Positions 1 through 64,000 of a stretch of 64,000 bases of DNA are shown piece after piece (positions within the stretch are counted from its first letter, which is position 1; the number at the start of each line of letters is the position of its first letter). Origin of the DNA: Aurantiacibacter sp. MUD11 (GTDB taxonomy: Bacteria; Pseudomonadota; Alphaproteobacteria; Sphingomonadales; Sphingomonadaceae); assembly GCF_026967575.1 (NCBI RefSeq), contig NZ_CP114054.1:992001-1056000 (forward strand), written 5' to 3'. A model generated the notes under the pieces. The model worked only from the letters and a program-made list of their open reading frames with translations, was not told the origin of the DNA and did no database searches. Both the position numbers and the translations under genes were made by a program.

Positions 1-1
1 C

Positions 2-1270
2 ACCACGCCCGACGCCGGCCAGCCCTACAACGAGACCTGGGGCGACGGCTGGGTGGATCGCGGCGGCACCAACATGTGGGGCTTCGCGGCGACGGTCGAT
101 GAAAGCACCGGCACGGCCTACCTGCCGATCGCTGGACCGGCGCACAATTACTATGGCGGCGATCGCCCCGGCACCAATGTCTACGGCAACTCCGTGGTCG
201 CGGTGGATGCCCGCACGGGTGAGTACAAGTGGCACTTCCAGACGGTGCACCACGACCTGTGGGACATCGACATGAGCCACGCCGGCCCGCTGCTGCCGGT
301 CACCACGCCCGATGGCCAAACTCACCAGGTCCTCGCCAACGTCGGCAAGTCGAGCATGTTCTTCGTGCTGGATGCCGAGGACGGCGAACCGGTGCACCCG
401 GTAGAGGAACGCCGCGTTCCTCCCGGAGACGTGCCGGGCGAATATTACCATCCGACGCAGCCCTTCCCGGTCGTCACCCCGCCGCTCAGCCGCGTGGAGA
501 TGACCTATCAGGACATCGTCGGGCCGGAAGACACCACGCCGGAGCATTCGGAGGCCTGTTACGAGATGTGGGATGCCGCAGGCGGCTTCCTCAACTTGGG
601 TCCTTACACCCCCTTCATGTACCGCGCCGAAGGCCAGCCGCCGCGCTCGACCATCCAGCTTCCCGGCGGGATCGGCGGGGTGAACTGGGGTGGCCCGGCA
701 GCCGATCCGACCACCGGCATGGTATATGTCAACGCGCTCGACACCTCGCTGGTCGGCTGGGTGGAGAAGGTGGAAGGCGACCAGCCCTATTCCTTCGATG
801 CGACGCAAGCCCCGGAATACGACCGCGCGAGCGTGAACGGCAAAGGCCCGTTCTTCAGCTTTTCCGCGCCGCTTTCGGGCGAATATGACGACAATGGCCG
901 TCCGGTGGGTCCAAGCCTGCCGTGCTACAAGCCGCCGTGGGCGCGGCTGACGGCGGTCGACGCCAATACCGGTGAAATCGCCTGGGCGGTTCCGCTGGGC
1001 CAGTACGACGAGCTGCCCGAGGGCCGCCGCGTGCTGGGCAATGCCGGCAGTGCGGGTCCGACCGTGACTGCCGGCGGACTGGTTTTCGTGGGCGCTACCA
1101 ATGATCGCCGCTTCCGTGCCTTTGACGCGGATAGCGGTGAGCAGCTATGGGAAGTGCAATTACAGGGAAATGCCAACGCCAACCCGTTTAGTTATCGGGG
1201 AAGCGACGGCAGGCAATATGTCGCGATCAATGCCTCCGGGCAGATCGTGGCCTTTGCCTTGGAACAATAG
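2..1270 (+). CDS. PQQ-dependent dehydrogenase, C-terminal part, cut by left edge
   Basis: The frame is open from base 2 to TAG at 1268-1270, giving about 422 residues without the N-terminus. Repeated blade motifs of the quinoprotein beta-propeller are visible (for example GTAYLPIAGP, DARTGEYKWHFQ, NAGSAGPTVTAGGLVF, AFDADSGEQLWE), ending with the typical YVAINASG strand. Such enzymes oxidise alcohols, aldoses or similar substrates in the periplasm and pass electrons to a cytochrome or quinone; the substrate cannot be told from this fragment. The family is usually 600-700 residues, so roughly a third is missing to the left. Two small exported proteins follow in the same direction and are probably co-transcribed. 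Confidence 0.9.
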   Translation, partial: TTPDAGQPYNETWGDGWVDRGGTNMWGFAATVDESTGTAYLPIAGPAHNYYGGDRPGTNVYGNSVVAVDARTGEYKWHFQTVHHDLWDIDMSHAGPLLPVTTPDGQTHQVLANVGKSSMFFVLDAEDGEPVHPVEERRVPPGDVPGEYYHPTQPFPVVTPPLSRVEMTYQDIVGPEDTTPEHSEACYEMWDAAGGFLNLGPYTPFMYRAEGQPPRSTIQLPGGIGGVNWGGPAADPTTGMVYVNALDTSLVGWVEKVEGDQPYSFDATQAPEYDRASVNGKGPFFSFSAPLSGEYDDNGRPVGPSLPCYKPPWARLTAVDANTGEIAWAVPLGQYDELPEGRRVLGNAGSAGPTVTAGGLVFVGATNDRRFRAFDADSGEQLWEVQLQGNANANPFSYRGSDGRQYVAINASGQIVAFALEQ

Positions 1271-1290
1271 CAAGGACTTGAGGAGAGTTT

Positions 1291-2154
1291 ATGCGGGGCC
1301 TTACAAAATTCGCGACTGTCGCAGCGGCGGCCGTGGCTATGGCAACTGTCACCACCACGCCGGCACTGGCCGACGGCCACGGGGAAGCGGAAATGGAGCG
1401 CATTGGCGACCATCCCAACCTCAACGGTGTCTGGCAGGTGCTCAACACCGCCAACTGGAACGTGGAGCCGCACAGTGCCGGCCCGAACCCGCTGCCGCAG
1501 GGTGATCGCATCTTGGGCGCCATCGGCGCCATTCCGGCTGGCCTGGGTGTCGTTGAAGGCGGTTCGATCCCCTACAATGAAGTCGCGCAGGAACGCCTCG
1601 CCTACAACCGCGAGAACGTGATCAACTACGATCCGGAAGCCGCCTGCTACCTGCCGGGCATCCCGCGGGCGACCTACATGCCCTACCCGTTCCAGATCGT
1701 GCAGGGTGACGGCGACGACATCCTGATGGTCTACGAATATGCCTCGGCAAACCGCGTGATCCACATGCAGGAAGTCGGCATCCCGCCGATCGATACCTGG
1801 ATGGGCACCAGCTACGGCCAGTGGGAAGGCGACACGCTGGTCGTCACCACGCTGGCGCAGGGTCCCGGCCTGGTGAAGCTGCCCGAAGGTCTGATGATCG
1901 ACGGCGTGACCTGGCTCGACCGTGCCGGCAACTACCTGACCAACCACGCCACCGTGGTCGAGCGTTTCACGCTGGACGAAAGCGGCGACCACATCGATTA
2001 CTCGGTGACGATCGAGGACCCCTCGATCTATTCCGAACCGTGGTCCATGAACATGACGCTCTATCGTCGCGTGGGCGCCGATGCCCAGCTGCTCGAGTTC
2101 AAGTGCGTGCCGTTTTCTGAGCACTTGCTCTACGGAGACTTAATCGAGGAGTAA
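1291..2154 (+). CDS. Exported protein of unknown function accompanying the PQQ dehydrogenase
   Basis: 287 residues starting with a clear signal peptide (basic MRGLTKF, Ala/Val-rich core, cleavage near ALADG), so periplasmic. A GAGGAG ribosome site lies about 6 bases before the ATG. The mature part contains LNGVWQVLNTANW and a YLPGIPRATYMPYPFQ segment, of a type I know as uncharacterised proteins next to PQQ-dependent dehydrogenases. It starts 20 bases after the dehydrogenase stop, so the two are very likely one transcript. No catalytic motif is recognised. Confidence 0.8.
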   Translation: MRGLTKFATVAAAAVAMATVTTTPALADGHGEAEMERIGDHPNLNGVWQVLNTANWNVEPHSAGPNPLPQGDRILGAIGAIPAGLGVVEGGSIPYNEVAQERLAYNRENVINYDPEAACYLPGIPRATYMPYPFQIVQGDGDDILMVYEYASANRVIHMQEVGIPPIDTWMGTSYGQWEGDTLVVTTLAQGPGLVKLPEGLMIDGVTWLDRAGNYLTNHATVVERFTLDESGDHIDYSVTIEDPSIYSEPWSMNMTLYRRVGADAQLLEFKCVPFSEHLLYGDLIEE

Positions 2155-2241
2155 TGTTGGGTTTGCTATCTGGACAAAGTCAACGTAAACTCTCGTCCGT
2201 CTGACAAACCTGGCAAGTGATTCAAATTGAGGAGTTCAACC

Positions 2242-2667
2242 ATGCAGATGAAGAAGCTCAGCGCTGCCGCAATCGGCGCCGTGCTCGCTGTGACGGGCGT
2301 GGGGGCGTACGCGCACCACTCGTTCGCCACTGAGTTCGACCGCAACCGTCCGGTTCGCCTGGAAGGCAAGGTCGTGATGTTCGAGTGGGTCAACCCCCAC
2401 TCCTGGATCCACATCGATGTGGAGCGCAACGGTCGTACCGAGCGCTGGCGCATCGAAGGCGGTGCCCCGTCGGCCCTGCTGCGTCGTGGCTGGAACCGGA
2501 ACTCGCTGCCGGCCGGCACCGACATCATCGTCGACGCCTTCCAGGCTCGCGATGGCGACACCCGCGCCTCGGCTGCAGAAATCCGCTTCCCGAACGGTCG
2601 CGAACTGTCGCTCGGCAACCCGACCACGGAAGCCGTGGCCGCTGCCCGCCGTCGCGCTGGCAACTAA
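2242..2667 (+). CDS. DUF6152-family exported protein
   Basis: 141 residues from the ATG at 2242, chosen over an upstream TTG at 2227 because a GAGGAG ribosome site precedes it and because a signal peptide (MQMKKLSAAAIGAVLAVTG, cleavage after AYA) begins there. The mature start AHHSFATEFDRNRPVRLEG and the WVNPHSWIHIDV segment are characteristic of the DUF6152 family, small periplasmic proteins of unknown function often found near quinoprotein dehydrogenases. It is followed by a strong terminator, so it appears to close the dehydrogenase transcript. Confidence 0.85.
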   Translation: MQMKKLSAAAIGAVLAVTGVGAYAHHSFATEFDRNRPVRLEGKVVMFEWVNPHSWIHIDVERNGRTERWRIEGGAPSALLRRGWNRNSLPAGTDIIVDAFQARDGDTRASAAEIRFPNGRELSLGNPTTEAVAAARRRAGN

Positions 2668-2695
2668 GCACCTTCCGCAATCGCGGAACAACGAG

Positions 2696-2722
2696 ACGGC
2701 GGTCCTTCGGGGCCGCCGTTTC
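2696..2722 (+). terminator. Rho-independent terminator after the DUF6152 gene
   Basis: A 10-bp stem (2696-2705 with 2710-2719, one G-T pair) closes the stable tetraloop TTCG at 2706-2709 and runs into TTTCCGTTT. It lies 29 bases after the stop codon and should end the PQQ dehydrogenase transcript. Confidence 0.85.
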
Positions 2723-2783
2723 CGTTTGGGGCCAGCCCCTTCCTTTGCCTTGCAATTCCCCCTGCTTTCCACGAAAATCGTAA

Positions 2784-2801
2784 CGTTCGTTATAATGAAC
2801 G
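2784..2801 (+). promoter_or_regulatory. Near-perfect palindrome overlapping a consensus -10 box (likely operator)
   Basis: CGTTCGTTATAATGAACG is an 18-bp palindrome with one mismatched pair. It contains a perfect TATAAT at 2791-2796, 20 bases before the esterase ATG (2817). A repressor bound here would cover the -10. TetR- or MarR-type dimers use sites of this size; no regulator gene is adjacent. Confidence 0.5.
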
Positions 2802-2816
2802 ATGGGAGGGGTTGGA

Positions 2817-4004
2817 ATGTTCGGACGCCAAGTCGCGCTGACCGGCGCGTTGATCGCCGCAGCATGGGTATTGCCAGCGTCAGCACAGGAGCAGCAGGCT
2901 GAATCCTGCCTTCCGCAAGGCATTTTCGCCCGTCCGGACTACACCTCCGTCGAGCCCCTGCCCGACGGCCGCGTAACCTTCCGTCTCTGCGCCCCCGATG
3001 CGGACAACGTGCGTGTCACCAGCAACGATCTCGATCCCTGGATTCCCGGCGGCTTCGGCGGCGGGGAGCGTGGCCTCGCCCTCACCCACGATGCCTCCGG
3101 CCTGTGGAGCGGGACAACCGAGCTGCCGATCCCGGCGGACACCTATCGCTACAACTTCGAAGTCAACGGGGCGCGCGTGCCCGATCCGATGGCGGTCACC
3201 TTCAGCCGAGAGCGCAGCGGCATCAATTCGACCTTCGAGATGCTCGGCGAGGCCGGTGCCTTCCAGACCTTCCACGAAGACGTGCCGCACGGCACGGTGA
3301 GCATCGTCCAGTATGTCTCATCCACGCTGGGCGCCATGCGCGAAGCATATGTCTACACCCCGCCCGGCTACATGAACGGCAGCGAGAGCTACCCGGTGCT
3401 CTATCTCGTCCATGGCGCGGGCGATTCCGCCCATAGCTGGACCAGCGTAGGCCGGGCGCACTACATCCTCGACAACCTGTTGGCCGAAGGCACGGCGGAG
3501 GAGATGATCATCGTCATGCCCTTCGGCCATACGCCGGATCGTCCCGGTGCCAACATGCTGGCCAATACCGATTTCGGCAGCGACCTGATCGACGACCTGA
3601 TCCCGCATATCGATGCCAATTTCCGCACCATTGCCAATGCCGAGCACCGGGCGATGGCAGGCCTCTCCATGGGCGGCGCGCATACGCTCAACTTCGGCCT
3701 CCCCCGCCCCGACCTGTTCGGCGAAGTCGGCATCTTCTCGATGGGCCTGGGAATGGGCGGACCTGAACAGGTCAGCGCGTTCGAGGAAGCCAATGCCGAT
3801 GGCCTGGCCGCGCGTGCCGCCAGTGCAGAACCGGTCTACCTCGCCATGGGTGTCGACGATTTCCTATACGGCACGGTCGCCCCCACCCGCGAGCTGTTCG
3901 AGCGTCACGGCATCGCCCATCATTACAACGAGAGCGACGGCGGCCACACCTGGATCAACTGGCGTCGCTACCTGCACGACTTCCTGCCGCGCCTGTTTCG
4001 CTGA
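2817..4004 (+). CDS. Exported esterase of the esterase D / ferulate esterase type
   Basis: 395 residues from the ATG at 2817, which has GGGAGG 7 bases upstream; an in-frame ATG at 2802 would swallow that site. A signal peptide (to about ASAQE) is followed by an N-terminal early-set/CBM48-like domain (VTFRLCAPDADNVRV) and then an alpha/beta-hydrolase of the esterase D family: YPVLYLVHGAGDSAHSW oxyanion region, nucleophile elbow GLSMGGAH, and a late GGHTWINWRRYL that carries the catalytic His. The layout matches enterochelin- or ferulate-esterase-like proteins with an N-terminal E-set domain. The substrate is unknown. It has its own promoter with an overlapping palindrome. Confidence 0.85.
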   Translation: MFGRQVALTGALIAAAWVLPASAQEQQAESCLPQGIFARPDYTSVEPLPDGRVTFRLCAPDADNVRVTSNDLDPWIPGGFGGGERGLALTHDASGLWSGTTELPIPADTYRYNFEVNGARVPDPMAVTFSRERSGINSTFEMLGEAGAFQTFHEDVPHGTVSIVQYVSSTLGAMREAYVYTPPGYMNGSESYPVLYLVHGAGDSAHSWTSVGRAHYILDNLLAEGTAEEMIIVMPFGHTPDRPGANMLANTDFGSDLIDDLIPHIDANFRTIANAEHRAMAGLSMGGAHTLNFGLPRPDLFGEVGIFSMGLGMGGPEQVSAFEEANADGLAARAASAEPVYLAMGVDDFLYGTVAPTRELFERHGIAHHYNESDGGHTWINWRRYLHDFLPRLFR

Positions 4005-4028
4005 AGCTCTGGAGAATTTCCCCGAGGG

Positions 4029-4116
4029 GCATCGTAGCCGGGGAGGTGGGTAGGAGGGGAGCGGAACCGAAGGGGGGAGGGAAGGGATAGGTCCCGCGCG
4101 CGTCCGGCTACGATGC
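4029..4116. repeat. 13-bp perfect inverted repeat around a G-rich purine tract
   Basis: GCATCGTAGCCGG (4029-4041) and CCGGCTACGATGC (4104-4116) are exact reverse complements separated by 62 bases that are almost all purine on the plus strand, with several runs of three to six G. It lies between two convergent genes (the esterase and the LOV-HTH gene). It may be a bidirectional 3' structure or a G-quadruplex-prone loop held by the stem. Confidence 0.6.
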
Positions 4117-4182
4117 ATTCGCGCTCTAGCCGATCGGTGGGCAAACGAAATACGGGCTTTGGGCCAGCCTGCCCTTTTGGCC

Positions 4183-4797
4183 CTATATGCCGGCTTCCAC
4201 GGCCAGGCGGATCATTTCGGCAGAGCTGCGGGCGCCAAGCTTGTCCATGGCGATACCACGGTGCATCTTCACCGTCTTCTCGGACAGGCCCAGTTCCCAG
4301 GCGATCTGCTTGTTGCGCAGCCCGCTGGCGACCATCTGCAGCACTTCCAGCTGCCGCTTCGAGAGTTCCTTGATCTTCTCGGTAGCGCGAGCGCGTCGCG
4401 TCAGGCTGGGGCCTTGCGCATCCTCGTCCAGCTCCACCTGCGAGCCGAAGAAATAGGTCAGTTCACCATCGTCACCGAAGACCGGCGCCACCACCACAGC
4501 ATTGCGGAAGGGGGTGCCATCCTTCTTGTAATTGAGGATTTCCACCATCACCGGCCGGCGTTCACGCACGCCCTCGCGGATGGTTTCGGTCAGCCACGGC
4601 TCCGTCCCCGGCCCTGCCAGGAACCGGCAATTGCGCCCGATGATCTCTTCCTCGCCATAACCGGTAAGGTCCATAAAAGCCTGATTACAGGCGATAATCG
4701 GATTGTCCGGCAAGCGCGGATCGCTCACCACGGAAGCCACCGGGTTGCTGGCGATCAGGTCGAGGACCTCGGGATCGGATGATTGCGTCTTTCCCAC
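4183..4797 (-). CDS. LOV-HTH blue-light-responsive transcription factor (EL222-like)
   Basis: 204 residues. Residues about 10-130 are a LOV-type PAS domain with the photoactive-cysteine motif GRNCRFLAG (Cys57, which forms the flavin adduct in this family) and the GTPFRN and GSQVE strands. Residues about 144-204 are a LuxR/GerE helix-turn-helix ([20 protein letters not shown] ... [10 protein letters not shown]). Order, length and wording are those of EL222 of Erythrobacter litoralis, in which light releases the HTH, allowing dimerisation and DNA binding. It lies 46 bases downstream of the ABC exporter on the same strand and may share its transcript. Residues needed for flavin binding look intact, so it should be light-active. 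Confidence 0.95.
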
Positions 4798-4843
4798 AGT
4801 ATTCCGCTCTTAGCGCCAAGATATTGCCAAGGCAAAGTCCTGA

Positions 4844-6634
4844 TTAGCTGACCACCCGTGCAACGCCCGCCGCAACATCGATGCGCATGTCGGCAAGATC
4901 GAGCGTGTTGCGCGAATGGGAAACCATAAGGACGATCCGTTGCCCGATGGTTTCTCGCAGCCGGGAAACGATCGCCCGCTCCAGCTCGGGGTCCATAGCC
5001 GAGGTCGCTTCGTCGAAGATCAGCAGGCTCGCCGGGCGTAGCAATGCCCTGGCAATACACAGGCGCTGGCGTTCCCCGCCGGAAAGCCGCGCCCCGCCGT
5101 CGAGCAGCTGCTCGTCGAGACCTTGGGGCAAGGACCGGACCAGTTCCGCGGCCTGCGCATCGGCAAGCGCCTGCCAGATGGCGTCGTCGTCGGGCGAAAG
5201 GTTTGGCCACGACAGGTTCTCGCGGATGGAGCCGTCGAACAGGAACGGCTCCTGCGGCGCAAAGGAGACCTGCGACTGCCAGGCGCGGCAGGTGTCTGGC
5301 GCCAGGTGCAAGGAGCCGCGCCTCACTTCGCCGCTTGCCGGCAGGTGCAGGCCCGCAACCAGTTCGGCCAGGCTCGACTTTCCCGCTCCCGATGGCCCGC
5401 CGATATGCACCAGCGTGCCCGGCGCTATCGTTATTCGCCCGGCTTCGACCAGGGTCACGCGATTGCCGTCTTCATCGACGGCCGAGACGCTGCAACCGCG
5501 CAGCTCGAGCGGCGCGGTCGCGGCTTGCTCCAGTTCATCGTCCAGGCCTTCCTGCGGAGGCACGCGCAGACCCGCATGCGCCTCGGCCAGCTCGGCTTCG
5601 AGCGACCGGATGGAAGCAAATGCAGGCAAGGCATGGGCCAGCGACTGCACGCCGCTGAAGGTACTCAGCAAGGCCGGAGCAAGCCGCAGGATGATGGCCG
5701 CCATCACCAGCAATTCGCCGCCTGACAGCCCAAGCCATCCGAAGCCCAGCAACAGCACCAGCAGGGCAGCGAGCGCTGCGACAAACTGGATCCCGTTGCG
5801 CAGGCGCGCCTGCTGGCGGACGAAGGTGATGGACAGCTCGCGGGTGTCGGTGATTTGGCGCTTATAGCCTTCGGCAAGCACGTCCTCTGCCCGCGCCGCC
5901 TTGGCCGCCTTCAGTCCATCGAGGAAGCGCGTGGTCTCGTGCATCACCCAGCGGTTGGCCTTGTTGAGCCGTTCACCGGCCCGATAGCTGCGGCGGCTCC
6001 AGACCAGGGCAAACAGCAGGCCCGCAACGGTGAGCAATAGCAGCAGCAGGCCGAGCGAGGTCGAGACCAGGAAGGCAGCCCCGATGGCAGCCGCCCCGAG
6101 GGTCGCGGTAATCAGTCCCCGGGTGAGAAAGTGCATGGTCTGCGCCAGGCGAGCGATATTGGTCGTCATCGTGTTCAGCAGCTGTGCCTTGCGATAACGC
6201 TTGATGATCGGCCACTCGGCCTGCGCCAGCATGAGGAAGAACTTCTGCCGCTCGTGATCGACATATCCGAACGACAGCTCGCTCAGCAGCACGTCCCGCT
6301 GCAGCATCACGGCGCCCCTGATCGTCACCAGCAGCAGGAAGCCGGCACCCATCACTGCCAGCTGCTCCAGCACGGTGTCGAAACCGACGCTGGTCAGCCA
6401 TTGGGTGATCGAGGCGGAAATGCCGGTGTTCACCTCGCCTTCTGACTGCGCGAAGACGGTCTCGGCGACGGGCAGAATCAGCACGATGCCCGCCCCTTCC
6501 AGCACGGCAGCAAGCGTCACGATCAGCACGGTCGACAGCAGCTGCGGCCGGGCGAATTCGAGGATTGAGGAGGTAAGCTCGCGAACACCCGCCGTCGGTG
6601 CCACCTGGCTGTTGTTGTCCACCGGCTCGCTCAT
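4844..6634 (-). CDS. ABC exporter, fused membrane and ATPase domains
   Basis: 596 residues from the ATG at 6634; the frame is open to 6709 but the ATG at 6634 forms an ATGA overlap with the upstream reading frame. The N-terminal half holds about six membrane spans (ABC transporter type 1). The C-terminal half is the ATPase: Walker A GPSGAGKSS, Q-loop FAPQEPFLF, signature LSGGERQRLCIARAL, Walker B LLIFDEATSAMD and the switch His in VSHSR. It is a homodimeric inner-membrane exporter; exporters of this kind serve lipids, peptides or small molecules and the cargo cannot be read from sequence. EL222-like regulator genes downstream suggest light control of the locus, which is an inference. Confidence 0.9.
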   Translation of the reverse strand: MSEPVDNNSQVAPTAGVRELTSSILEFARPQLLSTVLIVTLAAVLEGAGIVLILPVAETVFAQSEGEVNTGISASITQWLTSVGFDTVLEQLAVMGAGFLLLVTIRGAVMLQRDVLLSELSFGYVDHERQKFFLMLAQAEWPIIKRYRKAQLLNTMTTNIARLAQTMHFLTRGLITATLGAAAIGAAFLVSTSLGLLLLLLTVAGLLFALVWSRRSYRAGERLNKANRWVMHETTRFLDGLKAAKAARAEDVLAEGYKRQITDTRELSITFVRQQARLRNGIQFVAALAALLVLLLGFGWLGLSGGELLVMAAIILRLAPALLSTFSGVQSLAHALPAFASIRSLEAELAEAHAGLRVPPQEGLDDELEQAATAPLELRGCSVSAVDEDGNRVTLVEAGRITIAPGTLVHIGGPSGAGKSSLAELVAGLHLPASGEVRRGSLHLAPDTCRAWQSQVSFAPQEPFLFDGSIRENLSWPNLSPDDDAIWQALADAQAAELVRSLPQGLDEQLLDGGARLSGGERQRLCIARALLRPASLLIFDEATSAMDPELERAIVSRLRETIGQRIVLMVSHSRNTLDLADMRIDVAAGVARVVS

Positions 6635-7086
6635 GCGCGGTCCACTATCCAGCGTGAGACCAAGGGGCGCGGCAGGCTGCCCCGTGACCACGGCTGCGAC
6701 CTCGTGCAAGCAAGCTCGATTTTGGCCTCCGGCGGAAGTGCCGGATCGTGGCTGGGCTGGATAACGGTCATGTTGCGGATCGCCCTATCAAACCTTCCGA
6801 AGCCACCACAAGGCGCTACGCGCGAGGATCGCTGGCAGTCGCGGCGGATGTGCCGCACCGAAGAGTGGCACTCCGCGCACCAATTCCGCCCTTCGCGCTG
6901 GGTGCGAAGCTCCTTCGGTGGCTGCTTTCCGGCGAGAACCATCGACTCGTGCAGCAGGGGCGCCACGCGGTGTCGCTCGATCGAAGCGGCAAGCAGTTCT
7001 GCGTCGTCCTCCCCACCGCCCCCCAACCGGAGTGCCGGACGCAACGCGTCGGCTAGCCGCTGGACCGATGGGGATGGCGATATCAT
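6631..7086 (-). pseudogene. Possible remnant of a NTP_transf_5-type nucleotidyltransferase
   Basis: A 151-codon frame from the ATG at 7086 to TGA at 6631-6633, whose stop overlaps the exporter's ATG (ATGA), as in coupled genes. The N-terminus (DDAELLAASIERHRVAPLLHES ... PPKELR) resembles the start of the uncharacterised nucleotidyltransferase family also seen at 25560-26780. The conserved LKG and DID region never appears and the rest is Arg- and Ser-rich, so I read it as a truncated or decayed copy. No other gene is evident in the 612 bases between 6635 and 7246. It could also be a chance frame. Confidence 0.35.
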
Positions 7087-7246
7087 CGCTGCACCTAGCC
7101 ATTGCTGCGGCTGGTCTGCAACAAGCACCTGACACCCCGCATGCCAAACGCAACCTCGTGGCAGTGCCATGCATTCGCATCCGGTGCGGATCGCTTGCCT
7201 GCCTGCGCCGGCCTGTGACATAACCCCCTTCACGAGGGAGAGGTGG

Positions 7247-7801
7247 ATGCCCGCAATTCCGTTTAAAATCGCATGTTTGGCTGCCGCCGCCTTGGCCTTC
7301 GCAGCCCAGCCCGCCAGCGCGCAGTCGATGGAAGAGCTTGATCGGCTGTCCGACCTCTCCGCCGACGAGGAATCCGGTATCGACGCCGCTCGCGACCAGG
7401 CCGGCCGTGGCGAATACCTGGAGGCGCTGGCCACGCTGGAACGGGTCATGGCCGCCCACCCTCGTTCTCTCGGCGCTCGGCTGCTCCACGCCGTCTACCT
7501 GTGCCGCATCGACGACCGGCAGGGCGGCCTCGTGGAAATCGACGCGATGGACGAGGACGACTTCGGCGAAGAAAACCTTACCGAGGCGCGCGAGCAATGC
7601 TCCCGCCCCTATGTTGAGCCGCAACCGGCACCTGCTCTCGAAGCGCCGGCAACTCCTGCTGCCGGCAAGCCGGAGCCGGTCGCGGAGACTCCTGCGGCCG
7701 AGGGCGGAGACAATGCCATTTCCGGCAGCAACAGCGTCAGCAGCGGCGCCAGCCTGCCGCCCCGTCCCGATCCGGAAGCAGACGGCGGGGAGAAGGACTA
7801 A
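7247..7801 (+). CDS. Periplasmic TPR-like protein of unknown function
   Basis: 184 residues from the ATG at 7247, preceded by GAGGGAGAGG. A signal peptide (FKIACLAAAALAFAAQPASA) is followed by a helical repeat resembling one or two TPR units (DQAGRGEYLEALATLERVM ... LGARLLHAVYLCR) and then a Pro/Ala/Glu-rich, probably disordered tail. It lies 4 bases upstream of the FecR-domain gene, so the two are co-transcribed; in related genomes such repeats accompany FecR-domain surface proteins. The function is unknown. Confidence 0.75.
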   Translation: MPAIPFKIACLAAAALAFAAQPASAQSMEELDRLSDLSADEESGIDAARDQAGRGEYLEALATLERVMAAHPRSLGARLLHAVYLCRIDDRQGGLVEIDAMDEDDFGEENLTEAREQCSRPYVEPQPAPALEAPATPAAGKPEPVAETPAAEGGDNAISGSNSVSSGASLPPRPDPEADGGEKD

Positions 7802-7805
7802 GGCC

Positions 7806-8738
7806 ATGCACAAGCCCAACCGCATTCTCGCCGCACTGGCCGCAACCAGCATCCTCGCCAGCAATTTTGCCGCCCTGCCCGCCGCCGCCCAACGGACCGA
7901 GGTCGGCAATGCTGCCGTCGTCGTCGGGAATGTCGAGCTGAGCAACGACCAGCAGCGCCGCCCGCGGCAGGTGCAGCGCCGCGATCGCATCGCCTGGGGC
8001 GACCTGATCGAGACCGAGAACAACTCGCAGTTGCAGATCCTGCTGCTCGACCGCTCCAGCTTCGGCGTCGGCGAGCGGAGCCGCGTACGCATCGACGAAT
8101 ACGTCTACGATCCTGACGAGGGGCGGAACGTGATCGTATCCTTCCTGCGCGGCGCGCTGCGGTTCTTCTCCGGCAGCGACGAAGGGAACAACAGCGCCGA
8201 GGTGAACTCCCCCGCCGCGCGCATCGGCATTCGCGGCACCGCCATCGACATGCTGGTGGGCGACAATGCGGAAGACATCGCCGAGGACGAGGACTTCGTC
8301 GGCAGCGTGCGCAGCGACGATGACGATGCGACGCTGGTGATCCTGCGCGGTCCGGGCGCGCAAACGGCAGGCGGGCTGACGGTGGGGCTGGCGGAAGTCG
8401 AGTCCGCCGGTGTCACGGTCGTGCTCGATGAGCCGGGGCTGGCCGCCTACGTGCCGCGTGCGGGCGTACCGCCCATCGGGCCGTTCCGCATCTCCAATTC
8501 CGGCCTCGCCAATATCCAGGAGGAACTCGCCCCCGAAGTCGCCCGCGCCAACAGCGGCGGCGGTTTCCTGGAGGCGCTGATCCCCATCGCCATCGGCGCA
8601 GTCGCCTTGGGTGTGCTGCTGAGCGGAGACGGCGAGGACGATACCGGGGCCACGGCAGACTATCCGAACGATAACAATACCGCAGATCGCCCCCCGAGCG
8701 GACAGGATGACAACAACCAGGGGCCGACGATCGACTGA
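7806..8738 (+). CDS. FecR-domain protein with C-terminal membrane anchor
   Basis: 310 residues from the ATG at 7806, with AAGGA upstream. After a signal peptide (ILAALAATSILASNFAALPA) comes a FecR domain (about residues 30-160: VELSNDQQRRPRQVQRRDRI, LLDRSSFGVGERSRVRIDEY, SPAARIGIRGTAIDMLVG). A hydrophobic segment near the end (EALIPIAIGAVALGVLLSG) is followed by an acidic tail. No TonB receptor or sigma factor is nearby, so classical iron signalling is unlikely. FecR domains of this autonomous type occur beside CHASE2 cyclases; the convergent neighbour is one, which suggests a periplasmic ligand or partner for that sensor. Confidence 0.8.
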   Translation: MHKPNRILAALAATSILASNFAALPAAAQRTEVGNAAVVVGNVELSNDQQRRPRQVQRRDRIAWGDLIETENNSQLQILLLDRSSFGVGERSRVRIDEYVYDPDEGRNVIVSFLRGALRFFSGSDEGNNSAEVNSPAARIGIRGTAIDMLVGDNAEDIAEDEDFVGSVRSDDDDATLVILRGPGAQTAGGLTVGLAEVESAGVTVVLDEPGLAAYVPRAGVPPIGPFRISNSGLANIQEELAPEVARANSGGGFLEALIPIAIGAVALGVLLSGDGEDDTGATADYPNDNNTADRPPSGQDDNNQGPTID

Positions 8739-8748
8739 TCGCGCCGGG

Positions 8749-10998
8749 CTATTTCTGCGTGGCCTGGAACACTCCGTCCCAGTCGGCCGGCGGCGGGGTA
8801 CGGGTCAGGTCTTCAATGCGCGCCGCCAGCAGGTCGTGCAGGCCTGCGATGCCGAAACGGCTGTAGTCTGCCCTGGCTGACCCAAGCGCCGCGCGCGCAG
8901 CATCCCAATCCTGCTGGCGATAGGCGGCAAGCACTCGCCCATGCGCCTCTGCCAGTCGGCGGAAGGCGTCGGTGGCTGACATGCTCTCGTCGCCCAGCAG
9001 GGCGAAGATCGTCTCCGGCCGTTCGCGCCCGACCACGCGCAGGCGGTCGATTTCCAGCAGGGCGAAGTCGTCCAACTGCTCGGCAAGGGCGGCGCCGACG
9101 ATGATCGGCACGCCATATTGCTTGGTCTGCCCCTCCAGTCGGGCGGCGAGGTTCACCGTGTCGCCAATCAGCGAGTAGTTGAGCCGCTGGCGCGAGCCCA
9201 TGTTGCCCACGCAGCACAGGCCGGAATTGAGGCCGATGCCGACCTTCACCTCGCCCGGCCAGACCACCCCGTCACGGCTCGGCATTTCGCGGTTCAGCCG
9301 GTCCGTCGCGGCGATCATCTCCAGCGCGGCGCGCGCGGCATTGCGATGGTGGTCGGGATCGTCGAGCGGGGCGTTCCAGAACGCGAGGATGGCATCGCCG
9401 ATGTACTTGTCGATGGTCGCCTTGCGAGCAAGCAGGATGTCGCTCATCGGGGTGAGGAATTCGATCAGGAAGTCGATCACCTCGTTCGGGGCATATTGCT
9501 CGGAAATCCGGCTGAAACCGCGCACGTCGCACATCAGCACGCTCATGTCGCGCTCCACCCCGCCCAGCTCCAGTTTCTCCGGGCTGGCGGCAATCTGCTT
9601 CACCAGTTCGGGTGACAGGTACCGGTCGAAGGCGGAGCGGATGTACTGCCGCTGCCGCTCCTCGCGGAAGAACACGTAAGCTGTCTGGACGAGGTAGACG
9701 ATGAGGATCGCCAGCAGCGGATAGACCGGGTCCAGCAGGTAGCTGAGCCGGGTGAAGGAGAACCAGCTGGCCGCGCTCACCAGTGCCATGGCTGAAAGCG
9801 CCAGTACCGCGCCGAAGACCGCCCCGATGCGCGGCAAGACCAGCGCCAGGCCAAGGCCGAGCACGAGCAGCAACAGCAGTTCGACCGCCGGGGCCCAGTC
9901 GGGTCGTTCGAGGAAATCGCCGGTCATCATCTGTTCGACTGCGGCGGCCTGGACGACGACCCCGGCATTGAGGCCGGATAGCGGTGTCGCCACCACGTCG
10001 CTCAGCGCATTGGCGGAGCTGCCGACCAGCACGATCCGGCCATCGACCTTTTCGGCCAAGTCCTCGGCGCTCATCCTGCCCGTGATGATATCGGCGGCGG
10101 ACCAAAGTTCGCGTGTCGACTCATCCGGAAAATGCACCCACATCTCCCCGCTGTCGGTTACGGGAATCTCGATGGGCCGGTCGATATCCGTCAGGCGCAC
10201 CGCGACGGCCGACCCGGCGCCGTCGAGCTGGCCGCTGCCGTCGCTGGCCACCAGCATCGGGTTACCCGCGCCAAGCGCGACCCGCACCGCCTCCAGCGAG
10301 AGGCTGGGGACTGGTGTGTCTTCGAACATCGCCAGCAGTGGGACGCGGCGAACGATCTCGTCGCTGTCATTGCCGCGCTGGACGAACCCATTACCCGCTG
10401 CCGCGGCCTCGAGCTCCGGCAAGGTGGCGATCACCCCGGCATATTCGGCGACGGGAGGACTCTCGACGCGGCCGCTGGTGGTGAACGGCATCTTCGGCTC
10501 GACGCTGCCGCCGATGTCCCGCGGGTCGAGGAAATAACCGGTGACGACCGGCACATCACCAAAGCTATCGGCCAGCAGCGCGTCGTGGCTGGGCAGGTCG
10601 GCAAAGCCTTCGCCAAGCACGTCTGCCCGCTTCTGCGCTTCGTAGCGGGCAGCAATCTGTGCAGGCGAGGTGCGATCCGGCTCGGCAAAGGCGATGTCGA
10701 ACACCACCACCGACGCGCCAGCCTTGCCCAGCAAGGTCGTGAGCGTGGCGATATCGGTGCGCGGCCACGGCCACTGCCCAAGTTCCTCGATCGAAGCCTC
10801 GTCGATGTCGACCACGGCGACGATATCGCCGTTCGCGTCGCCGCGCGGGGCCATGCGCTGGTAACTGTCGAACACCTGCAAGCGGAGTTGCTCGAGCGAA
10901 GTGGGACCGATCGTCCACAGCAGCAGCACCAGCAGCACGACGAGGGCGCCGGCCAGCTGCGGTCCGATCCGCGACAGTCGTGCCAATAGTGCCGCCAT
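8749..10998 (-). CDS. CHASE2-domain adenylate cyclase (class III)
   Basis: 749 residues from the ATG at 10998, with GGAGGGG upstream. Domains in order: one N-terminal membrane span (about 10-30), an extracellular CHASE2 sensor (about 40-370, DIVAVVDIDEASIEELGQWPWPR ... GRIVLVGSSANALSDVVATP in two pieces), three membrane spans, then a class III cyclase domain (about 480-680). Metal-binding Asp are in MCDVRGFS and YIGDAILAF; the adenine-type Lys is in EVKVGIGLNSG, but the partner Asp is Ser (YSLIGDTVN), as in class IIIb-like cyclases. It makes cAMP from ATP in response to a periplasmic signal. It ends 10 bases from the FecR-domain gene, convergently. Confidence 0.9.
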   Translation of the reverse strand: MAALLARLSRIGPQLAGALVVLLVLLLWTIGPTSLEQLRLQVFDSYQRMAPRGDANGDIVAVVDIDEASIEELGQWPWPRTDIATLTTLLGKAGASVVVFDIAFAEPDRTSPAQIAARYEAQKRADVLGEGFADLPSHDALLADSFGDVPVVTGYFLDPRDIGGSVEPKMPFTTSGRVESPPVAEYAGVIATLPELEAAAAGNGFVQRGNDSDEIVRRVPLLAMFEDTPVPSLSLEAVRVALGAGNPMLVASDGSGQLDGAGSAVAVRLTDIDRPIEIPVTDSGEMWVHFPDESTRELWSAADIITGRMSAEDLAEKVDGRIVLVGSSANALSDVVATPLSGLNAGVVVQAAAVEQMMTGDFLERPDWAPAVELLLLLVLGLGLALVLPRIGAVFGAVLALSAMALVSAASWFSFTRLSYLLDPVYPLLAILIVYLVQTAYVFFREERQRQYIRSAFDRYLSPELVKQIAASPEKLELGGVERDMSVLMCDVRGFSRISEQYAPNEVIDFLIEFLTPMSDILLARKATIDKYIGDAILAFWNAPLDDPDHHRNAARAALEMIAATDRLNREMPSRDGVVWPGEVKVGIGLNSGLCCVGNMGSRQRLNYSLIGDTVNLAARLEGQTKQYGVPIIVGAALAEQLDDFALLEIDRLRVVGRERPETIFALLGDESMSATDAFRRLAEAHGRVLAAYRQQDWDAARAALGSARADYSRFGIAGLHDLLAARIEDLTRTPPPADWDGVFQATQK

Positions 10999-11103
10999 CA
11001 CCTTCCCCTCCGGCAGGTCCGCCACCGTATGGCGCACCCGCACGGTTGGCAATGTCGACGCGGGACTGGACTTCGGCCGCAAAAGGCTGTTCCCCTGCCC
11101 GGC

Positions 11104-12279
11104 GTGACAGAGGCCCAAGGCATTTCCGGGAGCGAACCCGCAGCAGACCCGCTCGACGGCTGGAGCCTGCCTGCCTGGACCTATCACGACCCCGAATTCC
11201 ACGCGCTGGAGCTGGAGCGGGTCTTTCGCCCCAGCTGGCAGGTGGTCTGCCACGAAAGCGACCTGCCCTCGCCCGGCGACTGGCATACGCTCGACTACTG
11301 CGGCGAAAGCGTGATCGTGGTGCGCGGACGAGATGACCAGCTGCGCGCCTTCACCAATGTCTGCCGCCACCGCGGATCGCGGCTGGTGGACGGGGCAATG
11401 GGCTGCTCCAAACGCCTCGTCTGCCCCTATCACGCCTGGACCTACGATCTCGACGGGCGGCTGACGGGCGTGCCGGATTCCGCCTCTTACCCCGCGCTGG
11501 ACAAGGACCGCGCCGGACTGGTGACGGTAGAACTGGAACGCTGGCGTGGCTTCCTGTTCGTGCGGCTGGAGGATGACGGCGGGCCTTCGGTAGCGCAGAT
11601 GCTGGCGCCTTACGAAGCCATGATCGCGCCCTACCGCTTCGAGGACTTGCAGGCCCTGGGCCGCGTCACCCTGCGCCCGCGCGAGGTGAACTGGAAGAAC
11701 GTCGGCGACAATTACTCGGACGGCCTGCACATCCCCGTCGCCCACCCCGGCCTCACCCGCTTGTTTGGCAAGAGCTACGGCGTCGAGGCCGAACCGCATG
11801 TCGACCGCATGTGGGGAGCAATGGTGGAGCGCGAGAGCGCCAACTGGTCGGAGCGGCTGTACCAGCGCCTGCTACCGACAGTGCCGCACCTGCCGGACGA
11901 CGCGCAGCGCCGCTGGCTCTATTTCAAGCTGTGGCCCAGTGTCGCCTTCGACATCTATCCCGACCAGGTCGATTTCATGCAGTGGCTGCCCACCGGCCCC
12001 ACCACCTGCCTGATCCGCGAAATCAGCTACGTGCTGCCCGACGATCGGCGAGAAATGCGCGCCGCGCGCTATCTCAACTGGCGGATCAACCGGCAGGTGA
12101 ACGCCGAGGATACCGAACTGATCACCCGGGTGCAGGCAGGCATGGCCTCGCGCACGTTCAGCATGGGGCCGCTCAGCGATAGGGAAGTCTGCCTGAAGAA
12201 CTTCTGCCGCCGAATGCGTGCAATCATTCCCGAAGCACGGCTGGAACAGCAGCCGCCCTCCGGTTGGAGCCATAGATGA
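11104..12279 (+). CDS. Rieske non-heme iron oxygenase, alpha-subunit type
   Basis: About 391 residues taking the GTG at 11104 as start; there is no clear ribosome site and the start is uncertain. The Rieske 2Fe-2S ligands are CRHRG and CPYHAW (C-x-H then C-x2-H) in the first third. The catalytic domain has the iron-binding stretch NVGDNYSDGLHIPVAHPG with two His. It would hydroxylate or demethylate an aromatic or betaine-like substrate using a separate reductase, which is not in the window. It overlaps the next gene by ATGA, so the two proteins are made together and probably act on the same compound. Confidence 0.85.
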   Translation: MTEAQGISGSEPAADPLDGWSLPAWTYHDPEFHALELERVFRPSWQVVCHESDLPSPGDWHTLDYCGESVIVVRGRDDQLRAFTNVCRHRGSRLVDGAMGCSKRLVCPYHAWTYDLDGRLTGVPDSASYPALDKDRAGLVTVELERWRGFLFVRLEDDGGPSVAQMLAPYEAMIAPYRFEDLQALGRVTLRPREVNWKNVGDNYSDGLHIPVAHPGLTRLFGKSYGVEAEPHVDRMWGAMVERESANWSERLYQRLLPTVPHLPDDAQRRWLYFKLWPSVAFDIYPDQVDFMQWLPTGPTTCLIREISYVLPDDRREMRAARYLNWRINRQVNAEDTELITRVQAGMASRTFSMGPLSDREVCLKNFCRRMRAIIPEARLEQQPPSGWSHR

Positions 12280-13877
12280 CACAACGATACGACGCCGTGA
12301 TCATCGGCGCAGGACACAACGGGCTGGTGTGCGGCTTCTACCTTGCCCGGGCGGGGCTGAAGGTCCGCATCGTGGAACGCCGCGACGTGGTGGGCGGAGC
12401 CGCCGTGACCGAGGAATTCCACCCCGGCTTCCGCAACTCGGTCGCCAGCTACACGGTCAGTCTGCTGCAGCCCAAGGTGATCGCCGACATGCGGCTGCAC
12501 GACCACGGCTACCGCGTGATCGAGCGGCCAATCTCCAACTTCCTGCCGCAGCCCGACGGCGGCTACCTGAAACTGGGCGGCGGGATGGAGCGCACGCAGG
12601 CGGAATTCCGCAGGTTCTCCGAGAAAGACGCAGCGGCGCTGCCCGCCTATTACGACGCGCTGGAAGGCGTGGCCGAGGTGCTGCGCGACCTCGCCCTGAA
12701 AACCCCGCCCAATGTCGGCGACGGGCTGCGCACGCTGCTGGCGGGCGCGGCGCAAGGCTGGGGGCTGTCGCGGCTGGACCTGGAAGCCAAGCGCAACGTG
12801 CTGGACCTGTTCACCAAGTCCGCCACCAGCTTCCTCGAACAATGGTTCGAAAGCGAGCCGGTGAAGGCCGCCTTCGGTTTCGACGCGGTGGTCGGCAACT
12901 ATGCCAGCCCGGATACGCCGGGCAGCGCCTATGTGCTGCTGCACCACGTCTTCGGCGAGGTGAACGGCAAGAAGGGCGCCTGGGGCCACAGCGTCGGCGG
13001 CATGGGCACGATCACCCAGATCATGGCCAAGGTGGCGCGGGAGGCAGGCGTCGAGATCAGTCTCGAAAGCCCGGTGGACGAGGTGCTGGTCGATGGCGAC
13101 ACGGTGGCCGGTGTAAGACTGGCCAGCGGCGAGGAGATCGCCGCCAGGCGCGTCATCGCCAATGTCGGTCCGAAGCTGCTGTACGGGAAGATGCTGGACG
13201 CAGCGCACCAGCCGGAAGATTTCCGCCGCGCCATGAAGGGTTTCAAGGCAGGCGGCGGCACCTTCCGCATGAACGTCGCGCTCAGCGAATTGCCGTGCTT
13301 CACCGCGCATCCCGAACCGGGCGAGCACCACAGTTCCGGCATCATCATCGCCCCGACGCTGGACTACATGGACCGCGCCTTCCTCGACGCGAAGCAGCAC
13401 GGCTGGTCGAAGGCACCGATCGTCGAAATGCTGATCCCCAGCACGGTGGACGACAGCCTCGCGCCCGAGGGACAGCACGTCGCCAGCCTGTTCTGCCAGC
13501 AATTCGCGCCAGAATTGCCCGATGGCCGCGACTGGGACGACGAGGAAGACGCGGCCGTCGATACCATCATCGACACGGTGGAGGCCCATGCGCCGGGCTT
13601 CCGCGCCTCGATCCTCGGCAAGCAGGTGCTCAGCCCCAAGGGCCTCTATCGCAAGTTCGGCCTGGTCGGCGGCGACATCTTCCACGGGCACATGAGCCTC
13701 GACCAGTTATGGTCGGCCCGGCCCGTGCTGGGACACGGCTCCCATCGCGGTCCGGTGAAGGGGCTCTACATGTGCGGGTCAGGCACCCATCCGGGCGGCG
13801 GCGTGACCGGGGCGCCCGGCCACAACTGCGCGCGCGAGGTGATTGCCGACGGCGGCAAGTTCGGACGCTTCCGCTAG
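12276..13877 (+). CDS. FAD-dependent oxidoreductase of the phytoene desaturase / PYROXD2 type
   Basis: 533 residues. The N-terminal dinucleotide fold AVIIGAGHNGLVCGFYLARAG binds FAD. The C-terminal motif MCGSGTHPGGGVTGAPGHNC is the signature of the phytoene-desaturase-like superfamily, here closest to the PYROXD2-like branch rather than to carotenoid enzymes. The start overlaps the Rieske gene (ATGA). No carotenoid genes are near, so a carotenoid role is unlikely. The pair may oxidise a lipid or a terpenoid-like substrate; this is inference. Confidence 0.85.
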   Translation: MTQRYDAVIIGAGHNGLVCGFYLARAGLKVRIVERRDVVGGAAVTEEFHPGFRNSVASYTVSLLQPKVIADMRLHDHGYRVIERPISNFLPQPDGGYLKLGGGMERTQAEFRRFSEKDAAALPAYYDALEGVAEVLRDLALKTPPNVGDGLRTLLAGAAQGWGLSRLDLEAKRNVLDLFTKSATSFLEQWFESEPVKAAFGFDAVVGNYASPDTPGSAYVLLHHVFGEVNGKKGAWGHSVGGMGTITQIMAKVAREAGVEISLESPVDEVLVDGDTVAGVRLASGEEIAARRVIANVGPKLLYGKMLDAAHQPEDFRRAMKGFKAGGGTFRMNVALSELPCFTAHPEPGEHHSSGIIIAPTLDYMDRAFLDAKQHGWSKAPIVEMLIPSTVDDSLAPEGQHVASLFCQQFAPELPDGRDWDDEEDAAVDTIIDTVEAHAPGFRASILGKQVLSPKGLYRKFGLVGGDIFHGHMSLDQLWSARPVLGHGSHRGPVKGLYMCGSGTHPGGGVTGAPGHNCAREVIADGGKFGRFR

Positions 13878-13884
13878 GCGAAGA

Positions 13885-14337
13885 TCACAGGTCCTCGCGT
13901 TCCGCCAGCCACAGCTTTTCCATCATCAGGTAGCTGAAGGACGCGCTCCAGGCGATCAGCACGAGGCCCATCAGCGCCTCGATCCCGGCCATGATCCGGG
14001 CCGGGCCTTCGGGAACGATGTCGCCCACGCCCAGCGTCGTGTAGTTCGAGATCGAGAAATAGAAATAGGTCAGGAAACCGGCATCCGGCGGGACGGCGCC
14101 TTCCAGCCTGCCCAGCCACGGGCTGCCGTGCATGGCGAAGAAGGCGATTGCGAACAGCAGCACTTCGGCAAGGTGGACGGCAAAGACGATCCCCAGCACG
14201 ATGAGCAAGGGTCGGCGTGTCGCCAGCCGTCCGGTCGCCACGGCATGGGCGCACCATCGCATCGCCGTGTAATGCATATAGAAACTGGTCATTACCAGGA
14301 CTGCCGTGATCAGGCTCACCGCCACGACTTGTCCCAC
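13885..14337 (-). CDS. Two-helix potassium-channel-type ion channel
   Basis: 150 residues from a GTG at 14337, preceded by GGGAGG. There are N-terminal membrane helices, then a pore loop with filter TTLGVGD (about residues 100-106) between hydrophobic helices, as in the Ion_trans_2 family. The filter differs from canonical TVGYGD, so ion preference is uncertain. It is divergent from the P-type ATPase and convergent with the flavoprotein; it may belong with the ion transporters on the other strand. Confidence 0.85.
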   Translation of the reverse strand: MGQVVAVSLITAVLVMTSFYMHYTAMRWCAHAVATGRLATRRPLLIVLGIVFAVHLAEVLLFAIAFFAMHGSPWLGRLEGAVPPDAGFLTYFYFSISNYTTLGVGDIVPEGPARIMAGIEALMGLVLIAWSASFSYLMMEKLWLAEREDL

Positions 14338-14422
14338 CAGTTACCTCCCGTCCTCAAGCCAATTGCTGCGCGAGGCTTAACCGCCTGCGCGGACAAGGTC
14401 CACCGCGGCGCGCGGCAGTGAA

Positions 14423-14436
14423 TTGATCTCGAACAA
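14423..14436 (+). promoter_or_regulatory. FNR/FixK-like box in front of the P-type ATPase
   Basis: TTGATctcgAACAA matches the FNR consensus (TTGAT-N4-ATCAA) at 9 of 10 positions. Its centre lies 29.5 bases before a weak -10-like TATGTC at 14459-14464, the spacing of a class II FNR-activated promoter. The ATPase start is at 14500. Confidence 0.6.
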
Positions 14437-14499
14437 CGGCGGATTTGAAAACGTCATCTATGTCCGTCACAACGTCACTGCGGAGGTGAGGCGGAGGGA

Positions 14500-17157
14500 T
14501 TGGCCGAAACGCTCGACAACTTGCAGGCGGGAGACGCCTTCAGCCAGGAGCCGGAAGCGATTCTTGGGCGGCTGCAGGTGACGGCTGAGAATGGACTGAG
14601 CGAGACTGAAGCGCGGCACAGGCTTGCCCAATTCGGCCCCAACCAGATCGAGACGCGTGGCAAGGCCAGCGCGCTTGCCATCCTGCTGCACCAGCTAGCG
14701 AACCCGGTGGTCTACCTGCTGGCGGCAGCCGCGGTGCTCGCCCTTGTCTTCGGGCAGCGGCTGGAGGGATCGGCGGTACTCGTCGTGCTGATCATCAACA
14801 CGCTGATCGGCTATTTCACCGAGATCAAGGCGACCCGTTCGATGGAGGCCCTGCGGACGCTGGGCACCCGTTCGGCCCGCGTCCGGCGCGAAGGCCGGAT
14901 GGAAGTCATCCCGGCAGAGCAGCTGGTGCCCGGTGACATCGTGCTGGTCGAAGGCGGCGACATCATCTCCGCCGATATGCGGATCGTCGCCGCAGCCAAT
15001 CTCGCCGCCAACGAATCGACGCTGACGGGCGAGTCCGTCCCGGTCGAAAAAGCGGTCGACACCAAGCCCGAAGATACCCGCCTCGCCGAGCGCGCCAACA
15101 TGCTGTTCAAGGGCACCTCCATCACGCGCGGCAACGCGACAGGAGTGGTGGTGGCGACCGGCTTGCAGACCGAACTCGGGCGGATCTCGCAACTGGTCGA
15201 GGAAGCCCGGCCAGAGCGCTCGCCGCTGGAAAAGCGATTGTCGCAGATCGCCGGGCAGCTGGTCTGGCTCACCATCATCCTGACGGCGCTGATCGTAGGC
15301 ATCGGCCTGCTGCGCGATGTCGACCCCATGCTGATGGTGACCACCGGGATCGCGCTGGCCGTGGCGGCTATCCCCGAGGGCCTGCCGGTCGTGGCGACAC
15401 TTTCGCTGGCGCAGGGCATGTGGCGCATGGCGCGCAAGAACGCGCTGATCGAGCGGCTCTCCGCCGTCGAGACTTTCGGCTCCACCACGCTGATCCTGAC
15501 CGACAAGACCGGTACGCTGACCGAGAACCGCATGACGGTACAGACCGTCTGCCTGCCCGCCCCGCAGCTGCGCCCCGCCCAGTTCGATGGCAAGCGGGAG
15601 CAATCGCCGCTGCTGGAAAACCTTCTGCGGATCGGCGCCCTGTGCAACGCCGGGGAACTGGACGTCGGCTCTGACAAGGGCGTGGGCGATCCGATGGAGG
15701 TCGCCCTGCTGCGCGCAGCCGCGCGGGCCGGATTGCAGCGCGAGCCGCTGCTGGCCGAAACGCCTCTCCTGCGCGAGCATCCCTTCGACAGCGCAATCCG
15801 CATGATGGCGACGGTGCACCAGCAGGCCGAAGGGTGCCTCTATGCGGTCAAGGGCGCCCCTGAAGAGGTGCTGGCCCGTTGCTCGCACGTCCGCCATGTC
15901 AGCGGCGATCAGGACCTGGACGCGCAGGAGGTCGGCGAATGGCGCGAACTGGTCGACCGGCTCGCCAGCGAAGGACTGCGCGTCATCGCCATCGCCACCA
16001 AGGCCAATGCCTCATGCGATGAAAAGCCATTCGAAGGCCTCGTCCTGCTCGGGATCATCGGCCTGCGCGACCCGGCCCGCGCCAACGTGGCGGAGGCCAT
16101 CGCGGACTGTCACCAGGCAGGCATCAAGGTGGCCATCGTCACCGGCGACCACGCCGTCACCGCGGTCAGCATCGGCAGGCAGGTCGGCCTGCCTGTCGAT
16201 GCCAGCAAGGCACTGGAAGGCCACAGCCTCGCCCGTATGGACTTCGAAGGGCCGCAATTGCGCTCGACCAGCATCTTTGCCCGCGTCAATCCGGACGAGA
16301 AGCTGAAGCTGGTGCGCGCCTTCCAGGAAGCCGGCGAGGTCGTCGCCATGACCGGCGACGGCGTGAACGATGCCCCCGCCTTGCGGCAGGCGGACATCGG
16401 TGTCGCCATGGGCAAGCGCGGCACGGACGTAGCACGGCAGGCGGCCGCCATGGTGCTGCTGGACGATGCCTTCCCCACCATCGTCACCGCGATCCGCGAG
16501 GGGCGCATCATCTTCGAGAACATCCGGCGGTTCGCGGCCTACCTGCTGTCGTGCAACCTCAGCGAAGTGCTGGTGGTGGGGATGGCCGTGCTGTTCGCCC
16601 TGCCGTTGCCGATCCTGCCATTGCAGATCCTGTTCCTGAACCTCGTGACCGATGTCTTCCCGGCCTTTGCCCTGGCGACAGCCAAGGGTGACGACGGCAT
16701 CATGAAGCGCCCGCCCCGCCCCTCCGGAGAGAACCTTCTCGGCACCCCGCAGTGGCGCAGGATCATCCTCCACGGCTTCGCCCTGACCGGCGCGACCTTC
16801 GCTTCCATGGCCATCGGCACGGATGTTCTCGGACTGGATGGCAGCGCGCTGGTGACCGTGACTTTCATGACGCTGGCCTTCTCGCAGCTGTTCCATGTCT
16901 TCAACATGCGCCCCACCGGCGCATCGCTGCTCCGCAATGACGTGGTGCGCAGCCCGTGGGTGTGGGGCGCAGTAGGCCTGTGCACGGTGCTGCTGCTGAT
17001 CGCCGCCTACCAGCCGACGCTGGCGGGCATCCTCGGGCTTGTCCCGCCGACGGTGGAGATGTGGGCAACGATCCTGGGCGTTAGCCTGGCACCCTTGGTC
17101 CTGTTGCAGAGCAGCAGGCTGCTGCTGGAGTGGTATCGGAAGGGAGCACGCGCTTGA
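14500..17157 (+). CDS. Cation-transporting P2-type ATPase
   Basis: 885 residues from a TTG at 14500 with GGAGGG directly upstream (tight spacing). N-terminal cation-ATPase domain, actuator motif STLTGESVPV, conserved membrane motif AIPEGLPV (type P2, Ca/Na/K-like pumps), phosphorylation motif DKTGTLTEN (about residue 334) and hinge MTGDGVNDAPAL are all present and intact. The exported ion cannot be set from sequence; calcium or sodium are the usual ones in this subgroup. It overlaps the downstream exchanger by TTGA. An FNR-like box precedes it, suggesting induction at low oxygen. Confidence 0.9.
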   Translation: MAETLDNLQAGDAFSQEPEAILGRLQVTAENGLSETEARHRLAQFGPNQIETRGKASALAILLHQLANPVVYLLAAAAVLALVFGQRLEGSAVLVVLIINTLIGYFTEIKATRSMEALRTLGTRSARVRREGRMEVIPAEQLVPGDIVLVEGGDIISADMRIVAAANLAANESTLTGESVPVEKAVDTKPEDTRLAERANMLFKGTSITRGNATGVVVATGLQTELGRISQLVEEARPERSPLEKRLSQIAGQLVWLTIILTALIVGIGLLRDVDPMLMVTTGIALAVAAIPEGLPVVATLSLAQGMWRMARKNALIERLSAVETFGSTTLILTDKTGTLTENRMTVQTVCLPAPQLRPAQFDGKREQSPLLENLLRIGALCNAGELDVGSDKGVGDPMEVALLRAAARAGLQREPLLAETPLLREHPFDSAIRMMATVHQQAEGCLYAVKGAPEEVLARCSHVRHVSGDQDLDAQEVGEWRELVDRLASEGLRVIAIATKANASCDEKPFEGLVLLGIIGLRDPARANVAEAIADCHQAGIKVAIVTGDHAVTAVSIGRQVGLPVDASKALEGHSLARMDFEGPQLRSTSIFARVNPDEKLKLVRAFQEAGEVVAMTGDGVNDAPALRQADIGVAMGKRGTDVARQAAAMVLLDDAFPTIVTAIREGRIIFENIRRFAAYLLSCNLSEVLVVGMAVLFALPLPILPLQILFLNLVTDVFPAFALATAKGDDGIMKRPPRPSGENLLGTPQWRRIILHGFALTGATFASMAIGTDVLGLDGSALVTVTFMTLAFSQLFHVFNMRPTGASLLRNDVVRSPWVWGAVGLCTVLLLIAAYQPTLAGILGLVPPTVEMWATILGVSLAPLVLLQSSRLLLEWYRKGARA

Positions 17158-18164
17158 TCGAGGCCTTCACCCCCTGGCTCGAGTTCCTCGTCTGCGCCCT
17201 GCTGATCGGGTACGCGGGCCAGGCGCTGACCAAGTACGCGGCAGTGATATCCGAGCAGACCGGACTGCCGGCCTCATGGGTCGGGCTGATCCTGCTGTCT
17301 GCCGCCACATCGCTGCCCGAGCTCTTCACCGGCGTCAGCTCGGTCACCGTCTTCGATGCACCCGACATCGCCTTTGGCGACGCGCTGGGCAGCTGCGTGC
17401 TCAACCTCGGCCTGCTCGTCGCGCTCGATGCTCTCAGCCGGGACGAATCCGTGTTCTGCCGCGTCGACCATCGCCACGTACTGACCGCCGGCTTCGGGAT
17501 TATCCTGATCGGCCTTGCCGGGCTGACGATCATGACCACGCGCAGCGGGATCGACCTGACCGTGTTCCATGTCAGCGCCTACACGCCCTTCGTTATCCTG
17601 CTCTACATCGTCGCGATCCGCGCCACCTTCGTGCACGAGCGGCGGCTGGCGATCACGGCCCCGCCCGTGGACGCGCCCGAGGGTATCACCCTGCGGCAGG
17701 CGGTGCTGCGCTATGGCGCGGCGGCGGCAGTGGTGGGCGTCGCGGGTGGCCTGCTTCCCCATTTCGGCATGCAGATCGCCGAGGCGACCGGGTGGCACCA
17801 GAGCTTCGTCGGCACGCTGCTGATCGCCGTGGCGACATCGCTGCCCGAATTCGTGGTGATCGTCAGCGCCCTGCGCCGCAACGCCGCCGACATGGCCATC
17901 GCCGCCTTGCTCGGCAGCAACCTGTTCGACGTGCTGGTGCTGGCCATCGATGACCTCGCCTATTTGAAGGGCAGCATCTACGCCCACGTCTCGGCGGCCC
18001 ATGCCGCCTCTGCCTTTGCCGGCGTGATCATGAGCGGCATCTTCATCGTCGCGCTGCTCTATCGCCCGCGAAACCGCTTTTTCGGGAGCATCAGCTGGAC
18101 CAGCCTGTCGCTGCTCTCAATCTACTTCCTCAGCTCCTACTTCATCTATCTCTATGATTTCTGA
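17154..18164 (+). CDS. Sodium/calcium-exchanger-type membrane protein (CaCA family)
   Basis: 336 residues starting with the TTG at 17154, which overlaps the ATPase stop and has GGAAGGGAG upstream. Two inverted halves each hold an alpha-repeat: SAATSLPELFTG with GDALGSCVLNLG, and AVATSLPEFVVI with AALLGSNLFDVL. About ten membrane segments. It would exchange Ca or another cation against Na or protons. Translational coupling to the P-type ATPase suggests that the two handle the same ion. Confidence 0.88.
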   Translation: MIEAFTPWLEFLVCALLIGYAGQALTKYAAVISEQTGLPASWVGLILLSAATSLPELFTGVSSVTVFDAPDIAFGDALGSCVLNLGLLVALDALSRDESVFCRVDHRHVLTAGFGIILIGLAGLTIMTTRSGIDLTVFHVSAYTPFVILLYIVAIRATFVHERRLAITAPPVDAPEGITLRQAVLRYGAAAAVVGVAGGLLPHFGMQIAEATGWHQSFVGTLLIAVATSLPEFVVIVSALRRNAADMAIAALLGSNLFDVLVLAIDDLAYLKGSIYAHVSAAHAASAFAGVIMSGIFIVALLYRPRNRFFGSISWTSLSLLSIYFLSSYFIYLYDF

Positions 18165-18191
18165 CCCGCAGCCTAAGGATGGCCTTACCGC

Positions 18192-18992
18192 ATGACCACA
18201 GGACCACACCCGCTCGATGTCGTCTCCCCGGCCCGCATTGCGGAGCTGGTTGACGACGTGGCCATTCGCAAGGTGCACCTCGGACTGGTGCCGGTCTTCG
18301 CGCTTGCCGTGCTGGCCGGGGCCTTCATCGCGCTGGGCGCGGCCTTCTACATCGTCACCGTAACCGGCAGCGACCTTGGCTTCGGGCCGACGCGATTGCT
18401 GGGTGGCTTTGCCTTCTCGCTCGGACTGATCCTGGTGATCGTCGGCGGGGCGGAACTGTTCACCGGCAACAGCCTGATCGTGCTGGCCCGCGCGGACCAA
18501 AAGGTGACGACCGGCCAGTTGCTGCGCAACTGGGCCATCGTCTACGTTGGCAACCTTACTGGCGCCCTGGGTACCGCCATGCTGGTGCACCTGTCCGGTG
18601 CGCTGTCCACCGAGGCACTTGCCGCAACCGTCGTCGGCATTGCCGAAACCAAGCTGGCCCTGCCCGCTGGAGAAACCTTCTTCCGCGGCATCCTGTGCAA
18701 CGTGCTGGTCTGCCTCGCCGTGTGGATGTGCTTCGCCGCGCATAGCGTGTCGGGCAAGGTGCTGGTGATCGCCTTCCCGATCGCGGCCTTTGTCGCGCTG
18801 GGGTTCGAGCACTCGGTCGCGAACATGTTCCTGCTGCCGATGGGCATGCTGGAATCGGGCGTGTTCGACCTGAGCGGAGCAGTCAGGAACCTGCTGGTCG
18901 TGACGGCCGGCAATGTGGTCGGTGGGGGTGTGCTGGTCGCGCTGACTTACTGGTTGATCTACCTCAGCCCGCACGGCGCCGCGAAGGTCTAG
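18192..18992 (+). CDS. Formate/nitrite transporter family channel
   Basis: 266 residues, six membrane helices, with the FNT signatures GGAELFTGNSL and GFEHSVANMFLLPMGML. The family moves formate, nitrite, hydrosulfide or lactate across the inner membrane; no neighbour fixes which. It sits 27 bases after the exchanger and is likely in the same transcript. Formate or lactate export would fit an oxygen-limited state, matching the promoter box upstream of the ATPase. Confidence 0.88.
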   Translation: MTTGPHPLDVVSPARIAELVDDVAIRKVHLGLVPVFALAVLAGAFIALGAAFYIVTVTGSDLGFGPTRLLGGFAFSLGLILVIVGGAELFTGNSLIVLARADQKVTTGQLLRNWAIVYVGNLTGALGTAMLVHLSGALSTEALAATVVGIAETKLALPAGETFFRGILCNVLVCLAVWMCFAAHSVSGKVLVIAFPIAAFVALGFEHSVANMFLLPMGMLESGVFDLSGAVRNLLVVTAGNVVGGGVLVALTYWLIYLSPHGAAKV

Positions 18993-19004
18993 CGGCGGCC
19001 TGGC

Positions 19005-19943
19005 ATGCGGATCGCCACCTTCAACGTCCAGCGACTGCGCCTGCGCCAGCATGGTGACACCGCGCGGTTCGACGGCGCGAACGATGGCGACAACCCGCGA
19101 AGGGCAGCGACCGAAACCCCGGCGCTGGACCGCATGGACCGGGAACTCACCGCCGCCGTCATCAGGCAGCTCGATGCCGACGTGATCGCACTGCAGGAAG
19201 TATTCGACCAGCGGACACTGGACCGCTTCCACGAGGATTTCCTGCAAGATGCCGGTGTCGAGCCATGGCCGCACCGTGTCTGCCTGCCGGGCAATGACGG
19301 GCGCGGGTTCGACGTCGCGCTGATGAGCCGCCTGCCGCTGTCGGATGTGCGCAGCCATGCCGATGTGACCTGTGCCGACCTCGGTCTCGAACCACTGGCC
19401 GGGCACGGGCCGGACGAGCGCATATTCCGCCGCGACTGCCTGCGCGCGAGAGTCGGCCCGCTCACGTTCTACGTCTGCCATTTCAAGGCGCCCTACCCGG
19501 ACAAGGACCGCTCCTACTTCCTCCGCCGACGCGAGGCGGAAGCCGTGCGCATGCTGGTGGAGCGGGATATGGCGGGGCGAGACGATGCCCTGTGGCTGAT
19601 CGCCGGCGACCTCAATGAACCGCTTGAGGTTCACGACAACGGCGAGCCGGCGATCGCTCCGTTGCTGGCTCCCGGCTTTGCCGTCGACCTTGTCCATCGC
19701 ATTCCCGATAGCGAGCGCTGGTCGTTCCGCGATCCGGCGAGCGGCACCTATTCGCATCCCGATGCGCTGCTGGCGTCGCCCGCCCTGGCAGCGACATTCC
19801 CCGATGCCGTCCCCACCCTCTTACGCGGCGGCATGGAACTGGACGTCACGCGCTATAGCGGCCCGCACCTTGCCGGCGTGGGCCAGACTCGGCCCCACGC
19901 GAGCGATCACGCCGCGCTTGCCGTCGATTTCGCAGGTTTGTGA
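19005..19943 (+). CDS. Endonuclease/exonuclease/phosphatase-family hydrolase
   Basis: 312 residues starting RIATFNVQRL, the first strand of the EEP fold. Further motifs are DVIALQEVF (metal-binding Glu), GRGFDVALMSRLPL, VCHFKAPYPDKDRSY, IAGDLNEPL and the terminal SDHAALAVDF with the catalytic Asp-His. It has no signal peptide, so it is cytosolic. The substrate could be nucleic acid or a phosphoester. It lies 12 bases after the FNT gene. Confidence 0.85.
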   Translation: MRIATFNVQRLRLRQHGDTARFDGANDGDNPRRAATETPALDRMDRELTAAVIRQLDADVIALQEVFDQRTLDRFHEDFLQDAGVEPWPHRVCLPGNDGRGFDVALMSRLPLSDVRSHADVTCADLGLEPLAGHGPDERIFRRDCLRARVGPLTFYVCHFKAPYPDKDRSYFLRRREAEAVRMLVERDMAGRDDALWLIAGDLNEPLEVHDNGEPAIAPLLAPGFAVDLVHRIPDSERWSFRDPASGTYSHPDALLASPALAATFPDAVPTLLRGGMELDVTRYSGPHLAGVGQTRPHASDHAALAVDFAGL

Positions 19944-19952
19944 GCGCGAGAG

Positions 19953-21557
19953 CTATCCGCGCCCCTTGGACTTTCGCTGGCGGTGCGAATTGTAGGATTC
20001 CAGCACCTCGCGCATCCTCTCCAGCGCCTCTTCCCGCCGCCGGTTGTCGCTGATCTCCAGCAACTGTTCCTTCAGCGAAGTTGCGAAGGCGGCATAGGCA
20101 TTCTGCCAGTCGGTACCGAGCACCTCGGCTAGGTCGGTCCGCCCAGTCTCCAGCCGCTTGGCCGGTTCTCCGGCGGGCAGCGCGTAGCGTTCGCCAATTT
20201 CGGGAATGCGCACCTCCAGGCCTGGCAACCGCCGCTGCAATTCGCGCCGGAGTGCTTCCAGCGCCGAAGGTTCGCCGTGGTCGAGGAACAGGCTGCCGGC
20301 GATGGGACAGCGTTCCTCTATCCAGTCGAGCAGTTCGCCCTGGTCGGCATGGGCGGAATAGCTCTGGATCGAGCGGATCTGCGCCCTCACCCGCACGTCC
20401 TGCCCGCTGATACGCACCCGCTGCGCGCCCTCCAGGATTACCCGGCCCAGCGTTCCCTCGGCCTGGTAGCCGACGAACAGCACGGTCGAATCGCGGCGGT
20501 GGAGATTGTGGATCAGGTGGTGCCGGATACGCCCACCCTCGCACATGCCGGATGCCGCGAGGATGATCGCTCCCGAAATCGAGTTCAGCCGCATCGATTG
20601 TTCGACGTCAGTGACGTAGTGCAGTTGCGGATGGTCGAAGATGTTCTTCCCGTCGGTATCCTCCAGTTCCGGAGCATAGCGTTCGAACACCTCGGTAGTG
20701 CGGTTCGCCAGCGGGGAATCGACGAAGACCGAGGCATTGGGCAGCGCCCCGGCGCAGATCAGGTGGTGCAGGTCCAGCAGCAGTTCCTGCGTTCGCTCCA
20801 GCGCAAAGACCGGGATGATCAGGTTGCCGCCGCGACGTAGCGTCGCCTCGGCTTCGGACTGCAACAGCAGCCGCCGCTCTTCCTGCGTGACCTTATCGCG
20901 CTGGCGATCGCCGTAGGTGCTTTCGCAGATCACATGGTCGACGCCCGAGGGGCCCTTGGGATCGAGCTGGAAGGCCTTGTTGTCAGGGCCGAGATCGCCA
21001 GAGCAGATGACCCGCGTCCCGCCCGCCAGCAGCTCCACCGAGGCGGCGCCGAGGATGTGCCCCGCATTCCACAACCGCGCCTGCATGTGCGGCGCCGGTT
21101 CGAACAGCTCCTCCAGCTCCACCGGGCGACAGAGTTGCCATGCGTCATAGGCGTCGGCGGAGGTATAGAGCGGCTCAAACTGCTCCTCTCCGGCGCGGTC
21201 ACGCCGGCGATTGCGCCGCTGTGCGTCGTATTCCTGGATGCGCCCGGCATCGGCCAGCATGTGCTCCAGCAGGTCGCAAGTCGGCTGCGTACACCAGATC
21301 GGCCCGTCGAAGCCCCTGGCCACCAGCCGCGGCAGCAGGCCGCTGTGATCGATATGTGCGTGGGTCAGCACGACGGCATCGACCTGCTGGGGGTCGAAGG
21401 CGAAATCCTCGAGGTTGAGCAGTTCCAGCGTGCGGGACCCCTGGAACAGGCCGCAGTCGACGAGAATGCGGCTGCTGCCGAGGACGAATTCCATGCAAGA
21501 GCCGGTTACGGTCCCCGCTGCGCCATGAAACGCCAGGCTAAGCCTATTGCTGGTCAT
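19953..21557 (-). CDS. Metallo-beta-lactamase / beta-CASP nuclease
   Basis: 534 residues from the ATG at 21557, with GGGAGGGC upstream. The metal motif THAHIDHSG, GHILGAAS, ICSGDLG and the RNA-specificity part (SAHADQGELLDW, FLDHGEPSAL) mark the CPSF-73/RNase J-like beta-CASP group. It probably cuts RNA. It is divergent from the zinc alcohol dehydrogenase with an FNR-like box between them; beta-CASP nucleases of this kind recur next to P-type ATPases and zinc alcohol dehydrogenases in proteobacterial stress islands. Confidence 0.88.
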   Translation of the reverse strand: MTSNRLSLAFHGAAGTVTGSCMEFVLGSSRILVDCGLFQGSRTLELLNLEDFAFDPQQVDAVVLTHAHIDHSGLLPRLVARGFDGPIWCTQPTCDLLEHMLADAGRIQEYDAQRRNRRRDRAGEEQFEPLYTSADAYDAWQLCRPVELEELFEPAPHMQARLWNAGHILGAASVELLAGGTRVICSGDLGPDNKAFQLDPKGPSGVDHVICESTYGDRQRDKVTQEERRLLLQSEAEATLRRGGNLIIPVFALERTQELLLDLHHLICAGALPNASVFVDSPLANRTTEVFERYAPELEDTDGKNIFDHPQLHYVTDVEQSMRLNSISGAIILAASGMCEGGRIRHHLIHNLHRRDSTVLFVGYQAEGTLGRVILEGAQRVRISGQDVRVRAQIRSIQSYSAHADQGELLDWIEERCPIAGSLFLDHGEPSALEALRRELQRRLPGLEVRIPEIGERYALPAGEPAKRLETGRTDLAEVLGTDWQNAYAAFATSLKEQLLEISDNRRREEALERMREVLESYNSHRQRKSKGRG

Positions 21558-21627
21558 CTGCCCTCCCGCTGACACCGGGCGAAGTTCCTGCCCGGACCAT
21601 TGATGAGCCTGCCAGAAGCGCGCCGCC

Positions 21628-21641
21628 TTGTCGCATATCAA
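21628..21641 (+). promoter_or_regulatory. FNR/FixK-like box between the beta-CASP and alcohol dehydrogenase genes
   Basis: TTGTCgcatATCAA (8 of 10 to the FNR consensus; on the minus strand its left half is a perfect TTGAT). Its centre is 29.5 bases before a TATGCG hexamer at 21664-21669, and the dehydrogenase ATG follows at 21701. The minus-strand -10 for the nuclease gene is less clear. Confidence 0.5.
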
Positions 21642-21700
21642 ATCCCGCGCGTTGCTGGCGGGCTATGCGGTGCTGTATCCTGGCGGAAGGAGGACAGCGG

Positions 21701-22690
21701 ATGCAGCAGATGCGGGCCATGCAGCTCGACGCGACTGGCGAGCCGCTGCGCCTGGTCGAGCGGCCCATGCCGAGGCCGGCTGCGGGTGAAATCCTGATTT
21801 CCATCGCGGCCTGCGGCGTCTGCCGTACGGACCTGCATGTCGCCGACGGCGATATTCACGGGAAGCTGCCCATCGTGCCGGGCCACGAGATTGTCGGCCG
21901 GGTGGAGGAACTGGGCGAAGGCGTGACGGGCTACAAACGGGGCGACCGCGTGGGCGTGCCCTGGCTGGGGCATACCTGCGGCCATTGCCGCTATTGCCGG
22001 TCTGACAGGGAGAACCTGTGCGATGAACCGCTGTTCACCGGCTTCACCCGCGATGACGGGTTTGCCAGCCACTGCATCGCCGATGCCCGATACTGCTTCC
22101 CGCTACCGGATAGCTTCGACGACATTCACGCGGCACCGCTGCTGTGCGCGGGACTGATCGGTTACCGCGCCTATCGCCTTGCCGGGGAGGTCGAGACACT
22201 CGGTCTCTACGGATTCGGCGGTGCCGCGCACATCCTGGCGCAGCTGGCCATTGCACAGGGGAAACGGGTTCATGCCTTCACGCGGGAGGGTGACGATGCC
22301 GGGCAACAATTCGCCTTGCGGCTGGGCTGTGCATCCGCCGCCGCCTCGACCGAGCCTCCGCCCGAGGAGCTGGATGCCGCGATCATCTTCGCCCCGGTCG
22401 GCGCACTGGTGCCACTGGCGCTGAAGGCCGTGCGCAAGGGTGGACGGGTGGTCTGCGCGGGAATCCACATGTCGGATATCCCGACCTTTCCCTATGCCGA
22501 TCTGTGGGAGGAGCGCTCCATCCTTTCGGTCGCCAACCTGACGCGCGCCGATGGCCTCGAATTCCTGCCATTGGCGGCAGCAGCCGGCGTGACGACACAC
22601 GTCACGCGGTTTGCGCTGGAGGATGCCAACGAGGCGCTGGACCTGCTGCGGTCCGGCAATGTCGAAGGGGCCATCGTCCTTGTCCCGTGA
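21701..22690 (+). CDS. Zinc-dependent alcohol dehydrogenase
   Basis: 329 residues from the ATG at 21701, with GGAGG 8 bases upstream. Catalytic zinc ligands are in CGVCRTDLH and GHEIVG; the structural zinc site is CGHCRYCRSDRENLC (four Cys). The nucleotide-binding stretch LYGFGGAAH is short and atypical of GxGxxG. It belongs to the AdhA-like group that interconverts alcohols and aldehydes. The FNR-like box in front suggests fermentative use at low oxygen. Confidence 0.9.
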   Translation: MQQMRAMQLDATGEPLRLVERPMPRPAAGEILISIAACGVCRTDLHVADGDIHGKLPIVPGHEIVGRVEELGEGVTGYKRGDRVGVPWLGHTCGHCRYCRSDRENLCDEPLFTGFTRDDGFASHCIADARYCFPLPDSFDDIHAAPLLCAGLIGYRAYRLAGEVETLGLYGFGGAAHILAQLAIAQGKRVHAFTREGDDAGQQFALRLGCASAAASTEPPPEELDAAIIFAPVGALVPLALKAVRKGGRVVCAGIHMSDIPTFPYADLWEERSILSVANLTRADGLEFLPLAAAAGVTTHVTRFALEDANEALDLLRSGNVEGAIVLVP

Positions 22691-22718
22691 CCAGCCCCAT
22701 CAAGCCCGGCTCACCGGG

Positions 22719-23378
22719 TCAGGCGTTCTCGCCGGCGACGTAGAGCAGGCGGCCGGGCCCCAGCAGTTCGAGAATGTTCTCGATCTCGCTGCGTTCGAAG
22801 GCAAAGCAGCCGAGGCTGCGACCGACGCGGCCCTGGTTTTCGGCCATGGCGATGTCGACGTAGTCGGCGCCGTGAATCACGATGGCGCGCTCGAAGGCGC
22901 GGTCGTTCTCCGGCTCCAGCCCATGCAGGCGGCGCGAACGGCCGTGCTTGCCGACGTAAAGCTCTCCGGTGACATAGCTGCCGCGCGAAGAGGCGTTGGA
23001 GCCGGGTACGTTCGAGAACCGTTCGACAAATCCGCTGTTGCGCGGATCGGAACCGCGGCCATGGGAAACGAGGAACGACTTGGTGATCTCACCGCCTTCG
23101 ATATCGGCGATGTGGAAGCGGAACTCACCCGAATGCGCGGTGTAGTCGGCAATGCCCAGGCGATCGCGATTGACGATGCTCGACCCGTGCTGCTCGAGCG
23201 CGGCCAGCGCCTCGCCAAGCACGCCGGTAGGCTGCGCCGCAGGAGCGGCGGGTGGCGGCGCGAGCGGGCTGGCCGGCGACAAACCGGCGGCAGGCTTAGC
23301 CAACGATGCGGGGGTAAACATGGCCGCACTGCCCACGGCCAGCGAAGCGCCGACGAAGGCGCGTCGATTCAATTTCAT
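22719..23378 (-). CDS. L,D-transpeptidase (YkuD_2-type), exported
   Basis: 219 residues from the ATG at 23378. The N-terminus has a twin-arginine-like signal (NRRAFVGASLAVGSAAM), then a Pro/Ala linker, then a catalytic domain with SHGRGSDP, VIHGADYV and the nucleophile motif GRSLGCFAF. It is a murein L,D-transpeptidase catalytic-domain protein acting in the periplasm. It is divergent from a second, different L,D-transpeptidase (77 bases between starts). Confidence 0.87.
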   Translation of the reverse strand: MKLNRRAFVGASLAVGSAAMFTPASLAKPAAGLSPASPLAPPPAAPAAQPTGVLGEALAALEQHGSSIVNRDRLGIADYTAHSGEFRFHIADIEGGEITKSFLVSHGRGSDPRNSGFVERFSNVPGSNASSRGSYVTGELYVGKHGRSRRLHGLEPENDRAFERAIVIHGADYVDIAMAENQGRVGRSLGCFAFERSEIENILELLGPGRLLYVAGENA

Positions 23379-23455
23379 TTTTCGCGATCCCATGTATCTT
23401 ATGTAGAACAAATGGGGGTTATTAGCCCTCCGGACAATATGAGAAACGGACGCCT

Positions 23456-24655
23456 GTGAAACGAGCCTCTGTAATTATTGCATTTTTCCTGGCGATTTGC
23501 GGCCAACCGGCAATTGCACAGGATGAACCGCAGTGGTCGTCTGCGGATATCACGACGTTGGAACGCTGGGTTTCGTCCGCTCCCCTTGAAGCCTTACCTC
23601 TCTTGTCTGCCAATAACCTGACGGCAGCACGCGAATCCGGCGATGCAGAGGCGATAAACAGTGCCGCAACCGATCTGGCGCTGCGGCTGGCGCGCATGCA
23701 CCTGCTGGGCAATGCCACATCGGGTGAACGCCGGGGCTGGAACATCCGTGATACCGACCGCGACCTGCCGCTCGACGAGATGCTCCGGACGGCGGTTGCC
23801 AACGATACGCTGGACACATTCTTTGCGCTGATGCGCCCGGCCCACCCGCAATACTCGGCGCTGATGGCAGCCTATGAGCTGGAGGAAGACCCGGAGCACC
23901 AGGCCACCATCGCCCGCAACATGGAGCGCTGGCGCTGGATGCCACGCTCGCTGGGCGAGGACTACGTGCTCGTCAACGCCGCGAAGTTCGAGGCCGACCT
24001 GTGGCGCGACGGCAGCCATGTCGGCACCTGGCGGGTCATCGTCGGCACGCAGCGCACCCCGACACCGGTGTTTCGCGCGACGATCGAAGGCGTCATCCTC
24101 AATCCCTGGTGGGAAATCCCCACCAGTATCGTGCGCGAAAGCGTGGGGGCCCTGGTGCGCAACAATCCCTCGCTCGCCCGCTCGCGCGGCTACGTGGTGC
24201 AGAACGGGCGTTATCGCCAGCGACCGGGACCGAACAACGCGCTGGGCCAGATGAAACTGGTGATGCCCAATCCCTATTCGGTCTACATGCACGACACGCC
24301 CAACCGGCAACTGTTCGAACAGGACGTGCGCAGCTTCAGCCACGGCTGCATCCGCACGGGCGATGCGATCGGCTTCGCCACCACCCTGCTGGAAGGCGTG
24401 GCCACGCGCGAGGATGTCGACGCCATCCTCGAGACCGGGCGCACGACGACGCTCTCGATCGCGCAGCCGACGCCGGTCTACGTCACCTATTTCACCGCCG
24501 TCGCCAACGCCGATGGAAGCGTGGCGCTGCTGGACGACCTCTATGGCCGGGACCGAACTATCCGCGCGATCACCAAAGGCGGCGAGACAAAGGCCGCGGC
24601 GCCCGCCGCTCCGCAAGGCGGGCAGCGGCGTTCACTGATGGATTGCAGAAATTGA
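23456..24655 (+). CDS. L,D-transpeptidase (YkuD family), exported
   Basis: 399 residues from a GTG at 23456 with a signal peptide (VIIAFFLAICGQPAIA). The N-terminal part is a helical scaffold domain (about 30-160). The YkuD domain follows (VIVGTQRTPTPVF ... YSVYMHDTP ... FSHGCIRTGDA) with the catalytic Cys in SHGCIR. This is the large YcbB-like architecture, which makes 3-3 cross-links in peptidoglycan. The ribosome site is weak. Confidence 0.88.
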   Translation: MKRASVIIAFFLAICGQPAIAQDEPQWSSADITTLERWVSSAPLEALPLLSANNLTAARESGDAEAINSAATDLALRLARMHLLGNATSGERRGWNIRDTDRDLPLDEMLRTAVANDTLDTFFALMRPAHPQYSALMAAYELEEDPEHQATIARNMERWRWMPRSLGEDYVLVNAAKFEADLWRDGSHVGTWRVIVGTQRTPTPVFRATIEGVILNPWWEIPTSIVRESVGALVRNNPSLARSRGYVVQNGRYRQRPGPNNALGQMKLVMPNPYSVYMHDTPNRQLFEQDVRSFSHGCIRTGDAIGFATTLLEGVATREDVDAILETGRTTTLSIAQPTPVYVTYFTAVANADGSVALLDDLYGRDRTIRAITKGGETKAAAPAAPQGGQRRSLMDCRN

Positions 24656-24671
24656 TAATCGCCCGGCGAAT

Positions 24672-24713
24672 TTGACCGAAGTCAGACCGCGGGGGCATTT
24701 CCGGCGCTAATAT
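24672..24713 (+). promoter_or_regulatory. FixK/FNR-type promoter of the host-attachment-family gene
   Basis: TTGACcgaaGTCAG (24672-24685) is a FixK-type dyad (TTGAY-N4-RTCAA, 9 of 10). Its centre is 29.5 bases before TAATAT (24708-24713), a good -10, putting a start point near 24720 with the box at -41.5. The ATG follows at 24746. Confidence 0.6.
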
Positions 24714-24745
24714 CCATTCGTTACTGACGCAGGAAGGAAGACATA

Positions 24746-25186
24746 ATGCAGATCAAGCACGGCACGCTGGTGATGGTCGCCGACGGAACCAAGATGCTGC
24801 TGTTCCGCAACGAGGGCGACGAGAAGTTTATCGTCCTTGAGACGCTGGAGCACGAGGTCGACGCCAATCCCAAGTCGAGCGACCAGGGCACCGACACACC
24901 TGGAAGGGTACAGTCGCGCGTCGGCAGCGGCCGCAGTTCCTACGACGAAACCGATTGGCACCAGCAGTCGGAAGACGAATTCGCGCGGACCGCAGCAGGC
25001 ATTCTCGAAAGCGCGGCCGAACAGCACGGCGATGCCGGTATCGTGGTAATCTCTGCCCCGCGCACGCTGGGCGAACTGCGCAAGCAGTATGGTGGAGCGA
25101 CCAAGAAAGCGGTCATCTGCGAGATCGACAAGGACCTCGCCAATCACACGACCGATCACATCGCGGAAGTGATCGCCGCGCAATAG
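24746..25186 (+). CDS. Host-attachment protein family (baeRF-like)
   Basis: 146 residues with GGAAGGAAG upstream. The N-terminus HGTLVMVADGTKMLLFRNEG, the basic middle and the end of the family (VVISAPRTLGELRKQYGG ... EIDKDLANHTTDHIAEVI) match the PF10116-type proteins named after attachment to host cells, which are related to archaeal-type release factor folds. The name comes from plant-associated bacteria and the function is not proven. It is probably part of the low-oxygen stress group because of its promoter. Confidence 0.85.
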   Translation: MQIKHGTLVMVADGTKMLLFRNEGDEKFIVLETLEHEVDANPKSSDQGTDTPGRVQSRVGSGRSSYDETDWHQQSEDEFARTAAGILESAAEQHGDAGIVVISAPRTLGELRKQYGGATKKAVICEIDKDLANHTTDHIAEVIAAQ

Positions 25187-25214
25187 TCATGCTGCGGGGC
25201 TCGCTCGCTTCGCC

Positions 25215-25436
25215 TCAGGCGAAGAGATTGTGCTCCAAGTCGCGTTCCAGCGGGCCGGGGATATCCAGATCCCCGGCCTGCTCCACTTCGTCCTCCAGCG
25301 GGGGAGCGAAGGGAGACATCCAGAACTTGAAGCACTGGTCTGTTGCCGCGAGCATCGTTTCGAACCATGCCGCCATCAGTTCTTCGCACAGAACCAGATG
25401 CGGGGGCAGTTCGGGAGTGAAGTCTTCCTGGGCCAT
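25215..25436 (-). CDS. Small acidic protein of unknown function
   Basis: 73 residues from the ATG at 25436, with AAGGA about 10 bases upstream. It is acidic and amphipathic (CEELMAAWFETMLAATDQCF) without signal or membrane segment. It is the last frame of the minus-strand run and lies 123 bases after the nucleotidyltransferase gene, so it may be the end of that operon or independent. I recognise no family. Confidence 0.5.
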   Translation of the reverse strand: MAQEDFTPELPPHLVLCEELMAAWFETMLAATDQCFKFWMSPFAPPLEDEVEQAGDLDIPGPLERDLEHNLFA

Positions 25437-25559
25437 GGCGTAATCGATCCTTCGTTCGCGAGTCGCAAGATACCCTGCCCCTCACGCCGATGCAAAGCTA
25501 ACCGCCTGGCGGCCGCTGGACGGCAGTCGGGGTGCGCATCTGGGGCGGGTAGTCCCTTG

Positions 25560-26780
25560 CTATTGCCTCGTATGCAGCCAGTTTCGAAAACGAGTAAGGT
25601 TTCGCGCCGCGTCGCGACCTTTGCCGGTCATGAGATATCGCAAGGAAAGGCCAAGTCGCCTGACCACAAAGTCCAGCCACAGCATCGGATAGCTCCAGCC
25701 CGCCTGCTCCTTCAGGTTCGCAAACCTGCGCCTTGCGAGCAGTTCCTCCCGGCTGTGGAATGATCTGCGCAACAAGTTCGACGCCAGCGCCCAGCCTTCC
25801 CGGTGGAACAGCCGAACCAGGTTCAGAGCCATCTTTCCGCCATCGAGGTTGCTCTTGAAGATGAGGTGCTCGGCATCCCGAAGCTGCTCCTCGCTGACGC
25901 TGCTGTCCGGTCGCTCTTCACCGATCATGGCCAGCGCCAATTCCGTCCCACGCTCGATGCCGAGCTGCCTCGCTTGCTGCAGCAGCGCGTCCGTGTCCAG
26001 GCGTGACCAATCCATCAATCGTCGCAGGTCCACGAGAAAATTCGGGCCATTGGCGAAGGCATCGTCATAGACGCTGTGCAGGATCAGGTGCAGCGCCATG
26101 TCCTGCGGACCTGGGCACGGCAGAGATTGGCCGGAAATCTCGAACGAGGACGAGCGGTCCCAGAAGCCTTCGGTGAACCTGTCCAGCAACTTGGAGGCAT
26201 GATCGGCCGAGCCTGAACAGATTCGCGAATGGACCTCTACGGGAACAACGCGATTTGGCGACCAGATCGGCGTCAGGTGCTTGGCTTTCGCGCTGGGATC
26301 GGTGGGCAGTCCGGGTAGCGCCGATTGATCTTCGCCGCACAGGTCCCTGATGCATTGCCAGGCCCGCTGCGCATCGTCTGGCCTGACCAGAAGATCGATA
26401 TCCTGTGCGGGGCGCATGATCGGGGACGGGTAGACCTGAAATGCCAGTGGCACACCTTTCAGGAACAGGTGTTCGATGCCCTGGTCCGCCAAGGCCCGGT
26501 TGATCAGGATACACTCGCGCCCCAGCAACAGCTGTCTCGTTGCCCAAAGCTGCACGATCGCGGCAATCTCGGCCGCAGGTTTCGCCGGCAGCTTGATGTT
26601 GTCGCACTCGGCAAGGGCATGCTGGAAGTATGGCAGGGCACGGTGTTCCTTGAGCCGTTCGACGACCATGGACCACTGTTCTGCGGAGACCTGGTCTATC
26701 CGGTCCTGATCGACGCATTCCGGCCTCAACAGGATATCCAGGATCAGTGCCTTGGGGAGTGGATCTGGGCCGGAATGCAT
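25560..26780 (-). CDS. Nucleotidyltransferase family protein (NTP_transf_5 type)
   Basis: 406 residues. The family core is intact: HLFLKGVPLAFQVYPSP, then IMRPAQDIDLLVRPDDAQRA with the DID metal-binding pair, then PVEVHSRIC and a helical C-terminal half. This is the uncharacterised NTP_transf_5 group known from exopolysaccharide and lasso-peptide loci, where it is thought to transfer a nucleotidyl group onto an unknown partner. Its ATG overlaps the stop of the adenylation gene (TGATG), so the two are translated together. A degenerate paralogue lies at 30291-31172. Confidence 0.88.
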   Translation of the reverse strand: MHSGPDPLPKALILDILLRPECVDQDRIDQVSAEQWSMVVERLKEHRALPYFQHALAECDNIKLPAKPAAEIAAIVQLWATRQLLLGRECILINRALADQGIEHLFLKGVPLAFQVYPSPIMRPAQDIDLLVRPDDAQRAWQCIRDLCGEDQSALPGLPTDPSAKAKHLTPIWSPNRVVPVEVHSRICSGSADHASKLLDRFTEGFWDRSSSFEISGQSLPCPGPQDMALHLILHSVYDDAFANGPNFLVDLRRLMDWSRLDTDALLQQARQLGIERGTELALAMIGEERPDSSVSEEQLRDAEHLIFKSNLDGGKMALNLVRLFHREGWALASNLLRRSFHSREELLARRRFANLKEQAGWSYPMLWLDFVVRRLGLSLRYLMTGKGRDAARNLTRFRNWLHTRQ

Positions 26781-28300
26781 CAGGAGCCAGCCGAACTCAG
26801 GATTGCCGCCGCCCGAGCCCGATCGAGCTTGCCGTTGTCGTTGCGAGGAAGCGGCTCCGATCGCTCATGAAAGCGCGCGGGGATCATGTATTCGGGCAGC
26901 ATTGTCGCACAATGGCTGCGAAGGTCGCCAAGGCTTCCGGGACTATCCGTCACGACCAGCGCCTCGATCCGGTTGGAGATTGCCGGATCGGCGATAGCCA
27001 CCGCCACCGCCTCCCGAATGCGGGGGTGACTGGATATCGCATGGTCGATCTCGCCAAGTTCAATCCTGAACCCCCGGCTCTTGACCATGTCATCAAGACG
27101 ACCGAGGAAATGATAGGCGCCATGCGCATCTCGTCTCACCCTGTCCCCGGTCCGATAGGCTAAGACTCCACCGGCATCACCCACAGGTAACGGCGCCATC
27201 CTCTTGTCGGTCAGCTCACTGTCGCCGCAGTATCCCGCCATGAGTGATGGCCCCGAAACCAACAATTCGCCGACGCCTTCTCCTTCGACGAACCCGCCTG
27301 TTTCGTCGAGCAACGCGAACTCGTGACCGGCGCAAGGCTGCCCTAGGGGCACGGCTGTATCATCAGTTTGCGTCACTTCGTAATGCGAGACCACATTGGT
27401 TTCCGTCGGTCCGTAAAGGTTATGGAACCTTGCGGATGGAAACGCTTCCATCAAGGCATTCAATTCGGAGCGCGGAAACGGCTCACCCGCAAAGAGGATG
27501 TGCCGCAGCCGGCCGAGATCATGCCTGTCCAGTTGCCCGAACCGCGGCAGGCGGGAAAGCAAGCTTGGCACCGAGTACCAGATCGTAATCCCCTGCGCGG
27601 CGACATACTTGCTCAATTCGGACGGAAAAACAGCGCGTTGCGCCGACACAAGGTGCACACAAGCGCCGGCACTGACTGCAGCGAAGATATCAAGGATCGA
27701 CAGGTCGAACGACAAGGGGGCCAGGTTTGCCAACCTGTCTTCCGGAGACATATCGAAAGTGCGGACCGCCCAATCGACGAAGTTGAGTGAGGCCCGGTGC
27801 GAAACCATCACACCCTTGGGGCGACCGGTCGAACCGGAGGTATACAGGATATAGGCAATGTCCGATGGCTCGCCGGCGCCTGCAAACGCGCATCCCTCAA
27901 GCTCGCGCAGCATGGCGAGATCGACCGGCAATTCCCGGTAATCCGTCGCCGCGGTGTCCCGATCTTCCTTCGGCGCCTGCCTGTCGGTCAGAATGACCTT
28001 GGGGGAGCAGTCATTCGCTATCAGGGCCACGCGCTTTGGAGGGCTGCCGGGATAGATGGGCACATAGGCAGCCCCGGCCTTGAGGATCGCAAAGATCGCA
28101 ACGACGGCAGCCAGGGACTTGGGCAAGTGAATGCCCACCCGATCGCCGCGAACAATTCCCATGCTGCTCAAGTGCCCGGCAAGCCTGTTGCTGAGATCAT
28201 CCAGCGCGGCGTAATCCAGCACCTCTTCCTCGTGGAAGACCGCAGGATTGCCGGGCCATCTTCGCACGGCATTCTCCAGCAATTGCGGAAGTGTTCGCAT
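26780..28300 (-). CDS. Stand-alone adenylation enzyme, probable L-prolyl-AMP ligase
   Basis: 506 residues. Adenylation core motifs: YTSGSTGRPKG (153-163), FDLS (198-201), NLYGPTETNV (294-303), YRTGDRVRRD and the C-terminal Lys491 in NDNGKLDRA. Hand alignment to GrsA gives pocket residues D199 L200 L203 Y242 L269 A271 L295 V303 V304 K491, i.e. DLLYLALVVK; from memory the proline code of pyrrole-pathway ligases (PltF, RedM, CloN4 type) is DLLYLALVCK. The surrounding text (VWYSVPS-like IWYSVPSLL, LFAGEPFP) is also of that group. It would load proline on the carrier protein at 41230-41496. There is no condensation or carrier domain in the chain. Confidence 0.85.
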   Translation of the reverse strand: MRTLPQLLENAVRRWPGNPAVFHEEEVLDYAALDDLSNRLAGHLSSMGIVRGDRVGIHLPKSLAAVVAIFAILKAGAAYVPIYPGSPPKRVALIANDCSPKVILTDRQAPKEDRDTAATDYRELPVDLAMLRELEGCAFAGAGEPSDIAYILYTSGSTGRPKGVMVSHRASLNFVDWAVRTFDMSPEDRLANLAPLSFDLSILDIFAAVSAGACVHLVSAQRAVFPSELSKYVAAQGITIWYSVPSLLSRLPRFGQLDRHDLGRLRHILFAGEPFPRSELNALMEAFPSARFHNLYGPTETNVVSHYEVTQTDDTAVPLGQPCAGHEFALLDETGGFVEGEGVGELLVSGPSLMAGYCGDSELTDKRMAPLPVGDAGGVLAYRTGDRVRRDAHGAYHFLGRLDDMVKSRGFRIELGEIDHAISSHPRIREAVAVAIADPAISNRIEALVVTDSPGSLGDLRSHCATMLPEYMIPARFHERSEPLPRNDNGKLDRARAAAILSSAGS

Positions 28301-28443
28301 GTCTGTGAAGGAATCCCAGTCTCAGGCTGTTGGCGACAGTAGACCGGTTACGAGCCCGACGCGATAGGTGTTGCGCTTTATCTTCGGCGATACGGATCGA
28401 GCACGATCGACGTTCTGCAGGCCAAGCTGAAGGCATCCAACCA

Positions 28444-29091
28444 TTACGCTGAGCGCTGCAGCCGCATCGCAATACCCATCATGACGCGCTCACCGTGCGG
28501 ACTCATCTGCACGCCTTCCCAAGCGATCAGTGAGAAATGCCGTTCGAGGTCCTCCATCAGCTCGTCCCTGACCCGCGCTTCGACCTCCGGAGTGCATTCT
28601 TCGCGAAATGCGGTCTTGTGCAGGAGCAAGAAGCGCCCGCTCGGCTTCAGTATGGAAAGCAGGTTGCGAAGATAGGCCGAGCGTTCCGTGGCGCTGCGAA
28701 GCGTATGATAGCAGCCACGATCAAACGCGCAGTCGAACGCATCGTCGATCGGTAGCTTTCTGCAGACGTCCCCTGCCAGGAAGTGAGGAGAAGCCGGTGC
28801 GTCACCGTACCGCCGTCTAGCGCGCTCGATGGCCGGTGGCGCGATATCGAGCGCGACGACGCGGTGCCCTTTGTCAGCGAAGAAAGCGGCAATCTCGCCC
28901 TGGCCGCAACCGAATTCGATGATGGAACAACCAGGGGCGAAGAAGCCGTCGGACACCGCAGCCTCAACGGGCTGCGGGATAGCGTCTATCATCCAATGCG
29001 GTCTGTAATCGTCCTTCGCCCACTGCCGTGACCAATTGCTCCGGACATCAGTGGTGAGCCTCCGACGCAGTCCTTTCAGGAAACCGATCAT
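28444..29091 (-). CDS. Class I SAM-dependent methyltransferase
   Basis: 215 residues, with GGAAGGTGGGG before the ATG at 29091. Motif I is IIEFGCGQGEIAAFF, motif II is VVALDIAPPAIERARRR, then AFDRGCYHTL and GRFLLLHKT. The layout is like thiopurine-type small-molecule methyltransferases. In this setting it could methylate a sugar or the pyrrole. It sits between the dehydrogenase (52 bases before) and the adenylation gene (143 bases after, a stretch with no gene). Confidence 0.85.
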   Translation of the reverse strand: MIGFLKGLRRRLTTDVRSNWSRQWAKDDYRPHWMIDAIPQPVEAAVSDGFFAPGCSIIEFGCGQGEIAAFFADKGHRVVALDIAPPAIERARRRYGDAPASPHFLAGDVCRKLPIDDAFDCAFDRGCYHTLRSATERSAYLRNLLSILKPSGRFLLLHKTAFREECTPEVEARVRDELMEDLERHFSLIAWEGVQMSPHGERVMMGIAMRLQRSA

Positions 29092-29143
29092 GACGCCCCA
29101 CCTTCCGCTACACTGGAGTTTCCCGACGGGCCCGCTGGCAAGC

Positions 29144-30289
29144 TCATTCGGCGGTCAGCTTCAGCAAATGGGCCAGGGTTCGATACTGGATCTCCGAAGT
29201 TCCCGAGTACGAAAGACTGCCCTGCGCATCGCGCAACTCGCGCTCAATCTCGCTTTCCATCAGGAAACCCGCCCCTCCGAAAACGTGCATCGCTTCCTGC
29301 GCCACCTGCACCCAGTTTTCCGATACGGTCAGCTTCGCCAGGGCGCTATACTTGGCGATGGACTGTCCAGCATCCATCTGCAGTGCCGTTTCACGCACGA
29401 CAAGACGAGCGGCTTCGATCAATCGATACATATCGACCAACCGTTTCGAGACGCTCTGGAAATCCGCGATCGGCCGACCGAACTGCCGGCGGCTGCGGGC
29501 GTAATCCGCTGCCTGCTCGTAGAGCCGCTGCATCGCGCCGATCGCTGGGGCGAGGATGAAGCCACGCTCAAACTCCATGACCTTGAGAAAGAGTCTGAGT
29601 CCGCCGCCTTCCGCGCCGATCCTTGCACTTTCGGGCACATGGCAATCGTTCAGGACGACATCGCCCATCTGGGCGGTTCGCAAGCCCATTTTCGGGACAT
29701 TCTGCGATGTCTGCAGGCCGTCGATCTCGCGTCTCACGCAAAAGGCGCTCAATCCGAATGCGGCGCCAATGTCACCGGTGCGCGCGAGGATGACAAACAC
29801 ATCGGCAATCGGGGCATTGGTGATGAATACCTTGCGGCCCGAAAGCCGGTAGCCATTCTCGGTCCGAACGGCAGTCGTCTCGATTGCACCGATGTCGGAC
29901 CCCGCATCAGGTTCGGTTACCGCCAGAGCCCCAATCAATTCGCCGCGAGCAAGCTGACGGATCAGATCCGCATGCTTGGTGCCGTTTCCTGCAAGCAGCG
30001 CCGACAGGCAGCCCCAGCCATGGGCACCAAGTGCAAGGGCGAGGCCGTTATCCTTGCAGGCATAGCCAAGGGCCTCCATCGCCACGACGGCATCGCTTGC
30101 GGACATGCCCTGGCCGCCCAGCTTCTCCGGAACCATCGGACCTGCCAAGCCAAGCCCGGCACAGGTATTCCACAAGGCTCGATCAAACTCGAAGGCGCCG
30201 TCTCGCCGGGCCAGATCGTCAGCCCCCGCTTCGGCCAAACCTTGAACCACGCGATCGTGAAGCTCTTTTTGAGACGGTGTCAGCGGCAA
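29144..30289 (-). CDS. Acyl-CoA dehydrogenase-family enzyme, probable prolyl-carrier dehydrogenase
   Basis: 381 residues from a TTG at 30289, one base after the preceding stop, with GGGGA upstream. FAD motifs AVTEPDAGSDI and FITNAPIAD are present. The base used by medium-chain enzymes is absent: the position is Ser362 in YSGTSEIQ. Instead Glu241 in VMEFERGF occupies the isovaleryl-CoA-dehydrogenase position, as in dehydrogenases that oxidise carrier-bound proline to pyrrole-2-carboxyl. No beta-oxidation genes are near. With the adenylation enzyme and carrier it would complete pyrrole formation. The exact substrate is inferred from context. Confidence 0.82.
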   Translation of the reverse strand: MPLTPSQKELHDRVVQGLAEAGADDLARRDGAFEFDRALWNTCAGLGLAGPMVPEKLGGQGMSASDAVVAMEALGYACKDNGLALALGAHGWGCLSALLAGNGTKHADLIRQLARGELIGALAVTEPDAGSDIGAIETTAVRTENGYRLSGRKVFITNAPIADVFVILARTGDIGAAFGLSAFCVRREIDGLQTSQNVPKMGLRTAQMGDVVLNDCHVPESARIGAEGGGLRLFLKVMEFERGFILAPAIGAMQRLYEQAADYARSRRQFGRPIADFQSVSKRLVDMYRLIEAARLVVRETALQMDAGQSIAKYSALAKLTVSENWVQVAQEAMHVFGGAGFLMESEIERELRDAQGSLSYSGTSEIQYRTLAHLLKLTAE

Positions 30290-30290
30290 T

Positions 30291-31172
30291 TCAGCGTCCC
30301 CGAAAAGCGAAAGTACGCACTAGGTTCATAATCTTTCCATTGCCGGCCGCCTGTCCAGAGCTGAATGCACCTGAAGCCGCCCGCCGTGCATTATCCAGAC
30401 CGACCACAGTGTGGAGGTACTGCAGCGTCTCAGCGAGCTCGGCTGCCAAGCCGACGGACTTTGCGCGCTCCTGGATCGCCGTGACGTCCAGAGAGTCGTA
30501 GTGTCTTTGCAGCAGAATCCCAAGGTCGAGCAGGCGCAACAGCAACTGCGGTCGGTTTGCCGTAAAGCTCGTCCAGAACTGCTGGGTCGGCGAAAGGATC
30601 GGCACCGGATTTTCTTCCGTCGCCGGAAGCACCTGATCCCACGGCGCAGCTGGCAAGTGCCTGACGCGGACGATCGCCTGTTCACCGATACGACACCGCA
30701 GCTTGCCAGCCGATGCCAGGCCACAGCCGGCTACGAGCTGCGAAAGCGGCTCAACCCCTTCGCTGGCCGTGTACAGTGCGATTTCGTAGATCGGTCGCGT
30801 GGCGCGGTGCGGATAGAAATGGTTCGCCAGCGCCAGGTCATCGCCGAGCGCCCACGGTACGGAGGAGGAAGCCAATGCGGCCATGAGCGGCCGGCTTTCC
30901 GCCTCCAGCATCTGCGTGATGATCCAGTTCTTCGAATGCGCACCACGCATCCGCTGGATCACGCCATCGTGTCCATCGCGCCTTGCCTGCAGATGATAGC
31001 AGAGCGGAATCAGCAGGCACCCGGCTGCCAGCGCATCGAAATCCGCTTCGGCACACCATCGAGACCAGGCACGCTCGCTCCGGTCAGGCTCCCCCAGGGC
31101 CACCTGCAGCAGAAGCAGATCCTGCGCGTCAATCGCCCGCAATTGCGCGGCCAGGGATTTCCTGAATATCAC
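30291..31172 (-). CDS. Degenerate NTP_transf_5-like protein (catalytic motif lost)
   Basis: About 293 residues from a GTG at 31172; an alternative TTG at 31187 would overlap the previous gene. It aligns with the protein at 25560-26780 over the core, but LKG has become LGD (PWALGDDLALANHFYP) and the metal-binding DIDLLV has become EIALYT (RPIYEIALYT). It therefore lacks the residues thought necessary for nucleotidyl transfer and may be a structural partner or regulator of its paralogue. It is tightly packed in the operon (1 base from the dehydrogenase), so it looks maintained rather than decaying. Confidence 0.65.
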   Translation of the reverse strand: MIFRKSLAAQLRAIDAQDLLLLQVALGEPDRSERAWSRWCAEADFDALAAGCLLIPLCYHLQARRDGHDGVIQRMRGAHSKNWIITQMLEAESRPLMAALASSSVPWALGDDLALANHFYPHRATRPIYEIALYTASEGVEPLSQLVAGCGLASAGKLRCRIGEQAIVRVRHLPAAPWDQVLPATEENPVPILSPTQQFWTSFTANRPQLLLRLLDLGILLQRHYDSLDVTAIQERAKSVGLAAELAETLQYLHTVVGLDNARRAASGAFSSGQAAGNGKIMNLVRTFAFRGR

Positions 31173-31176
31173 TCGG

Positions 31177-31965
31177 CTACCTGTCAAAGTCTTGCGGAAA
31201 CACGTCTCGCAGTTGCGCGATCATGTCGTCGTAATTGATGATGACCTCTCGCAAGTCCCGAGACAACAGGCGCTGCGTTCCCGCGCTCACTTTACGCCTC
31301 TCCAATCCGAGGAAATCAAAGATCCGGTCTGCCGTGGCTTGATGCCTGGCGGCGTCTTCAAGGTCGTCTTCGTAGACCAATGACAGGTGCGGGTGCGCGG
31401 ATAGCGCGCTGCGTTCGATCGCCAGGTGTTCCTTGCGACGGTGAATGCGGGCGATGACCTGATCCACATCGATGGTCAGCATCTGCTGGGGCACGGCTTC
31501 AGACGGGTCGCTGACCCAAAGCCGACGCTGCAGCGCGACTATCGCCGAGATACTCTGCCGCACGATATCGCGCCGCGTTACATGGATGATCGACCAGCCG
31601 CGCTGCGCGAGAGCGTCGACAAAACGGGCGGTGGCGAAATTCTGCACGCTTTCCAACTGGTTGGGTTGAACGTGGCAGCCATAGACCCGGTCGCCTGCGG
31701 CACTACTGCAACCAAGAACATATGGAACGGGCAACCAGACGCGCTGCTGCAGGATCTCCTTGTCGAAATGCGTTTCCGGATGATCGTTCAGCAGCGAATG
31801 CAACAACCAGGTGCCGGTTCTGCCCTGCGCAAGAATGACGCAGGCTCGGCGAGCTGGCGCCAGCGACCTCGCGTATCGTGCCAATTCCCGTGACTTGCGC
31901 AGCAGCAAGCCGCCAGGTGCCGGGTATTGCTCCTGGAACGACCGGTTCGCCGCCGCCTTATCCAC
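31177..31965 (-). CDS. Sulfotransferase (Stf0/NodH-like)
   Basis: About 262 residues from a GTG at 31965 with GAAAGG 9 bases upstream; the frame is open to an ATG at 32004, which would overlap the upstream gene by 47 bases. The 5'-phosphosulfate loop of PAPS binding is GRTGTWLLHSLL and the 3'-phosphate site is IIHVTRRDIVRQSIS. The early NDHPETHFDKE and later VYEDDLEDAA fit carbohydrate sulfotransferases of the Stf0/NodH group, which sulfate glycolipids or Nod-factor-like sugars. One of four sulfotransferases in the cluster. Confidence 0.85.
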   Translation of the reverse strand: MDKAAANRSFQEQYPAPGGLLLRKSRELARYARSLAPARRACVILAQGRTGTWLLHSLLNDHPETHFDKEILQQRVWLPVPYVLGCSSAAGDRVYGCHVQPNQLESVQNFATARFVDALAQRGWSIIHVTRRDIVRQSISAIVALQRRLWVSDPSEAVPQQMLTIDVDQVIARIHRRKEHLAIERSALSAHPHLSLVYEDDLEDAARHQATADRIFDFLGLERRKVSAGTQRLLSRDLREVIINYDDMIAQLRDVFPQDFDR

Positions 31966-32629
31966 GATCGGCACCCTTTCGTGCCCGCTGAAGCTTCTTC
32001 GCAATGACCTGCAAATAGGCCTCTCTGGACGTGCTTTGCCACGTCAGGTTATCGGCATGAATGCGTCTGCGCGCCAGCACGCGCGGCACCATCAGCTCCT
32101 TCAGCCCCGCCTCGCGGCCGCGATCGAGCCAATCGATCAATTCGCCGCCACGCAAGTCTTCGTCGAAACCGCCGATCTGTTCGAATGCGCTGGCGCGGCA
32201 GACCATTGTCGTTGGCAGAAGACCGGGTTGAGCCGTCTCGGTTGCCGCTTCTCCAACACCGTCCGGGCAATCCGGATCTCGGAATTTCTCTATCAGCGTA
32301 AACGCGAGGTCATATTCCCCGATCATCGGAACCTGCGCTGCCAGCTTGTCTTCCAGCCACAGGTCGTCGGCATCGAGGAAAGCCAGGATCTGGCCGCGGG
32401 CTTGCGCAATTCCGTGGTTGCGTGCGGCCGCCGGACCTTTGCAGGCTTGGACGAAGCAGCGCACCTTGTCGCCGAAGGATCGAGCAATGTCTGCGCTGTT
32501 GTCGGTCGATCCGTCGTCGACGACGACAACCTCCATCGGGCCGAGACTCTGGCACAAGGCACTCTCGATCGCCTCACCGACAAACCGCTCACCATTGTGA
32601 ACAGGAATTATCACGCTCACCGCATTCAT
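31958..32629 (-). CDS. Glycosyltransferase family 2
   Basis: 223 residues. GT-A fold: VSVIIPVHNGERFVGEAIES, VVVVDDGSTDNSADIA, AAARNHGIAQARG and the metal-binding LAFLDADDLW. It is a retaining-size short GT2 without membrane segments, adding one sugar on the cytosolic side. Its ATG overlaps the preceding stop (TAATG). Confidence 0.88.
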   Translation of the reverse strand: MNAVSVIIPVHNGERFVGEAIESALCQSLGPMEVVVVDDGSTDNSADIARSFGDKVRCFVQACKGPAAARNHGIAQARGQILAFLDADDLWLEDKLAAQVPMIGEYDLAFTLIEKFRDPDCPDGVGEAATETAQPGLLPTTMVCRASAFEQIGGFDEDLRGGELIDWLDRGREAGLKELMVPRVLARRRIHADNLTWQSTSREAYLQVIAKKLQRARKGADRG

Positions 32630-33747
32630 TACGAAGCAGCCTCGCGAAGCTTCTCGTAGATCCCGATGTAGCCTTCCACCATTGCGTTCATCGAGAAGCG
32701 CTGGCGGACGATTTCTCGCGCGCGAATCCCCATGGCCTCGGCCAAGTCCGGTCGGGTCAGGATTGTCTTCAGTGCGTCAGCCAGGCTGGCAGGGTCGATG
32801 TTCTCGATCAGCAACCCCGAGCCGTCATGCTCGACGATCTCCGGCAGGCCGGAAACCGCAGACCCGACGATGGGCAAAGCATGACCCGATGCCTCCAAGG
32901 CAGCCATCGGGAGGTTTTCGTTTGCCTCGGATGGAATGGCGAACACGCTGGCCGTCTTCATGAGTGCGGAACGCTGATCGGAATCGACCCAGCCGGTAAA
33001 GGTCACATGGTCTTCAAGCCCGGCGTCAGCGACACGCTGTTCGAGGCTGGAGCGCTCCGGCCCATCGCCAGCCAGCACAAGCTGCACTTCGTGTCCTTGT
33101 GTGCGAAGGATGGCAAAGGCATCGACAAGCCTGTCCACCCGCTTCCATTCGACCATCCGGCCAACCCAGAGAATGCTGGCAGGCTGGCCTGCCCGATCGG
33201 GCAAGTCTTCGAGCACCTGGCCGTCCGGTATTCCATTGTAGACCACGCTGGTCTTGCCGCTTGCGTCGGGCGCGTGGCCCAAGGTCCAGTCGCGCATGTG
33301 TGCAGAAACAGGTGCGATCCAGTCGGCTTTGCCCACTACGTCAAGGAACAGCGAGCGGTTCGAGGTCGCGCTGGCTGCAACCGAATGCAACGTCAGGACT
33401 GTCGGGACAGGGGCGGGTGACTGCGTGTCGAAATGGAAGATCGGCGATGGACCGCTGAATTGCAGATGGGCGATCTCGGGCCGGAAGCCGGCCTTGATCT
33501 CCCGCATTCGTGCGCGCGTTTCCAGGATCGCGCGGATATCGCGTCTGGACAATGATGTGAGCATCTCCAGCCGGTGCACAGGCATGCCGCGCCATTCGTC
33601 CCTGTCAGGCATTTTCTGATCGCAATGAGAGGTAACTATCAGGACCTCGTAGCCACGACTTTGCAGAGCGCGCAGCAGGTGCTCGCTCATGCTTTCGATA
33701 CCCCCGACGAAGGGGAAGAACCGCTCTGCCAGATAGAGAACCCTCAT
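32629..33747 (-). CDS. Glycosyltransferase family 4
   Basis: 372 residues, GT-B fold. N-terminal LYLAERFFPFVGGIESMSEHL, a donor-site region SILWVGRMVEWKRVDRLVDA, LVLAGDGPERSSLE and the EX7E-type region PSEANENLPMAALEASGHALPIV. It starts 5 bases from the GT2 gene ahead of it and is coupled to the GT2 gene after it. Confidence 0.9.
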   Translation of the reverse strand: MRVLYLAERFFPFVGGIESMSEHLLRALQSRGYEVLIVTSHCDQKMPDRDEWRGMPVHRLEMLTSLSRRDIRAILETRARMREIKAGFRPEIAHLQFSGPSPIFHFDTQSPAPVPTVLTLHSVAASATSNRSLFLDVVGKADWIAPVSAHMRDWTLGHAPDASGKTSVVYNGIPDGQVLEDLPDRAGQPASILWVGRMVEWKRVDRLVDAFAILRTQGHEVQLVLAGDGPERSSLEQRVADAGLEDHVTFTGWVDSDQRSALMKTASVFAIPSEANENLPMAALEASGHALPIVGSAVSGLPEIVEHDGSGLLIENIDPASLADALKTILTRPDLAEAMGIRAREIVRQRFSMNAMVEGYIGIYEKLREAAS

Positions 33748-33752
33748 CGGCG

Positions 33753-34445
33753 TCAGGGCCTATCCAAGAACGTGAGATCGGAGAAGCCTGGCATTTCCGT
33801 GATGCCCTTCCCTTTCCGTCGCTTCACTGACTTGAGCAACATGAGGAGATGGTAATGCTCTGTTTTCGATTTGTTTTTGGTCAGGTTGTTCTCATGCCGC
33901 CGATGCTTCAGGACCGTGTCCTTGTGCACCCGAAAGACGAGTTCCTCCTCTTTCGCCCTGAGATACCAGTCGAGGTCGTCCGAATACTCAAGTTCGGTGT
34001 CGAAATTGCCGATCCGGTCAAATGCGGATTTGCGCATCAAGGCGCAGCACAGGCTGGGCAGGATAAAGGGTGCCGAATCCGGATCATCCAGGATCTTGGT
34101 CTGACCAAGGACCACGTCTGCCTCTTCCAGCAAGGGAAGCTGCAGGGCCAGCTTGTCAGGGGTCCAGATGTCATCTGCATCGAGGAAGGCGACAGCATTA
34201 CCCTTAGCCAGCGCAAGCCCGGTATTACGAGCATGCTGGGGGCCTGAATTGTCCTGGTACACATACCTGATCGGTCCGCGGCACGCCTTTACGATGGCGG
34301 CCGTAGCATCCGTCGAACCGTCATCGACGACGATGATCTCTTCGATCCAATCGGATGGTTGCGCGAGCACGCTGCCGATGGCTTCTTCGATGAACTTCTC
34401 CCCGCAAAAAACCGGCATGATCACGCTGGTGCGCCAGTCCGTCAC
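33753..34445 (-). CDS. Glycosyltransferase family 2
   Basis: 230 residues from a GTG at 34445 that overlaps the kinase-fragment stop (GTGA). Motifs TSVIMPVFCGEKFIEEAI, IIVVDDGSTDATAAI, GPQHARNTGLALAKG and VAFLDADDIW are intact. It is close to the GT2 at 31958-32629 in length and wording, so the two look like products of a duplication with divergent acceptors. Confidence 0.88.
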   Translation of the reverse strand: MTDWRTSVIMPVFCGEKFIEEAIGSVLAQPSDWIEEIIVVDDGSTDATAAIVKACRGPIRYVYQDNSGPQHARNTGLALAKGNAVAFLDADDIWTPDKLALQLPLLEEADVVLGQTKILDDPDSAPFILPSLCCALMRKSAFDRIGNFDTELEYSDDLDWYLRAKEEELVFRVHKDTVLKHRRHENNLTKNKSKTEHYHLLMLLKSVKRRKGKGITEMPGFSDLTFLDRP

Positions 34446-35523
34446 AGCAGGTCTTTCAGAAGTGCGGCAGCAGCATTCGGATGGCCGCTGATGCCAAGCT
34501 TGTAGGCCGGAACCGTGTCGACCAAGGCCCTGAATGCGTCCATCGCCTCCCCGCCCGTTCCTGACAGCTGGAAGATCGAACTGGGGGCAATTGCGAAGAG
34601 CGCCTTGGCAGCCGAGACGGGTTCAAGACCGGTTGCGCAGTCCGGGTCGACCGATGGCAGGACGATTGCCCGCACGGGTGCAGCCGGCAGCATGGGAAGG
34701 TGCCCCGTCCCCAGAATCACAGCCTTGTCGCGGTCATAGCGCATCGGATTGACTGCAGCTGTCTCCAGTCGGGGAACATCGAGAGACTGTGGTCGGTCAG
34801 CTTTGCACTCGCAAAAAGGCTGTGGACCATGGGTGTGCGGTCACGATAGCTGAGCAGGCAGTAGTCCTCGCCTACGAGCCGCAAACCGGCTGATGCCGCA
34901 GCCATCGCGGTCGTCGATTTTCCCGAGCCCCCCTTGCCCACCAGCAAGATCGCACCGCTGGTGTCGCCCACAGCCGCCGCATGCACGAAGACGCCACGCT
35001 TGTGTTCGGACCATGCCTGCAGGATTTCTCGCAAGGGCGCCGCGCGCTCGTAGGCTGGCAGCCTCTCCGGGCTGGAAATCCACCAGTAAGCGCAGCCATC
35101 GTCCAGCGAAACGACGGAAAAAATGCCGCAATACATGTCGTACGCGACTTTCACCCCGGGTCCATTGGCGCCATGGATCTCTCTGCGGGAGGTAAAATCA
35201 TCAGTGCTCCAAGGAGAAGCCGGCATGCCCACACCGGTCGTAGCTTCATCCCACAAGCACACTGTAAGGTCAGGCTGGGGGGCGGTTTCGCCTTCGACCA
35301 GCAAATGTTCGAGAGCCGGCAGGACAAGATCGACCAGGGCCGCGCCCGCAAATCGCAGGCGGATCAATTGATCGTTCAGACGTATCAGGCGGTCATGAAT
35401 CTCACAGCCGTCATCAACTATCCTGTCGTAAGTCTGACGAACCTCACGCAACAGCTCCAGGGTCTTGTCAGGTGCCCTTTGCATTGGGCCATCCACTGTC
35501 CGTGACATCGTGTATGGGATCAA
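34442..35523 (-). pseudogene. HPr-kinase-related kinase split by one frameshift
   Basis: The upstream frame (start near 35523, or 35484 to avoid overlapping the PqqD gene) carries GVFVHAAAVGD, the P-loop ILLVGKGGSGKST and LVGEDYCLLSY of HprK-related kinases, and stops at 34717. The rest of the family continues in another frame from about 34775 to 34442 (ETAAVNPMRYDRDKAVILG ... PVRAIVLPSV ... APSSIFQLSG). One extra base at the CCCC run (plus-strand GGGG, 34771-34774) would join them as FPRLETAAVNP. Kinases of this kind occur with PqqD proteins and nucleotidyltransferases. It may be a true mutation, a sequencing error or a slippery site. Confidence 0.82.
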
Positions 35524-35896
35524 TCGTCAGCAGTTCCTGGAGGTCTTCATAGATTACGAGTTCGGGCTTCTGCCAGGCGCTCGAGGCCTTTTGGCCGAGG
35601 TCTTCGGGCGGCAAAGCATCCGCGACCTCCTGGACAAGGTTTTCCTTTATTAGCCTATCCAAGAAATCCGTGATGTCTTGCTGCATTTCGGCGACAGGAT
35701 CATATCGTCTCTGCATCAGCTCCACGAGCTGTGAAATCGACGCCCCCTTTTCGAGAGCAGCCCAAATGTCGGCAGCCGATCCCTCAAGATTGTAATAGGT
35801 ACCAGTCTTGATGCTCAGGACAATTGCCTCTCCGTTTACATTCTCATGGATCAAATCTTCGGATTTTATCTTCAGCAACACATCATTAGAAAACAT
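35468..35896 (-). CDS. PqqD-family protein with a leader-like C-terminal tail
   Basis: 142 residues from the ATG at 35896 (a TTG one codon earlier is also possible), with AGGG upstream. Residues about 10-90 are a PqqD/RRE winged-helix domain (GEAIVLSIKTGTYYNLEGSA, AADIWAALEKGAS, LIKENLVQEV), which in RiPP systems binds leader peptides. Beyond it is an unusual extension, WQKPELVIYEDLQELLT followed by IDPIHDVTDSGWPNAKGT; the first part recalls the Y-x2-P-x-L ... T pattern of lasso-peptide leaders. The gene overlaps the HPr-kinase-related gene, and both form the start of the operon after a sulfotransferase. The DNA here is visibly richer in A and T than the flanks. Confidence 0.78.
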   Translation of the reverse strand: MFSNDVLLKIKSEDLIHENVNGEAIVLSIKTGTYYNLEGSAADIWAALEKGASISQLVELMQRRYDPVAEMQQDITDFLDRLIKENLVQEVADALPPEDLGQKASSAWQKPELVIYEDLQELLTIDPIHDVTDSGWPNAKGT

Positions 35897-35917
35897 CAAA
35901 AAGAACCCTGTTTCATT

Positions 35918-36781
35918 CTATACGCCGAGGCGTTCGGCACGCTCTACCCACTTGGCCGAAATCGGCGATCCAAGCAATTGGCAGGCGTCGCTAATGTCGG
36001 TCACAAGCTCTTGCGCCAACCACTTCTCGACAGCTTCCGGCATGCTGTAACTTGATGTCCGGCTCTGTGTGGGTGGAGGCAGCAGCTCTTCTGCGAGCGG
36101 AGGGATGCCCAGCCAATGCGATATGCCCGCCAGGAACTGCGCGGCATCGTCCTTCAGCTCCTCCAGGTAGCCAATTTGGATCTGCTCCTCGGGGAACTCG
36201 GACCTTAACGCGCGAATGGTCGAAGCGTACTTCGATTTCTGAATGGCGGAGGCCGCAGTCAGTGCGCTGCGAAAGTCGGACAATTCCCAGTCGGTTCCGA
36301 TCACCCGGCCCGTTCGCGCGAGGTAACGGCACAGTCCCGACCAGGCCCGGTCTATCGGGTCACGTATGAGGAAAACCAGCTTGAGATCGGGGAAGCTGCT
36401 GCGCATCGCAGCCAGTTGAGCAGGCGTCGCCTGTGCATATCGATGGCAGAATTCGCCGGTCAGGCGATCGCCGGCCTTCGCGAACAACCCGCGATACCAA
36501 TCGTCGCCACGGTGATCGAAGTAGTAGCGCGCAAACCACGACAGCTGATCGAAACTGCGGATCTTCGTGCGCAACACACGGCGCATCTTGCGCGCTTCCC
36601 CAGGCGCCTCTCCAGCAAGCATGTGCGCAACCGCAGGCAGATCACTCTGCCGTGTGAAGAAGCCTATCGATTTGACCGGAGGAAGCCGGACGTCGGGATG
36701 GCGCCGCAAAGCCTGATAAAGCCAGGTCGTGCCACATCGCTGTTCGCCGATGCAGACAAAATCCGGAGGCCTGTGAACCAT
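35918..36781 (-). CDS. Sulfotransferase (sulfotransfer_1/3 type)
   Basis: 287 residues. PAPS-binding loop IGEQRCGTTWLYQAL near the N-terminus, 3'-phosphate site LVFLIRDPIDRAWSGL in the middle. No signal peptide, so it acts in the cytosol, probably on a nucleotide- or lipid-linked sugar. It is the first gene of the 36781-to-25215 operon and is divergent from the GT4 gene on the other strand (106 bases between starts). Confidence 0.87.
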   Translation of the reverse strand: MVHRPPDFVCIGEQRCGTTWLYQALRRHPDVRLPPVKSIGFFTRQSDLPAVAHMLAGEAPGEARKMRRVLRTKIRSFDQLSWFARYYFDHRGDDWYRGLFAKAGDRLTGEFCHRYAQATPAQLAAMRSSFPDLKLVFLIRDPIDRAWSGLCRYLARTGRVIGTDWELSDFRSALTAASAIQKSKYASTIRALRSEFPEEQIQIGYLEELKDDAAQFLAGISHWLGIPPLAEELLPPPTQSRTSSYSMPEAVEKWLAQELVTDISDACQLLGSPISAKWVERAERLGV

Positions 36782-36887
36782 GCATGGGCTATAGTTGCAT
36801 GGGTTTCCGCGATGAAAGGCTTTTCTTCCCGCCAGAATCGACGCAAGTACCCATGATTACCTTGGTGTGCGTACGGATTTTCACTTG

Positions 36888-38042
36888 ATGATCGAACATG
36901 TCCTGATGGTCGATCGCGTACCACATCCGGCCTTCAACGGTGTCACGCGGTACATGCGAGAGCTGGCTGCTCGCGCTGCCGACACTCCGCCAGACCTCGA
37001 CCTTGCAGTCCTGCACTGGGGCCGGTGCATATCTCCCAGAACCTGGCTGCGAATGAGCCGCCCGGGAATGAGACTTCCGCGAAGGCTGGTGGAGTTCAAC
37101 AAGCAGAAGCTCTTCCCTTTCGGTGTCCGGCGCAGCGGAGCCGCGCTGTTGCACTTTCCCGCTCACGGCATTCCGCCCGAATGGCTGCAAACCGGCAAAC
37201 CGAACCTGATTTCACTGCATGGGGCTGCGGCTCAGGTTGCCCCGGAATGGGATACCGATCCCGAGAGATTCCTGAAGCTGCGCCGCACTGTGGCCACAGC
37301 CTGCGAAACGAATACGCATTTCGTGACCTTTTCCCGCTTTGCCCGGCAGGAGATTATCGATCACTACGGCATTGACGCGGAACGTATCGACGTGATCCCT
37401 CACGGCGTCGATCATTCCCAATTCCGACCGCAGAGTGCAGCCGAACGCACGGCTTTTCGTGAGCGCACAGGCCTCAAGGCTCCCTTTGCGCTGTACTTAG
37501 GGCCGTGCGCGCCGCGAAAGAACGTCGAGACGACAATCCGAGCGTTTGCGCTGGCTCGCGAACGTTTCGGTTTTGACCATCACCTTCTGCTTGCCGGCAG
37601 ACGACACGCGCACCAGCAAAGACTTGAGGCGCTCGTCAAAGAAGAAGGGCTGGCCGACTTCGTCCACTTCCAGGGGCCCGTTGCTCCGGCCGATCTGGTC
37701 GGCTTGTACAATGCAGCCTCCGCCTTCCTTTTCGCTTCGCGCTACGAGGGGTTCGGCCTGCCGATATTGGAAGCGATGGCTTGCGGCACGCCCGTCGTGA
37801 CATGCGCGACAACTGCGACGGGAGAGATTGCCGGCAATGCTGCCCTGACGATACCCACACCTGACGATCTGGACGCGCTTGCCGACGCCATAGGCAAAGT
37901 GCTGACTGATCAGGACATGGCCGGTTCGATCAGTCAGGAAGGACTAAAACGCGCAGCGGAGTTCAGCTGGGAGCGCTCCGCAAAGGCCCATTTCGCCTTG
38001 TATCGCCGACTTATCAGCCAATCACGGAGCAGCGCGCCATGA
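36888..38042 (+). CDS. Glycosyltransferase family 4
   Basis: 384 residues from the ATG at 36888; a GTG at 36867 is an alternative and neither has a good ribosome site. GT-B fold with NLISLHGAAAQVAP, DVIPHGVDHSQF, LYLGPCAPRKNVETTI, HLLLAGRR and the donor-site region SRYEGFGLPILEAMACGTPVV. The first of two plus-strand genes wedged between the two minus-strand operons; it overlaps the following sulfotransferase gene by ATGA. Confidence 0.9.
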   Translation: MIEHVLMVDRVPHPAFNGVTRYMRELAARAADTPPDLDLAVLHWGRCISPRTWLRMSRPGMRLPRRLVEFNKQKLFPFGVRRSGAALLHFPAHGIPPEWLQTGKPNLISLHGAAAQVAPEWDTDPERFLKLRRTVATACETNTHFVTFSRFARQEIIDHYGIDAERIDVIPHGVDHSQFRPQSAAERTAFRERTGLKAPFALYLGPCAPRKNVETTIRAFALARERFGFDHHLLLAGRRHAHQQRLEALVKEEGLADFVHFQGPVAPADLVGLYNAASAFLFASRYEGFGLPILEAMACGTPVVTCATTATGEIAGNAALTIPTPDDLDALADAIGKVLTDQDMAGSISQEGLKRAAEFSWERSAKAHFALYRRLISQSRSSAP

Positions 38043-38986
38043 CTGACGACATGCTGATCCATATCGGCTTCCACAAGACCGGCTCGTCTTTCCTGCAGCA
38101 TCAGGTCTTTGCCGACGACCAACTGGGTTTCGGCCTGGTCAGGCGCAAGGACCCCGAAGTCGCCGAGGCAATCCGGCATGAACATCCCTATCGCTTCAGG
38201 CCTGACGTGGCCCGCCACAAGTTGCGTGCGCAGTGTGCCGAGCAACGCGAGAAGGGTCGTTATCCCGTGCTTTCGCACGAAGGCCTATCCGGCCAGATCT
38301 TCTGCGGCGGTTTCGATAGCCTGGGCATCATGAGGCGGCTGAACGAGGTTGAGCCGAATGCGCGCATCCTGATCGTGATCAGGGAGCAGACGGGCATGCT
38401 CATTTCGCTCTACAATCAGTATGTGCGGTCCGGCGGGAGGGAACACTTTCAGGACTTCCTGCGCCATCCAGGCGGCGGACAGTTGCATTTCCACCGCGAT
38501 CACCTGTCGTATCACAATCTGATCGGCGCCTATCAACAAGCCTTCGGCCCCGATCGCGTCCTGGCGCTGCCCTACGAAATGCTGAAACGGGATCAGGTCG
38601 ACTTCGTGACGAGGATAATGAAATTCTGCCAGTTGGACCTGGACGATGACGGCCAGAAGCGCGTTGCCGGCCTTGGAACGGTCAATCCATCGATTCCGCC
38701 CGTCGGCAATGCCATCAAACGCTGGACGAACTTTCTCGCCCGCCTGCCGGAACGCGCAGGCATTCACGGCCCGGTGCCCTTCACCATCACGCGCAAGACC
38801 AACAACCGGATCAAGCGCTACACACGAAGGATTGGCGAGTTGGCCCCCGCTTCGTGGAACTCGCGTCTGCAGGAACGCTTTCGATCGACGGTATTGAGCG
38901 AGATCGGTGATCACTATCGCGACAGCAATCGCCGGACATCGGAACTGATCGGCATCGATCTGGCGGCGCTGGGCTACGACTGTTGA
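38039..38986 (+). CDS. Sulfotransferase-like protein
   Basis: 315 residues. PAPS-loop IHIGFHKTGSSFLQHQ at residues 7-22 and a 3'-phosphate-like region ILIVIREQTGMLISLYNQY are of the sulfotransferase superfamily, in a more distant branch than the other three here. The 3'-phosphate motif lacks the usual Arg-Asp-Pro, so activity is less certain. It is coupled to the preceding glycosyltransferase (ATGA overlap), suggesting that the sugar it adds is then sulfated. Confidence 0.8.
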   Translation: MTDDMLIHIGFHKTGSSFLQHQVFADDQLGFGLVRRKDPEVAEAIRHEHPYRFRPDVARHKLRAQCAEQREKGRYPVLSHEGLSGQIFCGGFDSLGIMRRLNEVEPNARILIVIREQTGMLISLYNQYVRSGGREHFQDFLRHPGGGQLHFHRDHLSYHNLIGAYQQAFGPDRVLALPYEMLKRDQVDFVTRIMKFCQLDLDDDGQKRVAGLGTVNPSIPPVGNAIKRWTNFLARLPERAGIHGPVPFTITRKTNNRIKRYTRRIGELAPASWNSRLQERFRSTVLSEIGDHYRDSNRRTSELIGIDLAALGYDC

Positions 38987-38988
38987 GG

Positions 38989-39984
38989 CTAGACGCCTTC
39001 CAACCACTCGGCGACTTTTGCGCTGCCAAGTTGAGATCTTGAAACCGGATGCTCCACGTCTTCAGGCGCAGGCCGCGTCTGAGGGGCTGCCATGAATTTT
39101 TCGATCCTGCTCCGCAGCAAGGTCTCGGGATGCTGCAGATAGATCGCACGCAAATGCTCGGCGTACCAATCAAGATACAGGTTCACCATCGTGGCATTAT
39201 CCCTGCCTTCAGCCTTGGGATGGAACCCGTCCGAGAAAACCAGATCGAGCTGACCATCTTCTCGAATATCGGCACGACAGAAATAGACTGGAACGTCTTG
39301 CATGATCGCAAGCGTTGCGAAGCCCGGCTGCAGGAAGATCCGGCGGCCACAGATATCTGCCGGGGTACCGAAGCGCCCCTTCTGGCCATCTCCCAGGATT
39401 GCCACCAGCCCGCCTGCGGCCAGCTCTCGTCTTGCCTGTATCAGATGGCGGCCCATAGCCGCATTGGCGGTGGCCATGGCCTGGTCGCGCGGCAAGCCGC
39501 GCCTGGAAGTCAGCATGGCGCCAATCACGGGACGACCGACGCGCCGAAAGTACCAGTCTGTGGCTGATCTGGTCGCGCTCTGATGGGCAAAAGTGATGAT
39601 TGCGGGCCCGTCCGGAAACTGGATCTCGGCCTCCCGGCCGGCGGCCGCCAGTTCGACCAAGGCCTTCCGCACTCCGACATGGAATGGTGGCCGCTTGGCA
39701 GCATTTACTTCGAGGTGAGCGAGGTTGAAACGCGACAGCCGCCAGGTGTCGGCCGGCTCACCCTGCCGCGTTACCATCAGGAAATCACGGAACAGCCGAT
39801 TCTCCTGCCGTCGGCGAATGGATAATTCCGAGAGCCGGAAGACGACGCGGTGATGCTTCTGGTATGTCCGCCGGAAGGCCACGAGCGCCGCAGGCGACAA
39901 ACGTCGCGCTACCTTCAAGCACATCGTGAAGACGGTTTGCAGTAACCCCAGGCGCCAGACGTATCGCAGGACCTGACGGATCAT
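38989..39984 (-). CDS. LpxL/HtrB-like acyltransferase
   Basis: 331 residues with the fold of lipid A late acyltransferases: AIITFAHQSATRSATDWYF, GGLVAILGDGQKGRFG, GRRIFLQPGFATLAI, PVYFCRADI and the end WYAEHLRAIYLQHPETLL. The classic HX4D/E motif is altered: after His comes QSATR, with an Asp only nine positions on. The gene overlaps the halogenase gene by ATGA and follows the carrier protein, so it may move a carrier-bound acyl group (fatty or pyrrolyl) onto a glycan or lipid. The family normally uses acyl-ACP as donor, which fits. The family assignment is good and the substrate is speculative. Confidence 0.78.
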   Translation of the reverse strand: MIRQVLRYVWRLGLLQTVFTMCLKVARRLSPAALVAFRRTYQKHHRVVFRLSELSIRRRQENRLFRDFLMVTRQGEPADTWRLSRFNLAHLEVNAAKRPPFHVGVRKALVELAAAGREAEIQFPDGPAIITFAHQSATRSATDWYFRRVGRPVIGAMLTSRRGLPRDQAMATANAAMGRHLIQARRELAAGGLVAILGDGQKGRFGTPADICGRRIFLQPGFATLAIMQDVPVYFCRADIREDGQLDLVFSDGFHPKAEGRDNATMVNLYLDWYAEHLRAIYLQHPETLLRSRIEKFMAAPQTRPAPEDVEHPVSRSQLGSAKVAEWLEGV

Positions 39985-41228
39985 GCGTTGATCAGGCGCT
40001 CTAGATTATGCCCGCGCTTATTCGTTTTCGAAGCCGCCTCGATCAGCGCCAGCTCGGTTCGCGAACTGGCAGCAAGGACGGCCTTCGCACGATCTTCATC
40101 CATCGGAGCGCTTGCATAATGCGGCAAGGCCAATCCGCGAGCGATTTCAAGCCGCGCGACCAGCTGATCTTGAAACATCTTGCGATAACGCGCTTCGTGG
40201 GCAGGCTTCTTCAGGCACTCACCCGTTGCCCATGCTGCCAGTGCACCGCCATACATCCCCAGGCTGACGCCGACGGAGTAGATCGGATCGAAGAAACCAC
40301 TGGCATCGCCGATCATGAAATAGCCGGGCCCGGCAACGCATTCCGAATGACCGGCAAAGTCATTGATGAAATGATAGCCGTCTTCGCGAAGCGTTGCGTG
40401 CTCCATCAGGTGGGCAAGTTCAGGCTCCGATTGCACGATATGGTTGAAGCGTGTTTCCCAGTCTGGGAAGTCCCGTTTGAGTGCCGAGACGGTTTCCTTG
40501 GTCAGGACAAAGCCGATGCTGGTGTATTCGCGAAGCGGGATGTGCCAGCACCACCCGGAATTGCCGTCGAGCGCCAATGAATGCTGGTAGGTAACTGGCT
40601 TGTGCTTGCGGATATCGGCATGCTCGCGAACGATGCCTTGCGCATCATAATATCGCGAATTGCGAAAATAGCCCCAAACGCTTCGGAAGCGGAAGTCAGG
40701 ATTCGTGATGCGCGATCCCAACTGTCGCGCCAGGAAGCCCGACTGACCCGAGGCATCGATAACGTATGGCGCCACGATCACGCCAGCGCCATCCGGCCCA
40801 TCATAGTGCAGTTCGTTCTGCGAGCCGTCGTAGTTCAGCCTTCGCGCGACCACCTTCTCGAACAGCTTGGCGCCATGCCGCTGTGCGCCGCGTACCAGTA
40901 TCTGGTCAAACTCATCGCGCTCCACGTGCAAGCCAAGCCGTTCGTATCCGAATTCCTTGAAGGCGATCTTGCTGACGTCGCCGGCCCAGCAAACTCGTCC
41001 GCCTTGCTTCGAGACGAAATTGGCCGCGACGATGTCATCGGTCACGCCGAGCATATCGGCATACTTCCAGATATGCGGGATCAGGTTCTCGCCAACACGA
41101 AGCCTGGGGTGAGCCTCCTTGTCGAGAATTACGACATTCACCCCAGCCTTGGCCAACAGCCCGGCGGCCATGCTTCCGCTGGGCCCGGAACCAACGACCA
41201 CAACATCTGCTTGCGCGGGAATAGCCAT
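39981..41228 (-). CDS. Flavin-dependent halogenase (or halogenase-like FAD monooxygenase)
   Basis: 415 residues. FAD-binding GSGPSG (13-18) and GENLIP (46-51), Lys74 in KQGGRVCW as candidate for the reactive lysine, the halogenase tunnel motif WCWHIP (226-231) and FDPIYSVG (313-320), which matches the F-x-P..S-x-G halogenase signature. This pattern is typical of halogenases that act on carrier-bound substrates such as PltA or Bmp2. The related geranylgeranyl-reductase-like family shares the fold, but the WxWxIP motif favours halogenation. It lies between the carrier gene (1 base) and the acyltransferase (ATGA), in the same transcript. A separate flavin reductase is not in the window. Confidence 0.8.
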   Translation of the reverse strand: MAIPAQADVVVVGSGPSGSMAAGLLAKAGVNVVILDKEAHPRLRVGENLIPHIWKYADMLGVTDDIVAANFVSKQGGRVCWAGDVSKIAFKEFGYERLGLHVERDEFDQILVRGAQRHGAKLFEKVVARRLNYDGSQNELHYDGPDGAGVIVAPYVIDASGQSGFLARQLGSRITNPDFRFRSVWGYFRNSRYYDAQGIVREHADIRKHKPVTYQHSLALDGNSGWCWHIPLREYTSIGFVLTKETVSALKRDFPDWETRFNHIVQSEPELAHLMEHATLREDGYHFINDFAGHSECVAGPGYFMIGDASGFFDPIYSVGVSLGMYGGALAAWATGECLKKPAHEARYRKMFQDQLVARLEIARGLALPHYASAPMDEDRAKAVLAASSRTELALIEAASKTNKRGHNLERLINA

Positions 41229-41229
41229 C

Positions 41230-41496
41230 CTAGCGCTCCTCGTACCGGCTCAACAGGCGGCCAAGGTCGTTCAGGGTTTCGAAGTTGCCAGGCGTAATGT
41301 CGTCGGGATCGACTGCGATCCCCATCTCGTCCTCGATATACGAGACGAGCATGAACAGCTGCAGTGAATCCAGCAGCCCGGACGAGAGCAGTTCGGTGTC
41401 GCCCTCAACCGTGATTTCCTGCCCTGTCGCACTTGGCAGTTGCTCGAAGAATCCCTTCAGTTGCGCGAGATGCGCATCTGCAACGGAAGTTACCAT
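41230..41496 (-). CDS. Acyl/peptidyl carrier protein
   Basis: 88 residues from the ATG at 41496, with AGGG upstream. The phosphopantetheine site is GLLDSLQLFML, with Ser in DSL. Acidic helices and ITPGNFETLNDLGRLL complete the four-helix fold. It starts the halogenase-acyltransferase block and is the only free-standing carrier in the cluster, so it is the likely home of the adenylated amino acid. Confidence 0.88.
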   Translation of the reverse strand: MVTSVADAHLAQLKGFFEQLPSATGQEITVEGDTELLSSGLLDSLQLFMLVSYIEDEMGIAVDPDDITPGNFETLNDLGRLLSRYEER

Positions 41497-41603
41497 AAAA
41501 CCCTGGCCCCAGCGGCACGGTTGCGACCCGAACACCGTGCAAGATTTGCGAACCCTAAGCGATAAACCTTAGCGTGTTCACAAGACTATACCAGATCAGA
41601 TAC

Positions 41604-42467
41604 CTAGCAAGTACCAATCTTAGACCGTAGTGCGCCGACCCAGTCAGCTGTGTATCGATTGGCAAACCTGCGATCTAGCCGCGTGACCTCGGGCAGATAT
41701 TCGGCGCTCAGTTGCCTCCGAATCTGCGGCGGCATCGGCACCTTTTCGCCGGCATGGATTTTTTCCGAAAGACCCTCGCCGCACCGCGGCTCTATGCCGA
41801 GGAACCGGCAGATCCCCGAGAAGAAATCGGCCGGGTCTTCCTCGAGTTGATCGTAGAACGCTACGTGCAATTGCGTATCTGGGAAATGTCGAGACCAGCG
41901 GGAAATTACCGTGTCATAGCGATTGTTCGCCTGCGCCTTGTCCCAGGCAAGAAAGCGCTCGATTTGCTCAATGCTGGCGTTTGCGAGGCCGGAATGGCCG
42001 TACCGTGAGAAGTACATCGCTGCCTGCGACCACATGCGCTCGACGGGATTACGCAGAATGTAGACGATCTTGGCGTCGGGCAGCAGCTTGGCCACGCGAT
42101 CCACCCCGGCATCGTCCAGCCGGGCATAGGCGGGGCAGACCTCCCCGGCGATGGCCCTGCCACTGTTCGAAAAGCAGCGGGCATACCAGCGATCGTCCCT
42201 TGGCGTGAGGAAGAAGCGCGCGTGCCACATGAGGTTCGCCGGGTGCTGGACCACATCGTCCAATCCGACCCGCAACCAGCGCCGCAACATGAAACGGTCA
42301 TACTTGCCGTGAAACGCATCCAGGAACAGGGGCCTAGGGCTGCGGTCGAAATAGTGCAGCTCCTTTATCGGCGGCAGCCATACGTCATCGTGCTGCTGCA
42401 AATGATGATGCAGCCAGGTTGTCCCGGCTTTCTGGGCACCGATAACGAGGAAATCCGGCAAAGGCAT
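41604..42467 (-). CDS. Sulfotransferase
   Basis: 287 residues from the ATG at 42467, chosen over a TTG at 42503 because it avoids a 34-base overlap and has GGGGTAGAG upstream. PAPS loop FLVIGAQKAGTTWLHHHL and 3'-phosphate site IVYILRNPVERMWSQA; SRWSRHFPDTQLHVAFYDQL follows. Typical cytosolic carbohydrate sulfotransferase. It starts 2 bases after the gluconolactonase-like gene; 107 bases separate it from the carrier gene. Confidence 0.87.
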   Translation of the reverse strand: MPLPDFLVIGAQKAGTTWLHHHLQQHDDVWLPPIKELHYFDRSPRPLFLDAFHGKYDRFMLRRWLRVGLDDVVQHPANLMWHARFFLTPRDDRWYARCFSNSGRAIAGEVCPAYARLDDAGVDRVAKLLPDAKIVYILRNPVERMWSQAAMYFSRYGHSGLANASIEQIERFLAWDKAQANNRYDTVISRWSRHFPDTQLHVAFYDQLEEDPADFFSGICRFLGIEPRCGEGLSEKIHAGEKVPMPPQIRRQLSAEYLPEVTRLDRRFANRYTADWVGALRSKIGTC

Positions 42468-42469
42468 CT

Positions 42470-43336
42470 CTACCCCGGCAAGATATGACCGGAAGTCAGG
42501 CAACGCACGCGGTAAAGCGACTGGCGTGCCGTGACGTAGAGACTGTGCCCATCATCCCCCCATGCACAGTTTGCAGGCGGTTCGGGAAGCTCGATCCTGC
42601 CCAGGGGAACGAAGTCTGGCGAGATGACCCATACGCCGCCCGGTCCGGTAACGAACAGGTTCCCGCGCTTGTCGACCTTCATGCCGTCGGGCGTTCCCGC
42701 CAAATCGCGCCGCATGTCCAGAACCTGCAGTTGATCGCCGAGCCGACCGTCGTCGAGGACGCGAAAGGCATGCAGCCTATGGCTGCTGGAATCGTCGACA
42801 TAGAGCGTGCGCTCGTCGGGCGAGAAGGCAAGCCCGTTGGGCGCCTCCATCTCCTTGTGAAGGAGCTCCAGTTCTCCCGATGGCGCAAGCCGGTAGATGC
42901 CCGAGAAGCCGAGTTCTCGCTGGTGCTTGGCGATGCCGAAGGGAGGGTCGGTAAAATAGATGCTGCCATCGCTTTTCACCACGACATCGTTCGGGCTGTT
43001 GAGTCGCAGTCCCGCGAATTCCTGCGCAATGACAACCCGCTCGCCATTATCCAGTTCGCGATAGACACATCGCGCGCTGTGAGCACAGCTGATCAGCCGA
43101 CCTTCACGGTCCAGCGTGTTGCCATTGGGATGCCCGCAGGGATGACGCAGCGTAACGACGGAGCCGTTCCGCCATTCCATCAGCCTGTTGGCGGGAATGT
43201 CGCTGAAGACCAGCGATTGGGTCGACGCGCGCCAGACTGGCCCCTCCGTGAATTCCATGCCGCTGGCCAGCCGTTCAATCGAGGCGTTGCCGGCGACAAG
43301 GTCCAGCATGGCAGGATCATCCACCACGATGCGCAT
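42470..43336 (-). CDS. SMP-30/gluconolactonase-family protein
   Basis: 288 residues from the ATG at 43336; the frame is open further upstream (to 43552) and a start nearer 43405, which would touch the previous stop, cannot be excluded. Six-bladed propeller motifs: FTEGPVW, CGHPNGNTLDREGRLI, LNSPNDVVVKSDGSIYFTDP, PNGLAFSPDERTLYVDDSS, GTPDGMKVDKRGNLFV. The metal-binding Glu, Asn and Asp positions are present. Members hydrolyse sugar lactones; here it may open a lactone made by the neighbouring Gfo/Idh/MocA dehydrogenase. Confidence 0.83.
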   Translation of the reverse strand: MRIVVDDPAMLDLVAGNASIERLASGMEFTEGPVWRASTQSLVFSDIPANRLMEWRNGSVVTLRHPCGHPNGNTLDREGRLISCAHSARCVYRELDNGERVVIAQEFAGLRLNSPNDVVVKSDGSIYFTDPPFGIAKHQRELGFSGIYRLAPSGELELLHKEMEAPNGLAFSPDERTLYVDDSSSHRLHAFRVLDDGRLGDQLQVLDMRRDLAGTPDGMKVDKRGNLFVTGPGGVWVISPDFVPLGRIELPEPPANCAWGDDGHSLYVTARQSLYRVRCLTSGHILPG

Positions 43337-43398
43337 GGGCTGGCTTGGGGGGTGCCACAATTTGCGCTTCACCCGGCGCAGGTAATTTACGGACCTTC

Positions 43399-44628
43399 TC
43401 AGCAATTGGGTAACTTCGTTTCGCCCGAGGACAGCCGATCCAACATGGCGAGATAGCCATGACCATCGATCGGAAGCGATACCTGCCGCTGTTCCATTCC
43501 TGCCAGGTAGAGCGCATTCATGACTTCCAGCGTTGCCAGCGCCCCGCGACAATCAAGCTCTGGATCAAGCGGCGATCCGGCCTTGATGGCCTCCGCAAAG
43601 CGCCAGAGCAGGTTGCCATGCCCCGCCCGAGGCGGATTGCCAGACCAGCTGCGTCTTACCCCCACGCGGCCAAGCACATGCTTCAATGTCTTGCGCAATC
43701 GACTTGGCAGGATCCGCCGTCTTGCCTCCGGATTGGTATTCAGTCTCGTCCAGCCAATCTTCGGCTGTCGGTGATGATCTTCAAATGACGCGATGGCGGC
43801 GTCCGTTGCCGTCTCGAACGTTCCCAGCTCGATCAGGTCACCCGGATTGCCAGAAAGACTTCGGGCCTCGGGGATACGGATCATACCCTTCGTCCCGACG
43901 ATCGTCCTGAAGTTTCCGGCGAATGGCTGGTTCATGCTGGCATTGATGGTCGCGAGCGCACCGTTCCTGAACCGCATGGTGGCGACAAGCGTATCCTCCA
44001 TGTCGGTGTCATGCGCGTGATTGGCGAATTGCGCCTGAACGCTGACCACGTCTCCGGCTAGGTCCCGCAAGAGATCGATGTCGTGGCTCAACTGGCTCAT
44101 CACGAGCCCGCCACCTGCGAGCGACCACTCAGCCTTCCATGGCTCGCGCTGATAATATGCCTGCGAACGCATCTCGTGCCAGTTCCAGATGATCTGACGA
44201 ATTTGCCCGATCCGCCCCTCGTCGATCAGCGACTTGATCGCTCGGGGAGTGTGGAAGCCGCGATACTGATATGCGCAGCCGACAAGGAGACCCAGTTCTT
44301 CCGCGCGGAGCAAGAGCTGCGCTGCCTCGACAACGTGACGCGCCATGGGCTTTTCCAGCAGGACGTGACAACCGGCTTCGAGGCAATCGTTCGCGATCGG
44401 CGCGAGCTGTGCATGGGGTACGGCGATGGACACGAGATCACATCGCGCCTCTGCGAGCATTCTGCGGTGATCCGACCAGTGCGGCGCCTGGAATTCCTCC
44501 CCTGCGCGTTGTGAAGCTTCGGGATCGATATCGCAGACCGCCACAACCTGCATGTCCGGGCACCGCTGCGCCCACAGCAGGTGCAGCTGCCCCACGTTCC
44601 CGCAGCCGATCATCCCGAAACGAACCAT
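43399..44628 (-). CDS. Gfo/Idh/MocA-family sugar dehydrogenase
   Basis: 409 residues. N-terminal NAD-binding fold with FGMIGCGNVGQLHLLWA and the catalytic-Lys motif HVLLEKPMARHV. A C-terminal substrate domain includes GGGLVMSQLSHDIDLLRDLAG, where the His-Asp pair binds a sugar. Length is at the long end of the family. Its start codon directly follows the SDR stop (TGAATG). Confidence 0.87.
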   Translation of the reverse strand: MVRFGMIGCGNVGQLHLLWAQRCPDMQVVAVCDIDPEASQRAGEEFQAPHWSDHRRMLAEARCDLVSIAVPHAQLAPIANDCLEAGCHVLLEKPMARHVVEAAQLLLRAEELGLLVGCAYQYRGFHTPRAIKSLIDEGRIGQIRQIIWNWHEMRSQAYYQREPWKAEWSLAGGGLVMSQLSHDIDLLRDLAGDVVSVQAQFANHAHDTDMEDTLVATMRFRNGALATINASMNQPFAGNFRTIVGTKGMIRIPEARSLSGNPGDLIELGTFETATDAAIASFEDHHRQPKIGWTRLNTNPEARRRILPSRLRKTLKHVLGRVGVRRSWSGNPPRAGHGNLLWRFAEAIKAGSPLDPELDCRGALATLEVMNALYLAGMEQRQVSLPIDGHGYLAMLDRLSSGETKLPNC

Positions 44629-45378
44629 TCAGCGGGCCGTATCCGGGGGATCGAATGGCACACGACCGCTGTAGAGGGATGCTCCTGCGTCGATCGTAAG
44701 GACGCTCCCCGTGGTAAAAGCCGATTGCGTTTCATCGGCAAGGAAACAGACGGCATTCGCTATGTATTCCGGCGGGATTGTCCGCTGATGCAGCAGCGCC
44801 AGCCGTGACTTGCGCTCTTCCGCCGAAACCCACCCGGGAGCCACTGCATTCACCCTGATCGCGTGCTGCGCGAGGTCGACGGCCCATTCACGCATCTGTG
44901 CTTCCTGCGCGGCCTTGGACGCAGAATAGCTCGCCCACCGAGACGGCAGGTGAGCGTGAATCGAAGAGACGAAGGTGATCGAACCGCCCCCGCCCGCAGC
45001 CATGACCGGCACGATCTTTCGGGCAAGTCTGGCCGGACCTGCCACGTTGGTTTCCAGCGCCTGGCGCCAATGGTCTTCAGTCTCGGCCATGCCGTTCACT
45101 TCGGATTGAACCCCGAAAGCGAACACCAGGATGTCGCAGCTAGCCACGGACAGCCCTTCGACCGCGTCGGCATCACCCACGTCGATACGGTTTACCGTCA
45201 GCCCTTCGTTCGAGATGCTGCTTGAACAAGCCGACAATCTGGCTTCGTCGCGGTCGAGCAGCATGACGCTCGCCCCGCGATCCAGCAGAGCTTCTGCAAT
45301 GCTAGTACCGATGGCACCGGCTCCCACCACGATGGCGCTGCAGCCTGATATTGGCTTGCCGTGGGAGTGGGACATCAT
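44629..45378 (-). CDS. Short-chain dehydrogenase/reductase
   Basis: 249 residues from the ATG at 45378 (a second ATG follows at once), with AGGA upstream. Nucleotide-binding SAIVVGAGAIGTSIAEAL, catalytic Ser in SITFVSSIHAHLP and YSASKAAQEAQ; C-terminal ITFV...TGSVLTIDAG end is regular. It is the first gene of the second minus-strand operon and with the next gene would interconvert sugar hydroxyls and ketones for a modified nucleotide sugar. Confidence 0.87.
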   Translation of the reverse strand: MMSHSHGKPISGCSAIVVGAGAIGTSIAEALLDRGASVMLLDRDEARLSACSSSISNEGLTVNRIDVGDADAVEGLSVASCDILVFAFGVQSEVNGMAETEDHWRQALETNVAGPARLARKIVPVMAAGGGGSITFVSSIHAHLPSRWASYSASKAAQEAQMREWAVDLAQHAIRVNAVAPGWVSAEERKSRLALLHQRTIPPEYIANAVCFLADETQSAFTTGSVLTIDAGASLYSGRVPFDPPDTAR

Positions 45379-45638
45379 TGGTTGGTTCCTGCTGCCAGCG
45401 CGTTCTCTCAACAATCGGAGCCACCGCGCCATTCTGCCCCTGCCCCTCATCTTCACCCCGTCTTTTCGCACCATGGCAATGGTCTTCGCAGAGCCGGGCG
45501 ATCACCGCCGAGACGAGGCGAACGCGCCATGAAGGAACATCGCCCTGGCCAAGCAGCCGCGCGATGTTAGCCGCAAACACAAGAATGAAAACCGGTGAAT
45601 CTCTGGTGCGCGTGCCTTCTGCCATGCGGGTGTAGGAG

Positions 45639-45699
45639 ATTGCCGGCGATGTAAGAAAGATTGCCCTGTGCTGACAACAGGATTTACCTTACCGGCAAT
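45639..45699. repeat. Nested imperfect inverted repeat upstream of the thiolase gene
   Basis: ATTGCCGG (45639-45646) pairs with CCGGCAAT (45692-45699), GTAAG (45651-45655) with CTTAC (45688-45692) and CCTGT (45664-45668) with ACAGG (45677-45681), giving a three-part stem with bulges. No T-run follows on either strand, so it is not a standard terminator; an operator or structured leader is possible. The remaining 378 bases between 45379 and 45756 hold no convincing gene. Confidence 0.4.
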
Positions 45700-45756
45700 G
45701 GGGATTGAGCATGCCGGACAAGTACCTGGTCGCGCTCGGGATTCAGGAGGAAGGCA

Positions 45757-46938
45757 ATGATCGAGAACGTCGTGATCGTCTCGGCGGTCCGCACCGCGAT
45801 CGGCAGTTTCGGCGGCAGTCTGAAGGACGTGGCTCCGGCCGAACTGGGCCGCACCGTGATCGCGTCTGCCATCGAGCGGGCCAAGGTCTCTGCCGGCGAT
45901 ATCGGCCATGTCGTGATGGGCCAGGTCATGCCGACCTGTCCGCACGATGCCTACCTGGCGCGCGTCGCCGCCGTGAACGCGGGAGTTCCGGTGGAGGTGC
46001 CGGCGATGACCCTCAACCGCCTATGCGGTTCGGGCGTGCAGGCCATCGTCTCGGCGGCCCAGATGCTCACCCTGGGCGAGTGCGATTTGGCGGTTGCGGG
46101 CGGCGCCGAATCGATGTCGAGAGCGCCGCACTTCGTTACTCAGGCGAGGTTCGGACAGAAGCTGGGTCCGATCGAGATGCTCGACGGATTGACCGGCACG
46201 CTGACAGATCCATTCAACGACGTGCACATGGGCGTCACGGCCGAGAATGTCGCCGAGCGCCATGGCATCGATCGAGCCGCGCAGGATGCGCTGGCGGCGG
46301 AAAGCCACCGCCGCGCCGCAGCGGCAATCGAGGAAGGGCGCTTTACCGAGCAGATCGTTCCGGTTGAAATCCGCTCTCGCCGTGGAGCCCGGCAATTCGC
46401 TGTCGATGAGCATCCCCGTGCCGAGACCACGGTGGAGGCACTCGCCCAGCTCAAGCCCATCTTCCGCAAGGACGGCACCGTCACCGCCGGCAATGCTTCG
46501 GGCATCAACGACGGTGCGGCCGCGCTCATCCTGGCACGCACCGACGCGGCGGAGAGGCACGGACTGATACCGAGAGCGCGAATACTGGGGTGGGGACATT
46601 CCGGCGTGGCGCCGGAAGTGATGGGCATCGGCCCGGTCTTTGCCGTTCCCAGGGCTCTGGAAATGGCCGGGGTGTCGCTGGCCGACATCGATGTCATCGA
46701 ATCGAACGAGGCCTTTGCCGCCCAGGCCTGCGCCGTGGCGAAAGAGCTGAACTTCGATCCGACCAGGACGAATGTGAACGGCTCGGGCATTTCGCTCGGC
46801 CACCCGGTCGGCGCGACCGGCGCCATCATGACGGTGAAGCTGCTTCACGAACTGGAGCGGACCGGGGGCCGCTTCGGCCTTGCGACCATGTGCATTGGCG
46901 GCGGGCAGGGAATCGCCCTGGTCATCGAACGGATCTGA
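45757..46938 (+). CDS. Acetyl-CoA acetyltransferase (thiolase)
   Basis: 393 residues with AGGAGG before the ATG. The acyl-enzyme Cys is in LNRLCGSGVQAI, and the C-terminal GHPVGATGA and MCIGGGQGIALV carry the catalytic His and second Cys. Degradative/biosynthetic thiolase of the PhaA/BktB group: condenses two acetyl-CoA or cleaves acetoacetyl-CoA, typically feeding polyhydroxybutyrate. No phaB or phaC is adjacent, so the role is uncertain. Confidence 0.92.
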   Translation: MIENVVIVSAVRTAIGSFGGSLKDVAPAELGRTVIASAIERAKVSAGDIGHVVMGQVMPTCPHDAYLARVAAVNAGVPVEVPAMTLNRLCGSGVQAIVSAAQMLTLGECDLAVAGGAESMSRAPHFVTQARFGQKLGPIEMLDGLTGTLTDPFNDVHMGVTAENVAERHGIDRAAQDALAAESHRRAAAAIEEGRFTEQIVPVEIRSRRGARQFAVDEHPRAETTVEALAQLKPIFRKDGTVTAGNASGINDGAAALILARTDAAERHGLIPRARILGWGHSGVAPEVMGIGPVFAVPRALEMAGVSLADIDVIESNEAFAAQACAVAKELNFDPTRTNVNGSGISLGHPVGATGAIMTVKLLHELERTGGRFGLATMCIGGGQGIALVIERI

Positions 46939-46979
46939 CCGGCGTCCTGGCGGAGCCATCAAGCGGCGATGTGGGAAGT

Positions 46980-47070
<91 letters not shown>

Positions 47071-47231
47071 GCAGATGGGTGACTTCGATAACCCGCAGTC
47101 GATTGGGAGCGCGGCGGTTAGCGGAGTGCCGCTAGCTTGCCAAGACCCTTCTTTGCCCCGGCGCGCAAAATCGGGGGACTGTCGCGCTGGCGACCTTGTT
47201 ACCGACTCAGGCCGGCATATATCTCTGCACC

Positions 47232-47612
47232 ATGGAACGCTCGGAATTCTACCTGTCGCAGGCCGGACGTCGGATTGATGCCCCCCGCCGCAGCATGGCC
47301 CGCTTCGCCATCGGCGACATCGTGAAACACCGCCTTTACGACTTCCGCGGCGTCATTTTCGATATCGATCCGGTCTACGCCAATTCGGAAGAATGGTACG
47401 AGCAGATCCCGGAGGACCAGCGCCCCCGTAGGGACCAGCCATTCTACCACCTGCTGGCCGAGAACGAGGACAGTTCCTACGTCGCCTATGTCAGCCAGCA
47501 GAACCTGCTGCCGGATACCGATGGCGAACCCATCGACCATCCGCAGGTCAACCAGCTGTTCGAGGCTTTCCGCGCCGGCCGTTACTGGCTGCGGCGCAGC
47601 CTGACGCATTAA
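47232..47612 (+). CDS. hspQ: HspQ-like heat-shock protein
   Basis: 126 residues from the ATG at 47232; an ATG at 47295 just before the conserved domain is the alternative and neither has a clear ribosome site. The domain (ARFAIGDIVKHRLYDFRGVI, DPVYANSEEWYEQIP, QPFYHLLAENEDSSYVAYVS) is the hemimethylated-DNA-binding YccV/HspQ family. HspQ in enterics is a specificity factor for the Lon protease. Confidence 0.85.
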   Translation: MERSEFYLSQAGRRIDAPRRSMARFAIGDIVKHRLYDFRGVIFDIDPVYANSEEWYEQIPEDQRPRRDQPFYHLLAENEDSSYVAYVSQQNLLPDTDGEPIDHPQVNQLFEAFRAGRYWLRRSLTH

Positions 47613-47645
47613 GCGGGCAGGCGAACTGCCCGGCGGCCACGGCCC

Positions 47646-48536
47646 TCAGCTCTTGATCTTCCAGCCGCTCTTCAGGACGCGGTAGGTGATGAACCCCAGC
47701 ACGAGGTTGAGCACCCCGACACCGATGGCGGCGCTGACCACGTCGGCGTTGCTGTTGCCGATATCGCTCTCGCCCAGGAAGCCGAAGCGGAAGCCCGAGA
47801 TCATGTAGAAGAACGGGTTCGCCTTGCTGATCGCCTGGAAGAAGGGCGAGAGGTTGGAGATGACGTAGAACGTACCCGACAGCAGGCTGAGCGGCGCGAC
47901 GATGAAGTTGGTGATGGCGGCACTGTGGTCGAACTTCTCGGCCCAGATGCTGGTCAGCAGGCCCATCAGCGCCAGCATGGCAGAACCCATCAGCCCGAAC
48001 CAGACGATCGCCCAGGGATGCGCTGCCTGCATCTCCACCCCGGGATAGAGCCACATCGCCAACGCCACCGTACCGCCCACCATCACCGCGCGAGTGATGG
48101 CGGCCATGACGATGCCGATCATCAATTCGGCTTCCGACAATGGCGGCATCAGCAGGTCGATGATCGTACCCTGCAGCTTGCCCGCCAGCAGGCTGAAGCT
48201 GGAATTGGCAAAGGCATTCTGCATCATGCCCATCATGATCAGGCCCGGCGCAACGAATGTGCCGAAGGGCACGCCCAGCACTTCGCGCCCCTCGCGACCC
48301 AGCGCGACGGTAAAGATGACGAGGAACAGCAGCGTCGTTATCGCAGGTGCCCAGACGGTCTGCGTCTGCACCTTGAGAAAACGGCGGCATTCCTTAATAT
48401 AGAGGCTCCACAGCCCGATCCGGTTGATCCCGGTGATCTGCGGCTCTCCCTTGGGCGGGAACTTGCGCCCGGCACCGTTGCTGGTGTCGACGAATTCGCC
48501 TTGCACAGAGGCGGCAGCAGGTGCTTGATCGGCCAT
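47646..48536 (-). CDS. ABC-2 type transporter permease
   Basis: 296 residues from the ATG at 48536. After a hydrophilic N-terminus come LWSLYIKECRRFLKVQTQTV, six hydrophobic segments and the ABC-2 signature around PLSLLSGTFYVISNLSPFFQ with GFRFGFLGES. It pairs with an ATPase encoded elsewhere; the cargo is probably polysaccharide, drug or lipid. The ATPase partner is not in the window. Confidence 0.87.
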   Translation of the reverse strand: MADQAPAAASVQGEFVDTSNGAGRKFPPKGEPQITGINRIGLWSLYIKECRRFLKVQTQTVWAPAITTLLFLVIFTVALGREGREVLGVPFGTFVAPGLIMMGMMQNAFANSSFSLLAGKLQGTIIDLLMPPLSEAELMIGIVMAAITRAVMVGGTVALAMWLYPGVEMQAAHPWAIVWFGLMGSAMLALMGLLTSIWAEKFDHSAAITNFIVAPLSLLSGTFYVISNLSPFFQAISKANPFFYMISGFRFGFLGESDIGNSNADVVSAAIGVGVLNLVLGFITYRVLKSGWKIKS

Positions 48537-48617
48537 AGGGGGGCGCCTATCTCGCCAGTGCCTCGCTGGCAAGGTGTCGGGCTGGCCAGAACATGAAGAT
48601 ACGGAATTGCTGATCAT

Positions 48618-49301
48618 ATGAGTTGGACCGAAGAACGCATCGCTACCCTCACCAAGATGTGGGAGGGCGGCGCGACCGCGAGCGAGATTGCCACCGAGCT
48701 GGGCGGCGTCTCCCGCAACGCGGTGATCGGCAAGGCGCACCGCCTGGGCCTGAAGGCCCGTCCGAGCCCGGTAAAGGCGAAGGATAAGAAGAAGGCCGCG
48801 CCCAAGAAGAAGGCAGCAGCGACAAAGGCCGCGCCAGCGAAGGCCAAGGCAAAGCCGGCGCCGGCCAAGAAGGCCAAGGAAGAAGCTCCGGCCAAGCCCG
48901 CGCCCGCCAAGGCCGCCACGCCGCCGCAGAACAGCCAGCCTCTGCCCAACAAGCAGGAAGACCTGCCCAAGATCGTTTCCTATGGCCCTGGCGGCTTCCT
49001 GCGCCAGGGTCCGGGTGACCAGCAGGCCCCGATCCCGCCGGCTCCGCCGCGCCGCCTGGTGCCGGCCAAGCCGAGCCCGGAGATCGCCGACAAGACCAGC
49101 CTGCTGGACCTGAACGACCGCGTCTGCCGCTGGCCGATGGGTCATCCGGGCGAGCCCGATTTCCACTTCTGCGGCGAGAAGGTGAACCCCGGTTTCCCCT
49201 ACTGCGTCGAACATTGCGGCCGGGCCTACCAGGCACAGCTGCCGCGTGGCGCCCGCCGTCCCCCGCCGCCGCTGCCGTTCGGCGGCCCGCGCGTGCGCTA
49301 A
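48618..49301 (+). CDS. gcrA: GcrA cell cycle regulator
   Basis: 227 residues. N-terminal domain MSWTEERIATLTKMWEGGAT with the HTH and the C-terminal RVCRWPMGHPGEPDFHFCGE ... YCVEHCGRAYQ motif define GcrA of Alphaproteobacteria, which binds sigma70-holoenzyme at promoters with methylated GANTC. The centre is a long Ala/Lys/Pro linker (about 50-110), longer than in Caulobacter by eye. A strong terminator follows the stop. Confidence 0.95.
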   Translation: MSWTEERIATLTKMWEGGATASEIATELGGVSRNAVIGKAHRLGLKARPSPVKAKDKKKAAPKKKAAATKAAPAKAKAKPAPAKKAKEEAPAKPAPAKAATPPQNSQPLPNKQEDLPKIVSYGPGGFLRQGPGDQQAPIPPAPPRRLVPAKPSPEIADKTSLLDLNDRVCRWPMGHPGEPDFHFCGEKVNPGFPYCVEHCGRAYQAQLPRGARRPPPPLPFGGPRVR

Positions 49302-49324
49302 GGCTCAGCCAACAACGAACAGAG

Positions 49325-49357
49325 AGGCCCGCTCCCGCAAGGGACGCGGGCCTTTTT
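49325..49357 (+). terminator. Rho-independent terminator after gcrA
   Basis: AGGCCCGC (49325-49333 region) and GCGGGCCT (to 49353) form a stem with an inner TCCC/GGGA pairing around GCAA, followed by TTTTT. It lies about 25 bases after gcrA and also ends near the convergent MFS gene (49365). Confidence 0.9.
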
Positions 49358-49364
49358 CGTGGGA

Positions 49365-50711
49365 TTATCCGCGTAGCGGCGGGACGTGGCGGTCCACCAC
49401 GAAGGCAGCGACACCGATCAGCACGGCTGCAACAACTTGTACCGCGAAGAAGGGCACCGAGCTGGTGCCGCCCAGCGCCAGCAGCGCGCCGCCAAACATG
49501 GAGCCGCCGATGGCGCCCGCGCGGCTCATGAAGATGCCGAAGCCGATCCCGGCCGAGCGGCAGCTTTGCGGATAGCCGTATGCCATCAGCACGTAGATGC
49601 CGGCGATTCCGGCGCTGAACAGGGCACCGGCACCGCCGGCCAGCCAGGTGACGGCCATGCGCTCTGTGGCGCCGGCGTCTTCGGGCAGGTGCTCCACCGC
49701 CCAGCCCAGCCCCAGCAGCACCGCTACCAACGCCACGCTGATGAACAGCATGACCCGCTTTGATCCCAGTCGCCGCATGGCCTCGCCGACGATGATCGAG
49801 CCGATCATCGAGGTGATGCCGACGATGCCAACGACATTGCCCGCCGTTTCCAGCGTGAAGCCGCGCTCGGTCAGCAGCACCGTGCTCCAAGAAAGGATCG
49901 AATAGGCGACCAGGGCGGAGGCGGCGAAGGCCAGCCCCACGCCGATATTGAGCCGCTTGTTGGACGGGTGGAACACGCCGATCTGCACGCCCTCCGCCGT
50001 ATCGGTAGCGTGCGGATCGGGGATCAGCTCCACCTCTTCATCCAGCACGATGCGGGCGTTCTTCTGCGCCGCCTCGCGCTTGCCCAGCGCCATCAGGAAG
50101 CTGGGACTGTCGCGCAGCAGCAGCAGGATGACCACTGCCATGACGGAAGTGCCGAGGCCAATGGTGACGAAGGTGCCTTCCCAGCCATAGGCCGCAGCCA
50201 GGTCCGGCCCGAACCAGCCGACGATGGACCCGCCGATGGGCGTACCGACCGACAGCGTACTGATGGCGATTGGGCGCCAACGATCAGGCAGCCACTCGCC
50301 CGCCATGGCCAGCGCATTGGCATAGGCCGCGCCGAAGCCGAGGCCGCCGATCACGCGCCATCCGGCCATGGACCAGACACCCGTCGCACTGCCCGCACCA
50401 ACCGTCGCCAACGAGAACACCAGCGCCGCGATCACCAGTGTCCAACGCCTGCCGATCTTGTCGCCAAGTGCGCCGCCAGCCCAGGAACCCAGGCCGAAGC
50501 CGATCAGTGCCGCGCCCATGGCATAGCCGAAGGTGGCGCGGTCGGTATCGAAAGCATCGATCACCAGCGGGGCGACGATGCCCAGCAATTGCAGGTCCAT
50601 CCCGTCAGCGATCAGCACCAGCATGCAGGTGGCGACCATCACCCATTGCACCGGCCGCACCGGTTGCGCGTTGAGCGCGGCGACGAAGGAGGTCTTCCGG
50701 ACTTCGGTCAT
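49365..50711 (-). CDS. MFS transporter, aromatic-acid/H+ symporter type
   Basis: 448 residues with twelve membrane helices. Loop motif GGALGDKIGRRWT (between helices 2 and 3) and DGMDLQLLGIVAPLV near the start are typical of the AAHS aromatic-acid symporters. It overlaps the SDR gene (ATGA), so it probably imports or exports the compound that enzyme reduces. Confidence 0.87.
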   Translation of the reverse strand: MTEVRKTSFVAALNAQPVRPVQWVMVATCMLVLIADGMDLQLLGIVAPLVIDAFDTDRATFGYAMGAALIGFGLGSWAGGALGDKIGRRWTLVIAALVFSLATVGAGSATGVWSMAGWRVIGGLGFGAAYANALAMAGEWLPDRWRPIAISTLSVGTPIGGSIVGWFGPDLAAAYGWEGTFVTIGLGTSVMAVVILLLLRDSPSFLMALGKREAAQKNARIVLDEEVELIPDPHATDTAEGVQIGVFHPSNKRLNIGVGLAFAASALVAYSILSWSTVLLTERGFTLETAGNVVGIVGITSMIGSIIVGEAMRRLGSKRVMLFISVALVAVLLGLGWAVEHLPEDAGATERMAVTWLAGGAGALFSAGIAGIYVLMAYGYPQSCRSAGIGFGIFMSRAGAIGGSMFGGALLALGGTSSVPFFAVQVVAAVLIGVAAFVVDRHVPPLRG

Positions 50712-51601
50712 TTACGTTCTCCAGTTCGGTGGCCGGGCGCCATCAGGCGGCGGACCATCTCGGCACGGTTCTGCTCGAATTTCTCCCGCGCAGGGGTCGG
50801 TTCGTCATCGGGGAAGGACGCTTCGATCTCGCGGTGGCGCTGCTCGACCTCGGGCAGGAATTCGCGGTTGGTGAAGATGTAGAAGCGGTTCTCCTTGATC
50901 GCCTCCACCACCGCGCGCCCGGTATCGAGCGGGTCGATGGCGCCGCGCATGGCGTCCCACAGGTCCTTCAGGAATTGCGGGGCGTTTTCCTCGTCGATGG
51001 AGGGATCGTCTTCGGGTAGCGGCACGATGGCCGTGCGCGTGGCGCCGGGGAACAGGCAGGAGACGCCGATTCCGTCGCGCGCGAGTTGCAGGCGCAAGCT
51101 CTCCGAAAAGCCGCGGATGGCGTATTTCGAGGTGGAATAGGCGCCGAGGTTTGGCAGCGGCACCATGCCCGCCATGGAGCTGGTGTTGACCACGTGCCCG
51201 CCTTCGCCCTGTGCGCGCATGATCGGCACCACGATTTTGGTGCCGTTGACCACGCCGCCAAGATTGATCGCCATCGCCCGGTCCCAGGCCTCGAAGTCGG
51301 GGTCCGCCGCCTTGCCACCGCCGTTCACGCCCGCATTGTTGCACAGAACATGGATCGCGCCGAAATGGTCGAGCACTTCCTGCGCTGCCGAACGCAGGCT
51401 CTCGCGGTCGGCCACGTCGGCCTTCACGAAATAGGCAGCGTTGTTGCCGGCCAGCGTCTGTTTCGCGGCGGCAATGTGTTCGTCGCTGAAGTCGACCAGC
51501 GCGACCTTCATCCCCTCTTCCAGGAAGGCGCGGGCCATGCCCAGCCCGATGCCGCTCGCCCCGCCGGTGATGAAGGCGACCTTGCCCGCCAGTTCCTGCA
51601 T
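50708..51601 (-). CDS. Short-chain dehydrogenase/reductase
   Basis: 297 residues from the ATG at 51601, with GGGAGA 9 bases upstream. Motifs AFITGGASGIGLGMARAF, LCNNAGVN, VVNTSSMAGMV and AYSTSKYAIRG are complete. The C-terminus is longer than classical SDRs (about 40 residues of charged helix). Coupled to the MFS gene by ATGA. Confidence 0.88.
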   Translation of the reverse strand: MQELAGKVAFITGGASGIGLGMARAFLEEGMKVALVDFSDEHIAAAKQTLAGNNAAYFVKADVADRESLRSAAQEVLDHFGAIHVLCNNAGVNGGGKAADPDFEAWDRAMAINLGGVVNGTKIVVPIMRAQGEGGHVVNTSSMAGMVPLPNLGAYSTSKYAIRGFSESLRLQLARDGIGVSCLFPGATRTAIVPLPEDDPSIDEENAPQFLKDLWDAMRGAIDPLDTGRAVVEAIKENRFYIFTNREFLPEVEQRHREIEASFPDDEPTPAREKFEQNRAEMVRRLMAPGHRTGERK

Positions 51602-51749
51602 GAATGTGCTCTCCCGAAACGCATCATGCGCAAGGACGGCGCGCGGGTCACTACCTAATCGACATGGATTGCACAGCGGCGGCGTTGTCTTGTCAGCGGT
51701 GCGCATGGCTGGCAGCCTGCCGGCCGCAAAGAGCTGACAGGAGCCGCCG

Positions 51750-52268
51750 ATGTCGTTTTCCCTCTACCAAGCCACCGTACCCACGATGATCCAGATGCTG
51801 CAGTCGGCGCAGGGGTGGATCGAGAAGGCCAAGGCCAGCGACCTTTCCGAGGAGGAGATTGCCGGTGCCTGCCTGCGCGAGGACATGGCGCCATTTCCCA
51901 AGCAGATCAACTGGATGCTCGCCTACGCGCACCGTGGCATCGAGGCCGTGCGCAAGGGCGTGATGAACCCCGATCTGGAAGAACCGCCGCAAGAGCTGGA
52001 GCAGATGCGCCTGAATATCGGCGCCGCAGAGAACCAGCTGCGGGCGCTTTCACCAGCCGAGGTGGAGAGCTTCATCGGCAAGGAAATGCGCTTCGTCTAC
52101 GAACCGCACGGCGTGGACCTGCCCTTTACGGCGGAGAACTTCCTGCTCGGCTTCGCGCAGCCCAACTTCTACTTCCACGCCACCACGGCCTACGCCATCC
52201 TGCGGCACAAGGGCGTGGAACTGGGCAAGCTGGACTATCTCGGGCCGATACCGATGAAGCAGGGCTAG
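51750..52268 (+). CDS. DUF1993 protein
   Basis: 172 residues with AGGAG before the ATG. SFSLYQATVPTMIQMLQSAQ and the end FYFHATTAYAILRHKGVELGKLDYLG are the pattern of DUF1993, a family with a DinB-like four-helix fold. Function unknown. Confidence 0.85.
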   Translation: MSFSLYQATVPTMIQMLQSAQGWIEKAKASDLSEEEIAGACLREDMAPFPKQINWMLAYAHRGIEAVRKGVMNPDLEEPPQELEQMRLNIGAAENQLRALSPAEVESFIGKEMRFVYEPHGVDLPFTAENFLLGFAQPNFYFHATTAYAILRHKGVELGKLDYLGPIPMKQG

Positions 52269-52356
52269 CATCCGGCTTTGCCCTCAACCCTCCGCGTGAA
52301 CCGGCCGGCCCTCAGGCCGACCGGACGCACGCAGGTGCCGCGTAATCCGCAGCGGT

Positions 52357-53421
52357 CTAGACGGTGGCTTCCAGCACCATGTTGGAGGGCGTTTCGGTGG
52401 CGCGGCGGACATTGCTGAAGCCGGCCTCGTTCAGCACCTCGGTCAGGCGCTTCTGGCCAGCCTGTGCACCCAGGCCCAGGCCCACTTCCTGCGCCAGCGA
52501 TGCCGGCACGCAGGCCATGCAGGAGAAGCCGTAGAAGATCTGCCCCATCGGGTGCATGTTCTCCGCCATGGTGTCGCCGGCGTTCGGCTCGACGATCATG
52601 AAGGTGCCATCGGGCTTGAGCGATTCCTTCACATGGCGAGCGGCGCCCACGGGATCGCCCATGTCGTGCAGTGCGTCGAAGATGCAGGCGAAGTCGAACC
52701 CGTCGCCCTCGTAGTCCTGCGCCCGCGCCACTTCGAAGCTGACGTTGGTGACGCCCTCTTCCGCCGCGCGTTCGCGGGCCTTCTCGATGGAAGGTTCGTG
52801 GAAGTCGTAGCCGACGAAAGTGGAGTTCGGATATTCCTTCGCCATCAGGATGGTCGAGGTGCCATAACCGCAGCCGATGTCCGCCACCTTGGCGCCCTTC
52901 TCCAGCCGCTCGGTAACGCCTTTCAGCGCGGGCAGCCACTCGGGGATCAGGTGCGCGGCATAGCCGGGTCGGAAGAAGCGGTCGACGCCGCAGAACATGC
53001 ACTGCGAATGCTCCGACCACGGACGGCCCTTGCCGGTCTTGAAGACCTCCACCGCCTTCTCGTGCATCTCGTACTGCGCGACGATCGACTGGATGAAGCC
53101 CTGCATGCAGGCTGGCTGGCCTTCGCGGGCGAAGATCAGCGCCTGTTCCGGCGTCAGTTCCCAGGTCATGTTGTCGGAGTCGAAATCGACGTAGCCAGCG
53201 GCCGAGATCGACCCCAGCCATTCGCGCAGGTACTTGCGCTCCATGCCGGTCTTCTCGACCAGCTGGTCCAGCGTCATCGGGCCTTCGCCGTCCATCGCCT
53301 CGAACACGCCGGCCTGGTCGCCCAGGTAGGCCATCATCAGGCTGACTGCGCCGGCCACATGGCCGATCACATGGCCGGCCATCTGTTCGACCTTGGCCAT
53401 ATCGATCTGTTCTTCGCTCAC
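52357..53421 (-). CDS. Class I SAM-dependent methyltransferase with winged-helix N-terminus
   Basis: 354 residues from the GTG at 53421, preceded by GGGAGAGGA; an earlier GTG at 53463 is less likely. Residues about 15-110 resemble the dimerisation winged helix of O-methyltransferases; residues about 165-300 hold the SAM fold (VADIGCGYGTSTILMA, FVGYDFHEPSIEKAR, DFACIFDALHDMGDP). Small-molecule methyltransferase of unknown substrate. Confidence 0.85.
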   Translation of the reverse strand: MSEEQIDMAKVEQMAGHVIGHVAGAVSLMMAYLGDQAGVFEAMDGEGPMTLDQLVEKTGMERKYLREWLGSISAAGYVDFDSDNMTWELTPEQALIFAREGQPACMQGFIQSIVAQYEMHEKAVEVFKTGKGRPWSEHSQCMFCGVDRFFRPGYAAHLIPEWLPALKGVTERLEKGAKVADIGCGYGTSTILMAKEYPNSTFVGYDFHEPSIEKARERAAEEGVTNVSFEVARAQDYEGDGFDFACIFDALHDMGDPVGAARHVKESLKPDGTFMIVEPNAGDTMAENMHPMGQIFYGFSCMACVPASLAQEVGLGLGAQAGQKRLTEVLNEAGFSNVRRATETPSNMVLEATV

Positions 53422-53485
53422 TTGTCCTCTCCCAAGATTGTCCGCGATCCCATCCGCGGCCACCTTAACACCCGTTACGGATACG

Positions 53486-53523
53486 AAAAGGGCCGCGGAA
53501 GCGTATTGCTCCCGCGGCCCGTT
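53486..53523 (-). terminator. Rho-independent terminator after pnp
   Basis: GGGCCGCGG (53490-53498) and CCGCGGCCC (53512-53520) form a 9-bp stem; on the minus strand the hairpin runs into TTTT. It lies just downstream of the pnp stop (53546). Confidence 0.85.
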
Positions 53524-53545
53524 TCAGTTCCCTTGCGGGAAAGGC

Positions 53546-55834
53546 TTAGTCGTCCTTCAGGAAGGCCGGCATGTGGTCGGGACCGTTGTCCTTGCCACCG
53601 TCACGGTCACGACCGCCACGGCCACCGCGATCGCCACCGCGACCGCCACGGTCACGACCGCCACCACGCGGACCACGACGGTCGCCACGCGGCTTGTCAC
53701 CACGCGGTTCGCGCGGCGGACGGGTGTCTTCCAGCTCTTCGCCGGTTTCCTGGTCGACCACGCGCATCGACAGGCGGACCTTGCCGCGGTTGTCGATCTC
53801 GAGGACCTTGACCTTCACTTCCTGGCCTTCCGACACGACGTCGGTCGGCTTTTCGACGCGCTCGTTCTTCATTTCGGACACGTGGACGAGGCCGTCCTTG
53901 CCACCCATGAAGTTCACGAAGGCGCCGAAGTCGACGATGTTGACGACCTTGCCGGTGTAGATCTTGCCGACTTCGGCTTCTTCCACGATGCCTTCGATCC
54001 ACGCCTTTGCAGCCGCGATTTCGTCAGCATTCGAGGACGAGATCTTGATCACGCCTTCGTCGTCGATGTCCACCTTCGCACCGGTTTCGGCCACGATCTC
54101 GCGGATCACCTTGCCGCCGGTGCCGATGACGTCGCGGATCTTCGACTTGTCGATCTGCATCGTCTCGATACGCGGAGCGTGCTTGGACACTTCACCGCGC
54201 GAACCCGACAGGGCCTTGTTCATTTCACCCAGGATGTGCGACCGGCCGGCCTTGGCCTGCTCCAGCGCCTTTTCCATGATTTCCTTGGTGATGCCGGCAA
54301 CCTTGATGTCCATCTGGAGCGAGGTGATGCCCTTCTCCGAACCGGCCACCTTGAAGTCCATGTCGCCCAGGTGATCTTCGTCACCCAGGATGTCGGACAG
54401 CACGGCGAAGTCTTCGCCTTCGAGGATCAGGCCCATGGCGATGCCGGAAACCGGACGTTCGATCGGAACGCCGGCGTCCATCATCGACAGACAGCCGCCG
54501 CAGACGGTCGCCATCGAGCTCGAGCCGTTGGACTCGGTGATGTCGGACAGCACGCGGATGGTGTAGGGGAAGTCCTCATGGTCGGGCAGCACCGGGTGCA
54601 GCGCACGCCATGCCAGCTTGCCGTGGCCGGTCTCGCGACGGCCGGTGAAGCCGAAGCGGCCAACTTCGCCGACCGAATAGGGCGGGAAGTTATAGTGCAG
54701 CATGAAGTGGTTGTAGGAGAGACCCTCCAGACCATCGATCATCTGCTCGGCATCCTTGGTGCCCAGCGTGGTGGTGCAGATCGCCTGCGTTTCACCGCGC
54801 GTGAACAGCGCCGAACCGTGAGTGCGCGGCAGCATGCCGACCATCGCCTCGATCGGGCGAACCTGGTCCAGCTTGCGGCCGTCGATGCGCTGGCCGTCCT
54901 TCAGGATGGCGCCGCGCACGATTTCCGCTTCCAGCTTCTTGACCGCCTTGTTGGCGACCATCTGCGTCTGCGGCTCTTCCTCGGCGAAGGCCTCCTTGGC
55001 CTTTTCACGCGCCGCGTTGAGCGCGTTGGAACGGGCCGACTTGTCGGTCAGCTTGTAGGCAGCGGCGATGTCGTCACCGACGATGCCACGCAGCTTTTCC
55101 TTGATCGCGGCGGTATCGTCCGAAGTGTCGATTTCCCACGGATCCTTGGCGGCCTGCTCGGCCAGCTCGATGATCGCGCCGATGACCTTCTTGGATTCCT
55201 CGTGCGCGAACATGACGGCGCCGAGCATTTCGTCTTCGGTCAGTTCCTTGGCTTCGGATTCGACCATCATCACGGCGTTCTGCGTGGCCGCGACGACCAA
55301 GTCGAGGCGACCTTCTTCGTCGAGCGCGGTCGAGAGCGAGGGGTTGAGCTCGTATTCGCCATTGCGGAAGCCGACGCGGGCAGCGCCGATCGGACCCATG
55401 AAGGGAACGCCGCTGATGGTGAGCGCAGCCGAAGCGGCGATCATGGCGACGATATCCGGCTCGGTCTCGCCGTCATACGACAGGACCTGGCAGATCACGT
55501 TGATTTCGTTGTAGAAGCCTTCCGGGAAGAGCGGCCGCACCGGGCGGTCGATCAGGCGGGAGACCAGCGTTTCCTTCTCTGTGGCGCGACCTTCGCGCTT
55601 GAAGAAGCCGCCCGGGATACGGCCCGCAGCGGAGAACTTTTCCTGGTAGTGCACGGTGAGCGGGAAGAAGTCCTGCCCCTCGCGAACGGACTTGGCGGCA
55701 GTCACGGCGCACAGCACCACGGTTTCGCCATAGGTGGCCAGAACGGCACCGTCAGCCTGACGGGCAATACGGCCGGTTTCCAGAGTGAGGGTTTTTCCGC
55801 CCCACTCCAGCGATACGGTTTTCGTGTCGAACAT
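53546..55834 (-). CDS. pnp: Polynucleotide phosphorylase
   Basis: 762 residues from the ATG at 55834, with AGAAGGAAAA upstream. Two RNase PH domains, a KH domain ([15 protein letters not shown]) and an S1 domain ([18 protein letters not shown]) are complete. It degrades RNA 3' to 5' with phosphate. The tail after the S1 domain is unusually rich in Arg-Gly-Gly and Asp-Arg repeats before PAFLKDD. rpsO lies upstream at normal order. Confidence 0.97.
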
Positions 55835-56003
55835 TGATTTTCCTTCTGAACCCGCCCGGCCATATTGCCGCGCGGGGCCTACAGTTTCCGGGGGAACCGT
55901 CCCGGTCCGGTGTGGGGCCTTTCGCGCCCCATAGCCCCTCCACCGAATTGTGAAGGATGCTGATTGGTATGCGATCCGTATGTGACGGTTCGCAGATAGA
56001 CGA

Positions 56004-56025
56004 AGCGGCCCGCATCGGGGCCGCT
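56004..56025 (-). promoter_or_regulatory. Hairpin in the rpsO-pnp gap
   Basis: AGCGGCCC (56004-56011) pairs with GGGCCGCT (56018-56025). No T-run follows on the minus strand, so it may be an RNase III-type processing or autoregulatory hairpin of the pnp leader rather than a full terminator. Confidence 0.45.
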
Positions 56026-56036
56026 CCGGGTAATTC

Positions 56037-56306
56037 TTACTTACGAAGACCCAGCTTCTGGATCAGGGCGTTGTAGCGGCCAAGATCCTTCTTTTTCAGA
56101 TAGGCCAGCAGCGAACGACGCTTGTTGACCATCTTCAGCAGGCCACGACGGGAATGGTTATCCTTGTGGTGGTCCTTGAAGTGCTCCGTCAGGTTGCGGA
56201 TGCGCTCGGTCAGGATAGCGACCTGGACTTCCGGCGAACCGGTGTCGCCCTTGGCAGTCGCGTTGTCCTTGATGATCTCGGTCTTCTTCTCGGCAGTAAC
56301 CGACAT
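56037..56306 (-). CDS. rpsO: 30S ribosomal protein S15
   Basis: 89 residues, the usual length. [33 protein letters not shown] and [21 protein letters not shown] are canonical. AAAGG precedes the ATG at 56306. Standard truB-rpsO-pnp order. Confidence 0.98.
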
Positions 56307-56331
56307 AGTACTCTTACCTTTCGCGGTATCT

Positions 56332-57312
56332 TCAAACGTTGAAACCCCGCACGACTTTCATCGCGCCCCCTTCGAGTTCCACCAGAGCCACCGGGACATC
56401 GCCCAGCTTGGCAAAGTAGAGCCCGTCGGGATGGGGCAATCCGGAAACGACCCGGCCTTGTCTGGCCGCCTGCGCACTATCCGGATCGAGAGCGAGGGCC
56501 GGGATACCGTCCAGCCCCGCCTCCAATGGCAGGAGGTGGTCTTGAAGTGGCGCGCCCTTACCGATTTCGTTCAGTTTGTCCAGCGAAATCGCCTGATTCT
56601 CGCTGAAAGGGCCAGCCTTGATGCGACGTAGATAGGTGACGTGCCCCACGGTTCCAAGGGCGTGTGCGATATCCCGTGCAAGACTGCGGATATAGGTCCC
56701 CTTGCTGACATGGGCGACCAGGGTGACGCTGTCGGCCAGTTCCAGCGGCGCCTGCGGGTCGTAGGGGTCAGGCCGGCCACGGGTGGTGGCGAAGGCGGAT
56801 TCGAGACCTGCCGGCCCTGCCCCGCCTAACACTTCCAGCGAATGCACGGTGACCGCGCGCTTCTCCAGTTCCACCTCCTCGCCCGCGCGGGCGAGGTCAT
56901 AGGCGCGCTTGCCGTCCACCTTCAGGGCCGAATATTTCGGCGGCACCTGCTCGATGGGGCCGGTGAAATGCTCGCAGATTGCCGCCACCGCCGCACGCGG
57001 CGGGCGGCGGTCGGAACGCTCTACCACTTCGCCCTCGGCATCCAGCGTGTCGGTCTCCTCGCCGAACTGGAGCGTGAATTCGTAGGTCTTGTCGCTGTCG
57101 AGCATCCTGCCCGAGAGCTTGGTCGCCTCGCCCAGCGCGATCGGCAGCACGCCCTCGGCCAGCGGGTCCAGCGTGCCGCCGTGCCCCACCTTCACCTTGC
57201 CATAGCCCGCCTCGCGCAGGTTGCGCTTCACCGCGGCCACCGCCTGCGTCGAGCCGAGGCCGCGCGGCTTGTCGAGGACGATCCATCCGTGGGGGGCTGC
57301 CTTGCTATCCAT
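56332..57312 (-). CDS. truB: tRNA pseudouridine(55) synthase
   Basis: 326 residues. [13 protein letters not shown], then [19 protein letters not shown] with the catalytic Asp, then [10 protein letters not shown] and [16 protein letters not shown] [12 protein letters not shown]. It makes pseudouridine 55 in the T-loop of tRNAs. It lies 25 bases upstream of rpsO on the same strand. Confidence 0.96.
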
Positions 57313-57398
57313 GCTGTGCCCAATGGCGACTGCAAGCCCGCTGGTAAAGTGCGCCGCTTCTCGGCATGTTGCCGCAAAAGCTCGTGACAGGGGGAAAA

Positions 57399-58979
57399 AT
57401 GGCCACGACTACAGCGACGCAGAGCGGTTTCCTGGGATGGGTCGAACGCACCGGCAACCGGCTGCCGGATCCGGTGCTGCTGTTCGTCTATTTCATCGCC
57501 ATCCTCGTCGCCATTTCGGTGGTTGCCGGGCTGGCTGGCTGGTCTGCCCCGCACCCGGCGGAGATCGATCCCGACACCGGCACCAATCGCATCGTGTTCG
57601 TCGAAAGCCTGCTGTCGACAGAGAACCTGCGCCGCCTGCTGACCGAGGTTCCCGAAACCTTCACCAGCTTCCCGCCTTTGGGCTTCGTGCTGGTAGTGAT
57701 GCTGGGCGCGGGCGTGGCCGAACGTTCCGGCCTGTTCACCACGGCAATGCATGCCAGCGTCGCCAACGTGCCGCGCTTCTGGCTGACTCCGGCGGTGGCC
57801 TTCGCCTGCATGATGGCCAACCACGCCGCCGACGCCGCCTTCGTGGTGATGATCCCGCTGGCGGCCATCATCTACCACGCGGCAGGACGCCATCCGCTGG
57901 TGGGCATTGCGGTGAGCTTTGCCGCCGTTTCGGGTGCCTTCTCGGCCAATCTCATGCCCGGCCAGCTCGATGCGCTGCTGCTCGGCATTACCGAAGCGGC
58001 GGTGCAGACCGTGTTCGGCGACTACGTAATCAACATCGCTGGCAACTGGTATTTCATCGCCGCCATGACTTTCGCCTACCTGCCGGTGATCTGGTACGTG
58101 ACCGACCGCGTGATCGAGCCGCGGCTTGGCACCTACGACAAGGCGCTGCGGGGAGAGGCTCCGGCGGAGGAAGCGCTGGACGATATCACGCCCGAACAGA
58201 AGCGCGGGATGCGCAATGCCGGTCTCGTCGCCCTGGGGCTTGTCGCCCTGTGGGTCTTCCTCGCCGTCGGCCCGGTCGCTCCGCTGGTGGACGAAACCGC
58301 CGCCCCGGAGGCACGCCTCAACCCGCTCTACCGCAGCCTGCTGCCGTTCTTCCTGCTGATCTTCCTGCTGCCCGGTTACGCCTACGGCCGAGCGGCCGGC
58401 ACCATCGACAACCACCGCGACCTGATCGCCATGATGGCCGAGGCGATGAAGGACATGGCATATTACCTCGTCCTCAGCTTCGTGGCGGCGCATTTCGTCG
58501 CCATGTTTGCCTGGTCGAACATGGGCATCGTGCTCGCCGTCACCGGCGCCGACGCGCTGAAAGCCAGCGGCTTGCCGATGTGGGCCATGCTGATCGCCAT
58601 CCTGATGTTCGGGGCCGCGCTCAACCTGCTGATCGGTTCCGCCAGCGCCAAGTGGAGCGTGCTTGCCCCGGTGCTGGTGCCGATGCTGATGCTGGTCGGC
58701 ATCTCGCCCGAGATGACCACCGCGGCCTATCGCGTGGGCGACAGCGCCACCAACATCATCACTCCGCTGATGGTCTATTTCCCGCTGATCCTGATCTTCT
58801 GCCAGCGCTGGAACAAGCACTTCGGCCTCGGTAGTCTGACCGCGCTGATGATGCCATATTTCTTCGGCATCATGGCGGCGGGCATTGCCATCACCATCAC
58901 CTGGGTGGTCTTCGACATCCCGCTGGGGCCGGGCGTGGGCGTGTTCATGGACATTCCCGCCGCCACGGCGAGCGAGTGA
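57399..58979 (+). CDS. AbgT-family transporter
   Basis: 526 residues from the ATG at 57399, with AGGGGG upstream. About twelve hydrophobic segments; MLGAGVAERSGLF, ANHAADAAFVVMIPLAAI, GAFSANLMPGQLDALLLG and the two pore hairpins are those of p-aminobenzoyl-glutamate transporters. The name reflects E. coli AbgT; relatives export sulfonamides. It overlaps the next gene by GTGA. Confidence 0.9.
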   Translation: MATTTATQSGFLGWVERTGNRLPDPVLLFVYFIAILVAISVVAGLAGWSAPHPAEIDPDTGTNRIVFVESLLSTENLRRLLTEVPETFTSFPPLGFVLVVMLGAGVAERSGLFTTAMHASVANVPRFWLTPAVAFACMMANHAADAAFVVMIPLAAIIYHAAGRHPLVGIAVSFAAVSGAFSANLMPGQLDALLLGITEAAVQTVFGDYVINIAGNWYFIAAMTFAYLPVIWYVTDRVIEPRLGTYDKALRGEAPAEEALDDITPEQKRGMRNAGLVALGLVALWVFLAVGPVAPLVDETAAPEARLNPLYRSLLPFFLLIFLLPGYAYGRAAGTIDNHRDLIAMMAEAMKDMAYYLVLSFVAAHFVAMFAWSNMGIVLAVTGADALKASGLPMWAMLIAILMFGAALNLLIGSASAKWSVLAPVLVPMLMLVGISPEMTTAAYRVGDSATNIITPLMVYFPLILIFCQRWNKHFGLGSLTALMMPYFFGIMAAGIAITITWVVFDIPLGPGVGVFMDIPAATASE

Positions 58980-59467
58980 AGCAGCTCCTGATCGTCTGGT
59001 TCTCGCGCACCGGCGGCAGCCGGCAATTGGCCGAGGCTGCGCGTGACGGGGCCGAGGACACCGGTGAGGTGGAGACCAGCTTCCTCCGCGCCGAGGACGC
59101 TGGGCCGGACGACCTGCTCAGCGCCGATGGCTACATCTTCGCTTGCCCGGAAAACCTCGCCGCCATGGCGGGCGAGATGAAAGCCTTCTTCGACCGCAGC
59201 TATTACGAGGTGCTTGGCCGCATCGAGGGCCGCCCCTACGCCGCGCTGATTTGCGCCGGTTCGGACGGGGAAAACGCGCAAAGGCAGCTGGAACGCATCT
59301 GCACCGGCTGGCGGCTCAAGCGCGTGGCCGACACCCGGATCACCAACGTGGGCGCGCAGACCAAGGAAGAGATCCTCAGCCGGAAGGTGATCGCCGAAGC
59401 GGAACTTGCAAAGGCGCGCGAGACCGGCGCGACGCTGGCTGCCGGGCTGGAAATGGGCGTGTTCTGA
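58976..59467 (+). CDS. Flavodoxin-family protein
   Basis: 163 residues from a GTG that overlaps the previous stop. The FMN phosphate loop is WFSRTGGSRQL; GYIFACPENLAAMAGEMKAF and FDRSYYEVLG follow the flavodoxin-like NAD(P)H oxidoreductase fold. Substrate unknown. Confidence 0.85.
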   Translation: MKQLLIVWFSRTGGSRQLAEAARDGAEDTGEVETSFLRAEDAGPDDLLSADGYIFACPENLAAMAGEMKAFFDRSYYEVLGRIEGRPYAALICAGSDGENAQRQLERICTGWRLKRVADTRITNVGAQTKEEILSRKVIAEAELAKARETGATLAAGLEMGVF

Positions 59468-59471
59468 CCGC

Positions 59472-60053
59472 CTAGCCGTACATCCTGAGCTGCTCGGCGA
59501 AATGCTGGCGGCACAGCGCGACATAACGTTCGTTTCCGCCGATTTCGGTCTGCGAGCCCTCATCCACGGCATCTCCCGCGGCATCGACGCGCAGGTTCAT
59601 CGTCGCCTTGCGGCCGCAATGGCAGACGGCCTTCAGCTCCACCAACGCATCGGCGATGCCCAGCAATATGGCCGAGCCGGGGAACAGGTCACCCCGGAAA
59701 TCGGTGCGCAGGCCGTAGCACAGCACCGGGATATTGCCCTCGTCTGCCAGCCGGGCGCATTGCCACACCTGCGTGGCGGTGAGGAACTGTGCCTCGTCGA
59801 TCAGCACGCAGGCGAGCGATTCCTGCCCGTGCCGATCCATCACGTCGCGCCACAGGTTTGTGCCGGGGGTGAAGCGGCTGGCATCGGCGGTCAGGCCGAT
59901 ACGGCTGGCGATGGGATGGTCGGAACGGTTGTCGATCGCGGCGGTCCACAGCATCGTCGCCATGCCGCGTTCGCGGTAGTTGAAATCGGCCTGCAGCAGT
60001 GTGGTCGATTTCCCCGCATTCATGCTGGCGTAGTAGAAATAGAGCTTGGCCAT
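59472..60053 (-). CDS. tdk: Thymidine kinase
   Basis: 193 residues. P-loop YASMNAGKSTTLLQ at the start, VLIDEAQFLT Walker B-like motif and the zinc-binding pair CHCGRKATMNLR near the C-terminus (two more Cys/His further on are not obvious). Phosphorylates thymidine with ATP. Confidence 0.94.
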   Translation of the reverse strand: MAKLYFYYASMNAGKSTTLLQADFNYRERGMATMLWTAAIDNRSDHPIASRIGLTADASRFTPGTNLWRDVMDRHGQESLACVLIDEAQFLTATQVWQCARLADEGNIPVLCYGLRTDFRGDLFPGSAILLGIADALVELKAVCHCGRKATMNLRVDAAGDAVDEGSQTEIGGNERYVALCRQHFAEQLRMYG

Positions 60054-60115
60054 GCGCCCATGGCTAATGCCATTCGCGCGATTCCGACAAGCAGGCGGAT
60101 CGCCCTGTCCGGTGA

Positions 60116-60508
60116 TTATTCCTCGTCGAGGTCGCGGCGGACGCGCGGATCGTCCAGCAGGCTGTCGATCCGGCTGGCCTCGTCGAAGCTCTCGTCGGCG
60201 CGGAATTGCAGCTTGGGGGCGAATTTCAGGCCCAGACGCTGGGCCACCTCGCGCTGGAAGAAGGCGGTGTTGGTGCGCAGCGCCTTCACCACCACGGCCT
60301 CGTCCTCGCCCAGCAGCGGCTTCACATAGACCTTGGCGTTGCGCAGATCGGGCGACATGCGCACCTCGGTGACGGAGATGTTGTGGGCGGAGAGCACGTC
60401 GTCGTGCGCCTCGCCGCGCGCCAGCAGTTCGGAGAGGATGTGCCGCACCCGTTCGCCCACCTTCAGCAGGCGGACGGACTGGTCTTCAGGCTTGGAATGA
60501 CGCGCCAT
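60116..60508 (-). CDS. rbfA: Ribosome-binding factor A
   Basis: 130 residues from the ATG at 60508, which overlaps the upstream thioesterase stop. [36 protein letters not shown] and [20 protein letters not shown] are the KH-type fold of RbfA, needed for maturation of the 30S subunit. Confidence 0.95.
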
Positions 60509-60933
60509 CAGCCGTCTCCTTCGACTTTGCCCTGCCCCGGCCATTCGGTGACCATCGAGGTCGCCGTGGCACGCGCGCTGAGCTTGCCTTCATGGTCGAA
60601 CAGTTCGGCTTCGAGGAAGCAGATCCGCCGCCCGGCCTTCACCGCCCGCGCCTTCACAATGATGCGCTCCATCGCGACGGGGCGCAACAGCGACATGTTG
60701 ATGTCCAGCGTCAGCTGCAACTTGCCGTCGGTGGCCAGGTAGACCGCCGCGCCGAGCGCCTCGTCGATCGGACCGGCCAGCAGTCCGCCCTGCACCTTGC
60801 CGCGCATGGTGGCGAATTCCGGCGGCGGCATGAAGGCCATCTCCACCGTCAGCGTCTCCTTGTCGAAGGAAACGAATTCGGCGCCCATCAGCTTGGCCGA
60901 GGGCCAGGCGGGAGCAAGGTGTTCATTGGTCAT
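60508..60933 (-). CDS. PaaI-type hotdog thioesterase
   Basis: 141 residues from the ATG at 60933 (a GTG at 60948 is an alternative). The hotdog motif [21 protein letters not shown] and [11 protein letters not shown] mark an acyl-CoA thioesterase of the PaaI/4HBT group. It sits between infB and rbfA, coupled to the latter by TGATG. Confidence 0.85.
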
Positions 60934-61071
60934 CGGGCTATCCACCACGGCGGCGCGCCGAGAAAGGCAACGGCAGGGGCGAAGAGCTTGAAAGAGCAGC
61001 CATGGCGCCTGTCAGAGACATGGTGCCGGCAGCGATCCTTCTAGCGCCCTTCGCGCCCGCCCTCGCTTCGC

Positions 61072-63582
61072 TCAAAGCGTGCGCTCTTCTTCCTTCACCT
61101 CGAAGACTTCAAGCTGGTCGCCCGCCTGGATGTCGTTCGTGTCTTCCAGAACCACACCGCATTCGAGACCCGCGCGGACTTCGTCCACGTCGTCCTTGAA
61201 GCGACGCAGGCTGGCGATGGTCGTGGCCGAGACGATGACATCGTCGCGGGTAAGACGGGCGTGCAGACCCTTGCGGATGACGCCTTCTTCCACCAGCAGG
61301 CCAGCGGCCTTGTCGCGCTTGCCGGCAGGGAAGACCTGCTTGACGGCGGCACGGCCGACCACGTTTTCGACCTTGAGCGGGCCGAGTTCGCCCAGCAGCT
61401 CCTTGGTGATCTCGTCGGTCAGGTGATAGATCACGTCGTGATACATCATGCGCACGCCATCGCGCTTCACCAGTTCGCGCGCCTTGGCGTTCGGACGCAC
61501 GTTGAAGCCGATGATCGGCGCCTTGGAAGCGCTCGCGAGGGTCACGTCGGTCTCGGTGATGGCGCCAACGCCCGCGTGCAGCACGCGCACCTTGATGTCG
61601 TCATTCGAGAGGTTGTGCAGCGCCGAGGTGATTGCCTCGACCGAACCCTGCACGTCCGCCTTCACCACCACCGGCCATTCAATGACGTTCGACTTGTTGA
61701 ACATCGTATCGAAGCTGGTCGGTGCCAGTGCGGTGCGCTTCTCGGTTTCCTTTTCCTTGCGGTACTGGGAAACCTCACGGGCGCGCTGCTCGTTCTCGAC
61801 CACGGTCAGCTTGTCGCCGGCAGACGGCACGCCGCTCAGGCCCAGCACTTCGACCGGAACCGACGGGCCGGCTTCCTTCACCTGCTTGCCCTGATCGTTG
61901 ACCAGCGCACGCACGCGGCCACTTTCGGTGCCGACCACGAAGGTGTCGCCACGCTTCAGCGTGCCGCGATTGACGAGCACGGTGGCGACCGGGCCGCGGC
62001 CCTTGTCCAGCTGCGCCTCGATCACGGTGGCTTCGGCATCGCGATCCGGACGCGCCTTGAGCTCGAGCAGTTCGGCCTGCAGGTGGATCTTCTCGATCAG
62101 CTCGTCGAGGCCCGCGCCGGTCTTGGCCGACACCTCGGCATCGAGCACGTCGCCCGACATCTCTTCGACGATGACCTCGTGCTCCAGCAGGCGCGTGCGC
62201 ACCTGGTTGGGATCGGCCTCGGGCTTGTCGCACTTGTTGATCGCCACGATCAGCGGGACGTTGGCCGACTTGGCGTGATTGATGGCCTCGATCGTCTGCG
62301 GCATGATGCCATCGTCGGCAGCCACCACCAGCACCACGATGTCGGTAACGTTGGCACCGCGTGCGCGCATTTCGGTAAAGGCGGCGTGGCCCGGCGTATC
62401 GAGGAAGGTGATCTTCGAGCCGTCCTTCGTCTTCACCTGGTAGGCGCCGATGTGCTGGGTGATGCCACCGGCCTCGCCCTTGGTCACATTGGTCTTGCGC
62501 AGGGCGTCCAGCAGGCTGGTCTTGCCGTGGTCGACGTGGCCCATGACGGCCACGACCGGCGGACGCGGCTGCTTGGTTTCTTCCGGATCCTCGTCCTCGC
62601 TGGTGTCGATGTCGACATCGGCCTCGGACACCTTCTGGATGTTGTGGCCGAACTGTTCGACCAGCAGCTCCGCGGTGTCCTGGTCGATGGTCTGGTTGAC
62701 CGTCACCATCATGTCGAGGTTGAAGAGTTCCTTCACCAGGTCGGCACCCTTCTCGCCCATGCGCTTGGCGAGTTCGGCCACGGTGATGACTTCCGGCACC
62801 ACCACGTCGCGAACCTGCTTCTCTCGCGGCTGGCTCGAGCCACCGCCCTGGGCGCGGCGTTCCTTCTCACGCGCACGCTTCAGCGCGGCGAGCGAGCGGG
62901 CACGGCGGCCCTCGTCCTCGTTCAGCGCGCGATTGACGGTCAGCTTGCCCGAACGACGCTTGTCGGCAGCACCGCCGCCACGATCGGCGCGGCCGCCCTT
63001 CTTCTCTTCCTTCTTCTTTTCCGGACGCTTGGGCTCCGGACGCGCCACGGGCGTGAACTTGCGCGCTGCCGGCTTCTTCGAGCCGTCGTCAGCTTCCTCG
63101 GCCGGCTCTGCCGGGGCTTCCTTGGCGGCCTTGGCGGCAGCCTCTTCCTCGGCCTTGCGCTGCTTCTCGGCCTCTTCCTCGGCCTTGCGGTTTTCCTCGG
63201 CGCGCTTCTTTTCCTCTTCGGCAGCCTTCTTGGCCTGCTCTTCCTCGCGCTTGCGCGCTTCCTCGGCCAGGCGCAGCCGCTCTTCCTCGGCCTCGCGCTG
63301 CAGGCGCTTCACCTTTTCCTGCGGCGTTTCGCCAGCCGGGGCCTTCTTGGGCGCAGCCTTCTTGGCCGCCGGAGGCGGAGGCGGCGGTGGCGGCGGCGGA
63401 GGCGGCGGCGCTGCCGCGGGCTCCTCGCCCGGCTTCACGAGCTTGCGACGACGCTTTACCTCGACCGCAACCTTGTTGGTGCGACCGTGGCTGAAGGTCT
63501 GCTTGACCTCCCCAGCATCGACCGAGCGCTTCAGCCCCAAGGGTTTGCGGGTGCGCTTCGGAGTGTCGTTTTCTTCGCTCAT
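61072..63582 (-). CDS. infB: Translation initiation factor IF-2
   Basis: 836 residues. A long Ala/Glu/Lys-rich N-terminal region with an unbroken run of 13 prolines (about residues 58-70) precedes the G domain: [16 protein letters not shown] (G1), DTPGHAAF (G3), [10 protein letters not shown] (G4). C-terminal domains II-IV are complete. It brings fMet-tRNA to the 30S subunit. The ylxR-infB order is standard; ylxR lies upstream on the right edge. Confidence 0.97.
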
Positions 63583-63637
63583 ATGCTCGTACTAATCCTT
63601 CAAATTCAAACAGTCACGCTGGCCCTTGCGGGTAGCG

Positions 63638-64000
63638 TCATCCGCCACCCGGCGAGTTCATGGTCGAGGCCGCAGTCGCGACCCCCAGAAAGGTCTGTAG
63701 ACGCGCCAGCGGCTGTGCGACCCGCTGCGCCGATTTCGCATCGGCAAGCGCCAGGTGGACAACATTTTGGCGGCCCAATGCCACAGACAGGGCCTCGCGG
63801 TCCAGAGGCAGGGTTTCTCCGCGCCGCCCCGAACCTTCCTCGTCGAGGCCGACGCGCCAGGCCTGGTCCAGCTTGCGGCGCCCGTCCTCTTGCGCATCGC
63901 TGGCGTGGTAGAGGGCGGCCACCGCCCCCATCCGCGCCTCGTTGGCGATCCGGTCGGACCCCAAGATAAGGCGTCCGGCGCGCATTTCGAGACCCAGCCT
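63638..64000 (-). CDS. YlxR/DUF448-family protein, C-terminal part, cut by right edge
   Basis: The frame runs open from 64000 to a TGA at 63638-63640 (121 codons including stop). The visible part RLGLEMRAGRLILGSDRIANEARMG and HLALADAKSAQRVAQPL is the C-terminal RNA-binding (L7Ae-like) extension found on alphaproteobacterial YlxR proteins upstream of infB; the N-terminal DUF448 part lies outside. An internal ATG at 63985 is not the true start. Confidence 0.8.
   Translation of the reverse strand, partial: RLGLEMRAGRLILGSDRIANEARMGAVAALYHASDAQEDGRRKLDQAWRVGLDEEGSGRRGETLPLDREALSVALGRQNVVHLALADAKSAQRVAQPLARLQTFLGVATAASTMNSPGGG

Follow-up and report, generated by a model that had tools for sequence, protein, structure and literature searches.

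A rare gene cluster, probably for a decorated molecule, combining pyrrole, halogenase, sugar, sulfate and RRE-tail genes

The aminocoumarin-type pathways of clorobiocin and coumermycin pass a pyrrole-2-carboxyl group from a carrier protein on to a sugar hydroxyl; they use transferases of other types and are not known to include sulfation. Acylation of glycolipid sugars is carried out by PatA and LpxM. The pyoluteorin enzymes PltF, PltE, PltL and PltA and the marine Bmp pathway provide a prolyl ligase, a dehydrogenase, a stand-alone carrier and a flavin halogenase. In lasso peptides, the C-terminal Ser is phosphorylated by HprK homologs and glycosylated by a nucleotidyltransferase, and some of the clusters concerned include a sulfotransferase gene (PMC8498205).

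Here we describe a cluster located in a 64,000-nucleotide stretch of the Aurantiacibacter sp. MUD11 genome, hereafter the window. The cluster comprises about 21 genes (Table 1), is rare and probably directs the synthesis of a decorated molecule of a kind so far undescribed. Genes were checked by open reading frames, Pfam, NCBIfam and PDB sequence search, and occupy 98% of positions 25560-45474. This confirmed the four pyrrole enzymes, four sulfotransferases and four glycosyltransferases proposed in an initial annotation, together with its methyltransferase and sugar dehydrogenases. The ORF at 25215-25436 was left out because it has neither a Pfam match nor a counterpart near the related cluster of Roseobacter sp. 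GAI101 (best E 1.2). No transporter was found inside the cluster.

Table 1. Genes of the cluster, with window positions, strand and main support (GAI101, identity to the Roseobacter sp. GAI101 homolog).
Feature	Position	Strand	Support
NTP_transf_5 family nucleotidyltransferase-like protein	25560..26780	-	Pfam 146.3 bits; GAI101 41%
Stand-alone adenylation enzyme, probable L-prolyl-AMP ligase	26780..28300	-	AMP-binding 294.7 bits
SAM methyltransferase	28444..29091	-	Methyltransf_25 60.3 bits
Probable prolyl-carrier dehydrogenase, PigA/RedW type	29144..30289	-	NCBIfam PigA 332.8 bits, below cut-off
Diverged NTP_transf_5-like protein	30291..31187	-	Pfam 25.1 bits, cut-off 31.2; GAI101 36%
Sulfotransferase	31177..32004	-	Sulfotransfer_3 29.6 bits, barely above cut-off 27; GAI101 47%
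GT2 glycosyltransferase (RRE-tail cassette)	31958..32629	-	Glycos_transf_2 107 bits; GAI101 51%
GT4 glycosyltransferase	32629..33747	-	Glycos_transf_1 128 bits; GAI101 56%
GT2 glycosyltransferase	33753..34445	-	Glycos_transf_2 106 bits; GAI101 62%
HprK-like kinase, two frames (34717-35523, 34442-34744)	34442..35523	-	HprK_rel_A 29.5 bits, cut-off 200
PqqD/RRE protein, near-invariant C-terminal tail DLQELLTIDPIHDVTDSGWPNA	35468..35899	-	PqqD 56.9 bits
Sulfotransferase	35918..36781	-	Sulfotransfer_3 57.4 bits; GAI101 37%
GT4 glycosyltransferase	36867..38042	+	Glycos_transf_1 106 bits; GAI101 52%
Sulfotransferase	38039..38986	+	Sulfotransfer_3 44.5 bits; GAI101 43%
PatA/LpxM-fold acyltransferase, proposed (halo)pyrrolyl transfer to acceptor	38989..39984	-	Predicted structure
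Flavin-dependent halogenase	39981..41228	-	Trp_halogenase 99.8 bits, cut-off 21
PltL-like carrier protein	41230..41496, GTG ORF to 41535	-	PP-binding 25.9 bits, cut-off 20.8
Sulfotransferase	41604..42503	-	Sulfotransfer_3 81.3 bits; GAI101 54%
SMP-30/gluconolactonase-like protein	42470..43552	-	SGL 169.9 bits; GAI101 56%
Gfo/Idh/MocA oxidoreductase	43399..44628	-	GFO_IDH_MocA 97.4 bits; GAI101 49%
Short-chain dehydrogenase (SDR)	44629..45474	-	adh_short_C2 116.8 bits; GAI101 51%

All of the 21 genes except the SAM methyltransferase, 20 in total, have counterparts that lie together in Roseobacter sp. GAI101; identities are 26-62% and block order is kept, indicating an inherited unit and not a chance assembly. 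These are the only two genomes known to carry the full set; P0002 and P0124, each on 22,372-base contigs, suggest a third. At E<=1e-60 the halogenase was found in the centre genome only, both among 249 and among 394 genomes, and none of its relatives was found on plasmids at E<=1e-40. The cluster could also be a plain surface-polysaccharide island that picked up a pyrrole pathway by chance, without a joint product. Consistent with this, searches at the chosen limits did not find the cluster in relatives, and G+C content is 0.50-0.62 in 20 cluster genes versus 0.64-0.67 in seven genes outside, with GC3 lower as well. However, in both genomes sugar and sulfate genes stand between the pyrrole genes within the same runs, and this, with the shared 20 genes, makes a chance island very improbable. 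No exact repeat of 14-25 bases was found that the tRNA-Ser region at 46900-47150 shares with any other part of the window. Two flank genes had close homologs in 7/15 and 5/15 genomes of the genus, never together outside the query genome, so that no empty site was located.

The pyrrole route is represented by three proteins besides the halogenase. Among single-domain PDB chains, the adenylation enzyme best matched the L-proline ligase 6o6e (PltF). With its pocket fragment as query, two chains with L-proline ligase in their titles, 6o6e (153 bits) and 7thn (123 bits), ranked directly below gramicidin synthase entries (their two domains: 79 and 83 each). The pocket code, DLLYLALVVK, has the form DL[LF]Y.A[LF]V[CV]K common to all 17 aligned adenylation enzymes (the window and 16 loci). 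A literature search turned up no printed reference code for PltF. On these sequence features the protein is a probable stand-alone proline adenylation enzyme. Assignment to the exosortase-associated ligase family TIGR03098 was rejected (284 bits, cut-off 592). The dehydrogenase scored highest with the NCBIfam models PigA (cut-off 500) and RedW (309.3 bits, cut-off 650), other models reaching 224 at best, and matched the prolyl-ACP dehydrogenase 4irn in the PDB with 280.7 bits. The carrier (LLSSGLLDSLQLF) is a stand-alone protein with a DSL serine, and PltL was its top PDB match (32.7 bits).

The halogenase assignment was weighed against a second possibility, namely that this protein serves a different step as an oxidase and that the product carries a plain pyrrole, all else being as in the proposal given below. 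Pointing that way are NCBIfam scores of 116.5 bits for the geranylgeranyl-reductase superfamily (cut-off 158.8) and 98.7 for the monooxygenase QhpG, along with a separate position from PltA, itself a long branch, in a tree of 91 rows. On the other hand, the best NCBIfam match is CmlS (137.9 bits, cut-off 900), the top nine PDB chains are all halogenases, K74, W.WH and F.DP..S.G are invariant in 23 aligned rows, and the gene adjoins the carrier gene in both genomes. We consider an oxidase unlikely. The initial annotation had raised clustering with geranylgeranyl-reductase-like oxidases; that identity was set aside, as the tree puts the enzyme far from the sole row so named.

In the same tree the window enzyme falls in a 42-row clade (support 100/100) that includes all 15 loci having both ligase and dehydrogenase; the other 27 rows, among them the window's own and three database rows, are without this label, which requires nine changes on the tree. 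We also counted neighboring genes at halogenase loci, many of them short, with profiles partly seeded from counted loci (GAI101/L008, L009, L025, L030, L038, L042 and L046 match by construction): ligase, dehydrogenase and carrier occurred near 16, 16 and 17 of the 39 more similar loci, versus 1, 0 and 0 of 41 less similar ones. Sulfotransferase profiles matched just 5/39 loci, three being seeds; the others are L039 and L012, the latter without ligase or dehydrogenase in the DNA examined. L010 was the non-seed acyltransferase match. Sulfotransferases adjoin the pyrrole pathway in L030 and also in L046, where two score above the Pfam cut-off and a third reaches 20.6 versus 27 bits. Modules of the prolyl-to-pyrrolyl type that include a halogenase of this clade occur in several phyla, with acyl- or sulfotransferases near some loci.

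The proposed acyltransferase of the initial annotation has no Pfam match, and its assignment is now backed by a structural model with a PatA/LpxM (LPLAT) fold at low confidence (mean pLDDT 66; 42-57 for the other four protein models). H134 and D199, 65 residues apart, are invariant in 5/5 sequences; by sequence they resemble, and may correspond to, the His and block-3 acid of PatA (H126/E200), which are 74 residues apart (PMC4792965). The predicted fold favors a sugar that bears a (halo)pyrrole ester. Given the pLDDT of the model and a protein search that returned only the enzyme itself, the acceptor is a guess.

From families, the shared pocket code, motifs, folds and conservation of the unit, all read from sequence or models, we infer the reactions, their order, the halogen, the acceptor, the product and the role of the RRE tail. 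L-proline would be adenylated and loaded on the carrier by the ligase, oxidized to the pyrrolyl-carrier by the dehydrogenase and halogenated while carrier-bound. The PatA/LpxM-fold enzyme may then acylate a sugar hydroxyl; the sugar part would be built by the four glycosyltransferases, with the products of 42470-45474 making or modifying a sugar, and sulfated by the four sulfotransferases. Through its near-invariant tail, the RRE protein would keep the kinase, both GT2 enzymes and the NTP_transf_5 proteins together, or would itself be their scaffold. On balance we lean toward a sulfated glycoconjugate carrying a (halo)pyrrole-2-carboxyl group, the RRE tail serving as scaffold or docking peptide. 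The glycan-halopyrrole reading of the initial annotation is partly supported: by the gene families of a pyrrolyl-carrier route and a flavin halogenase among sugar and sulfate genes, by conservation of the unit in GAI101 and by the sugar-acylating fold of the acyltransferase model. Action of the halogenase on carrier-bound pyrrole and a glycan or glycolipid as acceptor are its tentative parts. It had overlooked the RRE/PqqD tail protein, the kinase and the two NTP_transf_5 proteins; these are of lasso-tailoring types and open up a peptide-linked product.

Under a peptide-linked reading, the RRE protein would be a precursor that carries its recognition domain in the same chain, and its tail would be phosphorylated (HprK-like kinase), glycosylated (NTP_transf_5, GT2), sulfated, pyrrolylated and perhaps cut off, much as HprK homologs, nucleotidyltransferases and sulfotransferase genes accompany lasso peptides. 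Across five sequences the 22-residue tail is 95% pairwise identical, whereas the RRE domain reaches 45% and the linker 11%. The model shows residues 110-125 as mainly ordered with a strand at 115-117, like the strand of RRE-bound leaders, and residues 126-143 as disordered though near-invariant. At E<=0.001 Foldseek gave five matches, each of them to the lasso RRE protein TbiB1 in complex with its leader peptide. Tail conservation, the leader-like strand and these matches count for the glycoconjugate proposal as well. NCBIfam lasso_PqqD_Bac gave 58.1 bits (cut-off 80), so by sequence and fold the protein fits an RRE/B1 leader-binding protein. A protein search with it returned four proteins, itself among them. 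In L106, L107 and L128 the RRE-tail gene also occurs with kinase, GT2 and NTP_transf_5 genes while ligase and halogenase are absent; L106 and L107 have an ABC transporter in addition. The diverged NTP_transf_5-like protein is 28-29% identical to those of L105 and L107, the cassette GT2 is 37-40% identical to GT2s of L106 and L107, and in both of these loci relatives of the second GT2 occur as fusions with the kinase. A cassette of this make-up, in which an RRE protein with a near-invariant peptide tail accompanies a kinase and a nucleotidyltransferase, has yet to be explained.

Against a peptide-linked product, the tail is more constant than RiPP cores typically are, its Ser is Arg in P0124, and the kinase (Hpr_kinase_C 17.9 bits, cut-off 33.3) lies in two frames. 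In GAI101 a single frame matches both parts at 53% and 36% identity, and the kinase step may have been lost in the window. Protease and cyclase are also missing from the cluster: no B2 transglutaminase-like protease was found there, 98% of its length being taken up by genes with other assignments, and no match to PF00733 (C protein, Asn synthetase-like cyclase). The sole Transglut_core3 match of the genome (C1:1752698) lies about 0.7 Mb away, and the best PF00733 match in GAI101 spans profile positions 25-79 of 354 and scores 26.5 bits. We regard a peptide-linked product as possible but doubtful. A lasso peptide assignment as such was rejected on the missing B2 and C proteins and the GAI101 C-domain score (<=26.5 bits), a likeness in parts remaining; a defense system was discarded after no PADLOC match among four proteins tested. 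Rather unlikely, too, is a new hybrid class in which the RRE fused to its own peptide is the scaffold for a sulfated glycan, assembled there by a kinase together with nucleotidyl- and glycosyltransferases and given a halopyrrole cap from the separate carrier; were it true, the RRE-tail/kinase/GT2/NTP set of other genomes would be the undecorated form.

As the initial annotation had supposed, no described system with the full set was found, here in narrow-term searches of a literature collection with few subscription journals. Pyoluteorin and Bmp share with the cluster the four related pyrrole families. Unlike them, it has no polyketide synthase gene, includes sulfo-, glycosyl- and acyltransferases and has a halogenase in its own clade. 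Paeninodin and pseudomycoidin lasso clusters share RRE/PqqD, HprK-like kinase and nucleotidyltransferase, some also a sulfotransferase, whereas here B2 protease and C cyclase are lacking and the peptide is fused to the RRE. Unlike in aminocoumarin-type pathways, an enzyme with a predicted PatA/LpxM fold would serve the transfer; it is 12-13% identical to PatA and LpxM in the two alignments, and its donor would be carrier-bound pyrrole instead of a fatty acyl group. With a defined gene set, a second natural copy in GAI101 and testable intermediates, the cluster would join three separate fields: carrier-protein halopyrrole chemistry, sulfated glycoconjugates and RRE-guided peptide tailoring.

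The cluster comprises 21 genes, counting a kinase read in two frames as one, which fill 98% of the stretch and mostly overlap or are separated by gaps of less than 100 bases. The window represents positions 992001-1056000 of a one-contig, 2.79-Mb genome. G+C content, computed for 20 of the cluster genes, ranges from 0.50 to 0.62 and is thus lower than the 0.64-0.67 of 7 genes outside. The gene classes named in the initial annotation were recovered by Pfam with the exception of the acyltransferase, which had no Pfam match; that inventory had also overlooked a layer formed by an RRE/PqqD protein with a tail, an HprK-like kinase and NTP_transf_5 proteins. A tRNA-Ser(cga) gene lies directly to the right of the low-G+C cluster and marks a possible island border, at which no exact repeat was found. 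Coordinates are collected in the table.

Coordinates of the cluster, selected genes and related features (window, the 64-kb stretch; C1, the single contig of the same genome; L numbers, loci in other genomes)
Feature	Sequence	Position	Strand	Remark
Cluster	window	25560-45474		
Ligase	window	26780-28300		
Dehydrogenase	window	29144-30289		
HprK-like kinase	window	34442-35523	-	read in two frames
RRE/PqqD protein	window	35468-35899		
Acyltransferase	window	38989-39984		
Halogenase	window	39981-41228		
Carrier	window	41230-41496		
tRNA-Ser(cga)	window	46981-47070	-	
Lasso-like set	C1	1752698-1756792		
Tryptophan-halogenase family proteins	C1	1441505; 2333678; 2495535		
Two halogenase-like proteins	L009	14731-17714		cyanobacterial
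RRE-tail/HprK-like kinase/GT2/GT2/NTP_transf_5 cassette	L106	6525-12329		no ligase or halogenase genes
Same cassette	L107	4394-10114		no ligase or halogenase genes
Same cassette	L128	9713-13603		no ligase or halogenase genes
TauE/SafE-like permease	L009, L012, L018-L021, L025, L031-L033, L040, L045, L046			many methanotrophs

The cluster is a rare unit. With a limit of E<=1e-60, the halogenase was present in one of the 249 genomes searched in the window's family and one of the 394 in the family of Roseobacter sp. GAI101, in each case the genome at the centre of the search; with a limit of E<=1e-90, the dehydrogenase was present in one of 396 genomes of the window's order, again its own. BLAST counterparts of 19 cluster genes were found in GAI101 (locus L008) at 26-62% identity, and both parts of the window kinase match one single frame there (53% and 36%), so that 20 of the 21 genes have a counterpart and only the methyltransferase has none. 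The split of the window kinase over two frames may reflect either gene decay or a fault in the assembly. Gene order is kept in two runs: SDR, Gfo/Idh/MocA oxidoreductase, SMP-30/gluconolactonase-like protein, sulfotransferase, carrier, halogenase and acyltransferase; and sulfotransferase, RRE/PqqD protein, kinase, GT2, GT4, GT2, sulfotransferase, NTP_transf_5, dehydrogenase, ligase and NTP_transf_5. The mutual orientation of the runs and the positions of sulfotransferase 38039 and GT4 36867 differ. Because this unit is common to the window and GAI101, the prediction that its genes act toward one joint product is well supported.

The top PDB chain for the ligase was a tandem-domain linear gramicidin synthase, ranked on two summed domain scores; it was followed by 8xjz, a long NRPS chain (364 bits), and by 6o6e, an L-proline ligase (300 bits). 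With the substrate-pocket fragment alone, the gramicidin synthase entries (79 and 83 bits for the individual domains) were followed immediately by two L-proline ligases, 6o6e at 153 bits and 7thn at 123 bits. The ten-residue pocket code, DLLYLALVVK, is the same in the window and GAI101 ligases, and the form DL[LF]Y.A[LF]V[CV]K is present in 17 of 17 aligned adenylation enzymes. For the dehydrogenase, the top PDB chain was the Prolyl-ACP dehydrogenase 4irn and the top NCBIfam models were PigA and RedW, each scoring below its own cut-off; for the carrier, it was PltL. PDB chains of this kind, titled L-proline ligase or Prolyl-ACP dehydrogenase, go by names such as PltF, PigI and AnaB. Overall, the route very probably runs as far as a pyrrolyl-carrier, with or without halogen.

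The nine top PDB chains for the halogenase were all halogenases, two of them being the wild type and a mutant of one protein. Three features characteristic of halogenases, the lysine K74 and the columns W.WH and F.DP..S.G, are conserved in it and invariant across 23 aligned rows. Besides the query, the matches listed by a protein search comprise two relatives with 56-58% identity and 50 with 36-45%. In a tree of 91 rows, from which rows with fewer than 280 aligned residues were excluded, the window halogenase falls within a 42-row clade (support 100/100). All 15 loci with both ligase and dehydrogenase belong to it, as do 27 rows not so labelled; on the tree this label requires 9 changes versus a shuffled mean of 14.2. 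PltA, CmlS, RadH and 8zop lie outside this clade. Clustering with geranylgeranyl-reductase-like oxidases, which the initial annotation had named, together with inactivity on carrier-bound pyrrole, as an outcome against its halopyrrole reading, was not seen in the tree: the distant flavoproteins P0077, P0082 and P0099, of which P0082 is named a geranylgeranyl reductase family protein, sit beyond a 100/100 branch. A halogen on the pyrrole of the predicted product is likely. The window's genome encodes three other tryptophan-halogenase family proteins matching nearly the whole profile, and in the cyanobacterial locus L009 the dehydrogenase and ligase are separated by two more halogenase-like proteins, 27-28% identical to that of the window.

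Scanning a species-genome collection with the halogenase alignment confirmed at least 466 places, and the best 80 loci were divided at a similarity gap into 39 closer and 41 less related ones (L008-L046 and L047-L087). Among these best 80, with many of the closer loci incomplete and several of them seeding the neighbour-gene profiles, profile searches found the ligase in 16/39 versus 1/41, the dehydrogenase in 16/39 versus 0/41, the carrier in 17/39 versus 0/41, and ligase and dehydrogenase together in 15/39 versus 0/41. A TauE/SafE-like permease lies near the halogenase in 13 of the 39 (two being profile seeds) and in none of the 41; profile search gave no match to it in GAI101, nor did Pfam among the window's cluster genes. 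The Chromatiales locus L046 unites ligase, dehydrogenase, carrier, halogenase and UDP-glucose dehydrogenase with an acyltransferase (25% identity to the window's), two sulfotransferases above the Pfam cut-off, and another that reaches 20.6 of the required 27 bits and is 27% identical to window 31177. In Dokdonia (L030) the pathway is adjoined by a sulfotransferase and a methyltransferase, and Acyl_transf_3 proteins occur in the Cellvibrionaceae (L025) and Anaerolineae (L038) loci. We lean slightly toward transfer of the (halo)pyrrolyl group to a sugar. Narrow literature queries, over a library with few of the subscription journals, listed no account of a system that combines these genes.

Across five sequences (window, GAI101, P0122, P0123 and P0124), the tail of the PqqD-like protein is 95% identical versus 45% for the RRE domain and 11% for the linker. 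Its structural model has a confident RRE, blocks at 101-120 with pLDDT 73-83, a strand at 115-117, a short helix at 120-124 and residues 126-143 below 50; the five Foldseek matches at E<=0.001 were all a lasso RRE with bound leader. Relatives with looser tails occur as well: the protein matched 11 of 396 genomes in the order, own included, three others through the tail. In the class (eight-row alignment, 385 genomes) it matched 25, own included; matches in five other genomes reach the tail's end and three end at position 128. Tails of the form DP[IV]H..GWP occur in L128, L129, L132 and L134, and those of L131 and L135 lack GWP. We consider it unlikely that the tail is a chemically modified scaffold. 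Elsewhere in the window's genome lies a lasso-like set with Transglut_core3, an Asn synthetase-like protein and a PqqD match ending before the tail.

Both L106 and L107 carry next to the tail protein a fusion of HprK-like kinase and GT2, a second GT2, one NTP_transf_5 protein and an ABC transporter; in L128 the neighbouring kinase is unfused and accompanied by two GT2s plus an NTP-like protein, and parts of this set are seen in L130 and L134. No halogenase or carrier match was found in the 12 stretches around such relatives (L105-L107 and L128-L136; <=20 kb each); comparison of these stretches gave two acyl-CoA dehydrogenases in L107 (31-34%) and an adenylation enzyme in L133 (31%). The cassette without ligase or halogenase in L106, L107 and L128, where the tails are looser, appears to be a peptide or glycan system not described before. 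For lasso peptides, HprK homologs are reported to phosphorylate and a nucleotidyltransferase to glycosylate the peptide, with a sulfotransferase gene also noted there (PMC8498205, PMC7533575).
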